64,000 nt of DNA from Methyloversatilis thermotolerans (GTDB lineage Bacteria; Pseudomonadota; Gammaproteobacteria; Burkholderiales; Rhodocyclaceae). The position numbers were made by a program, and so were the translations under genes. Under the pieces are notes generated by a model, which saw nothing but the letters and a program-made list of their open reading frames with translations, searched no databases and had not been told where the DNA came from. The DNA lies in NCBI RefSeq assembly GCF_000372885.1, contig NZ_KB889967.1:4032060-4096059 (forward strand), in the 5' to 3' direction. Positions 1 through 64,000 of this stretch are shown here, one piece after another (position 1 is the stretch's first letter; every line of letters starts with the position of its first letter).

Positions 1-156
1 AAGGAAGGCCGGCAGGATCTGGTTGCCGGCAAGGCGCCGGAGTACGGCATGAGCATTACCGATGCCTGCCTCGGCTGGGACAGGAGCGTCGAACTGCTCG
101 ACGTGCTCGCCGAGGCGGTGCGTGCCCGTCGTCGCGCGCTGGCCGATCGCGACTGA
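1..156 (+). CDS. aroG: 3-deoxy-7-phosphoheptulonate synthase (DAHP synthase), C-terminal end only
   Basis: This is the last 51 codons of a gene that begins upstream of the window. The visible tail contains the run SITDACLGW followed by a helix rich in Ala and Arg, which matches the C-terminus of class I (AroF/G/H-type) DAHP synthases. These cytoplasmic enzymes condense phosphoenolpyruvate and erythrose 4-phosphate at the entry to the shikimate pathway. The catalytic barrel lies outside the window, so the isozyme type and feedback specificity cannot be judged. The next gene starts 5 nt after the stop codon, so the two are probably cotranscribed. Confidence 0.85.
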
Positions 157-161
157 ACGGG

Positions 162-1670
162 GTGTTCGCGCTGACCACGACGGCGCCAGCATCGAGCTGG
201 CGCCGTTTCTATTTCGTCTGCCTGCTGCTTACCCTGGCCTTCCGCGGCTGGCTGGGTGCGGTGCTGCCGTTTACCGGTGACGAAGCGTATTTCTACTGGT
301 GGGGCCGGATTCCGGCGGGCGGTTTCTACGATCACCCGCCCATGGTGGGCTGGTGGCTGGCCGGCCTGATCGCGGTTTCGGAAGCCGAATGGTGGCTGCG
401 CCTGCCGGCCATCGTCCAGCCGGCGCTGTTGTCGGCCATGCTGCTGGCTTTCCTGCGCGGCGAGGTGGCGGCAGTGCGCTGGGGAACGGCCAGTCTGGTG
501 CTGCTGGCACCGGCCAGCGTGCTGGACGTGCTCATTACCACCGACATTCCTCTGGTCTATTTCAGCGTGGCATCCGCCCTGCTGTTCCTGCACGCGCAGG
601 CCCGTCGCTCGATGCCGGCGTTCGCGCTGGCCGGTCTGCTGCTCGGCGGGGCTTTCCTGTCCAAGTACTTCTCCGTACTGCTCGGACTGGCCTATGTCGC
701 CTGGGCATTGTGGCGGCCCGCCGCATGGAAATGGCGCGGCCTGGGGCTGCTGGTGCTGTGCGCACTGCCGGCCGGCCTGTACAACGCGTGGTGGAACAGC
801 CAGCACTGCTGGGCCAACGTGATGTTCAATGTGTTCAACCGTCACGGGAATGCCCATCTGTCGTGGGAAACGCCGCTGCTCTATGTGCTGATGATGGTGT
901 GGCTGCTCACGCCCATGGTGAGCTGGCGGCTGCTGCGGGCGCCCGCGCTGTGGCGCATGCAGCCGGCGCTGCCGTGGCTGGTGTGGCTGCCGCTGGCGGT
1001 GTTCGCGCTGCTGTCCCTGGTCAAGACCATAGGTCTGCACTGGGTGTTTTCCTTCGTACCGCTGGCTTTCCTGCTCTACGCGCGCATCGTGCCCGCCGAT
1101 GCGCTTGGGCGCACGCTGAAGATCGCCGCCGTGCTGGCGCTTGTACACGTCGCCGGCGTGCTCGCCTTCGCCACGACGTCGGTCGAGTCCTGGGCCGACC
1201 GTCTGGGGCCGCGCAAGTACGCCGGCATCGTGCAGACCGTGAAACCGCTCGAGGTGATCGCCGCGCTGGGCAGCGACGTCGACCGTTATGTGCTGATGAC
1301 CGACGGCTATTCGCCCTCGGTCACCATGGGCTACAACCACCGCCGTTACTGGCCGGTGTTCGGCCCGGCGTCCAGTCATGCGCGCCACGACGATGTGCTG
1401 ACCGATTTCCGTGCGCTGGCCGGTCGCGACATCCTGATACTGAGCAAGGAAAAGCCCGATCTCGCGGATTACGCGCCGTACTTCCGGGCGGTGAGCGAGG
1501 ATGCGCTGCAGGTGCGCGGTGCGACCTTCTGGCGCATACGCGGCCACGGATTCGACTACCCCGCCTACCACAAGGGCGTGCTCGAACCTGCCCGGCGGCT
1601 GTGGTACGCCATCCCGACATGGCTGCCGGATTGCGGCTGCTATTTCGAGGAACGCTATTTCGAGCGATGA
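162..1670 (+). CDS. GT39 / ArnT-type membrane glycosyltransferase
   Basis: A 502-residue polytopic membrane protein with about ten hydrophobic segments. Near the N-terminus, in the first extracytoplasmic loop, it has an acidic GDEAYFY motif (about residues 41-47) and then YDHPP, both typical of the GT39/PMT and ArnT superfamily. These enzymes transfer a sugar from a polyprenyl-phosphate donor to an acceptor on the periplasmic face. The C-terminal soluble part ends with several cysteines. The start is GTG, 5 nt after the upstream stop, with no clear Shine-Dalgarno sequence, which suggests translational coupling. The following gene, 7 nt downstream, makes or handles a polyprenyl-phosphate sugar, so the two probably act in one glycosylation route. 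Donor and acceptor are unknown. Confidence 0.8.
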   Translation: MFALTTTAPASSWRRFYFVCLLLTLAFRGWLGAVLPFTGDEAYFYWWGRIPAGGFYDHPPMVGWWLAGLIAVSEAEWWLRLPAIVQPALLSAMLLAFLRGEVAAVRWGTASLVLLAPASVLDVLITTDIPLVYFSVASALLFLHAQARRSMPAFALAGLLLGGAFLSKYFSVLLGLAYVAWALWRPAAWKWRGLGLLVLCALPAGLYNAWWNSQHCWANVMFNVFNRHGNAHLSWETPLLYVLMMVWLLTPMVSWRLLRAPALWRMQPALPWLVWLPLAVFALLSLVKTIGLHWVFSFVPLAFLLYARIVPADALGRTLKIAAVLALVHVAGVLAFATTSVESWADRLGPRKYAGIVQTVKPLEVIAALGSDVDRYVLMTDGYSPSVTMGYNHRRYWPVFGPASSHARHDDVLTDFRALAGRDILILSKEKPDLADYAPYFRAVSEDALQVRGATFWRIRGHGFDYPAYHKGVLEPARRLWYAIPTWLPDCGCYFEERYFER

Positions 1671-1677
1671 GCCGCGC

Positions 1678-2550
1678 ATGATGCCCGCTGCACTGCAACT
1701 GCTGCGTCCGAAGCAATGGGTGAAGAACGGCTTCGTGTTCTTTGGTCTGGTGTTCGGCCATGCCTGGCACACTCCCGGCATGCTGCAGGCGGCAGCGCTC
1801 GCATTCGTCGCCTTCTGCCTCATGTCGAGTGCGGTCTATGCGCTGAATGACTTCCGCGACGTCGCACAGGACAGGCTGCACCCGGTGAAGCGCCTGCGTC
1901 CGCTGGCATCCGGCGCCTTGTCACCTTCGGTCGCGGTGCTGCTGACCGGACTGTGTTCGGCCGGCGCGCTCATCGTTGCTTACCAGGTCGGCGAAAAGCT
2001 GGTCTGGCTGCTGTGCATCTACGGGCTGATCAACCTCGGCTACAGCTATGGTCTGAAACGCGTGGTCGTGCTCGACGTGTTCCTGATCAGCGCGGGCTTC
2101 ATGCTGCGCCTGCTGGCCGGTACCACCGGCCTGGGCATTCCGCCGTCGAACTGGCTGCTCATGTGCGGCATGCTGCTCACGCTGTTCCTCGGGTTTGCCA
2201 AGCGGCGGGCGGAAATGCTGCTGATGGACAGCGAGGGCGGCGCGCATCGCAAGGTGCTCGACCAGTACTCGCCGGCCTTGCTGGACCAGCTCACGACGCT
2301 GACCGGCGCCTGCGCGGTGGTGGCGTATGCGCTCTACACGGTGGATGAGGAAACGGTGCGCATCCACGGCACGTCCGACCTCATCTACACCTTGCCCTTC
2401 GTGCTGTACGGGCTGTGCCGCTATCTCTATCTGATGCACCGCCAGGGCAGTGGCGGTGACCCGTCGCAGGACCTGTTCCGCGATGTCCACCTCATCGTGG
2501 CCATGCTGGGCTGGATGGCGGTGATTGCGGTGCTGCTGCGCGTGACCTGA
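1678..2550 (+). CDS. UbiA-family decaprenyl-phosphate phosphoribosyltransferase-like protein
   Basis: A 290-residue integral membrane prenyltransferase. The first aspartate-rich motif NDFRDVAQD (residues 57-65) is followed by HPVKRLRP (68-75), the signature of the UbiA subgroup that includes decaprenyl-phosphate phosphoribosyltransferase rather than quinone-pathway UbiA. A second conserved stretch FAKRRAE lies about two thirds of the way along. Known members join phosphoribosyl diphosphate to a polyprenyl phosphate, the first step toward lipid-linked arabinose or ribose. Two consecutive ATG codons follow the GT39 stop by 7 nt. I see no epimerase (DprE-like) genes nearby, so the lipid-linked pentose may be used as ribose or modified by genes elsewhere. 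The coupled GT39 enzyme is the natural candidate consumer. Confidence 0.78.
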   Translation: MMPAALQLLRPKQWVKNGFVFFGLVFGHAWHTPGMLQAAALAFVAFCLMSSAVYALNDFRDVAQDRLHPVKRLRPLASGALSPSVAVLLTGLCSAGALIVAYQVGEKLVWLLCIYGLINLGYSYGLKRVVVLDVFLISAGFMLRLLAGTTGLGIPPSNWLLMCGMLLTLFLGFAKRRAEMLLMDSEGGAHRKVLDQYSPALLDQLTTLTGACAVVAYALYTVDEETVRIHGTSDLIYTLPFVLYGLCRYLYLMHRQGSGGDPSQDLFRDVHLIVAMLGWMAVIAVLLRVT

Positions 2551-2594
2551 GCGTCGCCGCGGCCCCGATGCGGTCGACGGCCCGGCGGTCTCGT

Positions 2595-3416
2595 TCAGGA
2601 TGCCCGATCGCAGTCCTCCAGGCTCAGCGCCGACAGGTCCGCCGCAGCGTGCCACAGCGCGCGCAGCGCGGGCAGCGCATGCTCGGGGCGGGCGCTCGTG
2701 AGGAAGTGTTCCGTGCCGGCAGGGCCGTGCCGGCGCAGGCCTGCTTCATCCAGCCGGCGCTGCAACTGACGCGATACGGCAAGACCGGTATCGATCACGC
2801 TGACGCCGGGACCTGCTTCCTGCTGGATCAGTGGCCGCAGGAAGGGATAGTGCGTGCAGCCGAGCACGATCACGTCCGCGCCGGCATCGATGAGCGGGCG
2901 CACATGGCTGCGCACCAGGCTGCGCGTCGCGTCACTCGCGAAGTCGCCGCGTTCCACTGCCTCGACCAGGCCGCTGCCCGAGCGCGTCACGACCCGGATG
3001 TCCCGGCCGAAAGTATCGAGCAATGCGGCGAAGCGGCTGCTGGCCAGTGTGCCGGTGGTGGCCAGTACGCCCACCGTGCCGCAGCGCGTGGCCGCCACCG
3101 CCGGCTTGACCGCCGGCTCCATCGCGATCACCGGCACCCGGGGCCAGCGTTCGCGCAGTGCGGGTGCGGCGGCGGCGGTGGCGGTGTTGCAGGCGACCAG
3201 CAGCGCCTTCGCGCCGCGATCCAGCAGATGGCCCGCCAGCGCGAGACTGCGCGCGCGTATCCAGTCCGCCGAGCGCTCGCCGTAAGGCGCGAAGCCCGAA
3301 TCGGCGATATAGATGAAATCCTCTTCCGGCAGTTGCGCGCGCGCATGGCGCAGCACAGAAAGTCCACCCAGGCCGGAATCGAAAACGCCCACCGGTGAGT
3401 CGGGAGATCTGGCCAC
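2595..3416 (-). CDS. murI: glutamate racemase
   Basis: A 273-residue cytoplasmic enzyme interconverting L- and D-glutamate for peptidoglycan synthesis. Hallmarks are FDSGLGG near the N-terminus, with the conserved Asp-Ser pair at 13-14, the first catalytic cysteine in ACNTATA (Cys76), and the second in GCTHYP (Cys187, His189). Length fits the family. I chose the GTG at 3416 because it has a GGGGAAG ribosome-binding site four bases upstream. An in-frame GTG at 3440 would add eight poorly conserved residues and lacks a good site. The gene converges on the prenyltransferase and lies 124 nt downstream of the cobalamin adenosyltransferase on the same strand. Confidence 0.93.
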   Translation of the reverse strand: MARSPDSPVGVFDSGLGGLSVLRHARAQLPEEDFIYIADSGFAPYGERSADWIRARSLALAGHLLDRGAKALLVACNTATAAAAPALRERWPRVPVIAMEPAVKPAVAATRCGTVGVLATTGTLASSRFAALLDTFGRDIRVVTRSGSGLVEAVERGDFASDATRSLVRSHVRPLIDAGADVIVLGCTHYPFLRPLIQQEAGPGVSVIDTGLAVSRQLQRRLDEAGLRRHGPAGTEHFLTSARPEHALPALRALWHAAADLSALSLEDCDRAS

Positions 3417-3540
3417 TCCACTTCCCCTATCGTCGATCACGCGGGCAGCGCCTTTGTCCAGCAGCGGTGCGCACCGCTGTTGTCGGCCGCATCCCCGCCG
3501 GGTGCACAGGGCCTGTACTCATGTCGCTCAGGAGGACGAA

Positions 3541-4107
3541 TCAGCCGCTCTCGCCGTCATGCGCCCGGCCGCGCTGCCACAGCACGTCGCCGCGGCCGGC
3601 CAGCCTGTTGAAGGTGCGACCGAGCACGAACAGCAGGTCGGACAGCCGGTTCAGGTACTGGCGGCTGGCTTCCGATACCTTGCCCTGTTCGGCGGCGGCG
3701 ATCACCATGCGTTCGGCGCGCCGGCAGATCGTTCTTGCCAGATGGGCCTGCGCCGCCGCCCGCGTGCCGCCCGGCAGGATGAATTCCTTCAGCGGCGCCA
3801 GCTCGGCGTTGAGCTTTTCCAGTTCGGCATCCAGACGGGCCACCTGTCCGGCCTTCAGCAGGTGATAGCCCGGGATGGCCAGTTCGCCGCCAAGATCGAA
3901 CAGATCGTGCTGGATTTCCGTCAGCAGCGCCGCCAGTTCCGCCGGCATATCTTCGCACAGAAGCAGGCCGAGCGCGCTGTTCAGTTCATCGACATCGCCC
4001 AGCGCATGAATGCGCGCGGACGATTTCGAAACCCGGGTACCGTCGCCGAGGCCGGTCTCGCCACCATCCCCGGTGCGCGTGGCGATCTTGGATAGTCTGT
4101 GACCCAT
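3541..4107 (-). CDS. PduO-type cob(I)yrinic acid a,c-diamide / cob(I)alamin adenosyltransferase
   Basis: A 188-residue soluble protein that transfers the adenosyl group of ATP to cob(I)alamin to make the B12 coenzyme. It has the P-loop-like ATP site TRTGDGGETGL near residue 10, a conserved RTICRRAER helix around 125-133, and YLNRLSDLLF near 150, the standard PduO/MMAB pattern. Length is typical. No other B12 gene is nearby, so it may serve salvage of cobalamin for adenosylcobalamin-dependent mutases encoded elsewhere. I looked for a cobalamin riboswitch in its 5' region and did not see the B12 box. Confidence 0.92.
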   Translation of the reverse strand: MGHRLSKIATRTGDGGETGLGDGTRVSKSSARIHALGDVDELNSALGLLLCEDMPAELAALLTEIQHDLFDLGGELAIPGYHLLKAGQVARLDAELEKLNAELAPLKEFILPGGTRAAAQAHLARTICRRAERMVIAAAEQGKVSEASRQYLNRLSDLLFVLGRTFNRLAGRGDVLWQRGRAHDGESG

Positions 4108-4396
4108 GTCGAGTGATGTGATGAATAAGATGTTCTGATCGCTGGTGCGTGCCTATATAAGGCGTTCGCACGATAGAATGGCACATCATCCCATGCTTGG
4201 GTCTGTTGGGCATCGTTTCGAACGCATCGATCCGGCGAAGCGCCGGAAGCATGTGCGAACCCTGCCCGGTCGGCCCTACGCCCACCCGGCGGCAGCAGGA
4301 TATGCGGGCGGCCATCATCCGGCAGCGCTGCGCGGTTCATGCATATTCACGCAGACCACACATCCCCGCAAACGAATACAGAAATACGGAGCAGCC

Positions 4397-5686
4397 GTGA
4401 GTACCCCCGACCCGAATGAATTTCTGCGCAAGCTTTTCCAGGCGGCCTTCGACGCCGCCAACCCCGATCTGTGCGTGCCGGCCAACCTGCCGCCACCGCC
4501 CAAGGGCCGCACGATAGTGGTCGGCGCCGGCAAGGCGGCCGCTTCGATGGCGCTGGCGGTCGAAAGGAACTGGCCGGGCGAACTGTCCGGCCTCGTGGTG
4601 ACCCGTTACGGACACGGTGCGCCGTGCCAGCGCATCGAGGTGGTCGAGGCCTCGCATCCGGTGCCCGATGCCGCCGGTCAGCAGGCGGCGAAGCGCATCC
4701 TCGACAAGGTTCAGGGACTGAGCGAGGACGACCTGGTGATCGCCCTCATTTCGGGCGGTGGGTCGGCCCTGCTGTCGGCGCCGGCGGAAGGACTGACACT
4801 GGAGGACAAGCAGGCGGTGAACCGCGCGCTGCTGGCCAGTGGCGCAGCCATCCAGGAAATGAATTGCGTGCGCAAGCACCTGTCGTCGATGAAGGGCGGT
4901 CGCCTGGCGCAGGCGGCCTATCCCGCGCGCGTGTTCACGCTGGTCATTTCCGATGTGCCGGGCGACGACCCGGCGGTGGTGGCGTCCGGTCCGACGGTGC
5001 CGGATACCACCACGCGCGAGGATGCGCTGGCCATCATCCGCCGTTACGACATTCCGGTGCCGCCCGCGGTACTGGCCTGGCTGGACAGACCTGAATCGGA
5101 AACCCCCAAGGCGGGCGATCCGCGTCTCGCCCGCTGCGAAACCCGCACCGTCGCGACCGCCCAGGCCTCGCTGCTCGCCGCGGCCGAGGTGGCGCGCGCG
5201 CATGGCGTGACCCCGCTGGTGCTGGGCGACATGATAGAGGGCGAATCGGCCGATGCCGGCAAGGTGCTCGCCGGCATCGCCAAGGCGTGCGCGATCAACG
5301 GCACGCCGCTCGCACCGCCCTGCGTGCTGCTGTCCGGTGGCGAAACCACGGTCACGCTGGGCGAGATCAAGCCCGGCCAGAAGCCGCGCGGCGGCCGCAA
5401 TTCGGAATTTCTGCTCGCGCTGGCCGTGGCGCTGGAAGGCATGCCGGGCATCCACGCGGTGGCGGGGGATACCGACGGCATCGACGGCAGCGAGGACAAT
5501 GCGGGTGCGCTGGTGACCGACAGCACGCTGGCGCGCGCCCGCGCCGCAGGCATCGACGCCCGTCACATGCTGGATGTGCACGATGCCTATGGCTTCTTCC
5601 AGGGCTTGGGCGACCTGATCGTCACCGGTCCGACGCTGACCAATGTGAATGACTTCCGGGCGATCTACATCGAGAAGAAGGACTGA
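4397..5686 (+). CDS. glycerate 2-kinase (MOFRL family)
   Basis: A 429-residue cytoplasmic kinase that phosphorylates D-glycerate to 2-phosphoglycerate. It contains the N-terminal DUF4147-type nucleotide-binding region (VVGAGKAA near residue 42, SGGGSALL near 120, KHLSSMKGG near 160) and the C-terminal MOFRL domain, with SGGETTV around 315 and GDTDGIDG around 360. The GTG start is supported by a GGAG sequence 8 nt upstream. A strong intrinsic terminator follows directly. The gene precedes glcDEF, and together they support a glycolate to glyoxylate to glycerate to 2-phosphoglycerate route. The enzymes joining glyoxylate to tartronate semialdehyde are not in the window. The family is sometimes annotated as hydroxypyruvate reductase, but the kinase assignment is better supported. 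Confidence 0.88.
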   Translation: MSTPDPNEFLRKLFQAAFDAANPDLCVPANLPPPPKGRTIVVGAGKAAASMALAVERNWPGELSGLVVTRYGHGAPCQRIEVVEASHPVPDAAGQQAAKRILDKVQGLSEDDLVIALISGGGSALLSAPAEGLTLEDKQAVNRALLASGAAIQEMNCVRKHLSSMKGGRLAQAAYPARVFTLVISDVPGDDPAVVASGPTVPDTTTREDALAIIRRYDIPVPPAVLAWLDRPESETPKAGDPRLARCETRTVATAQASLLAAAEVARAHGVTPLVLGDMIEGESADAGKVLAGIAKACAINGTPLAPPCVLLSGGETTVTLGEIKPGQKPRGGRNSEFLLALAVALEGMPGIHAVAGDTDGIDGSEDNAGALVTDSTLARARAAGIDARHMLDVHDAYGFFQGLGDLIVTGPTLTNVNDFRAIYIEKKD

Positions 5687-5707
5687 TCGTTCACCAAGGT
5701 TTCGATG

Positions 5708-5733
5708 ACGGCGCCCCGGGGCGCCGTTTTTTT
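5708..5733 (+). terminator. intrinsic terminator after the glycerate kinase gene
   Basis: A perfect 20-nt GC-rich inverted repeat (5708-5727), reading ACGGCGCCCC and its complement, runs into seven consecutive T residues (5727-5733), 22 nt after the stop codon. This is a textbook rho-independent terminator and separates the kinase from glcDEF. Confidence 0.9.
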
Positions 5734-5934
5734 GGTTTGCCGGGTGTCCGGGTAAGGCCGGCGCAGCGGTGGTGCCACGCCTTTCCGTTGAACGCGACGT
5801 GATCCCGGTTGCCGCGGGCCGCTGGGTCATGCCTGCCGCAGGCGCACCGGCCAGCGGAAGGATGTCGTGCCATGGGCGGTACCCCGGTGCTGCAGGTATG
5901 ATTCGCCCCCTGACCTGTTCAGAGATCGGCTGCC

Positions 5935-7431
5935 ATGAGCGCTTTGCCACCGGCCCACGAGGCCCACGGACCGACGCCGGACCGCACCGCAGTGATTGCC
6001 GCACTGTCCCGCGAACTGCCGGCGGATTGCCTCATTTCCGATCCCGGGCGGCTGCGCGCCTATGAGTGCGACGGCCTCATGCTCATGCGTGAAATGCCGC
6101 TCGCGGTGGCCCTGCCCACGACCGAAGCGCAGGTGATCGCCACTTTGCGTGCCTGTCGCCGGCTCGGCGTGCCGGTGGTGCCGCGCGGTGCCGGTACCGG
6201 CCTGTCCGGGGGCGCGACGCCGCACCGCCACGGCGTGGTGCTGTCGACCGCGCGCATGAACCGCATCCTGTCGGTGGACCGTCTGGCGCAGCAGGCCGTG
6301 GTGGAGCCCGGAGTGCGCAATCTTGCGGTATCCGAGGCGGCTGCGCCCTTCGGGTTGTACTACGCGCCGGATCCATCGTCCCAGATCGCCTGCAGCATAG
6401 GCGGCAATGTCGCCGAGAATTCCGGCGGCGTGCACTGCCTGAAGTACGGCCTCACCGTGCACAACGTGCTGCGCGTGCGCATGGTGAACATGGAGGGCGA
6501 GGTGATGGAAATCGGCAGTGCGGCGCCGGACAGTCCGGGTTACGACCTGCTCGCCGTCACCATAGGGTCGGAAGGCCTGCTCGGAGTGGTGACCGAAGTG
6601 ACGGTGAAGCTGGTACCCAAACCGCGCGTCGCGCGTTGCGTGCTGGCGGCCTTCAACGACATCCGGCGCGCCGGGCAGGCGGTGGCCGACGTGATCGCCG
6701 CCGGCATCATCCCGGCCGGGCTGGAAATGATGGACCAGGCCACCACGGCTGCGGTCGAACAGTTCGTGCATGCCGGCTATCCGCTCGATGCGGCCGCCAT
6801 CCTGCTGTGCGAATCCGATGGCACCGAGGAAGAGGTGCAGGACGAGATCGCGCGCGTGCGTGCGTTGCTGGAAGCCGCCGGCGCCACCGAAATCCGCATT
6901 TCGCGCGACGAGGCCGAACGCCTGCGTTTCTGGGCCGGACGCAAGGCGGCATTTCCGGCCGCCGGACGCATTTCGCCCGACTACTACTGCATGGATGGCA
7001 CCATTCCGCGCAAGAGACTGGCCGAAATGCTGGAAGCGATGGAAGGCATGGCCGGCCGGTACGGGCTCGGGCTGCTCAATGTTTTCCATGCCGGCGATGG
7101 CAATCTGCATCCGCTCATCCTGTTCGATTCCAACGACCCGGATTCGGTGCGGCGCGCCGAGGCATTTGGCGTCGACATCCTGGAACTGTCGGTGAAACTG
7201 GGTGGCACCATCACCGGCGAGCACGGTGTCGGACTGGAGAAGATCAACCAGATGTGCAGCCAGTTCGGCGCCGACGAGCTGGACATGTTCCACCGGGTCA
7301 AGGCGGCATTCGATCCGGCCGGCCTGATGAATCCGGGCAAGGCGGTGCCGACTTTGCACCGCTGCGCGGAAATGGGCCACATGCATGTGCATCACGGCGA
7401 ACTGCCGCACCCCGACCTGCCGCGTTTCTGA
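5935..7431 (+). CDS. glcD: glycolate oxidase FAD-binding subunit GlcD
   Basis: A 498-residue FAD-linked oxidase, the catalytic subunit of the three-subunit glycolate oxidase. The FAD_binding_4 domain occupies the first half: PRGAGTGLSGG near residue 82 binds FAD pyrophosphate, and SIGGNVAENSGG near 153 is typical of GlcD. The C-terminal FAD oxidase domain contains FHAGDGNLHP near 385 and GEHGVG near 424. The enzyme oxidises glycolate, and often D-lactate, to the keto acid, passing electrons to quinone through GlcE and GlcF. It is first in an operon whose members are spaced 2 and 9 nt apart. Confidence 0.93.
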   Translation: MSALPPAHEAHGPTPDRTAVIAALSRELPADCLISDPGRLRAYECDGLMLMREMPLAVALPTTEAQVIATLRACRRLGVPVVPRGAGTGLSGGATPHRHGVVLSTARMNRILSVDRLAQQAVVEPGVRNLAVSEAAAPFGLYYAPDPSSQIACSIGGNVAENSGGVHCLKYGLTVHNVLRVRMVNMEGEVMEIGSAAPDSPGYDLLAVTIGSEGLLGVVTEVTVKLVPKPRVARCVLAAFNDIRRAGQAVADVIAAGIIPAGLEMMDQATTAAVEQFVHAGYPLDAAAILLCESDGTEEEVQDEIARVRALLEAAGATEIRISRDEAERLRFWAGRKAAFPAAGRISPDYYCMDGTIPRKRLAEMLEAMEGMAGRYGLGLLNVFHAGDGNLHPLILFDSNDPDSVRRAEAFGVDILELSVKLGGTITGEHGVGLEKINQMCSQFGADELDMFHRVKAAFDPAGLMNPGKAVPTLHRCAEMGHMHVHHGELPHPDLPRF

Positions 7432-7433
7432 TC

Positions 7434-8510
7434 ATGACTGCACATCTGCACTCGGTGCTGCGCGAGCAGGTGCTGGACGCTGCCGCAAGAGGTCTGAAGC
7501 TGACACCGCACGGCAGCGGTTCCAAGGATTTCCTGGCGCAGGCGCGCGTCGGCGTGCCGCTCGACATGCGCGGCGCGCAGGGCATCATCGCCTATGAGCC
7601 ATCCGAACTGTTCGTCACCGCCCACGCCGGGACACGGCTGGCCGACATCGAGGCATTGCTCCACATGCACGGCCAGATGCTCGCCTTCGAGCCGCCGCAC
7701 TTCGGCCCGCATGCAACGCTCGGCGGCGCGGTCGCGTGCGGCCTGTCCGGTCCGCGTCGCATTGCCGCGGGAAGCCTGCGCGATTTCGTGCTCGGTGTGA
7801 CCGTGATGGATGGTCGCGGCCGCGTGCTGCGCTTTGGCGGGCAGGTGATGAAGAATGTCGCCGGCTTCGATGTGTCGCGCCTGTTCGCCGGCAGCTTCGG
7901 TACGCTGGGTCTGTTGCTGGACGTGACGCTGAAAGTGCTGCCGCGACCGCAGGCCGAGCAGACCCGCGTGCTGTCGATGTCCCAGTCGGCGGCGCTGGCC
8001 ACACTGCGCGAATGGGGAAGCCAGCCCTTGCCGGTGTCCGCCACGGCCTGGCACGACGGGCAGTTGCATGTGCGGCTGTCGGGTGCGGCCGCCGCGCTCG
8101 AGGCCGCGGTGCGCCACATCGGCGGCGAACGCCTCGACGATGGCGCGGCGCCGCTGTTCTGGACCGGCATGCGCGAACACCGCCATGCCTTCTTCGCCGG
8201 GGACCGTCCCTTGTGGCGGGTGGCGCTTCCGCCGCGCGCTCCGGCGCTCGATCTGCCGGGCGAACAACTGGTGGAATGGAACGGCATGCAGCGCTGGCTG
8301 CGCAGCGATGCGACGGCGGCCGACCTGCGCACCATCGCGGGCGGGCTCGGCGGCCACGCGACCCTGTTCCGCGGCGGCACGTCCGCGCTGCGCGAGGCGG
8401 GGGTGTTCGAGCCGCTGGCACCGGCGCTGATGACGGTCCATCGACGGCTGAAAGAGGCTTTCGATCCGTCCGGTGTGTTCAGCCCCGGACGCATGTACGC
8501 AGAATTGTGA
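7434..8510 (+). CDS. glcE: glycolate oxidase subunit GlcE
   Basis: A 358-residue second FAD-binding subunit of glycolate oxidase. It shares the FAD_binding_4 fold with GlcD but is shorter. The N-terminal part has a degenerate PHGSGSK loop near residue 23, and the middle has GGQVMKNVAGFDVSRL, a very characteristic GlcE segment. The ATG lies 2 nt after the glcD stop, so translation is probably coupled. The protein ends with FDPSGVFSPGRMY, the usual GlcE C-terminal motif. Confidence 0.92.
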   Translation: MTAHLHSVLREQVLDAAARGLKLTPHGSGSKDFLAQARVGVPLDMRGAQGIIAYEPSELFVTAHAGTRLADIEALLHMHGQMLAFEPPHFGPHATLGGAVACGLSGPRRIAAGSLRDFVLGVTVMDGRGRVLRFGGQVMKNVAGFDVSRLFAGSFGTLGLLLDVTLKVLPRPQAEQTRVLSMSQSAALATLREWGSQPLPVSATAWHDGQLHVRLSGAAAALEAAVRHIGGERLDDGAAPLFWTGMREHRHAFFAGDRPLWRVALPPRAPALDLPGEQLVEWNGMQRWLRSDATAADLRTIAGGLGGHATLFRGGTSALREAGVFEPLAPALMTVHRRLKEAFDPSGVFSPGRMYAEL

Positions 8511-8519
8511 GAACCGACG

Positions 8520-9761
8520 ATGCAGACCGGACTGGCTGATTTCATCCGCGGTACGCCGGAAGGCGATGCCGCCGACCGCGTGCTGCGCAAGTGCGTGCAT
8601 TGCGGATTCTGCAACGCGACCTGTCCGACCTATCAGTTGCTGGGCGATGAACTGGACGGACCACGCGGCCGCATCTATCTGATGAAACAGATGCTGGAAG
8701 GCGAGATCGCGGCGGAAACCGTGCTGCCGCACCTCGATCGCTGTCTGACCTGCCGCAACTGCGAATCCACCTGTCCGTCCGGTGTGCGCTATCACGAACT
8801 GGTGGATATCGGCCGCGCGGTCGCCGAGCGTCGCGCGCGGCGACCGCTCGCCGAGAGGGCCAGGCGCTGGGTGGTGCGCGAGGGCCTGTCCCGGCCCGGG
8901 TTGTTCAACGCCGCGCTGACGCTCGGCAGGCTGGCGCGGCCTCTGCTGCCGGCCGGTGTCGCCGCCAAGATCGCACCGGAGAAGGAGGCGCGTGCCTGGC
9001 CGCCGGTCAGGCACGCGCGGCGCATGCTGGTGCTGGCCGGCTGTGTCCAGCCCGCGCTGATGCCCGATGTCAATGCTGCAGCCGCCCGGGTGCTGGATCT
9101 GGTCGGCATTTCACTGATCGAGATTGCCGGTGCCGGGTGTTGCGGTGCGTTGCGCTTCCATCTGAATGACCAGGACGGCGGTCGGCGCGACATGCGCGCC
9201 CTGATCGATGCATGGTGGCCGGCGATCGAGCGCGGTGACGTCGAAGCCATCGTGATGACGGCATCGGGCTGCGGCAGCACGGTGCGCGAGTACGGCGACC
9301 TGCTGGCCGGTGACCGCGAATACGCCGGGCGTGCGGCACGGGTGTCCGCGCTGACACGCGACCTGTCGGAAGTGCTGGCGGGCGAGCGTGCGCAGATAGA
9401 GGGTCTGTTTGCTGCGCAGGGCGTGCGACGCCGACCCCTGTCCTATCACCCTCCCTGTTCGCTGCAGCACGGACAGCAGGTGCGCGGTCATGCCGAATCC
9501 TTGTTGCGGGCCGCCGGTTTCGATCTGCAACCGGTGGCCGACAGCCATCTGTGCTGCGGTTCGGCGGGCAGCTACTCGCTGTTGCAACCGGTCATCGCGC
9601 AGACCTTGCGCGACAACAGGCTGGCCGCGCTGGAAGCGGAAGCGGCAGACGGTATCGCGAGTGCCAACGTGGGCTGCATTGCCCACTTGCAGAGCGGGAC
9701 CGACAAGCCCGTGCGGCACTGGATAGAATGGCTTGACGAGGCCCTGCGCAACGGAGGCTGA
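8520..9761 (+). CDS. glcF: glycolate oxidase iron-sulfur subunit GlcF
   Basis: A 413-residue Fe-S subunit that takes electrons from GlcD/GlcE. Two ferredoxin-type Cx2Cx2Cx3C clusters are present (Cys25/28/31/35 and Cys75/78/81/85), each followed by proline as expected for 4Fe-4S ligands. Two CCG domains follow, with GCCGALRFH around residue 207 and CCGSAGSYSL around 343, probably also binding a cluster. The gene begins 9 nt after glcE and completes the glcDEF operon. Length is typical of the family. Confidence 0.93.
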   Translation: MQTGLADFIRGTPEGDAADRVLRKCVHCGFCNATCPTYQLLGDELDGPRGRIYLMKQMLEGEIAAETVLPHLDRCLTCRNCESTCPSGVRYHELVDIGRAVAERRARRPLAERARRWVVREGLSRPGLFNAALTLGRLARPLLPAGVAAKIAPEKEARAWPPVRHARRMLVLAGCVQPALMPDVNAAAARVLDLVGISLIEIAGAGCCGALRFHLNDQDGGRRDMRALIDAWWPAIERGDVEAIVMTASGCGSTVREYGDLLAGDREYAGRAARVSALTRDLSEVLAGERAQIEGLFAAQGVRRRPLSYHPPCSLQHGQQVRGHAESLLRAAGFDLQPVADSHLCCGSAGSYSLLQPVIAQTLRDNRLAALEAEAADGIASANVGCIAHLQSGTDKPVRHWIEWLDEALRNGG

Positions 9762-9848
9762 CAGCGGCGGGGCCGGTTTCGACGTCGCTCAAGATCGTTC
9801 GCCGCCGGTCGTTAACGGACGTGCCCGGTTAAACATACTTCTGCTGCC

Positions 9849-10703
9849 ATGTCCTCTCCTGCCGTCGTCATTGAAGAAAGCATCGAGTCCCTGCTTGAAT
9901 CCACCTCCGTTCTGCTGCCGGCCAAGCCCAGTCTGCTGCAGGAAATGGAGAATCTGATGCGCGATCCCGATTTCGAGGTCGCGCTGCTCGCTGATTGCAT
10001 TTCGCGCGATCCCGGTGTGCTGGGTGCGCTGTTCAAGCTCTGCCGTTCGCCGGCCTACAGCCGTGGGCGTGCGCCGACCAATGCCGAACAGGTGCTCATG
10101 CTGATCGGGCTGAACCAGACGGTGAATCTGGTCCGCGGCATTTCCATCCGTCAGGTGGCCGGCGGCGTGACACCGCAGATGGAACGCTTCTGGCTGCGTT
10201 GCGAAACGATCGCCGGCCTCGCCGCCCAGATTGCAGGCGAGCGGGTCGCCGTCTGCAATGTCTTTCCCGACCAGGCCTATCTGGCGGCCATGTTCCACGA
10301 CAGCGGCGTGGCGCTGCTGAACAGCCGCTACCCCGAGTACTGGAAGCTGATGAACCTGGATGACGAATCGAGCTGGGTGGACGTATCGCTCGAGAATGAA
10401 CACTTCCGGCTCGATCACGCCAGCGTCGGTTATTGGGTTGCGCGCAACTGGGGGCTGCCCGACCTGATCGTGCAGGCCATCCGCTACCATCACGAAATGC
10501 TGTCCGACGACTCTCTCGGGCTGCGCAGCACGATAGGCATCATTGCGCTGGCGACGCATATCTATCTGATCAACAAGGGGCTTCCCGATCCTGCCTGGTC
10601 ATTGCGCGGCGGCGAGGTGATGGAGGAACTGGGTATCCATTCCAGCGCCCTCAGCGAATACATGGACGACATCAACGAAAGCTTCGTCACCTTCTCGCTG
10701 TAA
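9849..10703 (+). CDS. HDOD domain signalling protein
   Basis: A 284-residue soluble protein made almost entirely of one HDOD domain. HDOD is a degenerate relative of the HD phosphohydrolase fold found in bacterial signalling proteins. Recognisable parts are the N-terminal helical LLQEMENLMRDPDFE, the DPGVLGALFKL segment, and the FHDSGVALL stretch where an HD metal site would be but is not fully preserved. No GGDEF, EAL or receiver domain is fused. Its direct partner is unknown. A PP2C phosphatase gene follows after 138 nt on the same strand, so both may belong to a regulatory neighbourhood. Confidence 0.85.
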   Translation: MSSPAVVIEESIESLLESTSVLLPAKPSLLQEMENLMRDPDFEVALLADCISRDPGVLGALFKLCRSPAYSRGRAPTNAEQVLMLIGLNQTVNLVRGISIRQVAGGVTPQMERFWLRCETIAGLAAQIAGERVAVCNVFPDQAYLAAMFHDSGVALLNSRYPEYWKLMNLDDESSWVDVSLENEHFRLDHASVGYWVARNWGLPDLIVQAIRYHHEMLSDDSLGLRSTIGIIALATHIYLINKGLPDPAWSLRGGEVMEELGIHSSALSEYMDDINESFVTFSL

Positions 10704-10841
10704 TGATTTGTGAAATGGCTGTGGGCGGAGCGCCGCGATGAACACGAACACGTCAGGCGGAAGCGGCCGCGGGGCTAGAATCCAGACGTCGCGAGCGGGT
10801 CATTCCCGGTCGCGCACGTCCCCAGCTACCCGGACCGCTTC

Positions 10842-11657
10842 ATGGCATTGAAACTCGACAGCTGCGTCGCCCAGCACATCGGTGATCGAAAGGAACAGCA
10901 GGACCGCGCGGCGGTGTTCCCGCACGGTCGCCACAAGGGCATGCTGATGGCGGTGCTGGCCGACGGCATGGGCGGTCACAGTGGCGGTGCGATGGCCGCG
11001 GAGCAGGTGGTACTCAAGGCGCGCGAGAATTTCGACAGCTTTGCGCCGTCGCAGGAAACGCCGCACGATCTGCTGCGCAGCGTGATCGAGGAAGCGCACG
11101 TGGTGATCAAGCTCACCCGCTTCACATCCGAACAGGATCCGCACTCCACCGCCTGCGTCATGATGATGAATGCCGGCCGGGCGGACTGGGCTCACTGTGG
11201 TGATTCGCGCATCTACCACTATCGCAACGACAGGCTGGTGAGCTGCAGCAAGGATCACTCGCTGGTCGGCGAACTGATGCGCCAGGGCAAGCTGGACGAG
11301 GAAGGGGCGAAGAGCCATCCGCAGCGCAATCTGCTTCTGCACTGCCTGGGCGCCCAGAAGGAACCGGTCATCGACTACGGCTGCGCCGAAACGCTGGTGG
11401 ACGGCGACAGTTTCGTACTGTGTTCCGATGGACTGTGGGCCTACTTCTCGGACGAAGAGCTGGGTGGCGTTCTGGCCGTCTATTCCGCCCGGGAATCCGC
11501 AGAAATCCTGATCAAGCGTGCGCGCGACCGCGGCCGTCCAGGTGGCGACAATGTGTCGCTCATCGTGCTCAAGCTGGTCGACGTCGAGGCCCGGCAGAAG
11601 GCCGAGCAGGGGCGACTCGACGCAGCGCGCCGCAAGCTGGGCACCCTGTCGGTCTGA
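10842..11657 (+). CDS. PP2C-family serine/threonine protein phosphatase
   Basis: A 271-residue PPM-type phosphatase. The metal-binding motif DGMGGHSGG starts at residue 41, HCGDSRIYHY is near 123, a DHS motif follows, CSDGLW is near 195, and the late GGDNVSLIV aspartate completes the metal site. Such enzymes dephosphorylate Ser/Thr residues with Mn2+ or Mg2+ and usually oppose a Hanks-type kinase, which is not in the window. No membrane segment is visible, so it is probably cytoplasmic. A TAGAAT box at 10776-10781 could serve as a -10 element about 60 nt upstream, but its -35 is poor. Confidence 0.9.
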   Translation: MALKLDSCVAQHIGDRKEQQDRAAVFPHGRHKGMLMAVLADGMGGHSGGAMAAEQVVLKARENFDSFAPSQETPHDLLRSVIEEAHVVIKLTRFTSEQDPHSTACVMMMNAGRADWAHCGDSRIYHYRNDRLVSCSKDHSLVGELMRQGKLDEEGAKSHPQRNLLLHCLGAQKEPVIDYGCAETLVDGDSFVLCSDGLWAYFSDEELGGVLAVYSARESAEILIKRARDRGRPGGDNVSLIVLKLVDVEARQKAEQGRLDAARRKLGTLSV

Positions 11658-12066
11658 CCTTGGCGCCCCGTGCCGGGGCGGCTCCACTTTTCCTCCACTT
11701 GTGCGGCACCGCAATCGGCGCCGTGCCGCGTCCGCACGCCTGCAGATACCGTTACGCGATCGGTGCTTGTGCGATGCACCACGACGCCTGCCCTTTGTCA
11801 ACGCTGGTTTTTGTCAATGCTCTTTTGCGGCGCATCGTGCAACTTTTTTGGCGCAAAGTGCTGCGTCGTGACGGATGGCACGCTAGACTGCGCGGGCTCG
11901 GATCCGTGCCGTCCTTTCACCGGGTTGCATTTTCTGCAGCCCGGTTTCTTTTGATGGCCCGGATCCGCAATGGGGCGGCAATCCGGCGCGGATTGCCTGC
12001 GTGCAGGGGTGCGCGCTTCCCGTGATGTGAATGCGGCGCGTCGCCGCTTGTCCGGAGGGAGGGTTC
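11658..12066 (+). other. 409-nt intergenic region between the phosphatase and pntA
   Basis: I found no convincing coding sequence here. It starts with a small GC hairpin (11664-11680), possibly the phosphatase terminator but without a T tract directly behind it. It contains T-rich patches and a TAGACT box (11884-11889). The attenuator-like hairpin is listed separately. A purine-rich GGAGGGAGGG just before 12067 is the pntA ribosome-binding site. Confidence 0.6.
11919..11952 (+). terminator. terminator-like hairpin in the pntA leader (possible attenuator)
   Basis: An 11-bp stem (11919-11929 with 11935-11945, one G-U pair) closes a five-base TTTTC loop and is followed by TTCTTTT. It lies 115 nt before the pntA start and about 30 nt after a TAGACT -10-like box. 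The two self-complementary copies of CGGATCCG flanking it (11899-11906 and 11960-11967) could pair with each other and compete. It may end a short leader RNA or regulate pnt transcription. No ligand or leader peptide is apparent. Confidence 0.55.
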
Positions 12067-13197
12067 ATGGCAGTCACCATAGGGGTGCCGAAAGAATCGG
12101 CGGAGGGCGAACTTCGCGTCGCCCTGACGCCGGAAGTGGTCAAGAAATTTGCAGCACTCGGTGCGGCGGTGCAGGTGCAGACCGGTGCCGGCGCGAGCAG
12201 TCACTATCGTGACGAGGATTACGCGGCAGCCGGAGCCACGCTGGTCGATGACGAAGCGCCCATCCACGCGCAGGCCGACATCGTTCTGCGGGTTGGCGTG
12301 CCGACCGCGATGCAGATCGAGGCGCTGAAGCCGGGCGCCGTACTGACCGCCTTCATGCAGCCCTATGCCGACCGTTCGCGCGTGCTCCGGCTGGCCGAGC
12401 GCAACATCACCAGCTTCGCGGTCGAACTGGTGCCGCGCATTTCGCGTGCGCAGAGCATGGATGCGCTGTCGTCGCAGGCGGCGATCGCCGGCTATCAGTG
12501 CGTGCTCATCGCAGCCGGCCACTGCCCGAAGTTCTTTCCCATGCTCACCTACGCCGCCGGCACCATACGCCCGGCCCGCGTGCTGGTGATCGGGGCCGGC
12601 GTGGCCGGACTGCAGGCGATCGCCACTGCCAAGCGACTGGGCGCCATCGTCGAGGGCTACGATGTGCGGCCGGAAACGCGGGAACAGATCGAGTCGCTGG
12701 GCGCCAAGTTCGTCGATACCGGTGTGTCGGCTGCCGGCGCCGGTGGCTACGCGCGCGAACTGACCGAAGAAGAGAAGGCGCAGCAGGCGGTCAAGCTGGG
12801 CAAGGCGGTCGCCAACGCCGACGTGCTCATCACCACCGCCGCCGTGCCGGGCAAGCGGGCGCCGCGCATCATCACGCTGGACATGGTGCTGGGCATGAAG
12901 CCCGGCGCGGTGGTGGTCGACATGGCCTGCGAATCCGGCGGCAATGTCGATGGCACGATAGCCGGGCGCTCGGTGCATGTCGGCCATGCGCTGGTCATCG
13001 GTCCGACCCAGATCACGTCGCGCATGCCGGTGCATGCGTCCGAAATGTATGCCAAGAACCTGTTCAACCTGCTGTCACCCTTCGTCAAGGACGGCCAGTT
13101 CGTGCCGGACTGGGAAGACGAAGTGATCGCCGGCACCGCGCTCACCCATGGTGGCGAAGTGCGTCACGCGATGGTGAAGAAGGTGCTGGGCCTCTGA
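12067..13197 (+). CDS. pntA: proton-translocating NAD(P) transhydrogenase, alpha subunit part 1
   Basis: A 376-residue soluble NAD(H)-binding domain I of the transhydrogenase, which couples hydride transfer between NADH and NADP to proton movement and supplies NADPH. It has the N-terminal AlaDh/PNT fold with PRISRAQSMDALSSQ near residue 130, and the Rossmann motif GAGVAGLQAIATAKRLGA near 178. The gene encodes only the soluble part. The membrane segment of the alpha subunit is a separate downstream gene, as in Rhodospirillum rubrum and many alpha- and betaproteobacteria. The start is supported by a strong GGAGG ribosome-binding site. Confidence 0.93.
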   Translation: MAVTIGVPKESAEGELRVALTPEVVKKFAALGAAVQVQTGAGASSHYRDEDYAAAGATLVDDEAPIHAQADIVLRVGVPTAMQIEALKPGAVLTAFMQPYADRSRVLRLAERNITSFAVELVPRISRAQSMDALSSQAAIAGYQCVLIAAGHCPKFFPMLTYAAGTIRPARVLVIGAGVAGLQAIATAKRLGAIVEGYDVRPETREQIESLGAKFVDTGVSAAGAGGYARELTEEEKAQQAVKLGKAVANADVLITTAAVPGKRAPRIITLDMVLGMKPGAVVVDMACESGGNVDGTIAGRSVHVGHALVIGPTQITSRMPVHASEMYAKNLFNLLSPFVKDGQFVPDWEDEVIAGTALTHGGEVRHAMVKKVLGL

Positions 13198-13225
13198 GCC
13201 CGGCGACGACAAGAAAGGACAGAAA

Positions 13226-13501
13226 ATGGAAGCGCTCTACATCTTCATGCTCGCGGCCTTCACCGGCTACGAGGTCATTTCCCGCGTGCCGGTGATCCTG
13301 CATACCCCGCTCATGTCCGGCTCGAACTTCGTGCACGGCGTCGTGCTGGTGGGCGCCATGGTGGTGCTCGGCCATGCCGATCCCGACGATCCGCTGCAGC
13401 TCGCGATCGGCTTCATCGCCGTCGTGCTGGGCGCTGCCAACGCAGCCGGCGGCTACGTCGTGACCGAGCGCATGCTCGCCATGTTCAACGCGAAGAAGTG
13501 A
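13226..13501 (+). CDS. pntA2: NAD(P) transhydrogenase, alpha subunit part 2 (membrane segment)
   Basis: A 91-residue membrane protein with three hydrophobic helices, equivalent to the C-terminal membrane part (domain II) of fused PntA proteins. The segment GYEVISRVPVILHTPLMSG is very well conserved in this family. It lies 28 nt after pntA part 1 and 13 nt before pntB, and an AAGGA ribosome-binding site precedes the ATG. It forms half of the proton channel with PntB. The symbol varies between genomes (pntAB, pntA2). Confidence 0.92.
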   Translation: MEALYIFMLAAFTGYEVISRVPVILHTPLMSGSNFVHGVVLVGAMVVLGHADPDDPLQLAIGFIAVVLGAANAAGGYVVTERMLAMFNAKK

Positions 13502-13514
13502 AGGGGCCGACGAC

Positions 13515-14888
13515 GTGAATGCTCAACTGATAGTCGATGCCGCCTACTTCATCGTGGCGGTGCTGTTCATCCTCGGCCTGAAGGCCATGGCCTCGCCGGT
13601 GACCGCCCGCAAGGGCATCGTGTGGGCCGGCATCGGCATGGTGGTGGCCACGCTGGTCACCTTCGCCACGCCGGGCATGCAGAATTTCGGACTCATGATC
13701 GTGGCCATTGTGCTGGGCGGCGCTGTCGCCTGGTGGTCCGGCAAGGTGGTCAAGATGACCGACATGCCGCAGATGGTGGCCATCTACAACGGCATGGGCG
13801 GCGGTGCTGCGGCGGCGATTGCCGCGCTCGAGTTCGCTCGTGGCGAAGTGCACGGCGTGGTGCATCTGGCGCTGGCGACCCTGGGCGCGCTGATCGGCGC
13901 CGTGTCGTTCTCCGGTTCCTGCGTCGCATTCGCCAAGCTGCAGGGTCTGATGAACAAGGCCTGGCGACTGCCGGCGCAGAACGCGGTCAACATCGTGCTC
14001 GCACTGGTCACGGTTGGCGTCGGCGTGCTCATCGTCGCGGCGGATACGCCGGATACCACGCTGGTCATCGTGTTCTTCGTGCTCGCCCTGGTGCTGGGCG
14101 CCATCCTGACGCTGCCGATCGGCGGCGCCGACATGCCGGTGGTCATTTCGCTGTTCAATGCCTTCACCGGTCTGGCGGTCGGTTTCGAAGGCTATGTGCT
14201 GGGCATTCCGGCGCTCATCATCGCCGGCATCGTGGTCGGCGCTGCCGGTACGCTGCTCACCCAGCTCATGGCGAAGGCCATGAATCGCCCGATCAGCAAC
14301 ATCCTGTTCTCGCCCATCACCGGCGAGGCACAGGGTGGCGCCGGTCCGACCGGCTCGATGAAGGAGTGTTCGGCCATGGATGCGGCTTCGATGATGCGCT
14401 ATGCGCAGAAGGTGATCATCGTGCCGGGCTATGGCATGGCGGTGGCGGGTGCCCAGCACAAGGTCCATGAAATGACCAAGTTGCTGGAGGAGGCGGGCGT
14501 GGAGGTGAAGTTCGCCATCCATCCGGTGGCCGGTCGCATGCCGGGTCACATGAATGTGCTGCTGGCCGAGGCGGGCGTGCCCTACGAGCAGATCTTCGAT
14601 CTCGAGGAAATCAACGAGGAGTTCGCCCAGGCCGACGTGGCGCTGGTGATCGGTGCCAACGATGTGGTGAATCCGGTCGCGCGCACCGACAAGAGCAGTC
14701 CGATCTACGGCATGCCCATCCTGAATGCCGACAAGGCGCAGAATGTCATCGTGATCAAGCGCGGCAAGGGGGCGGGTTACTCCGGCATCGAGAACGCGCT
14801 GTTTTTCGAGGACAACTGCCGTCTGTGCTATGGCTCGGCGCAGGGTGTCGTGGCTGAAATGATAGGCCACGTGAAATCCATGAGCTGA
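13515..14888 (+). CDS. pntB: NAD(P) transhydrogenase, beta subunit
   Basis: A 457-residue subunit with about nine N-terminal membrane helices (domain II) and a C-terminal soluble NADP(H)-binding domain III. The latter shows GYGMAVAGAQHKV near residue 303, HPVAGRMPGHMNVLLAEA near 336 and GANDVVNPVA near 380, all standard domain III motifs. The GTG start lies 13 nt after the preceding gene. Two intrinsic terminators follow the gene within 170 nt. Confidence 0.94.
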   Translation: MNAQLIVDAAYFIVAVLFILGLKAMASPVTARKGIVWAGIGMVVATLVTFATPGMQNFGLMIVAIVLGGAVAWWSGKVVKMTDMPQMVAIYNGMGGGAAAAIAALEFARGEVHGVVHLALATLGALIGAVSFSGSCVAFAKLQGLMNKAWRLPAQNAVNIVLALVTVGVGVLIVAADTPDTTLVIVFFVLALVLGAILTLPIGGADMPVVISLFNAFTGLAVGFEGYVLGIPALIIAGIVVGAAGTLLTQLMAKAMNRPISNILFSPITGEAQGGAGPTGSMKECSAMDAASMMRYAQKVIIVPGYGMAVAGAQHKVHEMTKLLEEAGVEVKFAIHPVAGRMPGHMNVLLAEAGVPYEQIFDLEEINEEFAQADVALVIGANDVVNPVARTDKSSPIYGMPILNADKAQNVIVIKRGKGAGYSGIENALFFEDNCRLCYGSAQGVVAEMIGHVKSMS

Positions 14889-14916
14889 AGGCGGCTGGCT
14901 GCGGATACCTGACCGG

Positions 14917-14949
14917 GCGGCGCGCATTGCACGATGCGCGCCGCTTTTT
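14917..14949 (+). terminator. intrinsic terminator of the pnt operon
   Basis: A perfect 11-bp GC-rich stem (14917-14927 with 14934-14944) and a six-base loop are followed by five T residues, 28 nt after the pntB stop codon. It is a strong rho-independent terminator. Confidence 0.9.
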
Positions 14950-15028
14950 CATGTGCGGCGGGCTGGGTGACAGTGCGCGCGGGCGAGCGGCTGTGCCCTT
15001 TGTCGCATTGACGACAGCGCGGTGCGCC

Positions 15029-15056
15029 GCCGGACATCGCGCATGTCCGGCTTTTT
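15029..15056 (+). terminator. second intrinsic terminator between pntB and the Fe-S gene
   Basis: A 9-bp stem GCCGGACAT with its complement (15029-15037 with 15043-15051) and a five-base loop are followed by five T residues and another short T run. Since the pnt operon already has a terminator 80 nt upstream, this one is either a back-up or the end of an unannotated short RNA starting near 14950. Confidence 0.82.
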
Positions 15057-15090
15057 CTTTGCCGACGCGCTTCCCCGCGTTTCGACACGC

Positions 15091-15106
15091 TGGCATCGTC
15101 ATTGCA
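15091..15106 (+). promoter_or_regulatory. sigma-54 (RpoN) promoter for the Fe-S oxidoreductase gene
   Basis: The sequence TGGCATCGTCATTGCA has the invariant GG and GC separated by exactly ten bases and matches the -24 (TGGCA) and -12 (TTGCA) consensus. It ends 30 nt before the ATG at 15137, leaving a leader of about 20 nt that includes the GGAG ribosome-binding site. Transcription would need an enhancer-binding activator; no binding site was recognised. Confidence 0.75.
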
Positions 15107-15136
15107 TGTCCGGATGCATTTGTCCGGAGAATCCGC

Positions 15137-16480
15137 ATGGAACCCCTGTTGGACTGGTCGGCCTACGACAGCTATGGCCTGGGCGACGCCTATGCACGCA
15201 TACCGGCGAGCGGCGGCGGTTTCGGCAAGGCGACCGCGGTCTGCATCGGCAACCGACAGTGCCAGCGCGACGAGAAGGGCGTCATGTGCCCCAGTTTCCG
15301 CGTGACGCGCGATACCGCGCACTCCACCGGTCATCGCGCAAACCTGCTCCGGCAGGCGCTGGATGGCGAACTGGGCGACGCGCCCTTCGCCGGTCCCGAA
15401 CTCGCGGCGGCGCTGGATCTCTGCGTCGCCTGCAAGGGGTGCAAGCGCGAATGCCCGAATGGCGTGGACATGGCCAGCCTGCGTGCGGAGAGCCTGGCCC
15501 GGCGTTGGCAGGCGCGTGGCGGCCTGCCCTTGCGCGAACGTCTGTTCGCCCGCCTGCCTCTGCTGTTGCCGCACCTTGTGCGTTTTCGTCATGTGCTGGC
15601 GTTGCGAGGACGTCTGCCGCCGCTGGCGCGACTGGTCGAGCGCCTGTTCGGCATCAGTGCGCGACGTTCCCTGCCGCAGCCGGCGGCGCGCAGTTTCCTG
15701 CAGGAAGCGCCGGAATGCGCCGGTCCGCCGGACGGGCGCGAAGTGCTGCTGCTTGCCGACTGCTTCAACAATCATTTCGATCCTGACATCGCGCGTGCCG
15801 CGGTCGATGTGCTCGCCAGCGCCGGTTTCCGCGTACGTCCTCTGCGTGCGGCCGGCGGTCCGGCGCTGTGCTGCGGCCGCACCGCCTTTTCGTCGGGCGA
15901 CCTCGCGCTCGCGCGCAGTCAGGCGCGCCGGCTGCTCGACGTGCTGGTGCCGCATGTCGAAGCCGGTGGTGTGGTGATCGGTCTGGAGCCGTCATGCCTG
16001 CTCATGCTGCGTGACGAATACCGCATGCTGGGGCTGGGTGTCGATGTCGATGCGCTGGCGAAATCGGTGCTGCTGATGGAGGAATTCCTGGCGCGCGAAC
16101 ACGACGCAAAGCGGCTGGATCTCGCGTTCGCCGATCAGGGCGGGCGCGCGGCGAAGGTGCACGGACATTGCCATCAGAAGGCCTTCGGCGCGATGAAAGC
16201 CATGCGCAAGGTGCTCAATCTGGTGCCTGGCCTGAACGTGGAGCTGATCGAATCGTCCTGTTGCGGCATGGCCGGCAGCTTCGGCTACGAAGCCGAGCAC
16301 TATGAAACATCCATGCGGATGGCGGAGCTGGCGCTGCTGCCCGAAATCCGCGCGGCGGCGCCGGATGCGTGCATCGTTGCCAATGGCACGAGCTGCCGGC
16401 ACCAGATTCGCGATGGCGCACGGCGCGACAGCCTGCATCTGGCGCAGTTGCTGCGCGACGCGCTGGTGCGGCAGGACTGA
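15137..16480 (+). CDS. Fe-S oxidoreductase, YdiJ/GlcF-like C-terminal half (standalone)
   Basis: A 447-residue protein that matches the iron-sulfur half of FAD/Fe-S 2-hydroxyacid dehydrogenases of the YdiJ type. Cysteine-bearing segments CIGNRQCQRD and GVMCPSFRVTRD are followed by CVACKGCKRECPNGVDM, a 4Fe-4S site near residue 100. Two CCG domains come next, with ALCCGRTAF near 245, GLEPSCLL near 281 and SSCCGMAGSFGYE near 375. The usual N-terminal FAD-binding domain is missing, and no FAD subunit is adjacent on either side. It probably passes electrons from a separately encoded dehydrogenase. The ATG has a GGAG site 9 nt upstream. A sigma-54 promoter directly precedes the gene. Confidence 0.8.
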   Translation: MEPLLDWSAYDSYGLGDAYARIPASGGGFGKATAVCIGNRQCQRDEKGVMCPSFRVTRDTAHSTGHRANLLRQALDGELGDAPFAGPELAAALDLCVACKGCKRECPNGVDMASLRAESLARRWQARGGLPLRERLFARLPLLLPHLVRFRHVLALRGRLPPLARLVERLFGISARRSLPQPAARSFLQEAPECAGPPDGREVLLLADCFNNHFDPDIARAAVDVLASAGFRVRPLRAAGGPALCCGRTAFSSGDLALARSQARRLLDVLVPHVEAGGVVIGLEPSCLLMLRDEYRMLGLGVDVDALAKSVLLMEEFLAREHDAKRLDLAFADQGGRAAKVHGHCHQKAFGAMKAMRKVLNLVPGLNVELIESSCCGMAGSFGYEAEHYETSMRMAELALLPEIRAAAPDACIVANGTSCRHQIRDGARRDSLHLAQLLRDALVRQD

Positions 16481-16510
16481 GAACTGAAGTGCGCGGTCCG
16501 CCGTGATCAA

Positions 16511-16541
16511 GGCAGCGGCGGGTACGACGGCCGCCGCTGCC
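16511..16541. terminator. bidirectional hairpin between convergent genes
   Basis: A perfect 11-bp stem GGCAGCGGCGG with its complement (16511-16521 and 16531-16541) and a nine-base loop lies midway between two gene ends facing each other (16480 and 16548). There is no T tract, so termination is inferred from strength and position. Confidence 0.5.
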
Positions 16542-16547
16542 GGCTGA

Positions 16548-17510
16548 TCAACCTTGCCTGCGACGAACGATGGCGCCCGCGACGGTCATCAGGCCAGCAA
16601 ACATCAGGGCCCAGCTCTCCGGCTCCGGCACCGCGGCCAGTGTGTAGTGATAGAGGTTCACATAGGCACCCAGATCGTTGCCGTCCGGCGTGACGATCAT
16701 TTCCACCAGCATTTCCACACTGCCGTCGTCAAGGCGGCGCAGCGCGATGCCTTCGGTTTCGTTGTAGGCGCCCGCGGTGACTGGAAGCTGGAACAGTTCC
16801 TCGACATGGCCGGTGAGCAGATCCACGCGATACACCGACTTGGTCGAATCATGAGCGGACATGTAGAGCGCGCCATCGAATACCTTGGCACCCTGGATGT
16901 TGCGCAGGGAACGGTCCATGGTCAGCGTGTGGCTGAAGCTCCAGTCGCTCAGGTCATACACATTGATCGTGTTGCCGTTGCGCCATTCCTTGCCGTAGCC
17001 GACACCGTTCGCGCCATCCACCGCCACCCAGCTCGCCACGTCGTCGTGCGGATTGGATGGCGCGCCGTTGAGCGCGTAGAGGCGGCCGGTGTAGCTGAGG
17101 TCGTGCGCGTTGAACAGCGCGACATGCCCGTTCTGGTAGTCGTTCGCCTCGGAATCGAGCGAGGCGTAGATGATGCCGTCGTGGATGTCGATGTCGCCGA
17201 TGTGGTCGAATCCCTGCGCCGCCAGCTCGGCCGGAATGCCGGTTTCGATCGTGAAGGTCGACAGATTCAGTCCGCCGGTGCGTTGCAGCGAATTCAGCGC
17301 GAGGTCGGTGCGCTCGAGACCGTACTGCCAGGAGAACACCCAGCCATCGCCATTGAAGGCGACCCCCTGGGTACGGTAGAGCCCGGTGAAGGGCGGCACG
17401 AAACCGGCATGGCGGTCGGTGGCGGCGAGCTGCCAGGTTTCGCTGGCGGCGTGGGCATGCATGGACAGCGCCGCAAGACTTGCGGCGGCAAACAGGCGGA
17501 AAGTGTTCAC
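16548..17510 (-). CDS. PEP-CTERM sorting domain protein
   Basis: A 320-residue exported protein. A signal peptide of about 21 residues ends in AHA-A. The mature part is rich in aromatic and Asp/Gly residues, with spacing that suggests a beta-propeller-like fold, but I recognise no family. The C-terminus is a classic PEP-CTERM signal: VPEPESWALM, a hydrophobic helix and a final RRRQG basic cluster. Such proteins are cleaved by an exosortase and sent to the surface or exopolysaccharide matrix. The GTG start has a GGAG site 7 nt upstream. Upstream I found only a near-miss for a sigma-54 promoter (spacing off by one). No exosortase gene is in the window. Confidence 0.85.
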   Translation of the reverse strand: MNTFRLFAAASLAALSMHAHAASETWQLAATDRHAGFVPPFTGLYRTQGVAFNGDGWVFSWQYGLERTDLALNSLQRTGGLNLSTFTIETGIPAELAAQGFDHIGDIDIHDGIIYASLDSEANDYQNGHVALFNAHDLSYTGRLYALNGAPSNPHDDVASWVAVDGANGVGYGKEWRNGNTINVYDLSDWSFSHTLTMDRSLRNIQGAKVFDGALYMSAHDSTKSVYRVDLLTGHVEELFQLPVTAGAYNETEGIALRRLDDGSVEMLVEMIVTPDGNDLGAYVNLYHYTLAAVPEPESWALMFAGLMTVAGAIVRRRQG

Positions 17511-17635
17511 GAGAAGCTCCCTGGTCGGCTATTTGTTGTGTCGTGGTGACGGCGAGGTCGCATGACGGCCTCACTGCAAGCCAGCTTAGGGGGCATTCAT
17601 GCCTGCCGGATGACAGGTGGCGTGGCCCTTTCGGG

Positions 17636-18604
17636 CTATCGGTGTCGCGATCGTGACGAGGAGCGGGGCGACGGCGCACGCATGCCGGCGAGCGTCGGCA
17701 CGTGCGTGCGCATCAGTTCAACGAAGGCGCGCAGTCGGGCAGGGTAGAAGCGCGCGTGCGGATACACCAGGTACACCGGCAGCGTTTCGGCTTCCCAGTC
17801 GGGTGTGAGCCTCACCAGGCGGCCGCTTTCAATGTCCTCGGCCACCAGCCAGCTCGACGATATCGCGGCCCCGAGGCCGGCGCAGGCGGCCTGGCGCAGC
17901 GCGTACAGGCTGTCGGTGGCCATGCGCGGGCGGATGGCGAAGCGGCAGGACCGTCCGTCGCCGGCGTGCGAAAGCTGCACCTCGTCGCGATAGAAGGTGC
18001 GCAGCGCGATCCACGGCAGGGCGGCGAGCTCCGATGCATCGATCGGCGGTCGATGCGCATCGATCAGCCTGGGGGCCGCCACCACGATGCGCGGCACCTC
18101 GGCCATCCGTATCGCCACCAGACCCGGATCCTCTATCGAGCCGACCCGGATCGCGCAATCGATGCCTTCGGAGATGAAGTCGGGATTGCGGTCATGCAGC
18201 AGCCATTCGACCGATACCGCAGGATGGCGATTCAGGAACTCCACCAGCGGCGCAATGAGCTGGCCCTGACCGAAGGCGTGCGGAGCCAGCACCCGCAGCG
18301 TGCCGCGCGGTTCATCCTGCATGCCGCGCAGGTCGGCTTCGATCAGATGCCAGTTGTCGAGCAGTGCGCGTGCGTGTGCGAAGCAGCGGTCACCGTCCTC
18401 GGTCAGCTTCATCGCATGCGTCGAGCGCTGGATGAGGCGCAAGCCCAGCATCCTTTCCAGCGACTGCAGCCGGCGGCTCACCGTAGGTTGTGTGGTGCCA
18501 AGCTGGGCGGCCGCGGCGGACAGGCTGCCGGCTTCGACAATGCGCACGAAGGTGTGCAGCAGGTCCAGGCGATCGCTTCCCGGAAGAAAGCTGGAGTTCG
18601 TCAT
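17636..18604 (-). CDS. LysR-family transcriptional regulator
   Basis: A 322-residue regulator with an N-terminal winged helix-turn-helix (FVRIVEAGSLSAAAAQLGTT around residues 15-35, then SRRLQSLE) and a C-terminal LysR substrate-binding domain. I chose the ATG at 18604, because the in-frame extension upstream is not like LysR N-termini. The C-terminal tail is Arg/Ser-rich. It is divergent from an MFS transporter gene 96 nt away, the usual arrangement when a LysR regulator controls its neighbour. The inducer is unknown. A TATACG box 9-14 nt before the start suggests a very short leader. Confidence 0.88.
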   Translation of the reverse strand: MTNSSFLPGSDRLDLLHTFVRIVEAGSLSAAAAQLGTTQPTVSRRLQSLERMLGLRLIQRSTHAMKLTEDGDRCFAHARALLDNWHLIEADLRGMQDEPRGTLRVLAPHAFGQGQLIAPLVEFLNRHPAVSVEWLLHDRNPDFISEGIDCAIRVGSIEDPGLVAIRMAEVPRIVVAAPRLIDAHRPPIDASELAALPWIALRTFYRDEVQLSHAGDGRSCRFAIRPRMATDSLYALRQAACAGLGAAISSSWLVAEDIESGRLVRLTPDWEAETLPVYLVYPHARFYPARLRAFVELMRTHVPTLAGMRAPSPRSSSRSRHR

Positions 18605-18700
18605 TCGCTGAGCGTATAACAAATGTGCGGTGCAGCCTACTTCTGCATTCCATGTCTGCGACGAACAATCCACCTTGTCATCAATTCAAGGGGATAGCTC

Positions 18701-19903
18701 GTGAAAGTCAGTCATGCACCGAACGACATGGAGATGGAGCCGGAGATTCTGTCCGGTGCCCGCGTCGGACTGCTTGCGACCGGCGCCGGTCTGGCGGTCG
18801 CATCGCTCTACTACAGCCAGCCCATGCTTGGCGTACTGGCGAGCGATCTCGGCGTGAGCGGAGGCAGTATCGGGCTGGTGCCCACGCTGACCCAGCTCGG
18901 CTATGCCCTGGGCATCCTTCTGCTGACGCCGCTCGGCGACCGCTGCGACCGACGTGCGCTGATTGCGGCCAAGGCCGCCCTGCTTGCCATCGTGCTGCTG
19001 GCCAGTGCGCTGACGACCCGCTTTCCGGCCCTGTTGCTGTCTTCCCTCATGGTGGGGCTGGCGGCCACCCTGGCACAGGACATCGTGCCGGCGGCGGCGG
19101 TCCTGGCACCGCCCGAGCGCCGTGGCCGCGTCGTCGGCACCGTCATGACCGGGCTGCTGATGGGCATATTGCTGTCGCGGGTGGTGAGCGGCTTCGTCGC
19201 CGAACACTTCGGCTGGCGCATCGTGTTCGCCGGTGCCGCGCTGTCCGTCGCCTTGATGGGCGTCGCGGTCTGGCGCGGCCTGCCGCGCTTCGAACCCGCT
19301 GCACGCATGCGCTATGTCGAACTGATCGCGTCGGTGTTCATGCTGTGGCGCCGCCATCCGGCGCTGCGCCGGGCCGCCTGGTCGCAAGGGCTGCTGTCGC
19401 TCGCATTCAGCGCTTTCTGGAGTACGCTGGCCATCATGCTGCATCAGCGCTACGGACTGGGCAGTTCCGCCGCAGGCGCTTTCGGACTGGCCGGGGCCGC
19501 GGGGGCACTGGCCGCGCCGTTGGCGGGGCGCATTGCCGACCGGCGGGGGCCGCAGGCGGTCGCTCGCGTCGGCGCGGCTCTCACCGCAGCGTCATTCGCC
19601 TTGTTGTGGCTGGATGGCGGCCTGTCCGCGAGCGCAGCGATGGTCCTGATCGCGCTGGCTTCCGTCGGCTTCGATTTCGGCATCCAGGCCACCCTGGTGG
19701 CGCACCAGACCATCGTGTACGGTCTCGATCCGGACGCCCGCAGCCGGCTCAATGCCGCACTGTTTACCGGCGTGTTCGTCGGCATGGCAGCAGGCGGCGC
19801 GCTGGGCAGCTTCGCACTGTCCGTATCGGGCTGGCATGCGGTGGTGGCGCTGGCCGTCGCCGCGGCGTCGGCCAGCCTGCTGTTGCGGCTGCGCGCGGAC
19901 TGA
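18701..19903 (+). CDS. MFS transporter
   Basis: A 400-residue major facilitator with about twelve membrane helices. The loop 2-3 signature GDRCDRRALI is near residue 72 and its second-half counterpart GRIADRRGPQAV near 270. It resembles the sugar or drug efflux branch of MFS, but the substrate cannot be told. The GTG start is preceded by AAGGGGAT. It is divergent from the LysR gene, so it is probably regulated by it. Confidence 0.85.
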   Translation: MKVSHAPNDMEMEPEILSGARVGLLATGAGLAVASLYYSQPMLGVLASDLGVSGGSIGLVPTLTQLGYALGILLLTPLGDRCDRRALIAAKAALLAIVLLASALTTRFPALLLSSLMVGLAATLAQDIVPAAAVLAPPERRGRVVGTVMTGLLMGILLSRVVSGFVAEHFGWRIVFAGAALSVALMGVAVWRGLPRFEPAARMRYVELIASVFMLWRRHPALRRAAWSQGLLSLAFSAFWSTLAIMLHQRYGLGSSAAGAFGLAGAAGALAAPLAGRIADRRGPQAVARVGAALTAASFALLWLDGGLSASAAMVLIALASVGFDFGIQATLVAHQTIVYGLDPDARSRLNAALFTGVFVGMAAGGALGSFALSVSGWHAVVALAVAAASASLLLRLRAD

Positions 19904-20055
19904 GGCGCCGGCGCATGGCGGCGGGCGGAAATGCCGGGCCGAACGCGATCTGATCGCCGTATCGATATCCCGTGGCAGGCGTAAGCTGCGCATGAATTCG
20001 AACCGGAGCGGGTGGCGGCACGTCACCGGCTCCCCGCTCATCCGGAGGAGGCGCC

Positions 20056-20406
20056 ATGCAGGATCCGATACTCGAACTGATCGTCCGTTTCGCGGAAAGC
20101 GAGAAAACCCGGCTGGAAACGGCCATCACCTTGGTCGTGGATGGCTTTCTGATCTCCGGATTCGTGATTTCCCGCGAGCACTACATGCAGCATCATGTGC
20201 TGACCGAATCGATCGAGCAGGGCATCAAGGATCTGTTGTCGGCCGGACTGCCGGCCGACGATGGCACGCGGACCTATCTCCATCTGCGCGATGCCATGTA
20301 TTTCACGCCGGGACAGGAGCCGGTGCCGGGAAACGGCTCCGTCGTGTGTCGCATCAGCCTCGAGCGCGTATCCGGCTTCCACTTCGGCCTGCTCGAAACA
20401 CTCTGA
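20056..20406 (+). CDS. small protein resembling gas vesicle accessory protein GvpU
   Basis: A 116-residue soluble protein preceded by a perfect GGAGGAGG ribosome-binding site. The pattern ITLVVDGFLISGFVISREHY, then an acidic helix and a C-terminal strand ending in VSGFHFGLLE, resembles the GvpU family found next to some gas vesicle clusters and elsewhere. No gvp structural gene (gvpA, gvpN or gvpF) is present here. If the family match is right, it acts in some other context; otherwise it is a hypothetical protein. Confidence 0.5.
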   Translation: MQDPILELIVRFAESEKTRLETAITLVVDGFLISGFVISREHYMQHHVLTESIEQGIKDLLSAGLPADDGTRTYLHLRDAMYFTPGQEPVPGNGSVVCRISLERVSGFHFGLLETL

Positions 20407-20490
20407 ACCGCGGCCGGCGCCAGCGCGCTCAACTGACGGGCGTGCCGTTGCGCTGCACAATGGCGAATATCCAGCCCACGGTTCGCCGCA

Positions 20491-21192
20491 ATGCCGACTC
20501 GCCACTACAAGTACTACGACTGGGTCATGGTCGCCTTCGTGACCCTGCTGGTCTGTTCCAACCTGATCGGGCCCGCGAAGATCGCGCAGATCGATGCGCC
20601 GCTGCTCGGCACCCTTACCTTCGGCGCGGGCGTCCTGTTCTTCCCCATCAGCTATGTGTTCGGCGATGTGCTGACCGAGGTCTATGGTTATGCGCGCTCG
20701 CGGCGCGTCATCTGGACCGGCTTTGTCGCGCTCGCCTTCGCCTCGCTGATGGCGGCTGTGGTGGTGGCCCTGCCGCCCGCCCCGTTCTGGCACAACCAGG
20801 ATGCTTATGAAATCGCCTTCGGGTCGGCATGGCGCGTGTCTCTGGCCTCGCTGATCGCCTTCTGCTGCGGCGAGTTCGTCAATTCCTTCGTGCTCGCGAA
20901 AATGAAGGTGTGGATGGACGGTCGCCGGCTGTGGATGCGCACCATAGGGTCGACGATATGTGGCGAGGGCGTCGATTCCCTGCTGTTCTATCCACTGGCG
21001 TTCTGGGGCACCGGCATCATTCCGGATGACAGGCTGCCGGCCGTCATGCTGGCCCAGTTTCTCGCCAAGGTCAGTGTGGAGGTGGTGTTCACGCCGTTCA
21101 CCTATCGCATCGTGGGCTGGCTCAAGCGCGCGGAGAACGAGGACTACTACGACCGCGATACCGATTTCAGTCCTTTTTCGATACGTGGCTGA
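20491..21192 (+). CDS. yhhQ: queuosine precursor transporter (YhhQ/DUF165 family)
   Basis: A 233-residue inner-membrane protein with about six helices. Family hallmarks are NLIGPAKI near residue 25, FPISYVFGDVLTEVYGY near 50-66, CGEFVNSFVLAKMK near 127 and GEGVDSLLFYPLAFWG near 155. Characterised members take up 7-cyano-7-deazaguanine or related precursors of the tRNA modification queuosine. It is followed 3 nt later by a heavy-metal-associated protein gene, so the two are probably cotranscribed although functionally unrelated. Confidence 0.88.
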   Translation: MPTRHYKYYDWVMVAFVTLLVCSNLIGPAKIAQIDAPLLGTLTFGAGVLFFPISYVFGDVLTEVYGYARSRRVIWTGFVALAFASLMAAVVVALPPAPFWHNQDAYEIAFGSAWRVSLASLIAFCCGEFVNSFVLAKMKVWMDGRRLWMRTIGSTICGEGVDSLLFYPLAFWGTGIIPDDRLPAVMLAQFLAKVSVEVVFTPFTYRIVGWLKRAENEDYYDRDTDFSPFSIRG

Positions 21193-21195
21193 CCC

Positions 21196-21399
21196 ATGTC
21201 CACCACGCGCATCCGCATCGTCGGCATGAACTGTCCCAAGTGCGTGGCCGGCCTGCAGGCCATGCTTGAGGCGCTGCCGGGCGTACGCCGCGTCGAGATG
21301 CATGTCGATCATGGCGATGCGACGGTGGAGCACGACCCGCAGGTGTCGCGCGAAACCTTGCTGGAACGGGTCGAAGCGGCAGGGTACGACGCGCTCTGA
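21196..21399 (+). CDS. heavy-metal-associated (HMA) domain protein, CopZ-like
   Basis: A 67-residue protein consisting of one ferredoxin-like HMA domain with the metal-binding motif GMNCPKC (Cys13 and Cys16). Such proteins carry Cu(I) or another soft metal ion to a P-type ATPase or regulator. It begins 3 nt after the yhhQ stop codon. No copper ATPase is nearby. Confidence 0.85.
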   Translation: MSTTRIRIVGMNCPKCVAGLQAMLEALPGVRRVEMHVDHGDATVEHDPQVSRETLLERVEAAGYDAL

Positions 21400-21567
21400 G
21401 GCCGGGACCGGCCGCCCTCGACTGCTCGCGCGCCCGCATCGTTCGCGATCACCGGGGATGGATTCCTACACGCGACTGCCGGATCCGCCGACAGGATGCG
21501 GGGCCTGACTTCCTTACAGTGGATCCGTCGCCCGATGCAGCGGGCGGATCGCCTGAAAGGATGCGTC

Positions 21568-21735
21568 ATGTTCGATACCGTTCCGTCCCCGCTCACTCCA
21601 TTCAAGACTGCCGATGTCGTGGCGCCGGTCCCGGCTGTCGCGACCGAGTGGGGATGTGAATCCGCCTTGCCCTTCCTGCAGGACCCGCCCCGGCTGGCTG
21701 AGCCGGTCCGCGCCGGATTCCGGCCGTCCGCCTGA
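21568..21735 (+). CDS. possible small hypothetical protein
   Basis: An open frame of 55 codons with an AAAGGA ribosome-binding-site-like sequence 6 nt before its ATG. The product is proline-rich with no membrane segment or known motif. It ends 39 nt before the BON lipoprotein gene. The ribosome-binding site and position make it worth recording, but codon evidence is weak and it could be part of that gene's leader. Confidence 0.35.
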   Translation: MFDTVPSPLTPFKTADVVAPVPAVATEWGCESALPFLQDPPRLAEPVRAGFRPSA

Positions 21736-21774
21736 CGCTGCATCTTCATCCATCATTCAGAAGAGGAGTTCACC

Positions 21775-22107
21775 ATGCGTACGAATCTCATGCTCGCCAC
21801 CGCCTTTTCCGCACTTGCCGCGTTGACCGTGCTGCCCGGCTGCGCGGTCAGTCGTGATCAGTCCACAGTGGGTGAATACATCGACGACGCGACCATCACC
21901 ACCCGGGTGAAATCGCAGTTTGTTGAATCCAAGGCGGTCGACGCGGCCGCCATCAGTGTCGAAACATTGAACGGTGAAGTCATGCTGTCCGGCTTCGCCA
22001 AGAGCGCCTCCGAAAAGGCCGAGGCCGAGCGTATCGCGCGCGGCGTGAAGGGCGTGAAGTCGGTGAAGAATGCCGTGCAGATACGCACCGCCGACACGCG
22101 AGGCTGA
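21775..22107 (+). CDS. BON domain lipoprotein
   Basis: A 110-residue exported lipoprotein. A signal peptide ends in a lipobox (LPGC, Cys23), and one BON domain follows, with DDATITTRVKSQF near residue 38 and the conserved GEVMLSGFA near 66. BON domains (bacterial OsmY and nodulation) are thought to bind phospholipid surfaces. Proteins of this kind are often induced by osmotic or envelope stress. The gene has an AGAGGAG ribosome-binding site. It would be anchored to the outer membrane or, less likely, the inner membrane. Confidence 0.88.
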   Translation: MRTNLMLATAFSALAALTVLPGCAVSRDQSTVGEYIDDATITTRVKSQFVESKAVDAAAISVETLNGEVMLSGFAKSASEKAEAERIARGVKGVKSVKNAVQIRTADTRG

Positions 22108-22413
22108 GCCAGCTCGAGGCGGGACGCGGCTGTGCCCCGGTGCGCCGCGTCCCGCGACGGTTCGCCGTCCGCTGCGCGGGACATGACTTTCGCATCGGAT
22201 CGGGCGCGATGCCCGACCTGAGCGCTACGCCCGGTGCGCGCGCCGATACCGCGCCGGTGTCGGCCGGGTGGGCCGGGCGAGCGTGACTTTTTCATCGTTT
22301 TTGTCGCGTATTTTTACAAACGTTAAGCCAGGTAAAATCCATCTCGTTGATTTGTATCAGTGGCCCGGAAATTGCAGAGGGGTTGGCAACCTATCTTTCT
22401 GCATGACCGGATC
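22108..22413 (+). other. 306-nt intergenic region before the large exported-protein operon
   Basis: The first part holds a 12-bp GC-rich hairpin (22119-22130 with 22144-22155) without a T tract, probably ending the BON gene transcript. The second part is unusually AT-rich for this genome (22286-22360) and contains an inverted repeat TTTGT-N11-ACAAA (22300-22320), a candidate activator site 41 nt upstream of the sigma-54 promoter. No gene was recognised. Confidence 0.6.
22361..22376 (+). promoter_or_regulatory. sigma-54 (RpoN) promoter of the PEP-CTERM-led operon
   Basis: TGGCCCGGAAATTGCA has the obligatory GG-N10-GC spacing and a full TTGCA -12 element; the -24 element differs from TGGCACG at one base. 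It lies 38 nt before the ATG at 22414. In bacteria with the PEP-CTERM/exosortase system, sigma-54 and the PrsK/PrsR two-component system are known to drive PEP-CTERM genes, so this placement is expected. Confidence 0.8.
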
Positions 22414-22962
22414 ATGACCCGTCCTTGCCTCTTCCCCGTATTCCGTCTTTGCTTGCTGCTGCCCCTGCTGGCGGTGACGCATGTCCACGCCGCGCTGATC
22501 AGCTACACCACGCAGTCACTCGGCGGCGCGCTCTACCGGTATGACTACACGATCACGCACCAGGCGGGCGAGGACCCGCTGCACCTGGTCGACATCGAAT
22601 TCGATCCCGCCCTCTATCTCGAATCCTCGCTGAACATCGTCAGCGATCCGGCACTTGCAGCAGACTGGGACCAGATCATCATCGGTTCGCAGCCCGGCCT
22701 GCCGGCACTGTTCGATCTGCTCGCCTTGGGCAGTCCGCTGGACGGCGGTGCGTCGCTGTCCGGCTTCGCCATCGAATTCGAATGGCTGGGCGCCGGCGTG
22801 CCGGGCTCGCAGGCCTTCCTGGTCGTGAATCCGGACACCTTCGACACCGTATCCACTGGCCGCACCAACGCTGCCGCGACGGTGCCGGAGCCGGCATCCT
22901 GGATGCTGGCGCTGACCGCGCTCGCGCTGGCGCTGGCATTCCGCCCGCGGTCCGGCCGCTGA
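22414..22962 (+). CDS. PEP-CTERM sorting domain protein
   Basis: A 182-residue exported protein. The signal peptide of about 25 residues ends in HAA. The mature part has a beta-sandwich-like pattern of alternating hydrophobic residues (YRYDYTITHQAG near 42) seen in many small PEP-CTERM proteins. The C-terminal signal is VPEPASWMLALTA, then a hydrophobic helix and the basic end RPRSGR. The ATG is chosen because it directly precedes the signal peptide. It is the first gene behind the sigma-54 promoter and probably the first of an operon running to 42204. Confidence 0.85.
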   Translation: MTRPCLFPVFRLCLLLPLLAVTHVHAALISYTTQSLGGALYRYDYTITHQAGEDPLHLVDIEFDPALYLESSLNIVSDPALAADWDQIIIGSQPGLPALFDLLALGSPLDGGASLSGFAIEFEWLGAGVPGSQAFLVVNPDTFDTVSTGRTNAAATVPEPASWMLALTALALALAFRPRSGR

Positions 22963-23025
22963 TCCACCCGGGGGCGGGGCTGCCGCGCCCGCCCTGCGAA
23001 CCCCTCCACGCCAGAGTTCCGATCG

Positions 23026-26000
23026 ATGATGAAAAAGGTGACGTCGCCCGTCATGGCCATCCTGCGCGCCCTGTTCTCCCTGTTGCTGTGCTCGCTCATC
23101 CTGACGATGCCCGCATCCGCGCAAGACGCGGCCGTTTCGGTCACCGCCTACGAGCTGGTGTCCACCAAGCGCATATCCCGGCTGGAATGGGAATCGGTGT
23201 ACCGTGCCAAGGTGCTCAACGCCGGGGGGGCGCTGCATGCCGTCAGCGGGGCGGCCACCTCGCAGGCCGCTTACGTGACGGTGCAGGAAGGAACGCTGAC
23301 GGTCGGTGACCTGGCCGCAGGCGAGACGCGGCTGCCGGACGACACGATCACGCTGCGCACCAACCGCTCGACCGCCATCGATCTGCCTGCCGTATTGAGC
23401 TGGCGCTTCTCGGGCACACCTCCCGCGGGCGACAGCGAAGCGCCGCGCATTTCCGGCCTGCAGCCGACATCCGGCGCGGTGCTGGCGGCGGATGCCCTGC
23501 CGGAACTGGCGGCCGCTTTCGCCGACTCCGGCAGCGGAATCGATGTGCGTACGCTGGAAGTCGAACTCGATGGCGTGGCAATCGGTGCCCAGGTCGTAGC
23601 TTCGGCTTCGGGCTTCAGTTTCCGCCCGGCGCAGCCGCTGAGCGAAGGGCCGCACACGCTGGTCGTGCGGGTGGCCGATGCCGCCGGCAACCGCGCGTCC
23701 GCGCAGACCGGATTCGTCACGCGGACACCGCCCGAAGTGCTTACCCAGGAACCGGCGAGCGGCTTCCTGCCGCCGGGGGCGCAGCCGCTCATCCGTGCGG
23801 GCTATTTCGATCTTGGCGCCGGGATCAATACGGCCAGCGTCCGCCTGTTGCTCGACGGCGTCGATGTCAGCGCGTCCGCGCAGATCACGCCGACAGAGGT
23901 GTCCTATCCGGTTCCGGCGCCGCTCGCCGATGCAACGCATGTCGTGCAGCTTGCGGTGACCGATCACGCAGGCAATACGACGGAATCGAGATGGTCCTTC
24001 ACCACGCGGATTCCGCCATCCATCACGGACATGTCTCCCCGCGACGAGGTTCTGCCTGCGGGCGCACGGCCAACTGTTCGTGCCCGTCTCGTGACCGGGG
24101 GGGCGCCGCTCGATCTGCGCTCGCTGCGCTTCATGTTCAACGGCACGGATGTCAGTCCGGCTGTTCAGATCAGCGGCTCGGATCTGAGCTATGTCCCCTC
24201 ACAGGCCTTGCCCGAGGGGCCTTACACGCTCTATGCCGAGGTGGTGGATGCCGCGGGCATCGTGGGCAGCGCGGCTTGGGGGTTCGAGGTCGATTCCGAG
24301 AATCTGCATGCGCTCGATGTGACTTCACCTGCCGGAGGGCAGACCGTGACATCCATCGAACTTCCGGTGGCGGCTACGGTGTTCGCGAACAAGAGCACGA
24401 TTCAGAGCCTGACCGTGAACGGCTCCGCGATGACCATCCGGACGGCTGACGAATCCGGCCGCATCGGCTACACAGGCGTGGTCAAGTTGCTCGACGGCGA
24501 CAACACCCTGGAGTTCGTTGCGCGTTTCGACGATGGTACGGTCACCACCGAAAGGCGCACGGTGACGCTGGATGGCCCGCCGCGCGTGACCGTGCTCAGT
24601 CCGACCGACAAATCCATACTGGGCCGGGTACAGGACAGCAGCCCGACCGACCTCACCGGCAATGTCGAGCGGCCGGTGGCGGTGACCGGGCGCGTGAGCA
24701 AGCCGGTGGTCGCGGTGACCGTCAACCAGCAGGGCGCGGTGCTCGATGCGGCGGGCACCGGTTTCACCTTCGAGCGCTTCTTCCTGCGCGAAGGCATGAA
24801 TGTGCTCACCGTCGTCGCCACCGATGCCGCCGGACGCGTGGGTACCTCGACCATCACGGTTTCGGTGGACCAGACGGCGCCGATACTGACCATAGAGACG
24901 CCGCAGGATCTTTACGTGACTTCGGCGGCGGCCATCGATGTGCGCGGCGTGGTCAACGATGCGGTCGAAGGCATGACCGGTGCGCCCGAGCCAATGGTCA
25001 CCGTCAATGGCGTCGAGGCCCAGGTGTCCGATCGCTACTTCCTTGCCAGCACGGTGCCGCTGCAGGTGGGCGAGAACGTGCTGGACGTGGTGGCGACCGA
25101 CCATCTGGGCAACCGGCGCGTGCGCGAACTGCGCGTGAGCCGCATCGCGGTCGGCAGCCACCGCCTGTCCGCGCTGTCGGGCAACGGTCAGACCGGCGAT
25201 GTCGGGGTTGAACTGCCGCAGCCGCTGTCCATCGTCGCACTGGATCGAGATGGCGCGCCGGTCGCCGATCTGCCGGTCAGTTTCGATGTCATGCGCAATA
25301 CCGGTTCCATCACGACGGTACGCGGCCAGGTGCAGCGGCCTGATGGCGTGAACCCGGCGCGCAACATCGTCGTGCGCACCGACAGCGCCGGTCGCGCGCA
25401 AGTGTGGCTGGTGCCCGGCAAGCAGACCGGACCGGGCTCCAACGTGGTACGCGCCCAGGTATCCGCGCAGGCGGGCGCGCTGGCCAACCAGTTCGCTGGC
25501 GAGGTGTACTTCTCGGCTACGACCCGGCGCGGTGCAGTGGCCAAGGTACTGGCCGACACCGGCACCCACCAGATCGCGGAAACCGGCAGTGTGCCGCTGG
25601 AACTGCTGTCCCTGGTGGTGCGCGACGTCAGTGACAACCACCTTCCTGGCGTGCCCATCGTGTTCGCCATCGAGGAAGGCGACGCCTTCTTCGTCGATGA
25701 CAACGGGAACCGTGTGCAGAAACGCGTGCTGGTGACCGATCGCAACGGCCTCACCGCGACGCGGCCGCAGCTCGGACTGACGCCCGGTACGGTGCGCGTC
25801 AGTGCCCGCGCGCTGCGCAATGCCGATGGCGACATCGATGATCCGGCGCAACTGACCGGCAATGCGCAGTACGTCATCCAGGTGCGCGAGGCGCGCGACG
25901 GCACGACCCGCTTCCGTGGCTTCGTCTATACCGACAAGGGCGAGCCGCTGCCCGGTGTGCGCATATCGGTAGGACGTACCAGCGTGGTGTCCACCACCGA

Positions 26001-27429
26001 TGAGAGTGGCGCCTTCGTGCTGGACAACCTGCCGCCGGGGCGTGTCGACCTGTTCGTCGATGGCCGTACCAGTTCGCATCTCGGACAGGTCTGGCCCAGC
26101 CTGCATTTCGAGGCCTTCGCGGTGCGTGGCCAGGAGAATGCGCTGCCACATCCGGTCTATCTGCCACCGCTGCTGTCCTCGCAGGCCAAGGTGGTGGGGG
26201 GCAACGAGGATGTCATCCTGACCATACCGGGTATCGAAGGCTTCCAGATGAAGGTGAAGGCGAACAGCGTCACCTTCCCGGATGGCAGCCGCACCGGCAC
26301 CCTGGTGGTCAGTCCGGTCACCGCCGACAAGCTGCCGATGGCGCCACCGGCGGGCGGCGCGGCCTTCGGTCTGCCGGCGTGGACGGTGCAGCCGGCCGGA
26401 ACCCGCTTCGATCCGCCGATCGAAGTGACCTTGCCCAACAGCCGCGCCTACCCGCCCGGCGACAACCTGCCGGTGGTGCAGTGGGACCATGACCTCGGAC
26501 AGTTCGTGCCGATGGGCCGCGCCACCGTGAGCGAGGACGGTGCGCTGCTGGTGACCGATGCCGGCAGTGGCATCAGCAAGGCCGGCTGGGGTGGCCTGTG
26601 CGTGTATGACCCGGACAAGTGCGGCAAGAACGCGCCGCCCAAATGCAAGGACTGCGAGAAGCTTGATGAGAGCGGTGAATGCCCGACCTGCAAGCCTGAT
26701 CCGGAGAAGGACGGAAAGCTGGTTCTGGTACCGCCGCCGCTCAGTTCGGCCGCGTCCATCGAGTACGCCGGCAAGGGCTGGGAACAATCACTGAAGCGCC
26801 TGAAGCTGCCGGTCGAGGTCGCGATCAAGTTCAAGGGCGGCTTCAACGCGCTGGTCGAGCGTCGCTGCTGCAGCAAATCGGCGGATGGCGTCGGCAAGAA
26901 GATCACCGCCTCCGGCTTCGGCGATGTCGAGGTCGAGGGCAAGATCAACTGGGCGCCGCAGGGCTTCTTCCTGCGGCTGGCACAGAGTGCGTTGCCGGGG
27001 CTGACCGATCTGCTGGACGCGGGCCTCTATTCCAAGCTCAAGGGTGCCTTGTCGATCGGCGGCAAGGCGTCCTACTTCCCGTGTGACGTACCACCCCTGG
27101 ATGGCGAGATCGCGGGTGCTGCGACGCTCACCTTCAGCGCCATCGACGCCGAGTTGAAGTTCCCCGGCGTGGGCGACATCAAGAGCGTCACCTTCGTGGT
27201 CGGAGAAGCGGGCATCACCGGCGGCTGGAAATGGACGCTGATCGATCTGAGCGAGGCGGCCATCAAGCTCAAGCGCACAGGGTCGGCCTATCTGTTCTTC
27301 AAGTCGGAACTGAAGTGGACCTACCGCGCCGAGGAAGGCGCGTTGCTGGAACCATCGCGCAAGCTCACCATCGTCCAGGCGTCCCTGCCGCTGGGCGGCG
27401 ATGGTCTCGACACCCTGCCATTCGAATGA
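23026..27429 (+). CDS. large exported multidomain Ig-like protein (RHS-head-like)
   Basis: A 1467-residue secreted protein. A signal peptide ends near residue 33 (ASA-Q). Three tandem Ig-like repeats of about 95 residues cover roughly 139-425. Further Ig-like domains follow to about 710, then two invasin-type (Big_1-like) domains (about 715-950), a carboxypeptidase-regulatory-like domain (962-1014) and a ZU5-like region (about 1062-1185). Next comes a cysteine-rich linker (1192-1235, CxxC pairs) and a beta-rich C-terminus of unknown fold. This order resembles the N-terminal half of some RHS-repeat proteins, but no YD repeats or toxin tip follow. It starts 63 nt after the PEP-CTERM gene and overlaps the next gene by 4 nt. 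Probably an adhesin or surface scaffold. Confidence 0.72.
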   Translation: MMKKVTSPVMAILRALFSLLLCSLILTMPASAQDAAVSVTAYELVSTKRISRLEWESVYRAKVLNAGGALHAVSGAATSQAAYVTVQEGTLTVGDLAAGETRLPDDTITLRTNRSTAIDLPAVLSWRFSGTPPAGDSEAPRISGLQPTSGAVLAADALPELAAAFADSGSGIDVRTLEVELDGVAIGAQVVASASGFSFRPAQPLSEGPHTLVVRVADAAGNRASAQTGFVTRTPPEVLTQEPASGFLPPGAQPLIRAGYFDLGAGINTASVRLLLDGVDVSASAQITPTEVSYPVPAPLADATHVVQLAVTDHAGNTTESRWSFTTRIPPSITDMSPRDEVLPAGARPTVRARLVTGGAPLDLRSLRFMFNGTDVSPAVQISGSDLSYVPSQALPEGPYTLYAEVVDAAGIVGSAAWGFEVDSENLHALDVTSPAGGQTVTSIELPVAATVFANKSTIQSLTVNGSAMTIRTADESGRIGYTGVVKLLDGDNTLEFVARFDDGTVTTERRTVTLDGPPRVTVLSPTDKSILGRVQDSSPTDLTGNVERPVAVTGRVSKPVVAVTVNQQGAVLDAAGTGFTFERFFLREGMNVLTVVATDAAGRVGTSTITVSVDQTAPILTIETPQDLYVTSAAAIDVRGVVNDAVEGMTGAPEPMVTVNGVEAQVSDRYFLASTVPLQVGENVLDVVATDHLGNRRVRELRVSRIAVGSHRLSALSGNGQTGDVGVELPQPLSIVALDRDGAPVADLPVSFDVMRNTGSITTVRGQVQRPDGVNPARNIVVRTDSAGRAQVWLVPGKQTGPGSNVVRAQVSAQAGALANQFAGEVYFSATTRRGAVAKVLADTGTHQIAETGSVPLELLSLVVRDVSDNHLPGVPIVFAIEEGDAFFVDDNGNRVQKRVLVTDRNGLTATRPQLGLTPGTVRVSARALRNADGDIDDPAQLTGNAQYVIQVREARDGTTRFRGFVYTDKGEPLPGVRISVGRTSVVSTTDESGAFVLDNLPPGRVDLFVDGRTSSHLGQVWPSLHFEAFAVRGQENALPHPVYLPPLLSSQAKVVGGNEDVILTIPGIEGFQMKVKANSVTFPDGSRTGTLVVSPVTADKLPMAPPAGGAAFGLPAWTVQPAGTRFDPPIEVTLPNSRAYPPGDNLPVVQWDHDLGQFVPMGRATVSEDGALLVTDAGSGISKAGWGGLCVYDPDKCGKNAPPKCKDCEKLDESGECPTCKPDPEKDGKLVLVPPPLSSAASIEYAGKGWEQSLKRLKLPVEVAIKFKGGFNALVERRCCSKSADGVGKKITASGFGDVEVEGKINWAPQGFFLRLAQSALPGLTDLLDAGLYSKLKGALSIGGKASYFPCDVPPLDGEIAGAATLTFSAIDAELKFPGVGDIKSVTFVVGEAGITGGWKWTLIDLSEAAIKLKRTGSAYLFFKSELKWTYRAEEGALLEPSRKLTIVQASLPLGGDGLDTLPFE

Positions 27430-28004
27430 TGACGGGCGCGCTCCCCATGGCATCCACCGTTCTCGCCCAGGCGCAGGCACTGCTGGATCAACTGGCCCGA
27501 GGCCTGCGCTGGCCGCTGCTCGGCCTGGGTCTGATGCTGCTTCTGGCGGCCGGCTGGACCGGCTGGCAGGTGCTCGACCGTCAGTCCGTGTCCGAGCGCA
27601 TGCGCCCGCTGCCGGGACGCATCGAGCATTTCTCCACCAGGGTGGTGCGGCGTTCCGACTTCGGCCTTCCTGCCGGCCCCGGCGTCATGGTCGACGAGGT
27701 CGAGATCGATCTGTCCGTCCGTTATGTCTTCTCCGGTCGCAGCCATCTCGCCACGCGCTATTCGCTCACGCACGGCAATCGCTTCGCTGCGGGCAGTGGT
27801 GAAGCGATTGCCCTGCAGAACAACACCTCCACCTGGACGCCCGGGGCGACGGTTTCGCTCTGGGTCGATCCGGAGCAGCCATCCCGGGCCGTGATCGACA
27901 AACGACTGCCGGACGACTCACCCGCGCTGCTCACCCTGATCGCCCTCTCGGGATTCGCGATGCTGTGGCTGTCGATCCGCGGCTTCCGTTCCTCGCGCCC
28001 ATGA
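27426..28004 (+). CDS. DUF3592-like membrane protein
   Basis: A 192-residue protein with an N-terminal membrane helix (about residues 28-50) and a C-terminal one (about 168-183) around a soluble domain. The domain contains VRYVFSGRSHLATRYS, then SLWVDPEQPSRAVID, the pattern of DUF3592 proteins, whose function is unknown. The ATG overlaps the stop codon of the upstream gene (ATGA), indicating translational coupling. A second ATG immediately follows. Its membrane location suggests a role in export or assembly of the large proteins encoded on either side. Confidence 0.65.
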   Translation: MMTGALPMASTVLAQAQALLDQLARGLRWPLLGLGLMLLLAAGWTGWQVLDRQSVSERMRPLPGRIEHFSTRVVRRSDFGLPAGPGVMVDEVEIDLSVRYVFSGRSHLATRYSLTHGNRFAAGSGEAIALQNNTSTWTPGATVSLWVDPEQPSRAVIDKRLPDDSPALLTLIALSGFAMLWLSIRGFRSSRP

Positions 28005-28026
28005 CTCACCGCACTCTCAAGAAATC

Positions 28027-28620
28027 ATGAAGATCGCCTATTCCTTCCTGTGCTCCATCCTTGCCCTGCATGGCGCACTCGCCGTCGCCGCCGAAGGCCC
28101 GGCACTGAATGCGGGTGAGTACAAGACGCTCATCATCGAGAACGTGCGTGTCTATGTCATACAGAAGTACACGCCGCCCTTCGAACTGACCCGCGTAGCG
28201 CGCGCCGAAGCACGCTACGAAAGCGTCGAGGACGCGCTGGCTTCCTACTTCTCCTCCATGCAGAGCGGCGACTTCGACTGGAACAACGAAACCTGGACCG
28301 CGGCGTCGGTCGCCCTGATGAAGGCGAGGGATCAGCAGGCGCGCAAGACGCCGGACGACTGGAAGAGGGAGTGGGCCGCCTTCTATCCGCAGCGCCGCAT
28401 CAAGCTGATCAGCCGGGTCTCCTATGACAAGTATGTGCTGGTCGAGTATCGCACCGAGCCCGTGAACGGGAGCGGGCCGGCGACGACGGACACCCTGGCA
28501 CTGGTCCGTGCCGGGGCCGGATGGCGTATCACGCAGGAGCTTGCGGAAGATCCCATCCTGACCAACTGGCGCGCCGGCGGACGGGTTCAGATCATGGACA
28601 GGCCCGGCCAGGGGCGTTGA
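28027..28620 (+). CDS. exported hypothetical protein, possibly NTF2-like fold
   Basis: A 197-residue protein with a signal peptide of about 22 residues ending in AVAA. The mature part has VEDALASYFSSMQSGDFDW near residue 72 and a late GAGWRITQELAEDP, an arrangement seen in SnoaL/NTF2-like proteins. No catalytic residues can be assigned. It starts 22 nt after the DUF3592-like gene and lies 82 nt before the giant gene, so it belongs to the same operon. A lipobox is not evident. Confidence 0.6.
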   Translation: MKIAYSFLCSILALHGALAVAAEGPALNAGEYKTLIIENVRVYVIQKYTPPFELTRVARAEARYESVEDALASYFSSMQSGDFDWNNETWTAASVALMKARDQQARKTPDDWKREWAAFYPQRRIKLISRVSYDKYVLVEYRTEPVNGSGPATTDTLALVRAGAGWRITQELAEDPILTNWRAGGRVQIMDRPGQGR

Positions 28621-28702
28621 GCCGCGAACGGCATCCAGGATTGATGAAGGCCGATATCCGCGGACGGTGCGGTCGAGAGAACGGAATGAACGGGAAGACG
28701 GG

Positions 28703-31700
28703 ATGGGATCGACAATGATCGACAGGCGAGCCAAGCTCAAGGGTGGGTGGAGCGAACGCGAGGGCGCAGTTCCAACGCCTGCCGTGAGCAGCCACGGCCG
28801 GCCCTGCGACGACGGGGCGGAGCGCCCCCGCTCCCTGTTCGTGCGTCTGCGCGCCCCGGTACTCTCGGCCTGCCGGCTGTTCTGCCTCGCGCTGGCGTCG
28901 ATGCTGTGCGGTGTCCAGGCACTTGCCCAGTCTTCGCCCCCCGCGGCGGATGCCTCCTGCACCGTGTCCGCGCTCAACCGCAATGCGCCGCTGCAGTCCG
29001 ACTACTCGTTCACGCTGTACAACCTGCCCGGCGCCGCGGCGGCCATCGGGCCGAACGCGCCGCAGATTCCGGCGCCTCCGTTCCGCGTGCGGGTGACCTG
29101 TTCCGATGGCACGGTGGGCGAAACCGACCTTGCCTATCCCGAATTCGGCTCGACCGTGGTCTATACCGGCGCCATCGTCTGGCGTCCGGCCACGCCGGTG
29201 CCGGTGGCACTCGGCATCACGGCCGCCCAGCCCCGGCTCAATGGCGGTGAATCCACCCAGCTGTCCGCGCTGGGCGTGCTGCGCGATGGCCGCCAGGTCG
29301 ATCTGACCGGCAAGACGCGCGGCACCCTGTTCACCTCCAGCAATCCGCTGATCGCCACGGTCGATGACGCCGGGCGGGTCGCCGTCATGGCGCAGTTCGC
29401 CACCGGCTCGGCGGCGCGCGTCGTGATGGCCGGCCAGAACGACGGCGTGCAGGGCAGTACCGTGCTCCAGCTCGGCCCGCGCGGGCGTCTGGTCGGCCGC
29501 GTGCTGCAGGCCAATGGCGTGTCGCCGGTGGTGGGCGCGGAGGTGTCCGTCACCCGCAACCAGCCGCGCGAAACGCTGGCCACGGTGCGTACCGACAGCA
29601 ATGGCGATTACCTGATGACCGATGTCAGCGCCGGCGCCTTCACCGTGTCGGTGGTGGATCCGCAGACTGGCGATCACGGTCAGGCCTATGGCACGCTGCA
29701 GAGCCAGGGTGAGGATGCGCGCATCGATGTGCGCATGAATGGCCAGGGCACGGTCACCGTTACCGTGCTCGATGGCAGCGGCAGCGCGGTGGGCAACGCC
29801 CCGGTCACGCTGACCAGCCTGGGCGCCACGCGCGACATCCGCACCGTGCGCACCAATGCGTCCGGCGTGGTCGTGTTCGAGCGCGTGCCCACCGGCTTGC
29901 TGAGCGCGTCCACCACCGATCCGTCTTCCGGCCTGATCGGTACCGCCAATGGACAGGTCGCCGCAGGGGGCGCGCTGCCGCTCACGCTGCGCCTGCAGCC
30001 GGTGGCCAGCATCGCCGGCAGCGTGCTCGCTTCCGACGCGACGACGCCGCAGGCCGGGGTGCAGGTGCGCCTGGTGTCCGCCACGCGCGGCATCGTCACG
30101 CAGACGGTGACCGCGGAGGGCGGCGCCTTCCGCTTCGATTCGCTGCCGCTGTCCGATGGCCCGTATGCGCTCGATGCCATGCTGGATGGCCGGCTGCGTG
30201 GTCGTGAAACCGGCATCGTGCTGAACCAGGGCGGCCAGGTGATCACCCGCAACATCGTGTTCGGACCGACCGGCACCGTGCGCGGCAGCATCACGCGCGC
30301 GGGCGGTGCGACCGTCGCCGACGCGCAGGTGACCGTGCAGTCGCTGGTGGGCAGCCGGCTGAGCTATGTCGCGCGCAGCGATGCCAGCGGCAATTACGTG
30401 ATCGATGGCGTGCCGGTCGGCGCCTTCGGCATCACCGCGGTGGGTGGCCAGGGCGAAACCGCGAACAGCGGCGGCAATGTGCCGTCCGACGGCGCGGTCG
30501 TCACGCTGAATCTGCAGCTTGCGTCGAGCGGCATCGTCGGTACCGTGTTCGGTCGCGACGGCCGTACGCCGGTCGGCGCCGGCGTCACCGTCACGCTGTC
30601 GCCGGGCAGCCGCAGCGTGACCACCGACGCGCAGGGCCAGTTCGGCCTGCCCATCAGTGCCGCCGGCAGCTACACGATAGAGGCGAGCGACGGCAGCGGA
30701 AACCGGGGCCGTACCAGTGTCGTGCTGACCACCGTGGTGGCTGGCGCGCCAGTCACCGCCAATGTGGTGTTCCTCGGCCAGGGCAGCATCGAAGGCGTGG
30801 TGCGCGATCCCGCCGGCCTGCCGCAGGCGAATGTGCCGGTGCAGATCAGCAGTGCCGGCCTGTTTGGCGGCAGCACCACGGTGCAGACCGATGCCGAGGG
30901 CCGTTACCGCGCCAGCCCGCAGTTCGTCGGCGACTTCACGGTCTACGCCCGCAATCCGTCCACCGAACTGGCGGGCTTCGCCAGCGGACGCCTGTCCGGC
31001 GACGGCGAGACGGCGAATGCCAATGTCACGCTGGCAGCGACCGGCCGCATCAATGGCAGCGTGGTGCGCGCCGACAACGTGACGCCGGCCGCCGGTGCGA
31101 CCGTGCAGCTTCAGCTCAATGGCCGCACCGCGATCACGGTGAGTGCCGATGCATCGGGTGCCTTCGACATTCCGGCGGTGCCGCTCGGTGACTTCACCCT
31201 GCTGGCGACCCAGTCGGCGGATGGCGACAAGGGCCAGGCGGTGTCGCGCATTTCCGCGCTGAACGAGGTGCGCACGGTGCGCATACGCCTGCTCGGCCTG
31301 GGCAATGTGAATGTGCTGGCGCAGGACAGCGCAGGTGCGCCGGTGGCGGGTGCCTCGGTCACATTGAACAGTGGCAGCGCCTTCGGCGGCAGCCAGACCG
31401 GTGTCACCGATGGTGAAGGGCGCGCGCGCTTCAGTCGCGTGTTCAATGGCGACTTCGAAGTCATCGCGTCACGCGGCAGCGGTGTGGAACGCATCAGCGG
31501 CAGTGCGCAGGGCACGCTCACCGATGGACGCGATGCCGATGTCGTGGTGAGCATGAGCCGCAAGGAAACCGGCTCGGTCAGCGGCGTGGTGACCCAGGGG
31601 CTGTCGGCCGCTCCACAGTCCGCGGTCGAGGTGCGCCTGACCCGCGTCAGCGGTTCCAGCGAGAACCGCGTGTTCACCACCGGCATCGACGGGCGCTATG

Positions 31701-34700
31701 CCTTCGAACAACTGGAGGTGGGCATCGACTATCGCGTGACCGCACGGGTGAATGGCCGCGTGCGCGCCCGAGCCGACGTGCGCGTGAGCGCGGACGGCGA
31801 GGCGGTGGTACGCGATCTCGCCCTGCTCGGAGTGGGCACGGTGAGCGGACGTACGCTCAATGCCCAGGGTAATGCGCCGCTCGGCAATATCCGCGTGACG
31901 CTGTCCAATCCGGATCCGACCTATGGCGGAAGCTGGGATGCCTATTCGCAGGCCGATGGCAGCTACCGCTTCACCGACGTGCCGGCCGGCAGCTTCACGC
32001 TGCGCGCGCGCAGCGGCGACGGTCGCCTGCAGGCGCAGGACAGCGGCACGGTGCGCTTCGACCAGGACGCGGTGCAGATCGATCTCAACATGGTCGATAG
32101 CGCGGTCAACCTGCCGATCAACCGCTACGACGCGAATGGCTTCCTGTTTGACCTGCAGGGCGACGGCAGCATCGCACGCGGTGACAACTCGGTGTTCGAT
32201 GGCGATGGCAGCGCCGCACGTCGTGGCGCCTTGCTCGATCTGGTGGTGGGTGGTGTCGGCGTGCCCTTCCTGAATGGCGACGGCTCGGTCGGACGGCTGA
32301 CCCAGGACGGCCAACTGCTCGAGGTCGATGAGCTGCATTCAGCGTCCGGCCTCAATGTGAGCCGGCGCGTGTACGTGCCGAAGCAGGGTTACTTCGCGCG
32401 TTACCTCGAAGTGATCGAGAACCGCACCGCCGCGCCGATCACGGTCGGCGTGCGCGTGAGCACCCATATTGCCGCGGGCAGGGTGGGCGCGCGCGTGGTC
32501 GACAGTTCGAGCAATGACGCGGTGTTTACCGTCGGCTCCGGCGCGGGCGCCGACCGCTGGGTGGTGGCGGACGACAATACCGACTCCGATCCCTTCCTGG
32601 ACGGGGGAAATCCGTCGGTCGCCTGGGTATTCGATGGCGAAGGCGGCGAAACGGCGGCGGGTGCCGGTGGCACCACCGCGCTGAACACGGTGGCCCGCCT
32701 GTCGGTCGAGTGGCAGTCGGTGACGCTGCAACCCGGCGCGAGCGCCGCCTTCATGCACTTCACGGTGCAGCAGACCGGCCGCATCCCGGCACGCGCGTCG
32801 GCACAGCGTCTGGCGGCGCTGCCGCCGGAAGCCCTCGACGGCCTCACCGCCGAAGAGCGCGCCATCATCCGCAATTTCCGTCTGCCGGCCGACGGCCTGA
32901 GCACGCAGGCGCCCTTGCCCGCGGTCGAGGGCAGCAGCGTGCGCGGTACCATCTATGCGGGCGACAGCAGCACGCCGGTGGCGAATGCCACGCTCACCTT
33001 CAAGAGCGAATCGCCTTATTACACGCGGACCTATACGGCGACCTCGGCCAATGACGGCCGTTACACGCTGGCGTCCGGCAACTTCGGCGGCTCTTCGGTG
33101 CGCGCCATTCCACAGGACCGCTTCCGCCTGTACGCCACCCATCCGTCCACACGCGAACAGAGCCCGACCGTCACCGCCGGCTTCGCGGCCGGCGAGCCGG
33201 TGCGTGTGGCCGACGTCGCCTTCGTCAATACCGGCCTGCTCAAGGGTACGGTGCGGCGCGCGGGCGGGGCGCTGGTCACCTCGGGCAGCGTCACCATTCC
33301 CTATCGCTATCCGTCCGGCAGCCAGGGCACGCTGAGCGCCTCCATCGGCAGCGATGGCGCCTACCTCTTCACCGGCCTGATCCCGGGCGACTATCTGCCG
33401 CAGGCTGCACTGAGCCATCCGCAGGGGCAGCCGGTCACCGGCAGCGCCAGCGGCCCCGCTTCGGTGCCCGCCGCGGAAACGACGGTGGCTGACGTGACGC
33501 TGGAGCCGACCGGCGAAGTCACCGGCATCGTGCGTGCCGCCAACGGCGATCCGGCGGTCGGGGTCACGGTGCAGCTCGATCCGGAATACATCTGCTGCTA
33601 TGTCCCGTATCGCCAGACCACGACCGATACCGGCGGTCGCTACCGCTTCACCGACGTGCGCACCGGCGCACATGCGCTGCGCGCGACCAGCAGTTCGGGT
33701 CTTGCCGCGTCGGCTTCGGTCAGTGTTGCCGCCGATACGCAGAGCGTCAGCGACCTCACGCTGACCGGCATCGGCACGCTGACCGTGCAGGTGAATTTCG
33801 CGCGCGGCGTCGCCGCGCCGGGCGCATCCGTGTATGTCGTCAATCTGCGCAGTGGCACCACCAATGGCAGCGGCAGCGTGCAGTTCTCGCTGCCCGCGGG
33901 CCAGGTGCTCACGGTCGAGGCGCGTCATCCGGACAACAGCGCGCTGACGCAGAGCGCCAGTGTCACGCTGCCGGGTGATGGCGCGGCGGAAGCGCTCACC
34001 CTCACGCTGCCGGCGGCCGGTTCGGTCAGTGGCACCGTGCTGCGGCCGGATGGCAGCACACGGGCGGCGGGTGTGCGCGTGGTGCTGCGTCGCACCGACG
34101 GCGTCGTGTGGTCGCGTTCGACCACCACCAACAGCCTGGGCGACTTCCGCTTCAATGGCGTGCCGGTGGCGAGCTATTCGGTGTCGGCCGAGGATGCCGC
34201 AACCGCGCGCTATGCCGACGCCGACATCCTGCTCGACAGCGATGGCCAGGACAGCACTCTGTCGCTGGTGCTCGCGGACAACCGGATCCCGCTGCCCTCG
34301 ACGATGTGGGATGCCAACAACTTCAAGTACGACATCGACGACGGTGGCCAGATCGGCTATGGCTGGCGAGGTTCCTACAGCCTGTTCTCGGGTGGCAATG
34401 CCACCGTGCCCGGAGGGGCGGTGCTGTTCGTCAATGGCGAGCGCTTCGTCGGCGACGGTTCGGCCTTCCTCGAGGCGGGCAAGCGCCAGTACGCGATCAC
34501 CCAGCCGACGCCGCTGTCCGGCCTGAACGTGAGCCGCAAGGTATTCGTGCCGCGCGGTGCCTACTTCGCGCGCTATCTCGATACCTTCGACAACCCCGGC
34601 GCCGATGCGGTGACGGTGGAGGTGAGCCTGCGCAGCGGCTTCAGTGACAGTTCCATGCGCGTGGTCGATACATCGAGCGGTGATGCGGTGATCGATGCGG

Positions 34701-37700
34701 GTGGCGATGCGTGGGTGGTGATCGACGATGGCAGCGATGCCGATCCCTTCATATCGACCTCCGAGCCGGCGATGGCCTTCGTGCTGGGCGACCGCAGCCG
34801 CGGCACGCCTGACCGCCTCAGTCATGTCGCATCCGGTCCCAACCGCATCGAAGCAGGGTGGAGCCGCATCACGGTGCCGGCCGGCGGCCGCATCACGCTG
34901 ATGCACTTCGCCGCGCCGCAGATCAGCCGTGCATCGGCCCGTGTCGCCGCCGAGCGGCTGAGCGCTCTGCCGCCGGAAGCCTTGCAATCGCTCAGCGATG
35001 CCGAGCGCGCCTCCATCGCCAACTTCACGCTGCCGGCCGATGGCGTGAGCACGGTGGCTGCGCTGCCGTCCCTGCTCGGCACGGTCAGCGGGCGCGTGCT
35101 GGAAGGTGACCGCCGTACAACGGTGGCGCAAGGTATCGTCCAGTTGCGCAGCCGCCACCCGCTGTTCGGTCGCAGCTGGCTGCCGGTGCAGTACAACAGT
35201 TCGGACTGCGAGTTCGAGACCGCGAGCGTGAGCACGTTGCGCGCGGATGCGGCGGGCGCGTGGTCGCTGCCGGGCCGCATGCAGGACTTCGGTTCGCTGC
35301 CGCTGCCGGTCGGTGTCGAGGTCGACGCGCGACCGGTCGAGAAGAGCTGCTCCTGGGGCTATGGCACCGGTCACCCGGTGACCGGCATCACGGCGCCCGC
35401 CGTGACCGCCATGCCGGATGTACAGACCGGGAGCGCCACGCTGGATGTCGTATTCCCCAGCGGCGTGCTGACCGGGACGGTGACCGGTCCGTCCGATTAC
35501 GGTGTCGGCGGCGGTTCGCTGCGGACCACCGTGCCTGCCGGTCGCGGTTCGGTGTCGGTCCCCATCGCCAACGACGGCAGCTATCTGCTGCCGGGCATGC
35601 CTGCGGGCAGCTATGCGCTGAGCGCCAGCGTGCCGCACAACCAGGGCACCGGCCTGATCGGCAGTCGCAGCGACGTCGGGGTGACCGAAGGCGAGGTCAC
35701 CGTGACCGACCTGCAGATCGAAGCCACCGGTTCGCTGACCGGCACGGTCATCACCGCGAATGGCGAAGCCAGCGTGAGCAGCGCAGTGCGCGTCGATTCC
35801 ATCGACGTGTCGCGCTCGATCGCGCGCTCGACCACCACCGATTCGCTCGGTCGCTACAACCTCAGCGCACTGCCGGTCGGTCGCTACCGACTGACCGTGA
35901 CCGACAGCCGCACCGGCGGCACGACGGTGATCGAGGTGGCCATTGCGAGCAACCAGGTCACCAGCCAGAACGTGACGCTGACCGGCGTCGGCGCGGTCGC
36001 TCTGCAGGTGAACTATGCGCGGGGCGCGGTCGCCGCCAGCGCCAACGTCTATCTCAGCGCGCCGGGCAGCAATATCAACAGCCGCTATGTCGGACGCACC
36101 GATGGTCAGGGCCGGCTGTCGGTGCCGACGCCGGTGGGGGCGTATTCGATCAGCGTGCGCCATCCGTCCGACTCCTCGACAACACGCGTGATCGATGGTG
36201 TGCTGGCGGCGAACAACGAAACCCAGAACCTGGCCGCCACGCTGCCGCCGCTGGCCGCGATGCGCGTCACCGTGGTGGATGCCGATGCCGGCAATGCGCC
36301 GCTGCAGGGCGTGACCGTGCGCGTCACCATGACCGGCTGCAGCGATTGCAACTATGGCGCGACCGACGGCTCCGGTCGTCTGCTCATCGCCACGTTGCGC
36401 GACGGCGCCTACACGGTGAACGTACGCACCCCGCAAGGCCGCAGTGCCGAGCTGCGCGGTGTGCTGTCCGCCGCGGACGACGGCCAGACGCTGGAGCGCA
36501 CCTTTGCGATTTCGGCGGCACAGGACCGCCTGGGCGTCATCAGCTTCGTCGGTGAGCGCCAGTTGTTCTCGGTGCCCGCCCAGGCCGGCGATGTCATTTC
36601 GGTGAACATCAATGGTGCTCCGGTCGGTGAAGCGGCCTCCACCTACATCGTCGGCGGCCAGGTGTATGCATCCGACAAGTCGCTGCTCGCCCAGGGCTAT
36701 GGCTACGACCAGCGCAACAGCTATCTTCAGTACAACGAAACCAACAACCTGCTCGCGGTGCCGGCCGCCGTTGCCGGCAGCTATCCGATCGTGGTGTCCA
36801 ACTGGCGTTCCAGTGCCAGCTATCTTGGCGGCTACCGCCTGCAGGTGCGCGTGAATGGCGAGCCGGTGACGGTGGGTGCCTATGTCGGTGGCGGCGTCGT
36901 GCGCGGCACGCTGGTGCGCGCGGATGGCGTGACGCCGGCCGTCGGCCAGCCGGTCGAACTGCAGACCGGAGACGGGCTCATGCGGGTGCGCACCTTGACC
37001 GACAGCATCGGCCAGTTCAGCTTCCCGGCGGTGCCGCTGGCGGAATACGATCTCAAGGTGCTCAGCAGCGATGCCGCACGCGTGCTCATCAGCGAGCGTG
37101 CGACGCTGGATGAGGCCGGTCAGATCCGCAGCCACGCGCTGCGGCTGCAGTCGCAGGCACGCCTTGATGTGCAGGTGACGGTCGGCGCATCGCTGTCGGT
37201 ACCGTCCTCGCTCTACCTCACGGTGACGGACGCGCTGGGCAGCCGTACCGAAGGGCCGGTGCTGTTTGCCGGCGGCAGTTCCACCAGCCAGACGCTGTCG
37301 CTGACGACCTATGGCGACACGGTGTCCGTGCGGGCGCAGCATCCGGGCAGCAGTCTGGTCGCGGTCACGCGTCAGGTGCAGCCGCAGGACGGCCAGACCT
37401 TGCCACTGACGCTGCTGTTGCAGGGGGCGCAGGTGTCCGGCGGCATCTTCACGGCGGCAGGCATGCCCTTCCAGGTGTCGATGTCGGTGGAGGTGTATCG
37501 CGCGTCCGACCGTGCCTACCTCACCGGATTTGCCACCGGGTTCGACGGCCGCTTCAGCGGCATCGTGCTGCCGGCCGGCGAGGCGCTGGTGTTCTCGGTG
37601 CAGGACCCGTACAACTCGGTCGGCAACCAGCGCACGGTCACGCTGTCGTCCGAAACCGCGAATACGGTCGACATCACGCTGGCCGGCCGCGGCGCGGTGA

Positions 37701-39718
37701 GCGGCGTGCTGCGCTCGACCACCGGTGTGCCGATCGCCGATGCCTGGGTGACCGCCTATTACATCTATGACGATCTGCGCGGCTGGGAAACCAGCATGGG
37801 TGCCAACACCGACGCCGAGGGGCGCTTCCGCTTCGATAATCTGCCGGTCGGTCGTCCGCTGCGTCTGCAGGTCGAGTACTGGCTGCGCGGCGCGCTGTTC
37901 TCGACCGAGCAGGCGGTGCAGCTCGCGACCGACCTGCAGGAACTGACGCAGGATCTGGCGCTGGCGCTGCCGTCGGCGCGCGCCACGGTGACCGTGCGTG
38001 CCGCGGACGGGCTGCCGATCGACGGTCTGTGCAGCTTCTCGCTGAATGGCGGCGGCGGTGGCGAGCTCGGGCTGGCGGCCGCGCAAGCCACGACGCTGCC
38101 GATCGGCGCGAGTTACGCGGACGAGGTGTGCGAGACGGGTGTCGTCTTCACCGCCCTGCCGGACGGGCTGTACGACGTGAGCACGCAGTACGGCAGAGCA
38201 AGTTTCGAGATCATCGACCAGAATCCGGTGACGGTGGACATCCTCGCCTCGGTGTTCAAGGGCATGACCCGCTATGCCGATGGCACGCCAGCGCCATCGG
38301 TCTTCATCGAATCGGTGATGACCGGCGCGGAAGGACCTTATGTGAGCACGCTGTCGGACGAGAATGCGCAGTACCGTCTGCTGGGCATGCCGGCCGGCGA
38401 CTGGCGGCTGGGGTTCGAGGACAGCTATGGTCTGCGCGGTGAGGCGAGCGGCAGCTTCCCCGATGCCGCAGTGGTACAGACGCGCGATCTGGTGCTGCCG
38501 CCGAGCGGCACCGTGCGTGGCATCGTTCGCGACCGCAGCGGCGCGCCGGTGATCGGTGCCGAGGTGTATCTGCGCTCGACCGCGCTGCCTTTCGACCGCT
38601 ACGTCACGACAGACCAGGACGGTCGCTTCGTCGCCGAACGCATCGCGGTGGGCGAGCTCACCCTCTATGCGCGCAATCCGGTCAGCGGTCTGGTCGCGAC
38701 CGGCAGCGCCGTGCTGCGCAACGATGGTCAGGTGATCGACGTGGTGCTGGACGAGCCCGACGTGTTCTCGCTCAGCGGGCAGGTGCTGCTGGAATCGGGC
38801 GAACCCCTGCCGGATGTCACCGTGAATGCGGTCGGTCCGGCGGTCGGACCGTTCGGCGAGTTCCTCGCCTCGGCACTGGCCGACGCCCAGGGGCGCTACC
38901 GGTTCGATGTTCTGCCTCTGGGTACGATACGCCTTCAGCTCAACGGTGGCGGCTATGCCGGTCAGGCCACGCTGGACCGGCTCACCGCGGGTAGCGCGAC
39001 GCTGGATCTGGTGGTAAGCCAGATGGTGAACATGGGCTACACATTCAATTCGCCGGACACTTCCCGCTATGATTTCGGGTGCAGCGGCACGCTCGGTGAC
39101 GGCGGCTACAACGGGCGCGGGGACGCCTACGACACCGCCTATGCGCTGAACGTGGGTGGCAGCAACTTCCCCTGCGTCGCGGTGGCCAGCCTGCGCAACG
39201 GTGGTCGCGAACTGCTGCTCGGACCGGCGCGACTGGGCGCCTTCGAGGTGGTACGGCGACTGTATGTGCCCGCCGCCGGTCGCTATGCGCGCTACATCGA
39301 GCTCATCACCAATCGCGGAACGACCGATGCGACGGTCAATGTGACGCTGTCCTCGAACCTGGGTTCCGACAGTGCCACGCGTGTCGTCGTCAGCCCCGCG
39401 GACACCGCCCATCGTTATGCGGTGACCACCGATGGCACACCGGGCAGCGATCCGGCGCTGGCCCACGTGTTCGCCGGCACGACGGCGCCGCTGGTACCGG
39501 TCGCTGCCATCAGCGGCGACAATGTGTCGACCACCTGGACGGTGAGCATTCCGGCGGGAGCGACCGTCGGTCTGATGCACTTCGCGGTGCAGCGCAATGC
39601 CGGCGACGCCGATGCCGCGCGTGCTCAGGCGCAGTCGCTGAGTGACGGCAGCGATCCGGACATGTTCCGTGGCATCGGCAGCGAGCGCAGCGCACTGCGC
39701 AACTTCATCCTTCCATGA
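28703..39718 (+). CDS. giant exported repeat protein (carboxypeptidase-regulatory-like domains)
   Basis: A 3671-residue protein. The start at 28703 has a GGGAAG ribosome-binding site; a GTG at 28667 and an ATG at 28715 are alternatives. The N-terminus has a long polar region, then a hydrophobic segment and an ALA-Q cleavage site near residue 76. A BIG2-type Ig domain (about 170-260) is followed by about 26 carboxypeptidase-regulatory-like units of 80-95 residues, each with a GxV...G...V..T..D..G.Y.F..VP.G.Y pattern. They are interrupted by two copies of a 250-residue module (1136-1397 and 1863-2114); a third ends the protein (3441-3671). A PPC-like beta-sandwich is near 2606-2723. There is no catalytic domain, transmembrane anchor or sorting signal at the C-terminus. 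Probably a long fibrous surface or matrix protein. Confidence 0.75.
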   Translation: MGSTMIDRRAKLKGGWSEREGAVPTPAVSSHGRPCDDGAERPRSLFVRLRAPVLSACRLFCLALASMLCGVQALAQSSPPAADASCTVSALNRNAPLQSDYSFTLYNLPGAAAAIGPNAPQIPAPPFRVRVTCSDGTVGETDLAYPEFGSTVVYTGAIVWRPATPVPVALGITAAQPRLNGGESTQLSALGVLRDGRQVDLTGKTRGTLFTSSNPLIATVDDAGRVAVMAQFATGSAARVVMAGQNDGVQGSTVLQLGPRGRLVGRVLQANGVSPVVGAEVSVTRNQPRETLATVRTDSNGDYLMTDVSAGAFTVSVVDPQTGDHGQAYGTLQSQGEDARIDVRMNGQGTVTVTVLDGSGSAVGNAPVTLTSLGATRDIRTVRTNASGVVVFERVPTGLLSASTTDPSSGLIGTANGQVAAGGALPLTLRLQPVASIAGSVLASDATTPQAGVQVRLVSATRGIVTQTVTAEGGAFRFDSLPLSDGPYALDAMLDGRLRGRETGIVLNQGGQVITRNIVFGPTGTVRGSITRAGGATVADAQVTVQSLVGSRLSYVARSDASGNYVIDGVPVGAFGITAVGGQGETANSGGNVPSDGAVVTLNLQLASSGIVGTVFGRDGRTPVGAGVTVTLSPGSRSVTTDAQGQFGLPISAAGSYTIEASDGSGNRGRTSVVLTTVVAGAPVTANVVFLGQGSIEGVVRDPAGLPQANVPVQISSAGLFGGSTTVQTDAEGRYRASPQFVGDFTVYARNPSTELAGFASGRLSGDGETANANVTLAATGRINGSVVRADNVTPAAGATVQLQLNGRTAITVSADASGAFDIPAVPLGDFTLLATQSADGDKGQAVSRISALNEVRTVRIRLLGLGNVNVLAQDSAGAPVAGASVTLNSGSAFGGSQTGVTDGEGRARFSRVFNGDFEVIASRGSGVERISGSAQGTLTDGRDADVVVSMSRKETGSVSGVVTQGLSAAPQSAVEVRLTRVSGSSENRVFTTGIDGRYAFEQLEVGIDYRVTARVNGRVRARADVRVSADGEAVVRDLALLGVGTVSGRTLNAQGNAPLGNIRVTLSNPDPTYGGSWDAYSQADGSYRFTDVPAGSFTLRARSGDGRLQAQDSGTVRFDQDAVQIDLNMVDSAVNLPINRYDANGFLFDLQGDGSIARGDNSVFDGDGSAARRGALLDLVVGGVGVPFLNGDGSVGRLTQDGQLLEVDELHSASGLNVSRRVYVPKQGYFARYLEVIENRTAAPITVGVRVSTHIAAGRVGARVVDSSSNDAVFTVGSGAGADRWVVADDNTDSDPFLDGGNPSVAWVFDGEGGETAAGAGGTTALNTVARLSVEWQSVTLQPGASAAFMHFTVQQTGRIPARASAQRLAALPPEALDGLTAEERAIIRNFRLPADGLSTQAPLPAVEGSSVRGTIYAGDSSTPVANATLTFKSESPYYTRTYTATSANDGRYTLASGNFGGSSVRAIPQDRFRLYATHPSTREQSPTVTAGFAAGEPVRVADVAFVNTGLLKGTVRRAGGALVTSGSVTIPYRYPSGSQGTLSASIGSDGAYLFTGLIPGDYLPQAALSHPQGQPVTGSASGPASVPAAETTVADVTLEPTGEVTGIVRAANGDPAVGVTVQLDPEYICCYVPYRQTTTDTGGRYRFTDVRTGAHALRATSSSGLAASASVSVAADTQSVSDLTLTGIGTLTVQVNFARGVAAPGASVYVVNLRSGTTNGSGSVQFSLPAGQVLTVEARHPDNSALTQSASVTLPGDGAAEALTLTLPAAGSVSGTVLRPDGSTRAAGVRVVLRRTDGVVWSRSTTTNSLGDFRFNGVPVASYSVSAEDAATARYADADILLDSDGQDSTLSLVLADNRIPLPSTMWDANNFKYDIDDGGQIGYGWRGSYSLFSGGNATVPGGAVLFVNGERFVGDGSAFLEAGKRQYAITQPTPLSGLNVSRKVFVPRGAYFARYLDTFDNPGADAVTVEVSLRSGFSDSSMRVVDTSSGDAVIDAGGDAWVVIDDGSDADPFISTSEPAMAFVLGDRSRGTPDRLSHVASGPNRIEAGWSRITVPAGGRITLMHFAAPQISRASARVAAERLSALPPEALQSLSDAERASIANFTLPADGVSTVAALPSLLGTVSGRVLEGDRRTTVAQGIVQLRSRHPLFGRSWLPVQYNSSDCEFETASVSTLRADAAGAWSLPGRMQDFGSLPLPVGVEVDARPVEKSCSWGYGTGHPVTGITAPAVTAMPDVQTGSATLDVVFPSGVLTGTVTGPSDYGVGGGSLRTTVPAGRGSVSVPIANDGSYLLPGMPAGSYALSASVPHNQGTGLIGSRSDVGVTEGEVTVTDLQIEATGSLTGTVITANGEASVSSAVRVDSIDVSRSIARSTTTDSLGRYNLSALPVGRYRLTVTDSRTGGTTVIEVAIASNQVTSQNVTLTGVGAVALQVNYARGAVAASANVYLSAPGSNINSRYVGRTDGQGRLSVPTPVGAYSISVRHPSDSSTTRVIDGVLAANNETQNLAATLPPLAAMRVTVVDADAGNAPLQGVTVRVTMTGCSDCNYGATDGSGRLLIATLRDGAYTVNVRTPQGRSAELRGVLSAADDGQTLERTFAISAAQDRLGVISFVGERQLFSVPAQAGDVISVNINGAPVGEAASTYIVGGQVYASDKSLLAQGYGYDQRNSYLQYNETNNLLAVPAAVAGSYPIVVSNWRSSASYLGGYRLQVRVNGEPVTVGAYVGGGVVRGTLVRADGVTPAVGQPVELQTGDGLMRVRTLTDSIGQFSFPAVPLAEYDLKVLSSDAARVLISERATLDEAGQIRSHALRLQSQARLDVQVTVGASLSVPSSLYLTVTDALGSRTEGPVLFAGGSSTSQTLSLTTYGDTVSVRAQHPGSSLVAVTRQVQPQDGQTLPLTLLLQGAQVSGGIFTAAGMPFQVSMSVEVYRASDRAYLTGFATGFDGRFSGIVLPAGEALVFSVQDPYNSVGNQRTVTLSSETANTVDITLAGRGAVSGVLRSTTGVPIADAWVTAYYIYDDLRGWETSMGANTDAEGRFRFDNLPVGRPLRLQVEYWLRGALFSTEQAVQLATDLQELTQDLALALPSARATVTVRAADGLPIDGLCSFSLNGGGGGELGLAAAQATTLPIGASYADEVCETGVVFTALPDGLYDVSTQYGRASFEIIDQNPVTVDILASVFKGMTRYADGTPAPSVFIESVMTGAEGPYVSTLSDENAQYRLLGMPAGDWRLGFEDSYGLRGEASGSFPDAAVVQTRDLVLPPSGTVRGIVRDRSGAPVIGAEVYLRSTALPFDRYVTTDQDGRFVAERIAVGELTLYARNPVSGLVATGSAVLRNDGQVIDVVLDEPDVFSLSGQVLLESGEPLPDVTVNAVGPAVGPFGEFLASALADAQGRYRFDVLPLGTIRLQLNGGGYAGQATLDRLTAGSATLDLVVSQMVNMGYTFNSPDTSRYDFGCSGTLGDGGYNGRGDAYDTAYALNVGGSNFPCVAVASLRNGGRELLLGPARLGAFEVVRRLYVPAAGRYARYIELITNRGTTDATVNVTLSSNLGSDSATRVVVSPADTAHRYAVTTDGTPGSDPALAHVFAGTTAPLVPVAAISGDNVSTTWTVSIPAGATVGLMHFAVQRNAGDADAARAQAQSLSDGSDPDMFRGIGSERSALRNFILP
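32107..32892 (+). repeat. unrecognised module, copy A1, of the giant protein
   Basis: About 262 residues. Key landmarks are SGLNVSRRVYVP, then FARYLE, a NDAVF segment, WVVADDNTDSDPF, AWVFDG, the strand AAFMHFTVQQ, and a terminal LPPEALDGL...IIRNFRLP. It is Asp/Gly-rich in its first part, as in calcium-binding beta proteins, which is inference. The same landmarks recur in copies A2 and A3. Confidence 0.7.
34289..35044 (+). repeat. unrecognised module, copy A2, of the giant protein
   Basis: About 252 residues. It repeats the A1 landmarks in the same order: SGLNVSRKVFVP, FARYLD, GDAVID, WVVIDDGSDADPF, FVLGD, ITLMHFAAPQ, and LPPEALQSL...IANFTLP. The level of identity with A1 in the conserved blocks makes common descent clear by eye. 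Confidence 0.7.
39023..39715 (+). repeat. unrecognised module, copy A3 (C-terminal), of the giant protein
   Basis: About 231 residues forming the protein end. Landmarks are VVRRLYVP, YARYIE, a short DTAHRYAV segment, GSDPALAHVFAG, VGLMHFAVQR and ALRNFILP. It is more diverged than A1/A2 and lacks the LPPEAL motif, but keeps the order and the final NF-LP. Confidence 0.65.
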
Positions 39719-39725
39719 GAAAGTC

Positions 39726-40238
39726 ATGAACAAGATCCTGCTTTCCGTCACCCTTGCCGCGACGCTGACATGGGTGTCCGCGCCCGGTGCCGCGGAGCTT
39801 CATCTGCCGGACTTCGATGCGCTCGACGCCGATGCCGTGCCGGTGACCGGCAGCGAGCTCGGTCAGGGCGGCAACTGGGTGCTTGCCGTGGTCGATGGCG
39901 GACTGCCGAGCGCACGTCGCTTTCTGGATGCGCTGGGCTCGAAGAACGAACGCTTCGGCAGCAATGTGGTGGTGCTGGTGGTGGGGACGACGCAACAGTT
40001 CGACGCGCTGCGCAGCGCCTACGTCGGCCTCGGCGACGTGCGCTGGCTGCGTGCGCAGAATCCCGGCGTGCTCGCCACGCTGGGCCTGACCGGCGTGCCG
40101 GCGCGCTTTGCCCTGCATCCGGATGGCCGCATTGCCACGCGCCGTGCCGGACTGGGACGCAGTCCGGACGAGGTGGCGCGTCAGGTGAGGGCGTGGGCGG
40201 GCAGCAGCGCCCAGGGGGAGGGCGAACATGCGCAATAG
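39726..40238 (+). CDS. exported thioredoxin-fold protein without CxxC
   Basis: A 170-residue protein with a signal peptide of about 23 residues (PGAA). The mature part looks like a thioredoxin/TlpA fold: a GGNWVLAVVD strand, VVVLVVGT, then GLTGVPARFALHPDGRI, where VPA corresponds to the cis-proline loop. No cysteine is present, so it cannot be a disulfide reductase of the usual kind. It begins 7 nt after the giant gene and overlaps the ankyrin gene by 11 nt. A structural or chaperone-like role is more likely than redox chemistry. Confidence 0.6.
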   Translation: MNKILLSVTLAATLTWVSAPGAAELHLPDFDALDADAVPVTGSELGQGGNWVLAVVDGGLPSARRFLDALGSKNERFGSNVVVLVVGTTQQFDALRSAYVGLGDVRWLRAQNPGVLATLGLTGVPARFALHPDGRIATRRAGLGRSPDEVARQVRAWAGSSAQGEGEHAQ

Positions 40239-40815
40239 GGCCGATGGCATGCGCGTGGTGGCGGGATGGCTGGTGGCGATGCTGGTCGCGCCCGCGCTGG
40301 CCGATGACCGCGAGGCCGCACGGCACGCACTCGAAGCGGCCCGCGTGAAGGCGGACAGCGGTGCGCTGGTGCAGTACGCCGGCATCGGCGACGGCTATGT
40401 CGTCAAGCAGTTGCTGCTCGCCGGCGTCCCGGCCGACGCACCGCTGCCGGGACGCCAGTTGCGCCCGCTGCACAATGCGGCCGCGCAAGGCCATCTGCGC
40501 ATCGTCGATCAGTTGATCGGCGCCGGGGCCCGCGTCGATGCGGTCGACGACAATGGCTGCACCGCGCTGGCCGCGGCGAGCTGGCGCGGCCATCTCGACG
40601 TCATGCGTTCTCTTCTCGATGCCGGCGCGTCGGTCTCCGCCGGTTCTCCGGCCTGTCCGGCGCTGCATCAGGCTGTACTGGGCGCGCAGGCGTCCGCCAT
40701 CAAGCTGCTCATCGCGCGCGGTGCCGATCCTGCTGAGCTGGACGGCGACCGGCGCGACGCGTGGACGCTGGCCCGGATTCTTCATCGCGAGGCCTTGTTG
40801 CCCGCCGCACAGTGA
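40228..40815 (+). CDS. periplasmic ankyrin-repeat protein
   Basis: A 195-residue protein with a signal peptide of about 25 residues (PALA-D) and about four ankyrin repeats between residues 50 and 190. Recognisable helices are RPLHNAAAQGHLRIVDQLI, then TALAAASWRGHLDVMRSLL and PALHQAVLGAQASAIKLLI. Ankyrin repeats mediate protein contacts. The start overlaps the upstream gene, and the downstream gene starts 6 nt after the stop, so it is embedded in the operon. Confidence 0.85.
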   Translation: MRNRADGMRVVAGWLVAMLVAPALADDREAARHALEAARVKADSGALVQYAGIGDGYVVKQLLLAGVPADAPLPGRQLRPLHNAAAQGHLRIVDQLIGAGARVDAVDDNGCTALAAASWRGHLDVMRSLLDAGASVSAGSPACPALHQAVLGAQASAIKLLIARGADPAELDGDRRDAWTLARILHREALLPAAQ

Positions 40816-40821
40816 AACCGA

Positions 40822-42204
40822 ATGAGAAATCCACTTGATGGAGTCCGCCGGCACGGCGGCCTCATGTTCACCCTGCTGATCGCGCTGGCGTCGCCGGCTC
40901 ATGCGGTCGAGCTGCACGATACCCAGGTCGCGCGCGGAGAATGCGCAACGCTGGCCGGCGCGCACGCGGGACGCGCGCTGATGCCGGTATCGGTATTCCA
41001 CGACTGGGACAAGGCGCGCAACGAAGCGGCCGCCATGGCGAAGGCGTGGGACAAGGAGCCGCCGGGTCTGGCCTGGACGCGGCTGCAGCTTGCCATGCAC
41101 GTGAAGCACAAGGCGTCGCCGACGCGCGCGGCGCGCGGGCTGGCGCTGATGCACGTGGCCATGCGCGATGCGGCACTGGCTGCGCAGACCTGCGGCGAGG
41201 ACGTCGCGCTGGCGCAGTCCATGGCCGCAGCCCATGTGCTCGGCTATCTGTTCAACGCCGAAGAGCGCGCCTTCGATCGCATCGTGTTCGAACTGGCCGC
41301 CCGCCATCGCGGACACGCGCGCGACAAGCCGGACGAGGCGAGCGCGCGCGCGCTGTCACTCGGCTACGAGGTGGGGCGACAGCTCGTTGCCTATGGCGAT
41401 TCGGATGGCGCGCAGCACGGCTGGAACGGCGTGCGACTGCAGTGGTACGGTGAAGGACGCTACTACGGCCCGGGCAGTTGGGAGCCGACGCCGCAGTACT
41501 TCTACTTCCCGCCGTCCGAGCCCTTCGCGCCGCTCTGGCGCACATGGGTGCCCCAGGACCTTGATGCCTTGCGTCCGGTGCCGCCGCGCTACGGCTCACC
41601 CGCCTACCTGAAGGACCTGCAGGAGGTGATCGATGTGCAGCGTGCCTTGACGCCGGAACAGCGGGCGATCGCCGAACACTGGGTGGACGGGCACGGCTCG
41701 GTCACGCCTCCCGGTCACTGGAACCAGATCGCGCTCGATGCGCTGGCCGAGCGGCCGCTCGCCGATGCGAGGCAGGCGCTGGATCTGTTCGCCGATCTGA
41801 ACATGGCCATGGCCGACGTATTCATCGTCGCGTGGGACGTGAAGTACTACTACTGGTCGGTGCGCCCGGTCACTGCCGCGAAGCAGTTGCTCGGTGTGGA
41901 CTACAAGCCGGCCATCCTGACGCCCCCCTTTCCCGGCTATGTGTCCGGGCATGCCGCCACCAGCGGTGCTGCCGGCCGGGTGCTCGGCCACTACATGCCG
42001 GACCGGGCGGCACGCTTCAATGCGCAGGCGGAACAGGCGGCCATGTCGCGCCTGTATGGTGGCATCCACTTCCGGCACGACAACGAGGACGGCTTGACGC
42101 TGGGTCGGCGCATCGCCGGCGCGGTGATCGAACGCGCCCGGCCGCACGAGGCAAGCGTCAGCGCATCAGCCGAACAGGCCGAGGCTCAGCAGCAGGGGCA
42201 GTGA
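40822..42204 (+). CDS. vanadium-dependent haloperoxidase / PAP2-superfamily enzyme
   Basis: A 460-residue exported enzyme with a signal peptide of about 28 residues (AHA-V). The three oxyanion-binding motifs of the acid phosphatase/haloperoxidase superfamily are present in order: KYYYWSVRP near residue 340, PGYVSGHAATSG near 371-382, and SRLYGGIHFRHD near 409-420. The conserved Lys, Arg, Ser, Gly-His, Arg and His are all visible. It may be a haloperoxidase or a phosphatase; the sequence alone does not decide, though the long helical N-terminus favours the haloperoxidase group. It is the last gene of the 22.4-42.2 kb run, and its 3' end overlaps the convergent carrier gene by 39 nt. Confidence 0.82.
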   Translation: MRNPLDGVRRHGGLMFTLLIALASPAHAVELHDTQVARGECATLAGAHAGRALMPVSVFHDWDKARNEAAAMAKAWDKEPPGLAWTRLQLAMHVKHKASPTRAARGLALMHVAMRDAALAAQTCGEDVALAQSMAAAHVLGYLFNAEERAFDRIVFELAARHRGHARDKPDEASARALSLGYEVGRQLVAYGDSDGAQHGWNGVRLQWYGEGRYYGPGSWEPTPQYFYFPPSEPFAPLWRTWVPQDLDALRPVPPRYGSPAYLKDLQEVIDVQRALTPEQRAIAEHWVDGHGSVTPPGHWNQIALDALAERPLADARQALDLFADLNMAMADVFIVAWDVKYYYWSVRPVTAAKQLLGVDYKPAILTPPFPGYVSGHAATSGAAGRVLGHYMPDRAARFNAQAEQAAMSRLYGGIHFRHDNEDGLTLGRRIAGAVIERARPHEASVSASAEQAEAQQQGQ

Positions 42205-43119
42205 CAGCCAGAACAGCAGGGTGCTCCAGCCGATGAGCAACGCGGATGCGGCGGCGTCGATGCGGAAACGCTCGGCCAGCAACAGCGACGTCATGAAGGT
42301 GGGTGTGGCGCATTCGACCAGCGAGGCACGCTGCGCCTCGTTGGGCGAGCCGGACACCAGGTGCACGAGCCCCCACACCAGCAGCGGCGCCACCAGCAGC
42401 TTGACCGCGGACGCCACCAGCACTTCGGTGCGCGGCACCAGGCGGCGCCAGGGAATGGTCATGCCCAGCACGAACATGATGACCGGAATGGCGGCCTGAC
42501 CGATGAAGCGCGCCGCCTGGACCAGTGGCGGATAGGCCAGGTCGGCATACTGCGCCCCCATGCCCAGCAGGAAGGCCCAGATCGGCGGCATCATGAGCAC
42601 GGTGCGCAGCACGTCGGGCCGTTCGCCTTCCGCATGTGAGCCGAGCCGGGTCGCGATCCACACGCCCAGCGTCCACACCAGCGGCATGGTCATGAACATG
42701 TCGTTGAAGATGGCGTAACGCATCGCACCCTGGCCGAAGAAGAACTCCAGCACCGGAGCCCCGACATTGAAGGTGTTGCCGAACATGCCTCCCAGCATGA
42801 GCGCGGCGCGCGTGGTGTCGTGCAGGCCGGCTCCGAGCCGGGTTTTCCACAGCAGCAGGTAGAGCAGGGCGCCATTGGCCAGCGTGCCTATGCCCACCAG
42901 CAAGGGCACGGTCAGCAGATCCAGGCTGATCGGCGTGGTGGCGGCCACCGCGAACAGGATGGCCGGGTAGAACACATAGAGCACCAGCCGGTTCAGTTGC
43001 GCGCGCAGCACGCCGGCGTCGTGTCCCTCGCCCATGCGCGCAGCCCACCAGCCGCCCGCCGCCACCAGCAACGACAGCGGCAGCATGACCTGAATCATCA
43101 GGCCCATCAGTGCATTCAT
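42166..43119 (-). CDS. AEC (auxin efflux carrier) family transporter
   Basis: A 317-residue inner-membrane carrier with about ten helices. It shows the AEC pattern of two five-helix halves: NRLVLYVFYPAILF near residue 44, LGGMFGNTFNVGAPVLE near 109-125 and AIPVIMFVLGMTIPW near 212. Members export organic acids or related compounds. The start overlaps the stop of the upstream MFS gene (ATGA), so both carriers are translationally coupled. The C-terminus overlaps the convergent haloperoxidase gene. Confidence 0.85.
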   Translation of the reverse strand: MNALMGLMIQVMLPLSLLVAAGGWWAARMGEGHDAGVLRAQLNRLVLYVFYPAILFAVAATTPISLDLLTVPLLVGIGTLANGALLYLLLWKTRLGAGLHDTTRAALMLGGMFGNTFNVGAPVLEFFFGQGAMRYAIFNDMFMTMPLVWTLGVWIATRLGSHAEGERPDVLRTVLMMPPIWAFLLGMGAQYADLAYPPLVQAARFIGQAAIPVIMFVLGMTIPWRRLVPRTEVLVASAVKLLVAPLLVWGLVHLVSGSPNEAQRASLVECATPTFMTSLLLAERFRIDAAASALLIGWSTLLFWLSLPLLLSLGLFG

Positions 43120-44423
43120 CCGGTGCGCTCCGTCAGGTTGCGGCCGCCTGTTTCACGCACGAAGAACATCGCGGTCACACCGCCGATGGCGGCCGCCAGC
43201 AGCACGCGCATGCCGTCCGTCATGGCGGCGGGCGTGGCATGCGCAATGGAGGGCGACTGCAGTTCGATGACCCAGCCGACCAGGGGCTGCAGCAGGGCGG
43301 CACCCAGGAAGCAGCCGGTATTGACCAGGCTGGTCGCCATGCCGGACAGCGCCGGCGGGTTCACCTCCTTCGCGCAGGCCCAGGTGAGCGAGAACGAAGA
43401 GGCCGAAATGCCGATCACCGCACATGCGGCATAGCTCGCCCACAGTGGCAGCGTCCCTCCGATCGCGAATGGCAGCCAACCCACCAGATAGAGCACACCG
43501 AACCCCAGCATGACAGGCTTGCGCCGCTGCAGCAGATCGGACAGGCGACCCACACCCAGGCAGGTGAACGCGAACATGACCAGAACAAGGGTCGTATGCT
43601 GCGCGGCGACAGCGCGCGGCAGCGCGTGCACGGTCATGAGATAGGGCACGCCCCACAGACCTGCGAAGGAAAACAGGGTGCCGGCAATGCCGGCATTCAC
43701 GAACAGGCCGGGCCAGCTTGCGCGGTTCGATGCCACGTGTTTCAGGCCAAGCTTCCAGTCGCCGACCGGCATGGGCGGATGTGCCGGTTTGCCGTCCAGT
43801 TCGCGCAGGGTCGGCAAGCCGGCATCCTCCGGTCGGTCGCGCACGCGCAGCCAGGTGAGCAGAGCGATCAGCATGGACAGCAGGCCAAGCGCCACGAATA
43901 CCGTGCGCCACGACACGTGGGCCACGATCCATGCCAGTGGCAAGGCCGCGCTCGCCGCGCCCATATTGCCGATGAACATGGTGATGCCATTGAGCGTCGC
44001 GAAGCGGTTTTCCGGAAACCAGGCGGCATTGATCTTGAGCAGGGCGATGAAGGGGAAGGACACGCCCAGCCCCACCAGCGTGCGACCGGCCAGCGCACCG
44101 CCCAGGCCGTCGGCCAGCGCGAACAGGATGGAACCGATGCCGGCGATCACGCCGCCGAGGGCGACGATGCGCCGCGGTCCCAGCGTGTCCGCCAGCACGC
44201 CGGTCGGGATCTGCATCACCATGTAGATCCAGAAATAGCTGGACGCCAGTATGCCCAGCGACGCGGGGCCGACCTGGAAATCGCGCGCCAGTTCGGCGGC
44301 GATGGCGGCGGGCGCGGTGCGGTGGAAGAAAGCCAGCACATAGGCGCCGGCGATCAGTCCGAAGGCGGTCCAGCGCAGGCGGATGAGCAGGCGGGTGTGT
44401 TCGGCGGAGAGCATCGTGAGCAT
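43116..44423 (-). CDS. MFS transporter
   Basis: A 435-residue major facilitator with twelve membrane helices. The first loop has GVLADTLGPRR near residue 76 and the mid-protein loop GRLSDLLQRRKP near 283. It resembles the organic anion branch of MFS, but the substrate is unknown. An ATG three codons downstream (44414) is an alternative start. It lies exactly 7 nt after a TAGAAT box, so it could be the true start of a leaderless transcript. Translationally coupled to the AEC carrier gene. Confidence 0.85.
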   Translation of the reverse strand: MLTMLSAEHTRLLIRLRWTAFGLIAGAYVLAFFHRTAPAAIAAELARDFQVGPASLGILASSYFWIYMVMQIPTGVLADTLGPRRIVALGGVIAGIGSILFALADGLGGALAGRTLVGLGVSFPFIALLKINAAWFPENRFATLNGITMFIGNMGAASAALPLAWIVAHVSWRTVFVALGLLSMLIALLTWLRVRDRPEDAGLPTLRELDGKPAHPPMPVGDWKLGLKHVASNRASWPGLFVNAGIAGTLFSFAGLWGVPYLMTVHALPRAVAAQHTTLVLVMFAFTCLGVGRLSDLLQRRKPVMLGFGVLYLVGWLPFAIGGTLPLWASYAACAVIGISASSFSLTWACAKEVNPPALSGMATSLVNTGCFLGAALLQPLVGWVIELQSPSIAHATPAAMTDGMRVLLAAAIGGVTAMFFVRETGGRNLTERTG

Positions 44424-44427
44424 TCTA

Positions 44428-44464
44428 GGGTCTGAAAAGACCCACGGCGCTTGCGCGCCGTGGG
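44428..44464 (-). terminator. terminator of the TRAP transporter operon with overlapping second hairpin
   Basis: A perfect 10-bp stem CCCACGGCGC with its complement (44441-44450, 44455-44464) and a four-base loop, read on the minus strand, runs into TCTTTTC, 23 nt after the dctM stop. A second stem, GGGTCT with AGACCC (44428-44433, 44438-44443), shares three bases with it, so the two cannot form fully at once. The MFS start lies directly behind. Confidence 0.82.
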
Positions 44465-44487
44465 TTCCTTCGTCTGTGCCGGTGCTG

Positions 44488-46485
44488 TCAGTTGTACAGA
44501 TAGTTCGGCAGCCACATGCCGATGCCGGGGAACAGATAGAGCAGGATGAGCGCGATCACCTGTATGCCCATGAAGGGCAGCATGCCGGCGAATATTTCAT
44601 TCAGCGTCACATGAGGCGGTGCCACGCCCTTCAGGTAGAAGGCCGACATCGCCACCGGCGGCGACAGGAAGGCGGTCTGCAGATTGATGGCCACCAGCAG
44701 GCCGAAGAACAGCGGATCGATGTTGAAGTGGGCGAGCAGCGGGATGAAGATGGGCATGAAGATGACGATGATTTCCGTCCACTCCAGCGGCCAGCCCAGC
44801 ACGAAGATGATGAACTGCGCAAGGATCATGAACTGTATCGGCGTCAGATCCATGGACAGCACGAACTTCTCCACCAGTTCCTGACCACCCAGCAGCGCGA
44901 AGGCGGCCGAGAAGATGGCGCTGCCGACGAACAGCCAGCACACCATGGCCGAGGTCTTGGCGGTCAGGAACACCGACTCCTTGACCACGCCGAAATTGAG
45001 CCGACCATAGGCTGCGGCCAGCAGGGCGCCGCCGAAGGCGCCGACCGCCGCCGCCTCGGTGGGCGTCGCCAGCCCGAACACGATGGTGCCCAGCACGGCC
45101 AGGATGAGCACGGCGAGCGGAAAGAAGGACGACAGCAGCATCTTGAATATTTCCAGCCGCTCGAAGCTCAGCAGCGCGTAGTAGCCCAGCAGCAGGGCGG
45201 CGCAGACGGCCACCGCGATCCAGAAGCCGGGCGGTGCCGGCCGTTCGGATGGCACCGCGGTGGCGGCGCCATCGGCGGCGGACGGTTCGCTCAGTGAGGG
45301 GGAGGGCTCATCCGGCGCCGTCGTGGCGCCCGGCGGCTCCGCCAGGTCCGTGCCGTCGGCAGGTGGCTCGGTCAGGCCTCCGTCGGACGACGGCGGTTCC
45401 TGCAGCCCGCCGTCGTCTGCGGGCGGCTCCTGCAATCCACTTTCTTCAGCCGCAGGCGGCTCGGCCAGTTCGCCCCCGGAATAGTCGCTGTCGAAGGATT
45501 GCAGACCGTCCGGCAGCGCGTCCTCCACCGCCGCCGGGCGCGTGAGATTGCCGTGTACCGCGACCAGCGCCAGCGCCACCGCGATCAGCGGGAGCAGGGT
45601 GACGAACAGTTGTCGCAGCAGAGTGCCGGCGCTGGTATCCGCGTTGCGCGGTCCTTTCAGCGCCGCGATCAGCGCGGGCAGGGCACGTCGGCCATGGTCG
45701 CGCGCAACGCGGGCGAGCGAGGGCGGCAGTTCGACCTGACGTTCCGCGTCCGGCAGGGGCGGTGCCGTGTCCGGTTTCAGCTTCGCCATCAGGATGACAT
45801 ACAGCATGTACAGCCCTGCCAGCATGAGCCCGGGGAAAAACGCACCGGCATACAGCTTCACCACCGATACGCCGGCCGTCGCGCCATACACGATGAGCAT
45901 GACCGAGGGCGGGATCAGGATGCCGAGGCAACCACCCGCCGTGATCACGCCGGCCGAAAGCCGCACGCTGTAGCCGGCGCGCAGCATGGCCGGCAATGCC
46001 AGCAGACCCATCAGCGTCACGACGGCACCGACGATGCCGGTGGCGGTCGCGAAAATGGCGCAGGTCACCAGCGTGGCCACCGCGAGCGAGCCGGGCAGGC
46101 GCGCCATGGCCAGATGCAGGCTCTTGAACAGCTTTTCGATCAGGTTTGCGCGCTCGACCAGATAGCCCATGAATACGAACAGCGGGATGGAAATGAGCAC
46201 GTCATTGGTCATGACCGAATAGGCGCGCTGCACCATCAGGTCCAGCGTCTGCTGGGTCGCCAGTTCGGCGTTCTGCATGCGATAGGCGAGCCACGCGAAG
46301 ATGACGCCCATGCCCATCAGCGTGAAGGCGGTCGGGAAGCCCAGCATGATGGCCACCACCACCAGCGCCAGCATGAGCAGGCCAAGGTGGCCGCCGGTCC
46401 AGTCCGACGGCGCCGGCATGAGGACGGCGGTGGCCGCGATGATGAGGGCCATCAGGCCGAAGCCGAAGCGCAGTTCCTTCCTCAT
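44488..46485 (-). CDS. dctM: TRAP transporter large permease (DctM-like) with long insert
   Basis: A 665-residue inner-membrane permease of a TRAP transporter, considerably longer than the usual 430. The N-terminal half has GFPTAFTLMGMGV near residue 49, IPLFVFMGYLVERA near 99 and LIPPSVMLIVYGA near 192. The C-terminal half has GLATPTEAAAVGAFG near 465 and AFLSPPVAMSAFYLKG near 600. Between them, about residues 313-417 form a hydrophilic insert with four or five EPP-containing repeats (338-385). This places it with the TRAP subgroup binding alpha-keto acids or chloroaromatic-type compounds, where large permeases are common. It overlaps dctQ by 4 nt. Confidence 0.88.
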   Translation of the reverse strand: MRKELRFGFGLMALIIAATAVLMPAPSDWTGGHLGLLMLALVVVAIMLGFPTAFTLMGMGVIFAWLAYRMQNAELATQQTLDLMVQRAYSVMTNDVLISIPLFVFMGYLVERANLIEKLFKSLHLAMARLPGSLAVATLVTCAIFATATGIVGAVVTLMGLLALPAMLRAGYSVRLSAGVITAGGCLGILIPPSVMLIVYGATAGVSVVKLYAGAFFPGLMLAGLYMLYVILMAKLKPDTAPPLPDAERQVELPPSLARVARDHGRRALPALIAALKGPRNADTSAGTLLRQLFVTLLPLIAVALALVAVHGNLTRPAAVEDALPDGLQSFDSDYSGGELAEPPAAEESGLQEPPADDGGLQEPPSSDGGLTEPPADGTDLAEPPGATTAPDEPSPSLSEPSAADGAATAVPSERPAPPGFWIAVAVCAALLLGYYALLSFERLEIFKMLLSSFFPLAVLILAVLGTIVFGLATPTEAAAVGAFGGALLAAAYGRLNFGVVKESVFLTAKTSAMVCWLFVGSAIFSAAFALLGGQELVEKFVLSMDLTPIQFMILAQFIIFVLGWPLEWTEIIVIFMPIFIPLLAHFNIDPLFFGLLVAINLQTAFLSPPVAMSAFYLKGVAPPHVTLNEIFAGMLPFMGIQVIALILLYLFPGIGMWLPNYLYN

Positions 46486-47081
46486 TTGGCGGCTCCCGCT
46501 TCACCTTCCGGCAGATCGGCGTGCACCATGTGGCGCAGCTTGTCGACATCGACTTCCTCGACGTCGTGTGTGCGCGACGGCCATTCACCGTCGCGCAGGC
46601 AGACGATGCAGCGCAGGATTTCCACCGCACCCTGCAGCAGCAGGGCTGCGCCGGCGAATGGAATGATGAACTTGAACGGATAGACCGGCGGGCCGTCGGA
46701 TGTCACCGACGAACGCTCCTGTATCGCCATCGATTCGGTGAAGAAGTGCCAGCCCGCCCAGCACAGCGCGACCACGCCGGGCACGAAGAACACGAAATAC
46801 AGGATGAGGTCCAGCGTGGCCTGTGTGCGTGGCCGGAAGAAACCGTACAGCACGTCGCCGCGCACATGGCCTGAGGTGGCCAGCGTGTAGGCGCCGGCCA
46901 TCATGAACAGTGTGCCGTACAGCATGTACGTCGCGTCGAACACCCAGGCATGCGGGCTGTTCAACACGTAGCGCGAAAACACCTCCCAGGTGATGAGCAG
47001 GGTCAGCGCGACGATGGTCCACGCGAAGGCGTGACCGATGAATGTGTTCAGGCGATCGACGCCGAGTAGGAATTTCTGCAT
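46482..47081 (-). CDS. dctQ: TRAP transporter small permease (DctQ-like)
   Basis: A 199-residue membrane protein with four helices. The first helix has WTIVALTLLITWEVFSRYVLNSPHAW, whose EVFSRYV is characteristic of DctQ. GHVRGDVLYG around residue 71 is also conserved. It joins the large permease to form the TRAP carrier. The hydrophilic C-terminal 40 residues are acidic. The gene overlaps dctM by 4 nt. Confidence 0.9.
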   Translation of the reverse strand: MQKFLLGVDRLNTFIGHAFAWTIVALTLLITWEVFSRYVLNSPHAWVFDATYMLYGTLFMMAGAYTLATSGHVRGDVLYGFFRPRTQATLDLILYFVFFVPGVVALCWAGWHFFTESMAIQERSSVTSDGPPVYPFKFIIPFAGAALLLQGAVEILRCIVCLRDGEWPSRTHDVEEVDVDKLRHMVHADLPEGEAGAAK

Positions 47082-47132
47082 GGCCGTGTGCGGGCGCGGG
47101 TGGTCGCCCGTTCTTCAGAGAGCGGATGGGAA

Positions 47133-47159
47133 ACCGGCGCCCCTTTTGGAGGCGCCGGT
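47133..47159 (-). terminator. hairpin between dctP and dctQ (partial terminator)
   Basis: A 9-bp stem ACCGGCGCC with its complement (47133-47141, 47151-47159) is followed on the minus strand by TTTCCC. It sits 18 nt after the dctP stop. Such hairpins between the binding-protein gene and the permease genes commonly lower permease expression relative to the binding protein. Confidence 0.6.
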
Positions 47160-47177
47160 CGGCGACGGGCTTCTGCT

Positions 47178-48305
47178 TCAGCCCTTCTTCGAGAAGAAGT
47201 GGTCGTAGGCCATCTTGAAATTGACCGTGGTGTCGTTCTGCCATTTGGCCGTGCGACGAGCGAAGGCGCGTTGCGATTCCAGCACCTTCCTGAACATCGG
47301 ATTCTCTTCGGCCTTCTTGGCGGAAACCTTGTCCCAGGCGGCGAGTTGCGCCTTCAGGATGGAGTCGGGCGTCTTGTAGAACTTCACGCCCTGCTTTTCC
47401 TGCATTTCCTGGTAGGCGGTGGAATAGCGGTCGATCGCCTTCCAGGACATTTCGGCGGATGCCGCCGGCACCGCGCTGTTGATGATGGCACGCAGGTCAG
47501 CGGGCAGCGCATCGAGACGCTTCTTGTTGAACAGGATTTCGAACTGTTCCGAGGCCTGGTGGAAGCTCTGCAGCATGCACACCTTGGATACGTCCGGGAA
47601 GCCGAGAACCTGGTCGGACGCGGCATTGTTGAATTCCGCCGCGTCGAGCAGCCCGCGGTCCATGGCTGGCACGATTTCGCCGCCGGGCAACGCATTCACC
47701 GATACGCCCAGATCGGTGAACACGTCGATGGACAGGCCGACCGTGCGGTATTTCAGGCCCTTCATGTCCTCTATCCGGGTGACCGGCTTCTTGAACCAGC
47801 CCAGCGGCTGGGTCGGCATCGGGCCGTACATGTAGGACACGACGTCCATGTTCAGGCTCTTGTAGATCTCGTCCAGCAGCGCCTTGCCGCCGCCGAATTC
47901 GTGCCACGCGAGCAGCATGTTCGCGTCCATGCCGAAAGCCGGGCCGGAGCCCCACAGCGCCAGCGCCGAGTTCTTGCCGTACCAGTAGGCGATCACACCG
48001 TGGCCGCCATCCAGCGTGCCCTTGTTCACCGCATCCAGCAGATCGAAAGCCTTCACCACCGAGCCGGCCGGCAGCACCTCGATCTTCAGCCGCCCGCCGG
48101 ACATGTCATTGACCAGCCTGGCGTAGTCCTGGGCGAATTCGTGGAAGATGTCCTTGGCCGGCCAGGTCGACTGGAAGCGAAGCGTGATCGGGGACTGTGC
48201 GACTGAAATGCTCGGGAACGCGACGGCTGCGGTACCGGCTGCAGTGCCGGCAGCCTTGGCCAGGAAACTGCGTCGGGCCGGCTGCATGTTCTTCTGTTCA
48301 GACAT
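47178..48305 (-). CDS. dctP: TRAP transporter substrate-binding protein (DctP-like)
   Basis: A 375-residue periplasmic binding protein. The N-terminus carries a twin-arginine signal (RRSFLAKAAG at about residue 11). The mature part is the DctP fold: TLRFQSTWPAK, a conserved GGGKALLDEIYKSLN, and PLGWFKKPV. The pattern AEFNNAASDQVLGFPDV near residue 220 resembles TakP-type proteins that bind 2-keto acids or lactate. An AGGAGG ribosome-binding site lies just upstream. The substrate is inferred, not shown. Confidence 0.9.
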   Translation of the reverse strand: MSEQKNMQPARRSFLAKAAGTAAGTAAVAFPSISVAQSPITLRFQSTWPAKDIFHEFAQDYARLVNDMSGGRLKIEVLPAGSVVKAFDLLDAVNKGTLDGGHGVIAYWYGKNSALALWGSGPAFGMDANMLLAWHEFGGGKALLDEIYKSLNMDVVSYMYGPMPTQPLGWFKKPVTRIEDMKGLKYRTVGLSIDVFTDLGVSVNALPGGEIVPAMDRGLLDAAEFNNAASDQVLGFPDVSKVCMLQSFHQASEQFEILFNKKRLDALPADLRAIINSAVPAASAEMSWKAIDRYSTAYQEMQEKQGVKFYKTPDSILKAQLAAWDKVSAKKAEENPMFRKVLESQRAFARRTAKWQNDTTVNFKMAYDHFFSKKG

Positions 48306-48667
48306 GGTTTTCCTCCTCGTGGTTGTGGTCGCGTCATGCGTGCGCCACCGCGGGCGGTAGTCCGCTCACGCACACACCTCGCGCGCGAGGATGCTAACCT
48401 CGACCGTCCGCGGCCACAAGGCGCGCTGCAACCAGGATCATGCGGCGACGTGCGCCCGCAGAAGGCCGTTTCCGCGATGCCGAGGGCGTCCCGATGGTGC
48501 TGTCCTCCGGCCTTTGGCCGCGCCGGGAACAGCCGCGGAAGACTGGTGAGGGAGGGGCGGGCCGGCGTGTCCGCGGTGGCGGACAGGAACGGGGCCGGCA
48601 CGCTGGAGGCCATATCGTTGCCTGCGCCGCCGCGCACGCGACACGGTGTTCTGTTTCCCGATGCGTC
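48306..48667 (-). other. 362-nt intergenic region upstream of dctP
   Basis: No gene was recognised. The part next to dctP holds the candidate promoter and palindrome listed separately. The remaining 250 nt, up to the end of the M48 protease gene, are high-GC with no intrinsic terminator. Confidence 0.55.
48377..48419 (-). promoter_or_regulatory. candidate sigma-70 promoter and operator for the TRAP operon
   Basis: On the minus strand, TTGTGG (48414-48419) and TAGCAT (48391-48396) are separated by 17 nt. Directly behind the -10 lies CCTCGCGCGCGAGG, a perfect 14-nt palindrome (48377-48390) covering the expected transcription start. The palindrome would suit a repressor site. Both are inferred from spacing and symmetry only. 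Confidence 0.4.
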
Positions 48668-50014
48668 CTATTTCTTGACCGCGCCCCAGGCCTGCAGGCG
48701 CTGGTAGGCGAATTGCGCCTGCGCATCCTTGTTGCCGCTGCGGATGTAGGCGGCGTAATGCTGGCTGGCGGCGCGCCGGTCCTGCATGGTTTCGTAAGCC
48801 ACGCCCTTCAGGAACAGCGTGGTCGGATTGCCGGGCAGCACCTTGTCGTAGGCATTGAATGCGGCCAGCGCTTCCGGGCCGCGGCCCAGGGCCAGTTTCG
48901 ATACACCGCGCTGGTACATGGCCTGCCCTTCGCCGGGGTAGATTTCGGACGCGCGCGCGAAATGCCGGTCGGCGTCGGCATATTGCTTCTGCGCCAGCAG
49001 GCACTTGCCCATCAGCACATTGCCGCAATAGTCGTCCGGCGCCAGCTTGAGCGATTGCGCGAAGCGCGATTCCGCTTCGTCGAGCGATTTCTTCGCCATC
49101 AGCGACTCGCCTTCCTGCTGCGCCTGGACGGCGGGTGCGATCCTGCGCAGCCGGGCCGTGTTGTCCATGTAGCGCTCGCGCTTGAGCTTGTTGCCGCGGA
49201 AGCTGCCGTAGGCGTCGGTCGCCTCGCGTTGCGCCGTGGCATAGCGTTCGTCCGACATCGGATGCGACGAGAACATGGTCTGCAGCATGCTGGGCTGGCT
49301 CTTGTTCTGGCTGCGCAGCATGTCCATCAGGTCCACCATGCCGTCCGGGTTGTAGCCGGCGCGCGTCATGTAATCCAGACCCAGTGCGTCGGCCTGCCTC
49401 TCGTCGGCGCGCGAATAGCCGGCCAGCAGGGCGCTGGCGCCGACCTGGCTGGCGATATTGGCCAGCGGGGCCGCGCCGCGATAGTCCGACATGGCGACCG
49501 CCACGTTCACCGCCATTGCGCCGGCCTGGGCGATCATGCCGCGTCCCGCCTGTTTCGCGCTGTGGCGCGCATTCACGTGGCCGGTTTCGTGGCCGAGCAG
49601 CGCCGCCAGTTCGTCCTCGCTGTCCAGTTCGAGCAGGATGCCGCGGGTACAGGCCATGCTGCCGCCGGGAAAGGTGTAGGCGTTGATGTAGTTCGCGTTC
49701 ACGACGCGCGCGCTGTACGGCACTTCCGGCCGGTGGGTGTTCTTCGCCAGCGACAGTTCGACGTCATTCACATAGCGGTTCAGTTCCGGATCCTGGATCG
49801 CGCCATAGTCGGCCGAGAACTGCTGCGGCGACTGCTTGCGGTCGAGTGCGATCTCGTCCTGTTCCGACAGCCCGACCAGCACCTGCTGGCCGGTGATGGG
49901 ATCGGTGGCGCAGCCGGACAGTTGCGGCAGGACCACGCCGGCGCCGGCGATGCCGGACAGCCACAGGAAGTCGCGGCGGCTCATTTCGCGGCGGAAGAAT
50001 CTATCGTGCGACAC
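48668..50014 (-). CDS. M48-family metalloprotease lipoprotein with TPR domain
   Basis: A 448-residue protein. I chose the GTG at 50014 for its AAGGAG ribosome-binding site six bases upstream; an ATG at 50041 would add nine residues. A twin-arginine signal (SRRDFLWLSG) ends in the lipobox LSGC (Cys35), so it should be a lipoprotein. The zinc site HETGH is at 142-146, with the third ligand Glu near 205 in DERQADALG. TPR-like helices occupy about residues 300-440. BepA-like proteases of this kind monitor outer-membrane protein assembly. It is followed by a long gap, then dctP. Confidence 0.9.
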   Translation of the reverse strand: MSHDRFFRREMSRRDFLWLSGIAGAGVVLPQLSGCATDPITGQQVLVGLSEQDEIALDRKQSPQQFSADYGAIQDPELNRYVNDVELSLAKNTHRPEVPYSARVVNANYINAYTFPGGSMACTRGILLELDSEDELAALLGHETGHVNARHSAKQAGRGMIAQAGAMAVNVAVAMSDYRGAAPLANIASQVGASALLAGYSRADERQADALGLDYMTRAGYNPDGMVDLMDMLRSQNKSQPSMLQTMFSSHPMSDERYATAQREATDAYGSFRGNKLKRERYMDNTARLRRIAPAVQAQQEGESLMAKKSLDEAESRFAQSLKLAPDDYCGNVLMGKCLLAQKQYADADRHFARASEIYPGEGQAMYQRGVSKLALGRGPEALAAFNAYDKVLPGNPTTLFLKGVAYETMQDRRAASQHYAAYIRSGNKDAQAQFAYQRLQAWGAVKK

Positions 50015-50159
50015 GGGGGGCTCCTTTTCGATCCGGGTCATCGTGCATTCAGCAACGACCGGATGGCCGGTTGCGCTGACCCGGAAAGATTCAAGACTGA
50101 AGCTTCAGGCGGCAAGGTTACGTTTCACGACACAGGACTCGCGCTGCGCCGGGTCAAGC

Positions 50160-51851
50160 TCAGGCCGGTTCCGCGTGCTCCACCATCAGTTGCACGCGGC
50201 GCACGCCCTGGTATTCGTTGATGTCCAGCCGGTAGGCGGCGGTCACCTCGCCGGGCAGTGGTTCGGCGCGGTTGAACCAGATGGCGTCGAAGGTCTGGCC
50301 GTCCTTGGCAAGCAGCAGTTTCAGATGCTTGTCCTTCAGCAGCCGCTGGTTGCGCACTTCGAAGCGATCCGCGAATACCGGCGGCGGGAAGCCCTGGCCC
50401 CAGGTTTCCGCCTCGATCAGGATGGCCGCCTGCAGGTTCATCAGCGACGCTTCGAGCGCGCCATCGGTTTCTATGGTGCGGGTGAGGGCGGAAGGTTCCA
50501 CCATGTCGGTCACCGCCTGTTCGAAGGCGGCCCGGAAGCGCTCGAAATCATGCTCGCGCAGCGTCAGCCCGGCCGCCATCGCGTGACCGCCGAAGCGGAT
50601 GAGCAGCCCCGGTTCGCGCTTGGATACCAGATCGAGCGCGTCGCGCAGGTGCAGGCCCGGTATCGAGCGGCCGGAGCCCTTGATTTCGCCCTCGTTGCCG
50701 CGCGCGAAGGCGATGGTCGGACGGTGCGCCCTTTCCTTGATGCGTGACGCGACGATGCCGATCACGCCCTGGTGCCACTCCGGATGGAACAAGGCCAGCG
50801 ATTTCGATTCCCCCACGTCCACCCCGGCGAGCTGGGCGGTCGCTTCCTCCTGCATGCCCTGTTCGATCTCGCGCCGCTCGCGGTTCATCGCGTCGAGCTG
50901 CTGGGCGAGGCCGAGCGCGCGCGCGAAGTCGTCGGTGATCAGGCATTCGATGCCGAGCGACATGTCGGACAGCCGGCCGGCGGCATTCAGTCGCGGGCCG
51001 ATGGCAAAGCCCAGGTCGAAGGCGCTGGCGTGCGCGTGATCGCGTCCCGCGGCGGCGAACAGCGCACGCAGGCCGGGCGTGAGCTTGCCCGAGCGGATGC
51101 GCTGCATGCCCTGGGTCACCAGCACGCGATTGTTGTGGTCGAGTTTCACGACGTCGGCCACCGTACCCAGAGCGACCAGATCGAGCAGCATGCCCAGATT
51201 GGGTTCATCGCGCCCGGCGAAGGCGCCGCGCCGGCGCAGTTCGGCACGCAAGGCCAGCATGACGTAGAACATGACGCCGCAACCGGCGATCGCCTTGCTC
51301 GGGAACTCGCAGCCGGGCTGGTTCGGGTTCACGATCACATCGGCCTGCGGCAGGTGTTCGCCCGGCAGATGGTGATCGGTCACCAGCACCGACATGCCCA
51401 GTTCGTTGGCGCGCGCCACACCTTCCACGCTGGCGATGCCATTGTCCACCGTGATGATGATGTCCGGTTCGGCATGCGCAGCCAGGTCGACGATTTCCGG
51501 CGTCAGCCCGTAACCGTACTCGAAGCGGTTGGGCACCAGATAGCTCACGTTGGCGCCCATGGCGCGCAGCGCGCGCATGCCCACCGCGCACGCGGTTGCG
51601 CCGTCGCAGTCGTAGTCGGCGACGATGAGCAGCCGCGCATCGGCTTCGATCGCATCGGCCAGCATCTGCGCCGCGTCGTGCGCGCCGGTGAGCAGATCGG
51701 GCGGCAGCAGGGCCTTCAGCGAATAGTCGATCTGGCTGCGGTCCTGCACGCCGCGCGAGGCATACAGACGTGCCAGCAGCGGATGCACGCCCTGCTGTTC
51801 GAGCAGGGCGTAGCTGCGTGGCGGGATGGGGCGGTTCAGGATGAGGGTCAC
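50160..51851 (-). CDS. recJ: single-stranded-DNA-specific exonuclease RecJ
   Basis: A 563-residue 5'-3' single-strand exonuclease of recombination and mismatch repair. DHH-family metal motifs are visible: VADYDCDGATA at 77-87 and TDHHLPGE at 158-165, with NPNQPGC soon after. The DHHA1 domain follows, with GRLNAAGR-like GPRLNAAGRLSDM near 285 and RFGGHAMAAG near 420, and the C-terminal OB-type domain completes it. The start is a GTG at 51851, 11 nt after the end of the upstream gene, with no clear ribosome-binding site; the intervening sequence is part of a heptamer repeat. Confidence 0.95.
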   Translation of the reverse strand: MTLILNRPIPPRSYALLEQQGVHPLLARLYASRGVQDRSQIDYSLKALLPPDLLTGAHDAAQMLADAIEADARLLIVADYDCDGATACAVGMRALRAMGANVSYLVPNRFEYGYGLTPEIVDLAAHAEPDIIITVDNGIASVEGVARANELGMSVLVTDHHLPGEHLPQADVIVNPNQPGCEFPSKAIAGCGVMFYVMLALRAELRRRGAFAGRDEPNLGMLLDLVALGTVADVVKLDHNNRVLVTQGMQRIRSGKLTPGLRALFAAAGRDHAHASAFDLGFAIGPRLNAAGRLSDMSLGIECLITDDFARALGLAQQLDAMNRERREIEQGMQEEATAQLAGVDVGESKSLALFHPEWHQGVIGIVASRIKERAHRPTIAFARGNEGEIKGSGRSIPGLHLRDALDLVSKREPGLLIRFGGHAMAAGLTLREHDFERFRAAFEQAVTDMVEPSALTRTIETDGALEASLMNLQAAILIEAETWGQGFPPPVFADRFEVRNQRLLKDKHLKLLLAKDGQTFDAIWFNRAEPLPGEVTAAYRLDINEYQGVRRVQLMVEHAEPA

Positions 51852-51859
51852 GATTCCGG

Positions 51860-51904
51860 GGGCTAGAGGCTGGAGGCCAGGGGCCAGGGGCCAGGGGCCA
51901 GGGG
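51860..51904. repeat. heptanucleotide tandem repeat at the recJ / RpfE-type junction
   Basis: About six 7-nt units. The first three are diverged (GGGCTAG, AGGCTGG, AGGCCAG), then three are exact (GGGCCAG). The array covers the last codons and the stop codon of the RpfE-type gene and reaches to 9 nt before the recJ start. The unit resembles the array at 59258. Confidence 0.85.
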
Positions 51905-52876
51905 GTGCGGGCGGCGCCACAGCTTCCACAGGTCGCGGCGTTCGGTGGTGCAGGCGAGCACGCCGTCGTCGCCGCTCAGCGTGACGGTGACCGACTGCAC
52001 ATCGCCGCGCCGCAATGCCTGCAATGCCGGGGCGATCCAGCGCGCATCGAGCGCCTCCACCGCGCGCGTCCACGCGTCCGCATCGAGATACAGCGCGGGG
52101 GGCAGCGCATCCTGCAGCAGCACCATATTGCCCTCCTGCAGCGCCACGTCCGGTCGTTCCGGCAGCGGCGCGGCGCGCAAGCCGGCGGCCATGGCGAGGC
52201 CATGTGCCAGCGCATCGTCCGCCCACAGTTGCAGGCAGGGTGCCGCCGCGCTGACCGGCAGCGCACCCGCGCCCCAGAACCACAGGCTGTTGATGGTCGG
52301 GCGGCCGGCTTCTTCGCGCTCGACATTGACCGGATGGCCGTGCAACAGCATCTGGGTTTCGTTCATCCACTGTCTGAGCCGGGGCGCATCGCGTCCGCCG
52401 GGCATGGATGCATCGAGCTTGCGCCCGAGCGCGGCGCCGGGGGGCACCGTGTCCACTTCCATCGGTTCAAGCAGCGCAAGATGGCCATGGCCGCCGGCCG
52501 GCAGATGCAGCCAGCCCACGCTGGCGAAATGCGCATTCCACGATGCGGCGAGCGCGCTCGCCTCCTGCGCGTCAGGCGCCACGTCCGGCCGGTCCGTGAG
52601 CATGAGCGCGTCGCGCGCGAAGCGCAGATGGAGGGCGTCGGCAGCGAGCCAGCAGCGACGATCCGGCTCTTCGCCCAGACCCGCGCGGCGCAGCGCGGCC
52701 AGTGGAGCCGCATCGTCCAGCCCGAAAAGTCCTGCCAGCAGCGCTTCCGGTGCCCGCGCAGCGCGGCGCGAACGCGTGCCGCGGCCCAGCAGCAGCGCCA
52801 GCGCGGGCGTGCGTGGAGGAGGGATCGTCGAGGAGGACGGCCAGAGCAGGCCGGGCAGGACCAGATGCAGGGACAT
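51863..52876 (-). CDS. RpfE-type regulatory protein / phosphoglycerate-mutase-like
   Basis: A 337-residue protein of the family often annotated as RpfE-type regulatory protein or cofactor-independent phosphoglycerate mutase-like, encoded next to recJ in Xanthomonas and many betaproteobacteria. The diagnostic segment is TINSLWFWGAG near residue 195, preceded by LRQWMNETQMLLH. The catalytic residues of genuine phosphoglycerate mutases are not obvious, so the biochemical role is unclear. The last dozen residues are encoded by a heptamer repeat. A TAGAAT box ends 6 nt before the ATG and no Shine-Dalgarno is present, suggesting a leaderless message. It is divergent from lolC. Confidence 0.75.
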   Translation of the reverse strand: MSLHLVLPGLLWPSSSTIPPPRTPALALLLGRGTRSRRAARAPEALLAGLFGLDDAAPLAALRRAGLGEEPDRRCWLAADALHLRFARDALMLTDRPDVAPDAQEASALAASWNAHFASVGWLHLPAGGHGHLALLEPMEVDTVPPGAALGRKLDASMPGGRDAPRLRQWMNETQMLLHGHPVNVEREEAGRPTINSLWFWGAGALPVSAAAPCLQLWADDALAHGLAMAAGLRAAPLPERPDVALQEGNMVLLQDALPPALYLDADAWTRAVEALDARWIAPALQALRRGDVQSVTVTLSGDDGVLACTTERRDLWKLWRRPHPLAPGPWPLASSL

Positions 52877-52882
52877 GCGCGG

Positions 52883-52910
52883 ATTCTAAGTTGCAGGCGT
52901 CAGGATGCAA
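52883..52910 (-). promoter_or_regulatory. candidate promoter for a leaderless RpfE-type gene
   Basis: On the minus strand, TTGCAT (52905-52910), a 16-nt spacer, then TAGAAT (52883-52888) ends 6 nt before the ATG at 52876, so transcription would start on the A of the start codon. Confidence 0.5.
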
Positions 52911-53035
52911 GCTTCAACGCGCCTGGACAGCAGGCGGGGAAGGCGGGCAGGGAGCGGAACCGGGGCAGAGGCGTCCACGGCATGTTGCGCCCGGTGTCGT
53001 GTTTCTTGCCACTTGTCTCTTACACTGCCGTCCCC

Positions 53036-54280
53036 ATGAACTACGAAATCCTGCTCGGCCTGCGCTATGTGCGGGCCAAACGGCGAAATGGATTCATTTC
53101 CTTCATTTCGCTCATTTCCACGCTCGGGCTGGCGCTCGGTGTCGCGGCACTGATCACCGTGCTGTCCGTGATGAACGGCTTCCAGAAGGAATTGCGCACG
53201 CGCATCCTCGGCGTGGCATCGCACATCCAGATCACTGGCTGGGACAACGAACTGACGGGCTGGCAGCAGGTGGCCGACGCGGCGCTGAAGAATCCGGACG
53301 TGAAGGCGGCAGCACCCTATGTCAGCGAACAGGCCATGCTGTCCTTCGACCAGACGGTGCGCGGCGCCATGGTGCGCGGCGTGCTGCCCGCAGCCGAGGA
53401 TCAGGTGGCCGATTTCGCGCAGCACATGCGCGCCGGCCGGCTCACCGACCTGCAGCCGGGCGGATTCGGCATCGTGCTGGGCATCGAACTGGCGCGCGCG
53501 CTGCAGGTGAGGCCGGGCGACAAGGTGACGCTGATCGCGCCACAGGGACTGGTGACCCCGGCCGCCGTGCTGCCGCGACTCAAGCAGTTCACCGTTGTCG
53601 GCGTGTTCGAGGCCGGCCATTACGAGTACGACGCCAGCCTGGCGCTGATCCACATGCAGGACGCGCAGGCGCTGTACCGCATGGAGGATCGCGTGTCCGG
53701 CGTGCGTCTGCGCGTGACCGATCTGTTCGACGCGCCGCGCGTGGCGCGCGCGCTGCAGGACGCCTTCGCCGGCCAGGATCTGCTGGTGGGCGACTGGACC
53801 CGCCAGCACGCGAATTTTTTCCGCGCGGTGGCGATCGAGAAGAACATGATGTTCATCATCCTGTCCCTCATCGTCGCGGTGGCGGCGTTCAACATCGTGT
53901 CCATGCTCATCATGGTGGTGACCGACAAGCAGGCCGACATCGCCATCCTGCGCACGCTGGGCGCCAGCCCGGCCAGCATGATGAAGGTATTCGTGGTGCA
54001 GGGCGCGGTGATCGGCGGCTTCGGCCTGCTGCTGGGGGTGGCGGGCGGTCTGCTGCTGGCGGGCAATCTGGACGTGGTGGTGCCGGCGATAGAGAAGATC
54101 GCCGGCGTGTCGCTGTGGTCGTCCGAGGTGTATTTCATTCCCGAACTGCCGTCGGAAATCCTGCTGTCCGACGTGATCACGGTCACCGTGATGGGCGGCC
54201 TGCTCACCTTGCTGGCCACGCTCTACCCGAGCTGGCGCGCTTCGCGCGTGCAGCCGGCGGAGGCGCTGCGCTATGAGTGA
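53036..54280 (+). CDS. lolC: lipoprotein-releasing ABC transporter permease (LolC/LolE)
   Basis: A 414-residue inner-membrane permease that extracts lipoproteins for LolA. It has the expected four helices: one near residues 20-45, and three near 270-400 that include the FtsX-like region. The N-terminal [18 protein letters not shown] and VLSVMNGF near 41-48 are typical. [11 protein letters not shown] near 313 is the coupling region. Only one permease gene is present, so it may work as a homodimer (LolF type). There is no ribosome-binding site; TACACT ends 9 nt before the ATG. It overlaps lolD by 8 nt. Confidence 0.92.
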
Positions 54281-54983
54281 CATCGTGCTGAGCTGCCGCG
54301 CCCTGGGCAAGGTATTCCATCAGGGCAAGGTCGAGGTGCCGGTGCTGCGCGGCATAGACCTGGACGTTGCGCGCGGCGAGCGCGTTGCGGTGGTCGGCGC
54401 CAGCGGATCCGGCAAGAGCACGCTGCTGCATCTGCTCGGCGGCCTGGATGTGCCGAGCACCGGCAGCGTGTCGCTGCTCGGCCAGGACTATTCCACGCTC
54501 GGCGAGGCCGCGCGCGGCGAACTGCGCAATCGCGCGCTGGGCTTCGTCTACCAGTTCCATCATCTGCTGGCCGAGTTTTCCGCGCTGGACAATGTCGCGA
54601 TGCCGCTGCTGATCCGCCGCCAGAGCCGCGACCAGGCGCGCACGGCGGCGGCGGCCATGCTGAGCGAAGTCGGGCTGGCGCACCGGGTGGAACATCAGCC
54701 GGGCGAACTGTCGGGCGGCGAACGCCAGCGCGTGGCCATCGCGCGCGCGCTGGTGACGCAACCGGCCTGCGTGCTCGCCGACGAACCCACCGGCAACCTG
54801 GATAGCCGTACCGCCGATGCGGTATTCGAGCTCATGCTGCAGTTGAGCCGCTCGCGCGGCACCAGCTTCGTCATCGTCACCCATGACGAGAGGCTGGCGG
54901 CGCGTACCGATCGCATCGTGCGCCTGGCCGATGGCAGCGTGAGCGCGGCGCGCGATCCAGTGTCAGCAGACCCGGGGGCCTGA
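54273..54983 (+). CDS. lolD: lipoprotein-releasing ABC transporter ATP-binding protein LolD
   Basis: A 236-residue ATPase that powers lipoprotein extraction. Walker [10 protein letters not shown] spans 42-50, the ABC signature [14 protein letters not shown] lies near 146-159, Walker [12 protein letters not shown] near 169-179, and VTHD near 206. The Q-loop is [12 protein letters not shown]. It overlaps lolC by 8 nt and is adjacent, end to end, to the convergent protease gene. Confidence 0.95.
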
Positions 54984-56045
54984 TCAGCGCGCGCCGCCAG
55001 CGTCGGCGCGCCGCGTGGCGTCGCCGTCCAGCGAACGGATGTCCGCGCCCAGCGCGCGGGCCCGCGTGATCAGCGCGCGCGCCTCCGGCGTGTCCAGCCG
55101 CACGCCATAGGCGGCATACGGAAAATCGCTGAGCGGGCCGGGGCTGTCATTGAAGAAGGTCCATTGCTTGTTCTTGCGGTAGAAGGTTTCGACGAAACTG
55201 GTGAGCGCGAACACGCCGCGCCGGCCATCGCGATCGGTCACGATCCACGGGCCACCGGAATCGCCGCGCGTCGGCATGGGCAGGGCGACGCGATACTGTC
55301 CGTCCTCGACCCGATTGACCGCGAGCAGGGCCCAGGCCGGCTCGACCACCGCGTGCTTGGCTTCGAACTGGGCACGGAACTGCAGGTGCAACAGCGGATC
55401 CAGCGTTTCGTACTGCTGTGGCACGAAGCGGTAGAAATCGTCGCTCGCGGCAAGCAGGGGCTTTACCGCGCAGCGCGGCTGGCGCAGCGGCTTGTCGGTA
55501 TAGCCGCGCCCGTAGCCGCACAGCATGGCCCGGTCGTCGTCGACGTGGTCGGCCAGCGGCATCAGACCCAGTTCGTCCGGCGCGTCGCCATCGAACACCA
55601 GTACCGCGACATCGCGCGCCAGATTGGCGTCGACGTCCTCGAAGCGGCGGTACACCGCATGACGCAATGGCGGCAGCACCGTGGCGCCACCCTGCAGGCG
55701 GAGCACCGGCAGTCCGTTGCCCGGATCCAGTCGCGCGTCGCGCAGGCAATGCGCGGCGGTCAGAACGGTCAGCGGCGCGCGGCCGACCACCACCGCACTG
55801 CATTCGTTGCGCCCGGATACGATGCCGCGCGTCGAGCCGTGCCAGATCCATTGTTCGACCACCAGTTCCACCGTGGCCACGGCCACCGACGGTGTCGGTT
55901 CGCCGTGGATCAGCGCCTGCGCGGCGGCCGGCAGCAGGCCGGAGACGATGGCGCAGGCCTGGGCCCACCTTGCCGCTGGCCGGCTGCGCTGGCGCAACCG
56001 GGCGGCGCGGGCCGCGACGGACGGTTGGTCGTGCTTTCGCTTCAC
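54984..56045 (-). CDS. trypsin-like serine protease
   Basis: A 353-residue S1-family protease. The catalytic triad is in place: His99 in LTAAHC, Asp145 in ARDVAVLVFD, and Ser263 in TRGDSGGPW. The N-terminus has a long basic region and a hydrophobic segment ending in AQA (about residue 44), most likely a signal peptide. Cysteine spacing suggests disulfides typical of secreted trypsins. The gene ends 1 nt after the lolD stop codon. Confidence 0.88.
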   Translation of the reverse strand: MKRKHDQPSVAARAARLRQRSRPAARWAQACAIVSGLLPAAAQALIHGEPTPSVAVATVELVVEQWIWHGSTRGIVSGRNECSAVVVGRAPLTVLTAAHCLRDARLDPGNGLPVLRLQGGATVLPPLRHAVYRRFEDVDANLARDVAVLVFDGDAPDELGLMPLADHVDDDRAMLCGYGRGYTDKPLRQPRCAVKPLLAASDDFYRFVPQQYETLDPLLHLQFRAQFEAKHAVVEPAWALLAVNRVEDGQYRVALPMPTRGDSGGPWIVTDRDGRRGVFALTSFVETFYRKNKQWTFFNDSPGPLSDFPYAAYGVRLDTPEARALITRARALGADIRSLDGDATRRADAGGAR

Positions 56046-56157
56046 CCGGACGATCCTCCCTGTTGTCCCCGGCCGATGACCGATGGCCGGGGTTCGCTGC
56101 GCATTCAGACCCGTGTTGCGGCGGTCGAGTGCCGGGAAAAGCGCCCGAGTTGCATCG

Positions 56158-56721
56158 TCACCCCAGGCCTCGCCGACGCGCGCGCTGTCGCCAGGCGCGC
56201 ACCAGATGCCAGCGCCAGGCCACGCGCACCATCACGTAGCCGGCAAGTGCCAGCGTCACGGCGAGCAGCGGCAGTCCTATCAGCAGCGGTTCGCCGAGCG
56301 CGAGGAACCAGTCGACCATGGCCCGCAGCCAGCCGGAGACGCCGGCATCGTCCGCAATGTCCGGCGCATGGAAATGCGCGCCGGCCGGCAAGGTCATGCC
56401 GAACAGCGGCATCACCGCCCGTCCGAAAGCCCACGCCACCGCGTACAGCGGAACGATGGTGAGCGGATTGCTGTAGACCGTGAGGATGACCGCCAGCGGC
56501 AGGTTCACCCGGAACAGGACCGCCAGCAGCGCCGCGCCCAGCATCTGCATCGGACCGGGAATGAGACCGGCGAACAGGCCGATCGCCACGCCGCCGGCAC
56601 AACTGTGCCGGTTCAGGTGCCACAGGCGAGGGTGGCCCAGCCAGTCGGCAAAGGGGGCGAACAGGCGGTTGCGGCGCAGGCTTTCGCTGTCGGGCAGATG
56701 ACTTCGTATCAGCTTCTTCAT
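56158..56721 (-). CDS. DUF2062 membrane protein
   Basis: A 187-residue inner-membrane protein with about four hydrophobic segments. The motif AIGLFAGLIPGPMQML near residue 46 and the following NLPLAVILTVYSNPLTIVPLY are diagnostic of DUF2062. The function is unknown. The ATG at 56721 is chosen because the upstream in-frame extension is Cys/Arg-rich and unlike the family. It is divergent from comEC. Confidence 0.85.
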   Translation of the reverse strand: MKKLIRSHLPDSESLRRNRLFAPFADWLGHPRLWHLNRHSCAGGVAIGLFAGLIPGPMQMLGAALLAVLFRVNLPLAVILTVYSNPLTIVPLYAVAWAFGRAVMPLFGMTLPAGAHFHAPDIADDAGVSGWLRAMVDWFLALGEPLLIGLPLLAVTLALAGYVMVRVAWRWHLVRAWRQRARRRGLG

Positions 56722-56834
56722 CGATGGGTCGGAGGCGCGGCATGGAAGGCGACGCTGTGCCGCTACAGTAATCCAGTGTGGCACGCCCGGGCAGCGGACG
56801 GTCGCGGCAGGCAGACAGCGCCATGCCGGCATGG

Positions 56835-56864
56835 TTCGCCGACCGGCAATTCATTCGGCATAAT
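56835..56864 (+). promoter_or_regulatory. candidate promoter for a leaderless comEC
   Basis: CATAAT (56859-56864) ends 6 nt before the ATG at 56871, with a weak TTCGCC -35 (56835-56840) 18 nt further up. There is no Shine-Dalgarno sequence. Confidence 0.4.
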
Positions 56865-56870
56865 TGGCGC

Positions 56871-59258
56871 ATGTCTCCCCTGTCCGTCCTGGCGCTGGCC
56901 ATGCTCTGCGGCTGCTTCGCCGCATCGCGCATGCCCGCTCTGCCGCAACCGGCGCTGCTGCTTGCGGCGGCCTCGTGCGCCTGCCTTGCCGCACTGGCGC
57001 TGGCGCGATGGACGCCGTCCCTGCGGCCGCTGGCGACCTTTGCCGCACTGGTGGTCTGCGCCTGGGCCGGCGCGCTGTACTGGGGACATCTGCACGTGGC
57101 CGACCGCGTGCAGCCCGCGCTCGAAGGAGTGGACGTGGACGTGACTGGCATCGTGAGCAGCCTGCCCTTGCGCATCGAGCGCGGCCTGCGCTTCGAGTTC
57201 GATGTCGAGGCGGGCCCGGTCGGTGTGCCGCGCCGCATCGCGCTGAACTGGTATGACGGGGCGCGCGGCGAGCATGGCCAGCCGGGCAGCAGCGAAGCCT
57301 TTTCCCGTCCGCCGGTGCCGGCCGGCAGTCGCTGGCAGTTGCGGGTAAGACTGAAGCGGCCGCATGGCAACATGAATCCTCACGGCTTCGATTACGAAGG
57401 CTGGCTGTTCGCGCGCGGCATCGGCGCCACCGGCCATGTCCGCGCCACGGGTGCCGACCGCGCCGCGCAACGCATGCTGCAACGCGAGGCCGATGGCTGG
57501 GGCCCGGCCGTGCAGCGACTGCGCGAGCGGGTGCGCGAGCGCTTCGAGCGCGTGCTGGCGGAGGACGACGCTGCACTGCCATGGGCCGGAGTGCTGGTGG
57601 CGCTGGCCATCGGCGAACAGCGCGCCATATCGCCGGCACAGTGGGATCTGTTCGAACGCGCCGGGCTGACGCATCTGGTGTCGATCTCGGGTCTGCATGT
57701 CACCATGGTGGCGGCCCTGGTCGCCGCGCTCATCGGGGCTGGCTGGCGGCGGCTGCCGGCCCTGGCGCTGCGCTGTGCCGCGCAGCGCGCCGGGCTGATT
57801 GCCGGCCTGGTGGCGGCCACCGGCTACTGCGTACTGGCGGGCTTCGGCATTCCGGCGCAGCGCACGCTGGTCATGCTTGCCGTGGGCGTGCTCATGCTGT
57901 GGTCGGGACGGGGTGCCGCGGTGGTGGATGCGCTGGCGCTCGCCCTGTGCGCCGTGCTCGTGCTGCATCCGCTGGCGGTGATCGATGCCGGCTTCTGGCT
58001 GTCGTTCGGCGCGGTGGCGCTGCTGTTCCATGCGGCCTCCGGGGAAGCGGGCGAAGGCCAGGCACTGCACGCATGGCTGCGCGCGCAGGCGGCGATCACG
58101 CTCGGCCTTGCGCCGCTCACGCTGGCACTGTTCGGCCGCGTGTCGTTGCTCGCACCGCTGGCCAATCTGCTGGCCATTCCGGTCATCAGCCTTCTGGTCA
58201 CACCGCTGGTCCTGACGGCCATCGTGCTGCCGCTGGACCTGCTGCTGTACGCCGCGCATGCACTCACCTCCGGTCTGATGGCCGTGATGAGCTGGCTGAC
58301 CGCGCCGGACTGGAGCTTGTGGCACAGCCCCGCGCCCTCCGCGCTTGCGGTGGCGTGCGGACTGATCGGCGCCGTCTGCGCGCTGGCGCCGCCGGGCTGG
58401 CCGGGGCGCGTGCTGGCGCTGCCGCTCATGCTGCCACTGCTGTGGCCGCCGGTGGATAGGCCGCAGCCGGGCGATATGCGCGTGACCGTGCTCGATGTCG
58501 GTCAGGGGCTGGCGGTGCATGTGCAGGGCGCGCGTACCGACCTGCTGTTCGACACCGGACCGCGCTATGGCGCCGAGGCCGATGCCGGCGAACGCCTGGT
58601 GTTGCCCTATTTGCGCGCGATGGGCGTGTCCGCGCTCGATGTCATGATGGTGAGTCACGCCGACAGCGATCATGCCGGCGGCGCGGCGTCGCTGCTGGCG
58701 GGATTGCCGGTGCGTCGTCTGCTGTCCTCGGTGCCGCCGGGCGACGTGTTGCGTCTGGCGCGACCCGATGGCGAAACCTGTGCGGCAGGGCAGCGCTGGC
58801 AGGCGGACGGGCTGACCTTTTCGGTGCTGCATCCGCCGCCGGGGGCGGTCGAACGCGGCGGGCAGTCGAGCAACGCGCTGTCCTGCGTGCTGCGCGTCGA
58901 CTCGGCGCATGGCAGCGTGCTCATCACCGGCGACCTGCTGGCACAGGGCGAGACGTCCCTGGTCGACGCCGGTGCGGCGCTGGCGAGCGATGTGCTTGTC
59001 AGTCCGCACCACGGCAGCCGCACGTCCTCCTCGCCCGCTTTCGTTTCCGCCGTCGCCGCGCGCGAGGTGGTGCACACTGCGGGCTATCGCAACCGCTTCG
59101 GCCATCCGCATCCGGCCGTCGTGGCGCGTTACGCGGGCGCCGGCGCGCTCCAGCGGCGCAGCGACCGCGACGGCGCGGTGCGTTACCTGTTCCGGCGCGA
59201 TGGGCTGGTGATCGAATCCAGTCGCGAGCGGGACCGGAGGTACTGGCATCATTTTTAG
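56871..59258 (+). CDS. comEC: DNA internalization competence protein ComEC/Rec2
   Basis: A 795-residue membrane channel that moves single-stranded DNA across the inner membrane during transformation. An N-terminal DUF4131-type region has three or four helices. The Competence domain follows, with LVSISGLHVTMVAALVAA near residue 267 and FGIPAQRTLVMLAV near 325. The C-terminal metallo-beta-lactamase-like domain has VLDVGQGLAVHVQ near 540, HADSDHAGG near 595 and SPHHGSRTSSS near 710. An in-frame GTG at 56778 would add 31 residues; the ATG at 56871 gives the family length. The stop codon is the first base of a heptamer repeat. Confidence 0.92.
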   Translation: MSPLSVLALAMLCGCFAASRMPALPQPALLLAAASCACLAALALARWTPSLRPLATFAALVVCAWAGALYWGHLHVADRVQPALEGVDVDVTGIVSSLPLRIERGLRFEFDVEAGPVGVPRRIALNWYDGARGEHGQPGSSEAFSRPPVPAGSRWQLRVRLKRPHGNMNPHGFDYEGWLFARGIGATGHVRATGADRAAQRMLQREADGWGPAVQRLRERVRERFERVLAEDDAALPWAGVLVALAIGEQRAISPAQWDLFERAGLTHLVSISGLHVTMVAALVAALIGAGWRRLPALALRCAAQRAGLIAGLVAATGYCVLAGFGIPAQRTLVMLAVGVLMLWSGRGAAVVDALALALCAVLVLHPLAVIDAGFWLSFGAVALLFHAASGEAGEGQALHAWLRAQAAITLGLAPLTLALFGRVSLLAPLANLLAIPVISLLVTPLVLTAIVLPLDLLLYAAHALTSGLMAVMSWLTAPDWSLWHSPAPSALAVACGLIGAVCALAPPGWPGRVLALPLMLPLLWPPVDRPQPGDMRVTVLDVGQGLAVHVQGARTDLLFDTGPRYGAEADAGERLVLPYLRAMGVSALDVMMVSHADSDHAGGAASLLAGLPVRRLLSSVPPGDVLRLARPDGETCAAGQRWQADGLTFSVLHPPPGAVERGGQSSNALSCVLRVDSAHGSVLITGDLLAQGETSLVDAGAALASDVLVSPHHGSRTSSSPAFVSAVAAREVVHTAGYRNRFGHPHPAVVARYAGAGALQRRSDRDGAVRYLFRRDGLVIESSRERDRRYWHHF

Positions 59259-59324
59259 GGGCTCGGGGCTCGGGGCTCGGGGCTCGGGGCTCGGGGCTCG
59301 GGGCTCGGGGCTCGGGGCCAGGGG
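59258..59324. repeat. heptanucleotide tandem repeat after comEC
   Basis: Eight exact copies of GGGGCTC (59258-59313) and one GGGGCCA variant (59314-59320), followed by GGGG. The array starts in the comEC stop codon and ends 22 nt before the hydrolase start. The variant unit equals the unit of the array near recJ. Confidence 0.95.
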
Positions 59325-59345
59325 CGGCGGTGTTCGAGGGGGCGT

Positions 59346-60260
59346 GTGATGGGTGTGCTGAACGGTTTGAGGCGGTGGTTTTCGGGCGGGCGCGAGGTCG
59401 GGCCGCGTCTGGCGAGCGTGCAGTGCACGCATCCGGACGGCCTGCATCGCATGGCCTATGCCGAATGGGGCGATGCGCGCAATCCGCGCGTGCTGGTGTG
59501 CGTGCATGGCCTGACCCGGGTGGGGCGCGATTTCGATGCGCTGGCCGGTCATCTGGCGCGGCATTACCGGGTGATCTGTCCCGACGTGGTCGGTCGCGGC
59601 CGCAGCGACTGGCTGCCCGATGCCAGCGGCTATGCCGTGCCGCAGTATGTGGCGGACATGGTGACCCTGATCGCCCGTCTGGATGTCGAACAGGTGCATT
59701 GGGTCGGCACCTCGATGGGCGGGCTGATCGGGATGGCGCTGGCGGCGCTGCCGGATACGCCGATCGGACGGCTGGTGCTGAATGACGTCGGACCGGTCAT
59801 CACCGCTGCCAGTCTGCGGCGCATCGCGGACTATGTAGGCAAGGCGCCGCACTTTGCCAGCATTGAGGACGCGGAGCGCTATGTGCGCATGGTGAGCGCC
59901 CCTTTCGGTCCGCTCGACGATGCGCAATGGCGCCATCTGACCGTACACTGCACCCGCCCGCTGGCGGGCGGCGGATTCGAGATGGGCTATGACCCGGCCA
60001 TCGCGCGACCCATGCAGGGCATGCTGTTCGTCGGCGACATCGAACTGTGGCCGCTGTACGACGCGATACGCTGTCCCACGCTGTGCGTGCGCGGCGCCGA
60101 ATCCGATCTGCTCACGCGCGACACGCTGCAGCAGATGGCTCAGCGCGGCCCGCGTGCGCGCACGCTGGAGGTGCCTGGCGTCGGCCACGCGCCGATGTTC
60201 ATGGATCGCGCGCAGATCGAGCCGGTGGCCAGTTTCCTGATGGAAGACCGAATGCAATGA
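59346..60260 (+). CDS. alpha/beta hydrolase
   Basis: A 304-residue alpha/beta hydrolase. The nucleophile elbow GTSMGG has Ser123, the oxyanion loop VCVHGLTRVGRDF is near 51-63, the acid is probably Asp in GAESDLLT near 255, and the catalytic His lies in GVGHAPMF near 281. It resembles the methyl ester esterase and haloacetate-type branch, but the substrate is unclear. The GTG start is directly followed by ATG. It overlaps the next gene by 4 nt. Confidence 0.85.
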   Translation: MMGVLNGLRRWFSGGREVGPRLASVQCTHPDGLHRMAYAEWGDARNPRVLVCVHGLTRVGRDFDALAGHLARHYRVICPDVVGRGRSDWLPDASGYAVPQYVADMVTLIARLDVEQVHWVGTSMGGLIGMALAALPDTPIGRLVLNDVGPVITAASLRRIADYVGKAPHFASIEDAERYVRMVSAPFGPLDDAQWRHLTVHCTRPLAGGGFEMGYDPAIARPMQGMLFVGDIELWPLYDAIRCPTLCVRGAESDLLTRDTLQQMAQRGPRARTLEVPGVGHAPMFMDRAQIEPVASFLMEDRMQ

Positions 60261-60808
60261 ACACGGAAGACGTTGTCGCGGCAATGCGCGACTGGCTGGA
60301 AAAGGCGGTGATCGGACTCAATCTGTGTCCGTTCGCCAAGGCGGTGTATGTGAAGGAACAGGTGCGCTATGTCGTGAGCGAGGCAAAGCACCTGGATGGC
60401 TTTCTGGAGGACATCGACCGCGAGATCGATCTGCTCGCCGCCGCCGACCCGCAGCAGATCGATACCACCCTCATCATGCACCCGACGCTGCTCGAGGATT
60501 TTCTCGATTTCAACGATTTCCTCGACATCGTGGACGAGGCGGTGACCGAACACGGGCTGGAAGGCGTGATCCAGGTGGCGGCTTTCCATCCGCGCTGGCA
60601 GTTTGCCGACACCGAGCCGGACGACATCGGCAATTACACCAACCGCGCGCCGTTCCCGACCATACACCTTCTGCGCGAAGCCAGTGTCGAGCGTGCGGTC
60701 GAGGCCTTTCCCGAGACGGAAACCATTTACGAGCGCAATATCGCCACGCTGGAAAGGATAGGGCTGGAGGGCTGGCGCGCGCTCGGTTTGCCGGATGGCC
60801 GTCGTTGA
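60257..60808 (+). CDS. DUF1415 protein
   Basis: A 183-residue soluble protein of the DUF1415 family, identified by VIGLNLCPFAKAVY near residue 18, HPTLLEDFLDFNDFLD near 75, and FHPRWQFADTEPDDIGNYTNRAPFP-type residues near 115. Function is unknown. The ATG overlaps the stop codon of the hydrolase gene, so both are coupled. The downstream 15-bp repeat array starts 33 nt after its stop codon. Confidence 0.88.
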   Translation: MNTEDVVAAMRDWLEKAVIGLNLCPFAKAVYVKEQVRYVVSEAKHLDGFLEDIDREIDLLAAADPQQIDTTLIMHPTLLEDFLDFNDFLDIVDEAVTEHGLEGVIQVAAFHPRWQFADTEPDDIGNYTNRAPFPTIHLLREASVERAVEAFPETETIYERNIATLERIGLEGWRALGLPDGRR

Positions 60809-60840
60809 AGCGGTGGTCCGCTTGCCGGCAGGTGCGGACC

Positions 60841-60909
60841 GGTCAGTCGCGCATCGGTCAGTCGCGGACAGGTCAGTCGCGAACGGGTCAGTCGCGAACG
60901 GGTCAGTCG
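60841..60909. repeat. 15-bp tandem repeat between convergent genes
   Basis: Four full units and a partial fifth of GGTCAGTCGCGAACG. The third and fourth units are identical; the first two vary in their last bases. The array covers the stop codon of the minus-strand gene at 60903. Confidence 0.9.
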
Positions 60910-61175
60910 AATTCCGATTCGGCATCCAGAGCCGCGCAGATGGCCGACCAGTCACAGGTCTGGTGATGCACGCCCTGCGCCGTCTGCACGTCGAGCGACA
61001 ACTGGCGCCGGTCCGCGCTCAGCACGCCGGTGCCGTGCAGCGGCGCCGCGTCGGGATGGTCCGGATCGAGCACCACCACCTTCATCGGCCGGCCGGGCAC
61101 GGCGGCCTCGAGGCGCAGGCGGTTGGAGTGATTCGCGAGGTCGATGACATAGCCGGCCGTACACGCATTGATCAT
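60903..61175 (-). CDS. small hypothetical protein
   Basis: A 90-residue soluble protein with no recognised domain. It has a good GGAGGGT ribosome-binding site upstream of the ATG, three cysteines (residues 5, 74 and 80) and an Asp/Pro-rich middle. Its last codon and stop lie in the 15-bp tandem repeat. It is divergent from the pseudouridine synthase gene. Confidence 0.6.
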   Translation of the reverse strand: MINACTAGYVIDLANHSNRLRLEAAVPGRPMKVVVLDPDHPDAAPLHGTGVLSADRRQLSLDVQTAQGVHHQTCDWSAICAALDAESEFD

Positions 61176-61239
61176 GACTGGACCCTCCGGTGTTCACGCG
61201 TGATTCCACTGTAGCACTCTTGATCGCGAAGGCGTCGGC

Positions 61240-61983
61240 GTGAGCGCGCCCCCCCTGGACATCCTCTACCGCGACGATGTGATGGTCGCGATCGACAAGC
61301 CTTCCGGCCTGCTGGTGCACCGCAGCGCCCTGGACCGTCACGAAACCGAATTCGCGCTGCAGCGGCTGCGCGACCAGATCGGGCAGCATGTGTGGCCGGT
61401 GCACCGGCTGGACCGCGGCACCTCCGGCGTGCTGGTGTTCGCTCTGGATGCGACGGCGGCCCATGCGCTGGCCGACCAGTTCGCGCGCCATGCGCCGCTC
61501 AAGCGCTATGTCGCCGTGGTGCGTGGCCATCCGCCGCCGGAAGGCGTGATCGATCATCCGCTGCGCCGGCTCGACGATGCGATGGACCCGCGCGCGCCGC
61601 GCGAGGGGGTCGTGCCGCCGGCCGCCCAGCCGGCAGTCACGCGCTATCGCACGCTGGCCACCGCAGTGGAGGCGGTGGCCGTGGACCGCTATCCGACCAG
61701 CCGCTACGCGCTGGTCGAAGCCGAGCCGCTGACCGGCCGCATGCACCAGATACGCCGCCACCTGAAACACATCGCCCACCCGGTCATCGGCGACGCCACC
61801 TACGGCAAGGGCGCCCACAACCGCCTTATCGCAGGCCTGTGCGGCGAATCGCGGCTGCTGCTCGCCTGTATACATATGCAGCTCGCACACCCGGCGACCG
61901 GCCAGCCGGTCGACCTGCGCTGTCCGCCCGGCAGCGCCTTCGAACGACTTGCCGTGCGCTGGGGCTGGGCCTCTTTCGGCTGA
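61240..61983 (+). CDS. truC: RluA-family pseudouridine synthase, TruC-like
   Basis: A 247-residue RNA pseudouridine synthase. The catalytic motif HRLDRGTSGVLVFA has the essential Asp near residue 58, KPSGLLVHRS is near 21, and LTGRMHQIRRHLKHIAHP near 164-180 is typical of TruC, which modifies position 65 of some tRNAs. There is no S4 domain, which supports TruC over RluD. The GTG start has GAAGG upstream. Confidence 0.85.
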   Translation: MSAPPLDILYRDDVMVAIDKPSGLLVHRSALDRHETEFALQRLRDQIGQHVWPVHRLDRGTSGVLVFALDATAAHALADQFARHAPLKRYVAVVRGHPPPEGVIDHPLRRLDDAMDPRAPREGVVPPAAQPAVTRYRTLATAVEAVAVDRYPTSRYALVEAEPLTGRMHQIRRHLKHIAHPVIGDATYGKGAHNRLIAGLCGESRLLLACIHMQLAHPATGQPVDLRCPPGSAFERLAVRWGWASFG

Positions 61984-61998
61984 CCGCAAGGAAGCTGA

Positions 61999-62016
61999 AT
62001 AGTCCTTTCGGACTAT
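61999..62016 (+). promoter_or_regulatory. palindrome in the exbB leader
   Basis: ATAGTCC-TTTC-GGACTAT is a 7-bp inverted repeat in a short AT-rich stretch 75 nt before the ATG at 62091. A second, smaller hairpin (GGCCGG...CCGGCC, near 62053-62070) follows. It could be an operator or an RNA hairpin in the leader. Confidence 0.45.
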
Positions 62017-62090
62017 GTAGTGAATATTTCATGTCACGGCAAGGACATGTTGGGCCGGGAAAATCCGGCCTGAAATTCTCCCTGCCTGCC

Positions 62091-63770
62091 ATGAAAACCA
62101 TTCTTGCCCTTGGCGCCGCGCTGGCGCTCGCTCCCTCTTTTGCCTCCGCCTGGTGGGATGACGCGTGGACCGCGCGTCGCACCGTCACGCTCGATACCTC
62201 GGCCACCGGTGTCCCTCTGTCGTCCGCACTGACCTCGGTGCCGGTGGCGATACGCCTGCACAGCGGCAATTTCGATTTCGCGTCGGCCCGGGAAGACGGT
62301 GCCGATCTGCGCTTCGTCGCCGCGGATGACAAGACCGTGCTCAAGCACCACATCGAGCGTTACGACAGCCTGAACGAACTGGCGGTCGTGTGGGTGCAGG
62401 TGCCGGCTCTGGCGCCCGGCAAGGCCGACAACACGCTGTATGTCTATGCCGGCAATGCTGCCGCGAGCGCTCCCGCGGACGCCGGTCCGGGGTACGACGG
62501 CTCGACGCTGGCCGTGTGGCACTTCTCCGACCCGACGCCGCTGGTCGATGTGGTGTCCGGCGCCACGGCGTCCGGCAACATCACGCACCAGAAGGCTGCG
62601 CTGCTGGGCGATGCAGCCATCTTCGCGGGCTCTCCGGTCACCGTGTCCGAAGTCCCGGCGCTGGCCATGCCTGCCGGCGGTGCGTGGACGGTGTCCATGT
62701 GGGTGAAGCCCGCTGCACCACAGCAGGCAACGCTTTACGGACAAGGCAGCTTCGCCGTCAGGGTCGAGGACGGCATCTATGCGCTCAACGTCGGCGCCGT
62801 CCGCGTGACCGGCGGGGCGCTCAAGCCCGGTGTGTGGCAGCACGTCGCCGCCACGGTGGGTGGCGGCAAGGCGACGCTGCATGTCGACGGGCAGGCGGTG
62901 GGCAGTGCAGACGCCGCGCTCGAGGCCGCACCCGGCAACCTGCGTCTGGGCGAAGGCTACGCCGGCGAACTGGACGAAGTGCAGGTCGCCTCCACGGCGC
63001 GCAGCGCCGAATGGATCAAGCTTGCCGCGCTGGGCGAGAGTGCCGACAGCAACTTCGTCGCGGTACGCGCCGATGACGAGGCGGAGGGAGGCGAGGGCGG
63101 CCACAATTACTTCGGCATCCTGATCGAGAACCTCACTGTGGATGCCTGGGTGGTGATCGTCATCCTGGGCGTCATGTTCGTCATCAGCGCCTGGGTCATG
63201 GTGGTCAAGGCCATGCTGGTCGGTCGCATCGACGGCGACAACCGCCGCTTCCTGCAGCGCTTCCGCGAGGCGCGGGGCGACTTCCTGTCGCTGGACAAGG
63301 GTGCGGTGCACCCGAGTTCCTCGCTGTTCCGCCTGTATGGCGCCGGCCTGCGCGAGATACGCAAGCGCTTCGAGGCACAGGGCGAGACCGCCGGCCTGAC
63401 CGGCGCTTCGATGGACGCGATCAAGGCATCCATCGATGCCGATCTGGTGCGCGAACAGCACAAGCTCAATTCGCAGATGGTGCTGCTCACCATCGCCATT
63501 TCCGGGGGGCCCTTCCTTGGCCTGCTGGGTACGGTGGTCGGCGTCATGATCACCTTCGCGGCCATCGCCGCAGCCGGCGATGTGAACGTGAATGCGATCG
63601 CCCCCGGCATCGCCGCGGCGCTGCTCGCCACCGTAGCCGGCCTGGCTGTCGCCATCCCGGCACTGTTCGGCTACAACTATCTCGCTTCGCGCATCAAGAA
63701 CATTACCGCCGACATGCAGATCTTCGTCGACGAGTTCGTGACGCGCGTCGCCGAAGCACACGGCCGGTGA
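62091..63770 (+). CDS. exbB: DUF2341-LamG-ExbB/MotA fusion protein
   Basis: A 559-residue protein with a signal peptide (ASFASA, about residue 20). A DUF2341 domain occupies about 21-125 and a concanavalin A-like/LamG domain about 140-320. A membrane helix near 350 follows, then the MotA/TolQ/ExbB proton channel domain (about 445-550) with GPFLGLLGTVVGVMITF and ISGG motifs and two further helices. ExbB-type channels with ExbD energise TonB-dependent uptake or surface machines. The periplasmic extension suggests contact with a sugar or the cell wall. An ATG at 62031 would add 20 residues. The exbD gene follows. Confidence 0.85.
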   Translation: MKTILALGAALALAPSFASAWWDDAWTARRTVTLDTSATGVPLSSALTSVPVAIRLHSGNFDFASAREDGADLRFVAADDKTVLKHHIERYDSLNELAVVWVQVPALAPGKADNTLYVYAGNAAASAPADAGPGYDGSTLAVWHFSDPTPLVDVVSGATASGNITHQKAALLGDAAIFAGSPVTVSEVPALAMPAGGAWTVSMWVKPAAPQQATLYGQGSFAVRVEDGIYALNVGAVRVTGGALKPGVWQHVAATVGGGKATLHVDGQAVGSADAALEAAPGNLRLGEGYAGELDEVQVASTARSAEWIKLAALGESADSNFVAVRADDEAEGGEGGHNYFGILIENLTVDAWVVIVILGVMFVISAWVMVVKAMLVGRIDGDNRRFLQRFREARGDFLSLDKGAVHPSSSLFRLYGAGLREIRKRFEAQGETAGLTGASMDAIKASIDADLVREQHKLNSQMVLLTIAISGGPFLGLLGTVVGVMITFAAIAAAGDVNVNAIAPGIAAALLATVAGLAVAIPALFGYNYLASRIKNITADMQIFVDEFVTRVAEAHGR

Positions 63771-63858
63771 CGGTGCCGGCCATGTACGCGCGCCCGCTTC
63801 ATTCATTGTTCTTTGTCCGCTCGCGCCAGCGCCTGCGGGCGACCGGACGGCGCTGACC

Positions 63859-64000
63859 ATGGCCGCCGACGTCAAGGACGACAACCAGCCCTACGACGAG
63901 ATCAACGTCACCCCGATGCTCGATCTCGCCTATGTGCTGCTGGTCGTGTTCATCATCATGACCACCGCATCGGTGCAGGGCATCAAGGTCGAGGCGCCGA
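63859..64000 (+). CDS. exbD: biopolymer transport protein ExbD/TolR, N-terminal part
   Basis: The first 47 codons are visible before the window ends. INVTPMLDLAYVLLVVF has the ExbD/TolR membrane helix with the conserved aspartate that forms the proton path with ExbB. The gene begins 88 nt after the ExbB fusion gene and is probably in the same operon. The periplasmic domain lies outside the window. Confidence 0.88.
   Translation, partial: MAADVKDDNQPYDEINVTPMLDLAYVLLVVFIIMTTASVQGIKVEAP

What the first reader, a model, noticed from the sequence alone, without database searches (positions are those of the whole stretch)
22361..42204. A 20-kb operon of exported proteins behind one sigma-54 promoter
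Seen: eight same-strand genes with gaps of 63, 22, 82, 7 and 6 nt or overlaps, all predicted exported or membrane-bound, with no terminator between them and one clear promoter at the front. They include a PEP-CTERM protein, two very large repeat proteins (1467 and about 3671 residues), a DUF3592-like membrane protein, a thioredoxin fold without cysteine, an ankyrin protein and a vanadium-haloperoxidase-type enzyme. Inference: an undescribed surface or matrix system in which the small proteins assist export or folding of the fibres and the peroxidase/phosphatase modifies them or their surroundings.
Basis: partly seen in the sequence, partly recalled or inferred. Interest (0 to 1): 0.85.

Follow-up and report, generated by a model that had tools for sequence, protein, structure and literature searches.

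The report
Gene cluster with exchangeable protein tip
A Methyloversatilis bacterium carries a run of genes for very large, probably exported proteins, one of which ends in a tip that has been swapped together with two small neighbouring genes, the pattern left by bacterial weapons and their matching antidotes.

Summary
The eight same-strand genes are real. Relatives of most of them sit together in two other Methyloversatilis species, a Burkholderiales MAG, Roseateles and a Rhodanobacteraceae MAG. The 1467-residue protein is a trunk with a replaceable tip. Window and M. universalis DNA is 81-82% identical on both sides of a 2.25-kb stretch (26695-28945) without DNA similarity; a third species gives nearly the same breakpoints. 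That stretch holds the tip, genes 3 and 4, and the leader of the giant gene. The pattern recurs in Tahibacter and in genome G497. The trunk ends in TTR and ZU5-like domains shared with Rhs/teneurin-like proteins, but no YD shell was found. Best reading: a shell-less relative of Rhs/teneurin-like polymorphic toxins, with genes 3/4 as immunity-type partners and the giant protein as a conserved partner of this trunk subtype. Toxicity is not shown. The 'single sigma-54 promoter, no terminator' claim is weak: the site is the published PEP-CTERM box, and two relatives have a strong hairpin directly after the PEP-CTERM gene, though the window's own hairpin is not significant.

The parts
22313..22376 (+). 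PEP-CTERM box: motif TTTACAAACGTTAA (22313-22326) and sigma-54 -24/-12 site (22361-22376)
   Evidence: conserved in M. universalis and, more loosely, in G526; matches the published two-motif element (PMC1569441 passages); PrsR in own genome over cut-off
22414..22962 (+). gene 1, PEP-CTERM-type protein (182 aa); probably a separate or attenuated unit
   Evidence: 71% and 66% identical in M. universalis and G526
22963..23025 (+). gap between genes 1 and 2, with a terminator-type hairpin in two relatives
   Evidence: z +0.8 in the window, -2.9 in M. universalis, -6.6 in G526
23026..27429 (+). gene 2 (1467 aa): Ig-like trunk, TTR, ZU5-like junction, Cys-containing linker, exchangeable tip
25915..26661 (+). 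TTR (aa 964-1011) plus ZU5-like junction (aa 1014-1212), the most conserved part of gene 2
   Evidence: Pfam CarboxypepD_reg near its cut-off (32.0 against 32.3 bits); AF2 pLDDT mostly 70-95; Foldseek TTR and ankyrin/UNC5b ZU5 among other beta-sandwich hits; 98% win-MU
26695..28945 (+). exchanged cassette: tip of gene 2, gene 3, gene 4 and the leader of gene 5
   Evidence: no nucleotide similarity to M. universalis between 26694 and 28946, nor to G526 between 26694 and 28936; median identity of 100-nt bins to M. universalis 0.43 inside, 0.83 outside
27429..28004 (+). gene 3 (191 aa), DUF3592 protein with hydrophobic segments; candidate tip partner
   Evidence: no BLASTP match in M. universalis
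28027..28620 (+). gene 4 (197 aa), probably exported protein with a tentative NTF2-like fold; candidate immunity-type partner of the tip
   Evidence: 29% win-MU against 63% MU-G526; AF2 pLDDT 75; weak Foldseek hits to NTF2-like folds
28703..39718 (+). gene 5, giant protein (3671 aa) of CarboxypepD_reg repeats
   Evidence: 87% MU, 70% G526
28931..29500 (+). N-terminal domain of gene 5 (motif CxVxxxNR) plus Ig-like stretch, found beside gene-2-type genes in distant genomes
32111..32887 (+). A module 1 of gene 5
   Evidence: no PDB relative at E<=1
34286..35035 (+). A module 2 of gene 5
39020..39715 (+). A module 3 of gene 5
39726..40238 (+). gene 6, cysteine-free, probably exported protein (170 aa), fold unconfirmed
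40228..40815 (+). gene 7, probably exported ankyrin-repeat protein (195 aa)
40822..42204 (+). gene 8, vanadium-haloperoxidase/PAP2-type enzyme (460 aa) with the vanadate-site motifs

Best explanation
Genes 2 to 5 form a surface-displayed polymorphic-toxin-type locus of the Rhs/teneurin lineage that has no YD shell. Gene 2 is an exported stalk of Ig-like domains ending in a TTR domain and a ZU5-like domain; the C-terminal tip, which carries the activity, is attached directly after a short Cys-containing linker. Tips are exchanged by recombination together with the small genes behind them (here genes 3 and 4), which are most likely the immunity or partner proteins that protect the producing cell. 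Gene 5, a giant rod of TTR-like repeats, is a conserved partner of this trunk subtype that I infer presents or anchors the tip-bearing protein. Genes 6-8 are an accessory set that goes with giants carrying A modules. Shown: operon layout, cassette exchange, covariation of the small genes with the tip, homology of the trunk end to Rhs/teneurin-like proteins, partner linkage. Inferred: surface location, toxicity, immunity, the role of gene 5, any role of the peroxidase.
For: (1) Cassette exchange: win-MU 81% nt to 26694, none to 28945, 82% after; nearly the same breakpoints with G526. (2) Replacement rather than fast drift: tips MU-G526 83% and MU-BK 72% are nearly as conserved as the trunk ends (90%, 75%), while win-MU is 98% in the trunk end and 27% in the tip. 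(3) Gene 4 follows the tip, not the trunk: win-MU 29%, MU-G526 63%; gene 3 none against 40%. (4) Repeats elsewhere: Tahibacter trunk 98% (107 aa), tip 36%, next gene 27%, gene after that 84%; G497 trunk 81%, tip 30%, next gene 32%. (5) The same TTR plus junction occurs in a 3112-aa Rhs protein with PT-HINT and, at 28% identity, in a 2606-aa protein with a teneurin YD-shell match whose best solved relative is a teneurin-like protein, 9pt5, E 6e-88. (6) 5 of 9 tips scanned carry HExxH, seen in 0.4-1.2% of shuffles of each; these five are partly related to each other. (7) A gene-5-type gene in the same cluster in 9 of 9 strong-trunk loci with enough flank; by profile, strong hits in 5 of 369 class genomes, each among the 6 with a strong trunk match.
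Against: No toxicity or immunity test exists. The window tip has no family match and AF2 gave most of it pLDDT below 40, so its activity is unknown. Gene 4's NTF2-like fold rests on weak Foldseek scores (best E 3.6e-3). Orphan immunity genes are common in such systems (recalled); the gene 4 family was found only in the 3 of 13 genus genomes with the locus. ZU5 autopeptidases of Rhs toxins end in a CxH motif (PMC3482391 passage); I see none in the junction alignment. The gene-5 profile includes three genes found beside trunk hits, and the score thresholds were set after seeing the results, so only G417 and the 363 negatives are independent. None of the six genomes with only weak trunk matches (G173, G272, G285, G297, G309, G351), the YD-shell one included, has a gene-5-type hit. 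No delivery machine was recognised in the cluster, and no GspD over cut-off was found in the own genome.
Confidence: 0.65

Rival explanations
1. Surface adhesin or recognition system: the tip is a binding domain (to EPS, kin cells or surfaces) that varies to change specificity, and genes 3/4 are tip-specific folding or anchoring partners. No killing is involved.
For: The window-type tips scanned are rich in amphipathic beta strands (z 2.2-4.4 against shuffles, 4 tips) and no catalytic motif was found; Ig/TTR architecture is adhesin-like; VARTIG of Thermococcales is a comparable hypervariable Ig module for which non-toxin roles are also proposed (PMC8416519 abstract).
Against: One trunk relative is an Rhs protein with PT-HINT, and 5 other tips carry HExxH metallopeptidase motifs. 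The small genes diverge with the tip in three groups, typical of immunity.
Confidence: 0.22
2. One reading: one sigma-54-driven 20-kb operon making an extracellular matrix, where the small proteins assist export and the peroxidase cross-links the fibres.
For: Tight spacing, a conserved promoter, and in 5 of 5 loci with A-module giants the cysteine-free protein, ankyrin and haloperoxidase genes are present, against 0 of 3 distant loci without A modules within the flanks fetched.
Against: Exchange of genes 3/4 with the tip; hairpin after gene 1 in two relatives, though not significant in the window; no gene 1 relative found beside the Burkholderiales, Roseateles and Rhodanobacteraceae loci.
Confidence: 0.1
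3. Ordinary fast evolution or an assembly artefact explains the divergent stretch.
For: Other parts diverge too: gene 2 aa 1-500 is only 74% win-MU, single 100-nt bins outside the cassette fall to 0.45, and G526 has a second unaligned stretch at 22819-23339.
Against: Identity peaks (98%) directly beside the break and nearly the same breakpoints appear with two genomes; tips MU-G526-BK are conserved at 71-83%; the reading frames of genes 2-4 are intact in all three species.
Confidence: 0.03

Closest known systems
Bacterial teneurin-like proteins (TLPs), PMC13018210 (abstract, Results parts 1-2 of 3 and Discussion read, passages on TIP)
   Same: Ig/adhesion N-terminus, TTR domain followed by a conserved extra domain, highly variable C-terminal domain, a diverse small gene right behind it, rare and scattered in bacteria; CTDs there include proteases and OMP-like folds
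   Different: TLPs are identified by FN-plug, NHL and YD-shell, which I did not find here; CTDs there average about 15 kDa and one was shown inside its shell, here the tip is about 244 residues and unshelled; no giant partner gene or haloperoxidase appears in the sections that I read
Rhs-type and other polymorphic toxin systems (Zhang et al. 2012, PMC3482391; passages)
   Same: Exchange of C-terminal tip with downstream genes; ZU5 domain in RHS toxins; Imm-NTF2 and Imm-Ank are listed immunity classes; a Sec/T2SS-dependent class exists
   Different: No RHS repeats, HINT or known toxin domain in gene 2; ZU5-like part lacks the CxH site; conserved giant partner
VARTIG modules of Thermococcales (PMC8416519, abstract and section list only)
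   Same: Large Ig-domain protein with a hypervariable C-terminus and variable downstream genes, polymorphic-toxin-like layout
   Different: Archaeal, the variable part is itself an Ig domain; no TTR/ZU5 trunk reported in the abstract
PEP-CTERM/PrsK-PrsR sigma-54 element (PMC1569441 and PMC9850573, passages)
   Same: TTTACA motif plus -24/-12 site before a PEP-CTERM gene; PrsR present
   Different: Such genes are mostly single-gene operons; whether genes 2-8 belong to it is open
Vanadium haloperoxidase, chain 4cit
   Same: The vanadate-site motifs; E 1.6e-26
   Different: Substrate and halide use unknown; sits in this cluster as an accessory gene

Membership tests
Polymorphic toxin systems | Conserved trunk with exchangeable C-terminal tip | tested here: met
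Polymorphic toxin systems | Tip-specific gene(s) directly downstream, exchanged with the tip | tested here: met
   (by sequence; specificity of binding not tested)
Polymorphic toxin systems | Tip is toxic and neutralised by the downstream gene | not testable with these tools
   no bench data; window tip has no family match
Polymorphic toxin systems | Recognisable toxin or releasing-peptidase domain | tested here: not met
   none in gene 2 by Pfam or NCBIfam; present in the L072 relative (PT-HINT) and HExxH in 5 other tips
Bacterial teneurin-like proteins | FN-plug, NHL and YD-shell superfold | tested here: not met
   no RHS/YD/NHL match in gene 2 at E<=1; FN-plug was not searched with a model of its own
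Bacterial teneurin-like proteins | TTR followed by TIP domain | tested here: inconclusive
   TTR met; the ZU5-like junction lies where TIP lies and is shared with a YD-shell protein, but its profile did not hit 9pt5, a 2237-aa TLP chain in the same PDB copy, at E<=10
Bacterial teneurin-like proteins | Variable CTD with small gene immediately downstream | tested here: met
Imm-NTF2 immunity proteins | NTF2 fold | tested here: inconclusive
   AF2 pLDDT 75; Foldseek best E 3.6e-3, 3k7c TMt 0.68, none at E<=0.001
ZU5 autopeptidases of RHS toxins | C-terminal CxH active site | tested here: not met
   fold resemblance only; no CxH in the junction alignment (read by eye)
PEP-CTERM box genes | TTTACA motif plus sigma-54 site upstream; PrsR in genome | tested here: met
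Vanadium haloperoxidase/PAP2 superfamily | KX6RP, SGH, SRX5H motifs (recalled motif set) | tested here: met
Thioredoxin-like (gene 6) | Detectable thioredoxin fold | tested here: inconclusive
   no significant Pfam or PDB sequence match; not folded

The most novel reading that the evidence does not exclude
A teneurin/Rhs-lineage polymorphic toxin that has dispensed with its protective YD shell and works with a dedicated giant TTR-repeat partner (gene 5). The giant is the display or delivery partner of this trunk subtype, and in one branch a haloperoxidase fixes or activates the assembly through the A modules.
Probability: 0.22. Interest if true: 0.85.

Novelty: new variant of a known kind. Interest (0 to 1): 0.62.

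Why it matters
Bacterial teneurin-like toxins, relatives of animal teneurins, are said to package their toxin in a protein shell and to lack any obvious delivery machinery (PMC13018210). A conserved relative that keeps the TTR/ZU5-like trunk end and the exchangeable tip plus partner gene but drops the shell asks what the shell is for. The giant gene that sits beside one RHS-bearing form (L072) and several shell-less forms is a concrete candidate partner that can be tested by deletion; it was not found in the genomes whose trunk matches only weakly.

Tried and rejected
Tip homologues by profile in the order: only the own genome clearly (2 of 330 at E<=0.01, the second at E 0.0095 not taken as real), so no deep alignment for folding; AF2 of the tip failed (mostly pLDDT below 40). 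The 371-aa gene beside L075 was considered as a gene 4 relative and dropped (16-21% identity). The L075 tip is only doubtfully of the window tip family (hhalign of the M. universalis/G526/Burkholderiales tips against it 2%; against the window tip 70%; against the Roseateles tip 44%). A type II secretion link was considered because a gsp cluster adjoins the Burkholderiales locus, but the own genome has no GspD over cut-off, so it stays a lead. TIP identity of the junction was tested against the solved TLP and not found. Gene 8 alone is not a marker of the cluster: weaker relatives occur in 18 other genomes of 150 in the order, and in the short loci fetched around them no other cluster gene was found except one weak gene 2 match in L019. 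Defence-system library: only ankyrin-type matches, for gene 7. No match of A modules to solved structures. Not searched: phage, plasmid, E. coli, viral and metagenome collections. Literature: the eight searches, judged from their listings and the papers opened, showed no description of this locus or of a shell-less teneurin-type toxin with a giant partner; the library lacks most subscription papers and preprints.
Full report
What is there. Families: PEP-CTERM-type (just under cut-off), Big_13/Glucodextran_B/CarboxypepD_reg (gene 2), DUF3592 (gene 3), none (gene 4), 23 CarboxypepD_reg stretches (gene 5), none (gene 6), ankyrin (gene 7), PAP2 with haloperoxidase residues (gene 8). The nearest solved relative of gene 8 is the vanadium haloperoxidase 4cit.

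The promoter. The site at 22361-22376 is a sigma-54 site, and TTTACAAACGTTAA starts 48 nt further up. This matches the published PEP-CTERM box (PMC1569441, passages read), and its regulator PrsR is in the genome over cut-off. GG-N10-GC and the TTTACA motif recur in M. universalis and G526. [quoted passage not shown] In M. universalis and G526 a hairpin follows gene 1 (z -2.9 and -6.6); the window's own hairpin is not better than shuffles (z +0.8). So one transcript for all eight genes is unproven, and a block or attenuator after gene 1 is plausible.

Conservation. Using the window's proteins against the fetched loci: M. universalis and G526 have the whole set, but the place of gene 3 is taken by a different protein; the Burkholderiales MAG has a gene 2 relative, two small membrane-type proteins, gene 4, giant, genes 6, 7, 8; Roseateles has a gene 2 relative, two gene 4 relatives, a giant in two overlapping frames, genes 7 and 8; the Rhodanobacteraceae MAG has giant, genes 6, 7, 8, then a gene 2 relative and small exported-type genes; Tahibacter has a haloperoxidase followed by a gene 2 relative on two short contigs. 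These loci were found through gene 8, except G526, found through gene 2. Within the genus the locus is accessory: gene 2 in 3 of 13 genomes. Downstream neighbours are shared between window and M. universalis, while G526 has different neighbours.

The exchange. Window and M. universalis DNA align at 81% up to 26694 and at 82% from 28946, with nothing between; G526 breaks at 26694 and 28936 (and is also unaligned at 22819-23339). In 100-nt bins against M. universalis the median identity is 0.83 outside (174 bins, range 0.45-0.94) and 0.43 inside (22 bins, range 0.14-0.58). In protein terms gene 2 reaches 98% just before the break and then falls to 27%. The M. universalis tip is 83% identical to that of G526 and 72% to that of the Burkholderiales MAG, nearly as conserved as the trunk ends (90% and 75%), so tips do not simply drift fast: the window's tip was replaced. 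Gene 3 has no match in M. universalis, and gene 4 is 29% identical, while genes 1, 5, 6, 7 and 8 are 66-87%. Gene 4 of M. universalis is 63% identical to that of G526, gene 3 40%. Two further groups repeat the pattern: Tahibacter within one genome (trunk 98% over the 107 aa present on both contigs, tip 36%, next gene 27%, following gene 84%) and G497 in two tandem cassettes (81%, 30%, 32%). Of nine tips scanned, the five from Tahibacter (2), G497 (2) and the Rhodanobacteraceae MAG carry HExxH (0.4-1.2% of shuffles of each); window, M. universalis, Roseateles and L075 do not and show amphipathic beta-strand character instead (z 2.2-4.4). The tips of L072, L073 and L076 were not scanned.

What the trunk is. 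AF2 models the end of the trunk well (pLDDT mostly 70-95) and the tip poorly. Foldseek gives, among other beta-sandwich proteins that rank higher, TTR domains (5aq0, TMt 0.8), teneurins and the ZU5 domains of ankyrin and UNC5b; whole-model TM-scores are low. A profile of the junction also touches ankyrin ZU5 at E 0.02-0.04. The same TTR plus junction is found in an Rhs protein with DUF6531, RHS repeats and PT-HINT (L072) and, at 28% identity, in a protein with RHS repeats and a teneurin YD-shell match (L079). Gene 2 has no RHS, YD or NHL match. In published bacterial teneurin-like proteins the order is TTR, TIP, FN-plug, NHL, YD-shell, CTD with an immunity gene behind (PMC13018210). Our junction lies in the TIP position, but I could not show by sequence that it is TIP.

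The partner. Next to trunk hits in three distant genomes (G190, G296, G392) stands a gene whose N-terminus matches that of gene 5 (BLASTP E 1e-5 to 5e-9). A profile of that domain, which includes those three, hits 5 of 369 class genomes strongly (E<=3e-39); all five are among the six with a strong trunk match (E<=5e-36) (Fisher p 1e-10). Three of the profile's members came from beside trunk hits, and I set the two thresholds at the gaps seen in the lists, so the independent part is G417 and the lack of strong hits in the other 363 genomes; 21 further genomes matched weakly (E 1e-10 or more), mostly over the Ig-like part. Against a wider claim: the six genomes with weak trunk matches only, among them the one with the YD-shell protein, have no gene-5 hit. 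Counting strong-trunk loci with enough flank (window, M. universalis, G526, Burkholderiales MAG, Roseateles, Rhodanobacteraceae MAG, L072, L073, L075), 9 of 9 have both genes. G417, G497 and Tahibacter contigs are too short to tell. Genes 6-8 are not core: all three are present in 5 of 5 loci whose giant has A modules and in 0 of 3 distant loci without them, within the flanks fetched; Roseateles has 7 and 8 only.

Mechanism and limits. I judge a toxin/immunity-type system most likely (0.65) because exchange of a tip with its downstream genes is its hallmark, because a trunk relative is an Rhs protein with a pretoxin HINT domain, because other tips carry a metallopeptidase motif, and because NTF2-fold proteins are a listed immunity class (PMC3482391 passages). 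Gene 4's NTF2-like fold is tentative. Surface display, toxicity, immunity and the role of gene 5 and of the haloperoxidase are inferences. The adhesin/recognition rival (0.22) fits the beta-rich window tips and is not excluded.

Novelty. In the held library I found no account of this locus. It is a new variant of the polymorphic-toxin kind: a shell-less relative of teneurin-like/Rhs toxins with a conserved giant partner.

Noticed in passing
L052, 11292-19500 (+): A type II secretion gene cluster (GspG, GspF, GspE, secretin, plus a transglycosylase) lies directly upstream of and divergent from the gene 2 relative in the Burkholderiales MAG; a possible export route.
   Followed up: partly
L011, 15213-19682 (+): A tandem run of six similar proteins of 220-278 codons behind the gene 2 relative (two compared: 72% identical), resembling an immunity-gene array.
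   Followed up: partly
L074, 2-5755 (+): Two tandem partial trunk-plus-tip cassettes, each with its own follower gene, on one short contig of G497.
   Followed up: partly
L070 and L071: Tahibacter contigs end inside the trunk, as expected if several near-identical trunk copies with different tips broke the assembly.
   Followed up: partly
L053, 2551-7517 (+): Four genes with similar C-termini in a row upstream of the giant gene in the Rhodanobacteraceae MAG; two of them match the ankyrin repeats of gene 7.
   Followed up: no
L033 and L019: Haloperoxidase-type domains inside open frames of 3085 and 2860 codons in two other genomes of the order, perhaps fused to large repeat proteins.
   Followed up: no
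L073, 10149-10922 (+): A DsbA-like protein with CPFC sits between the gene 2 and gene 5 relatives in G190, and a second thioredoxin-type gene (CAYC) is in L011; cysteine-rich linkers may need it (read from translations).
   Followed up: no
window 32339-39751 (-): A 2470-codon open frame runs antisense to the giant gene; at about 68% G+C this is probably a mirror of codon bias, not a gene.
   Followed up: no
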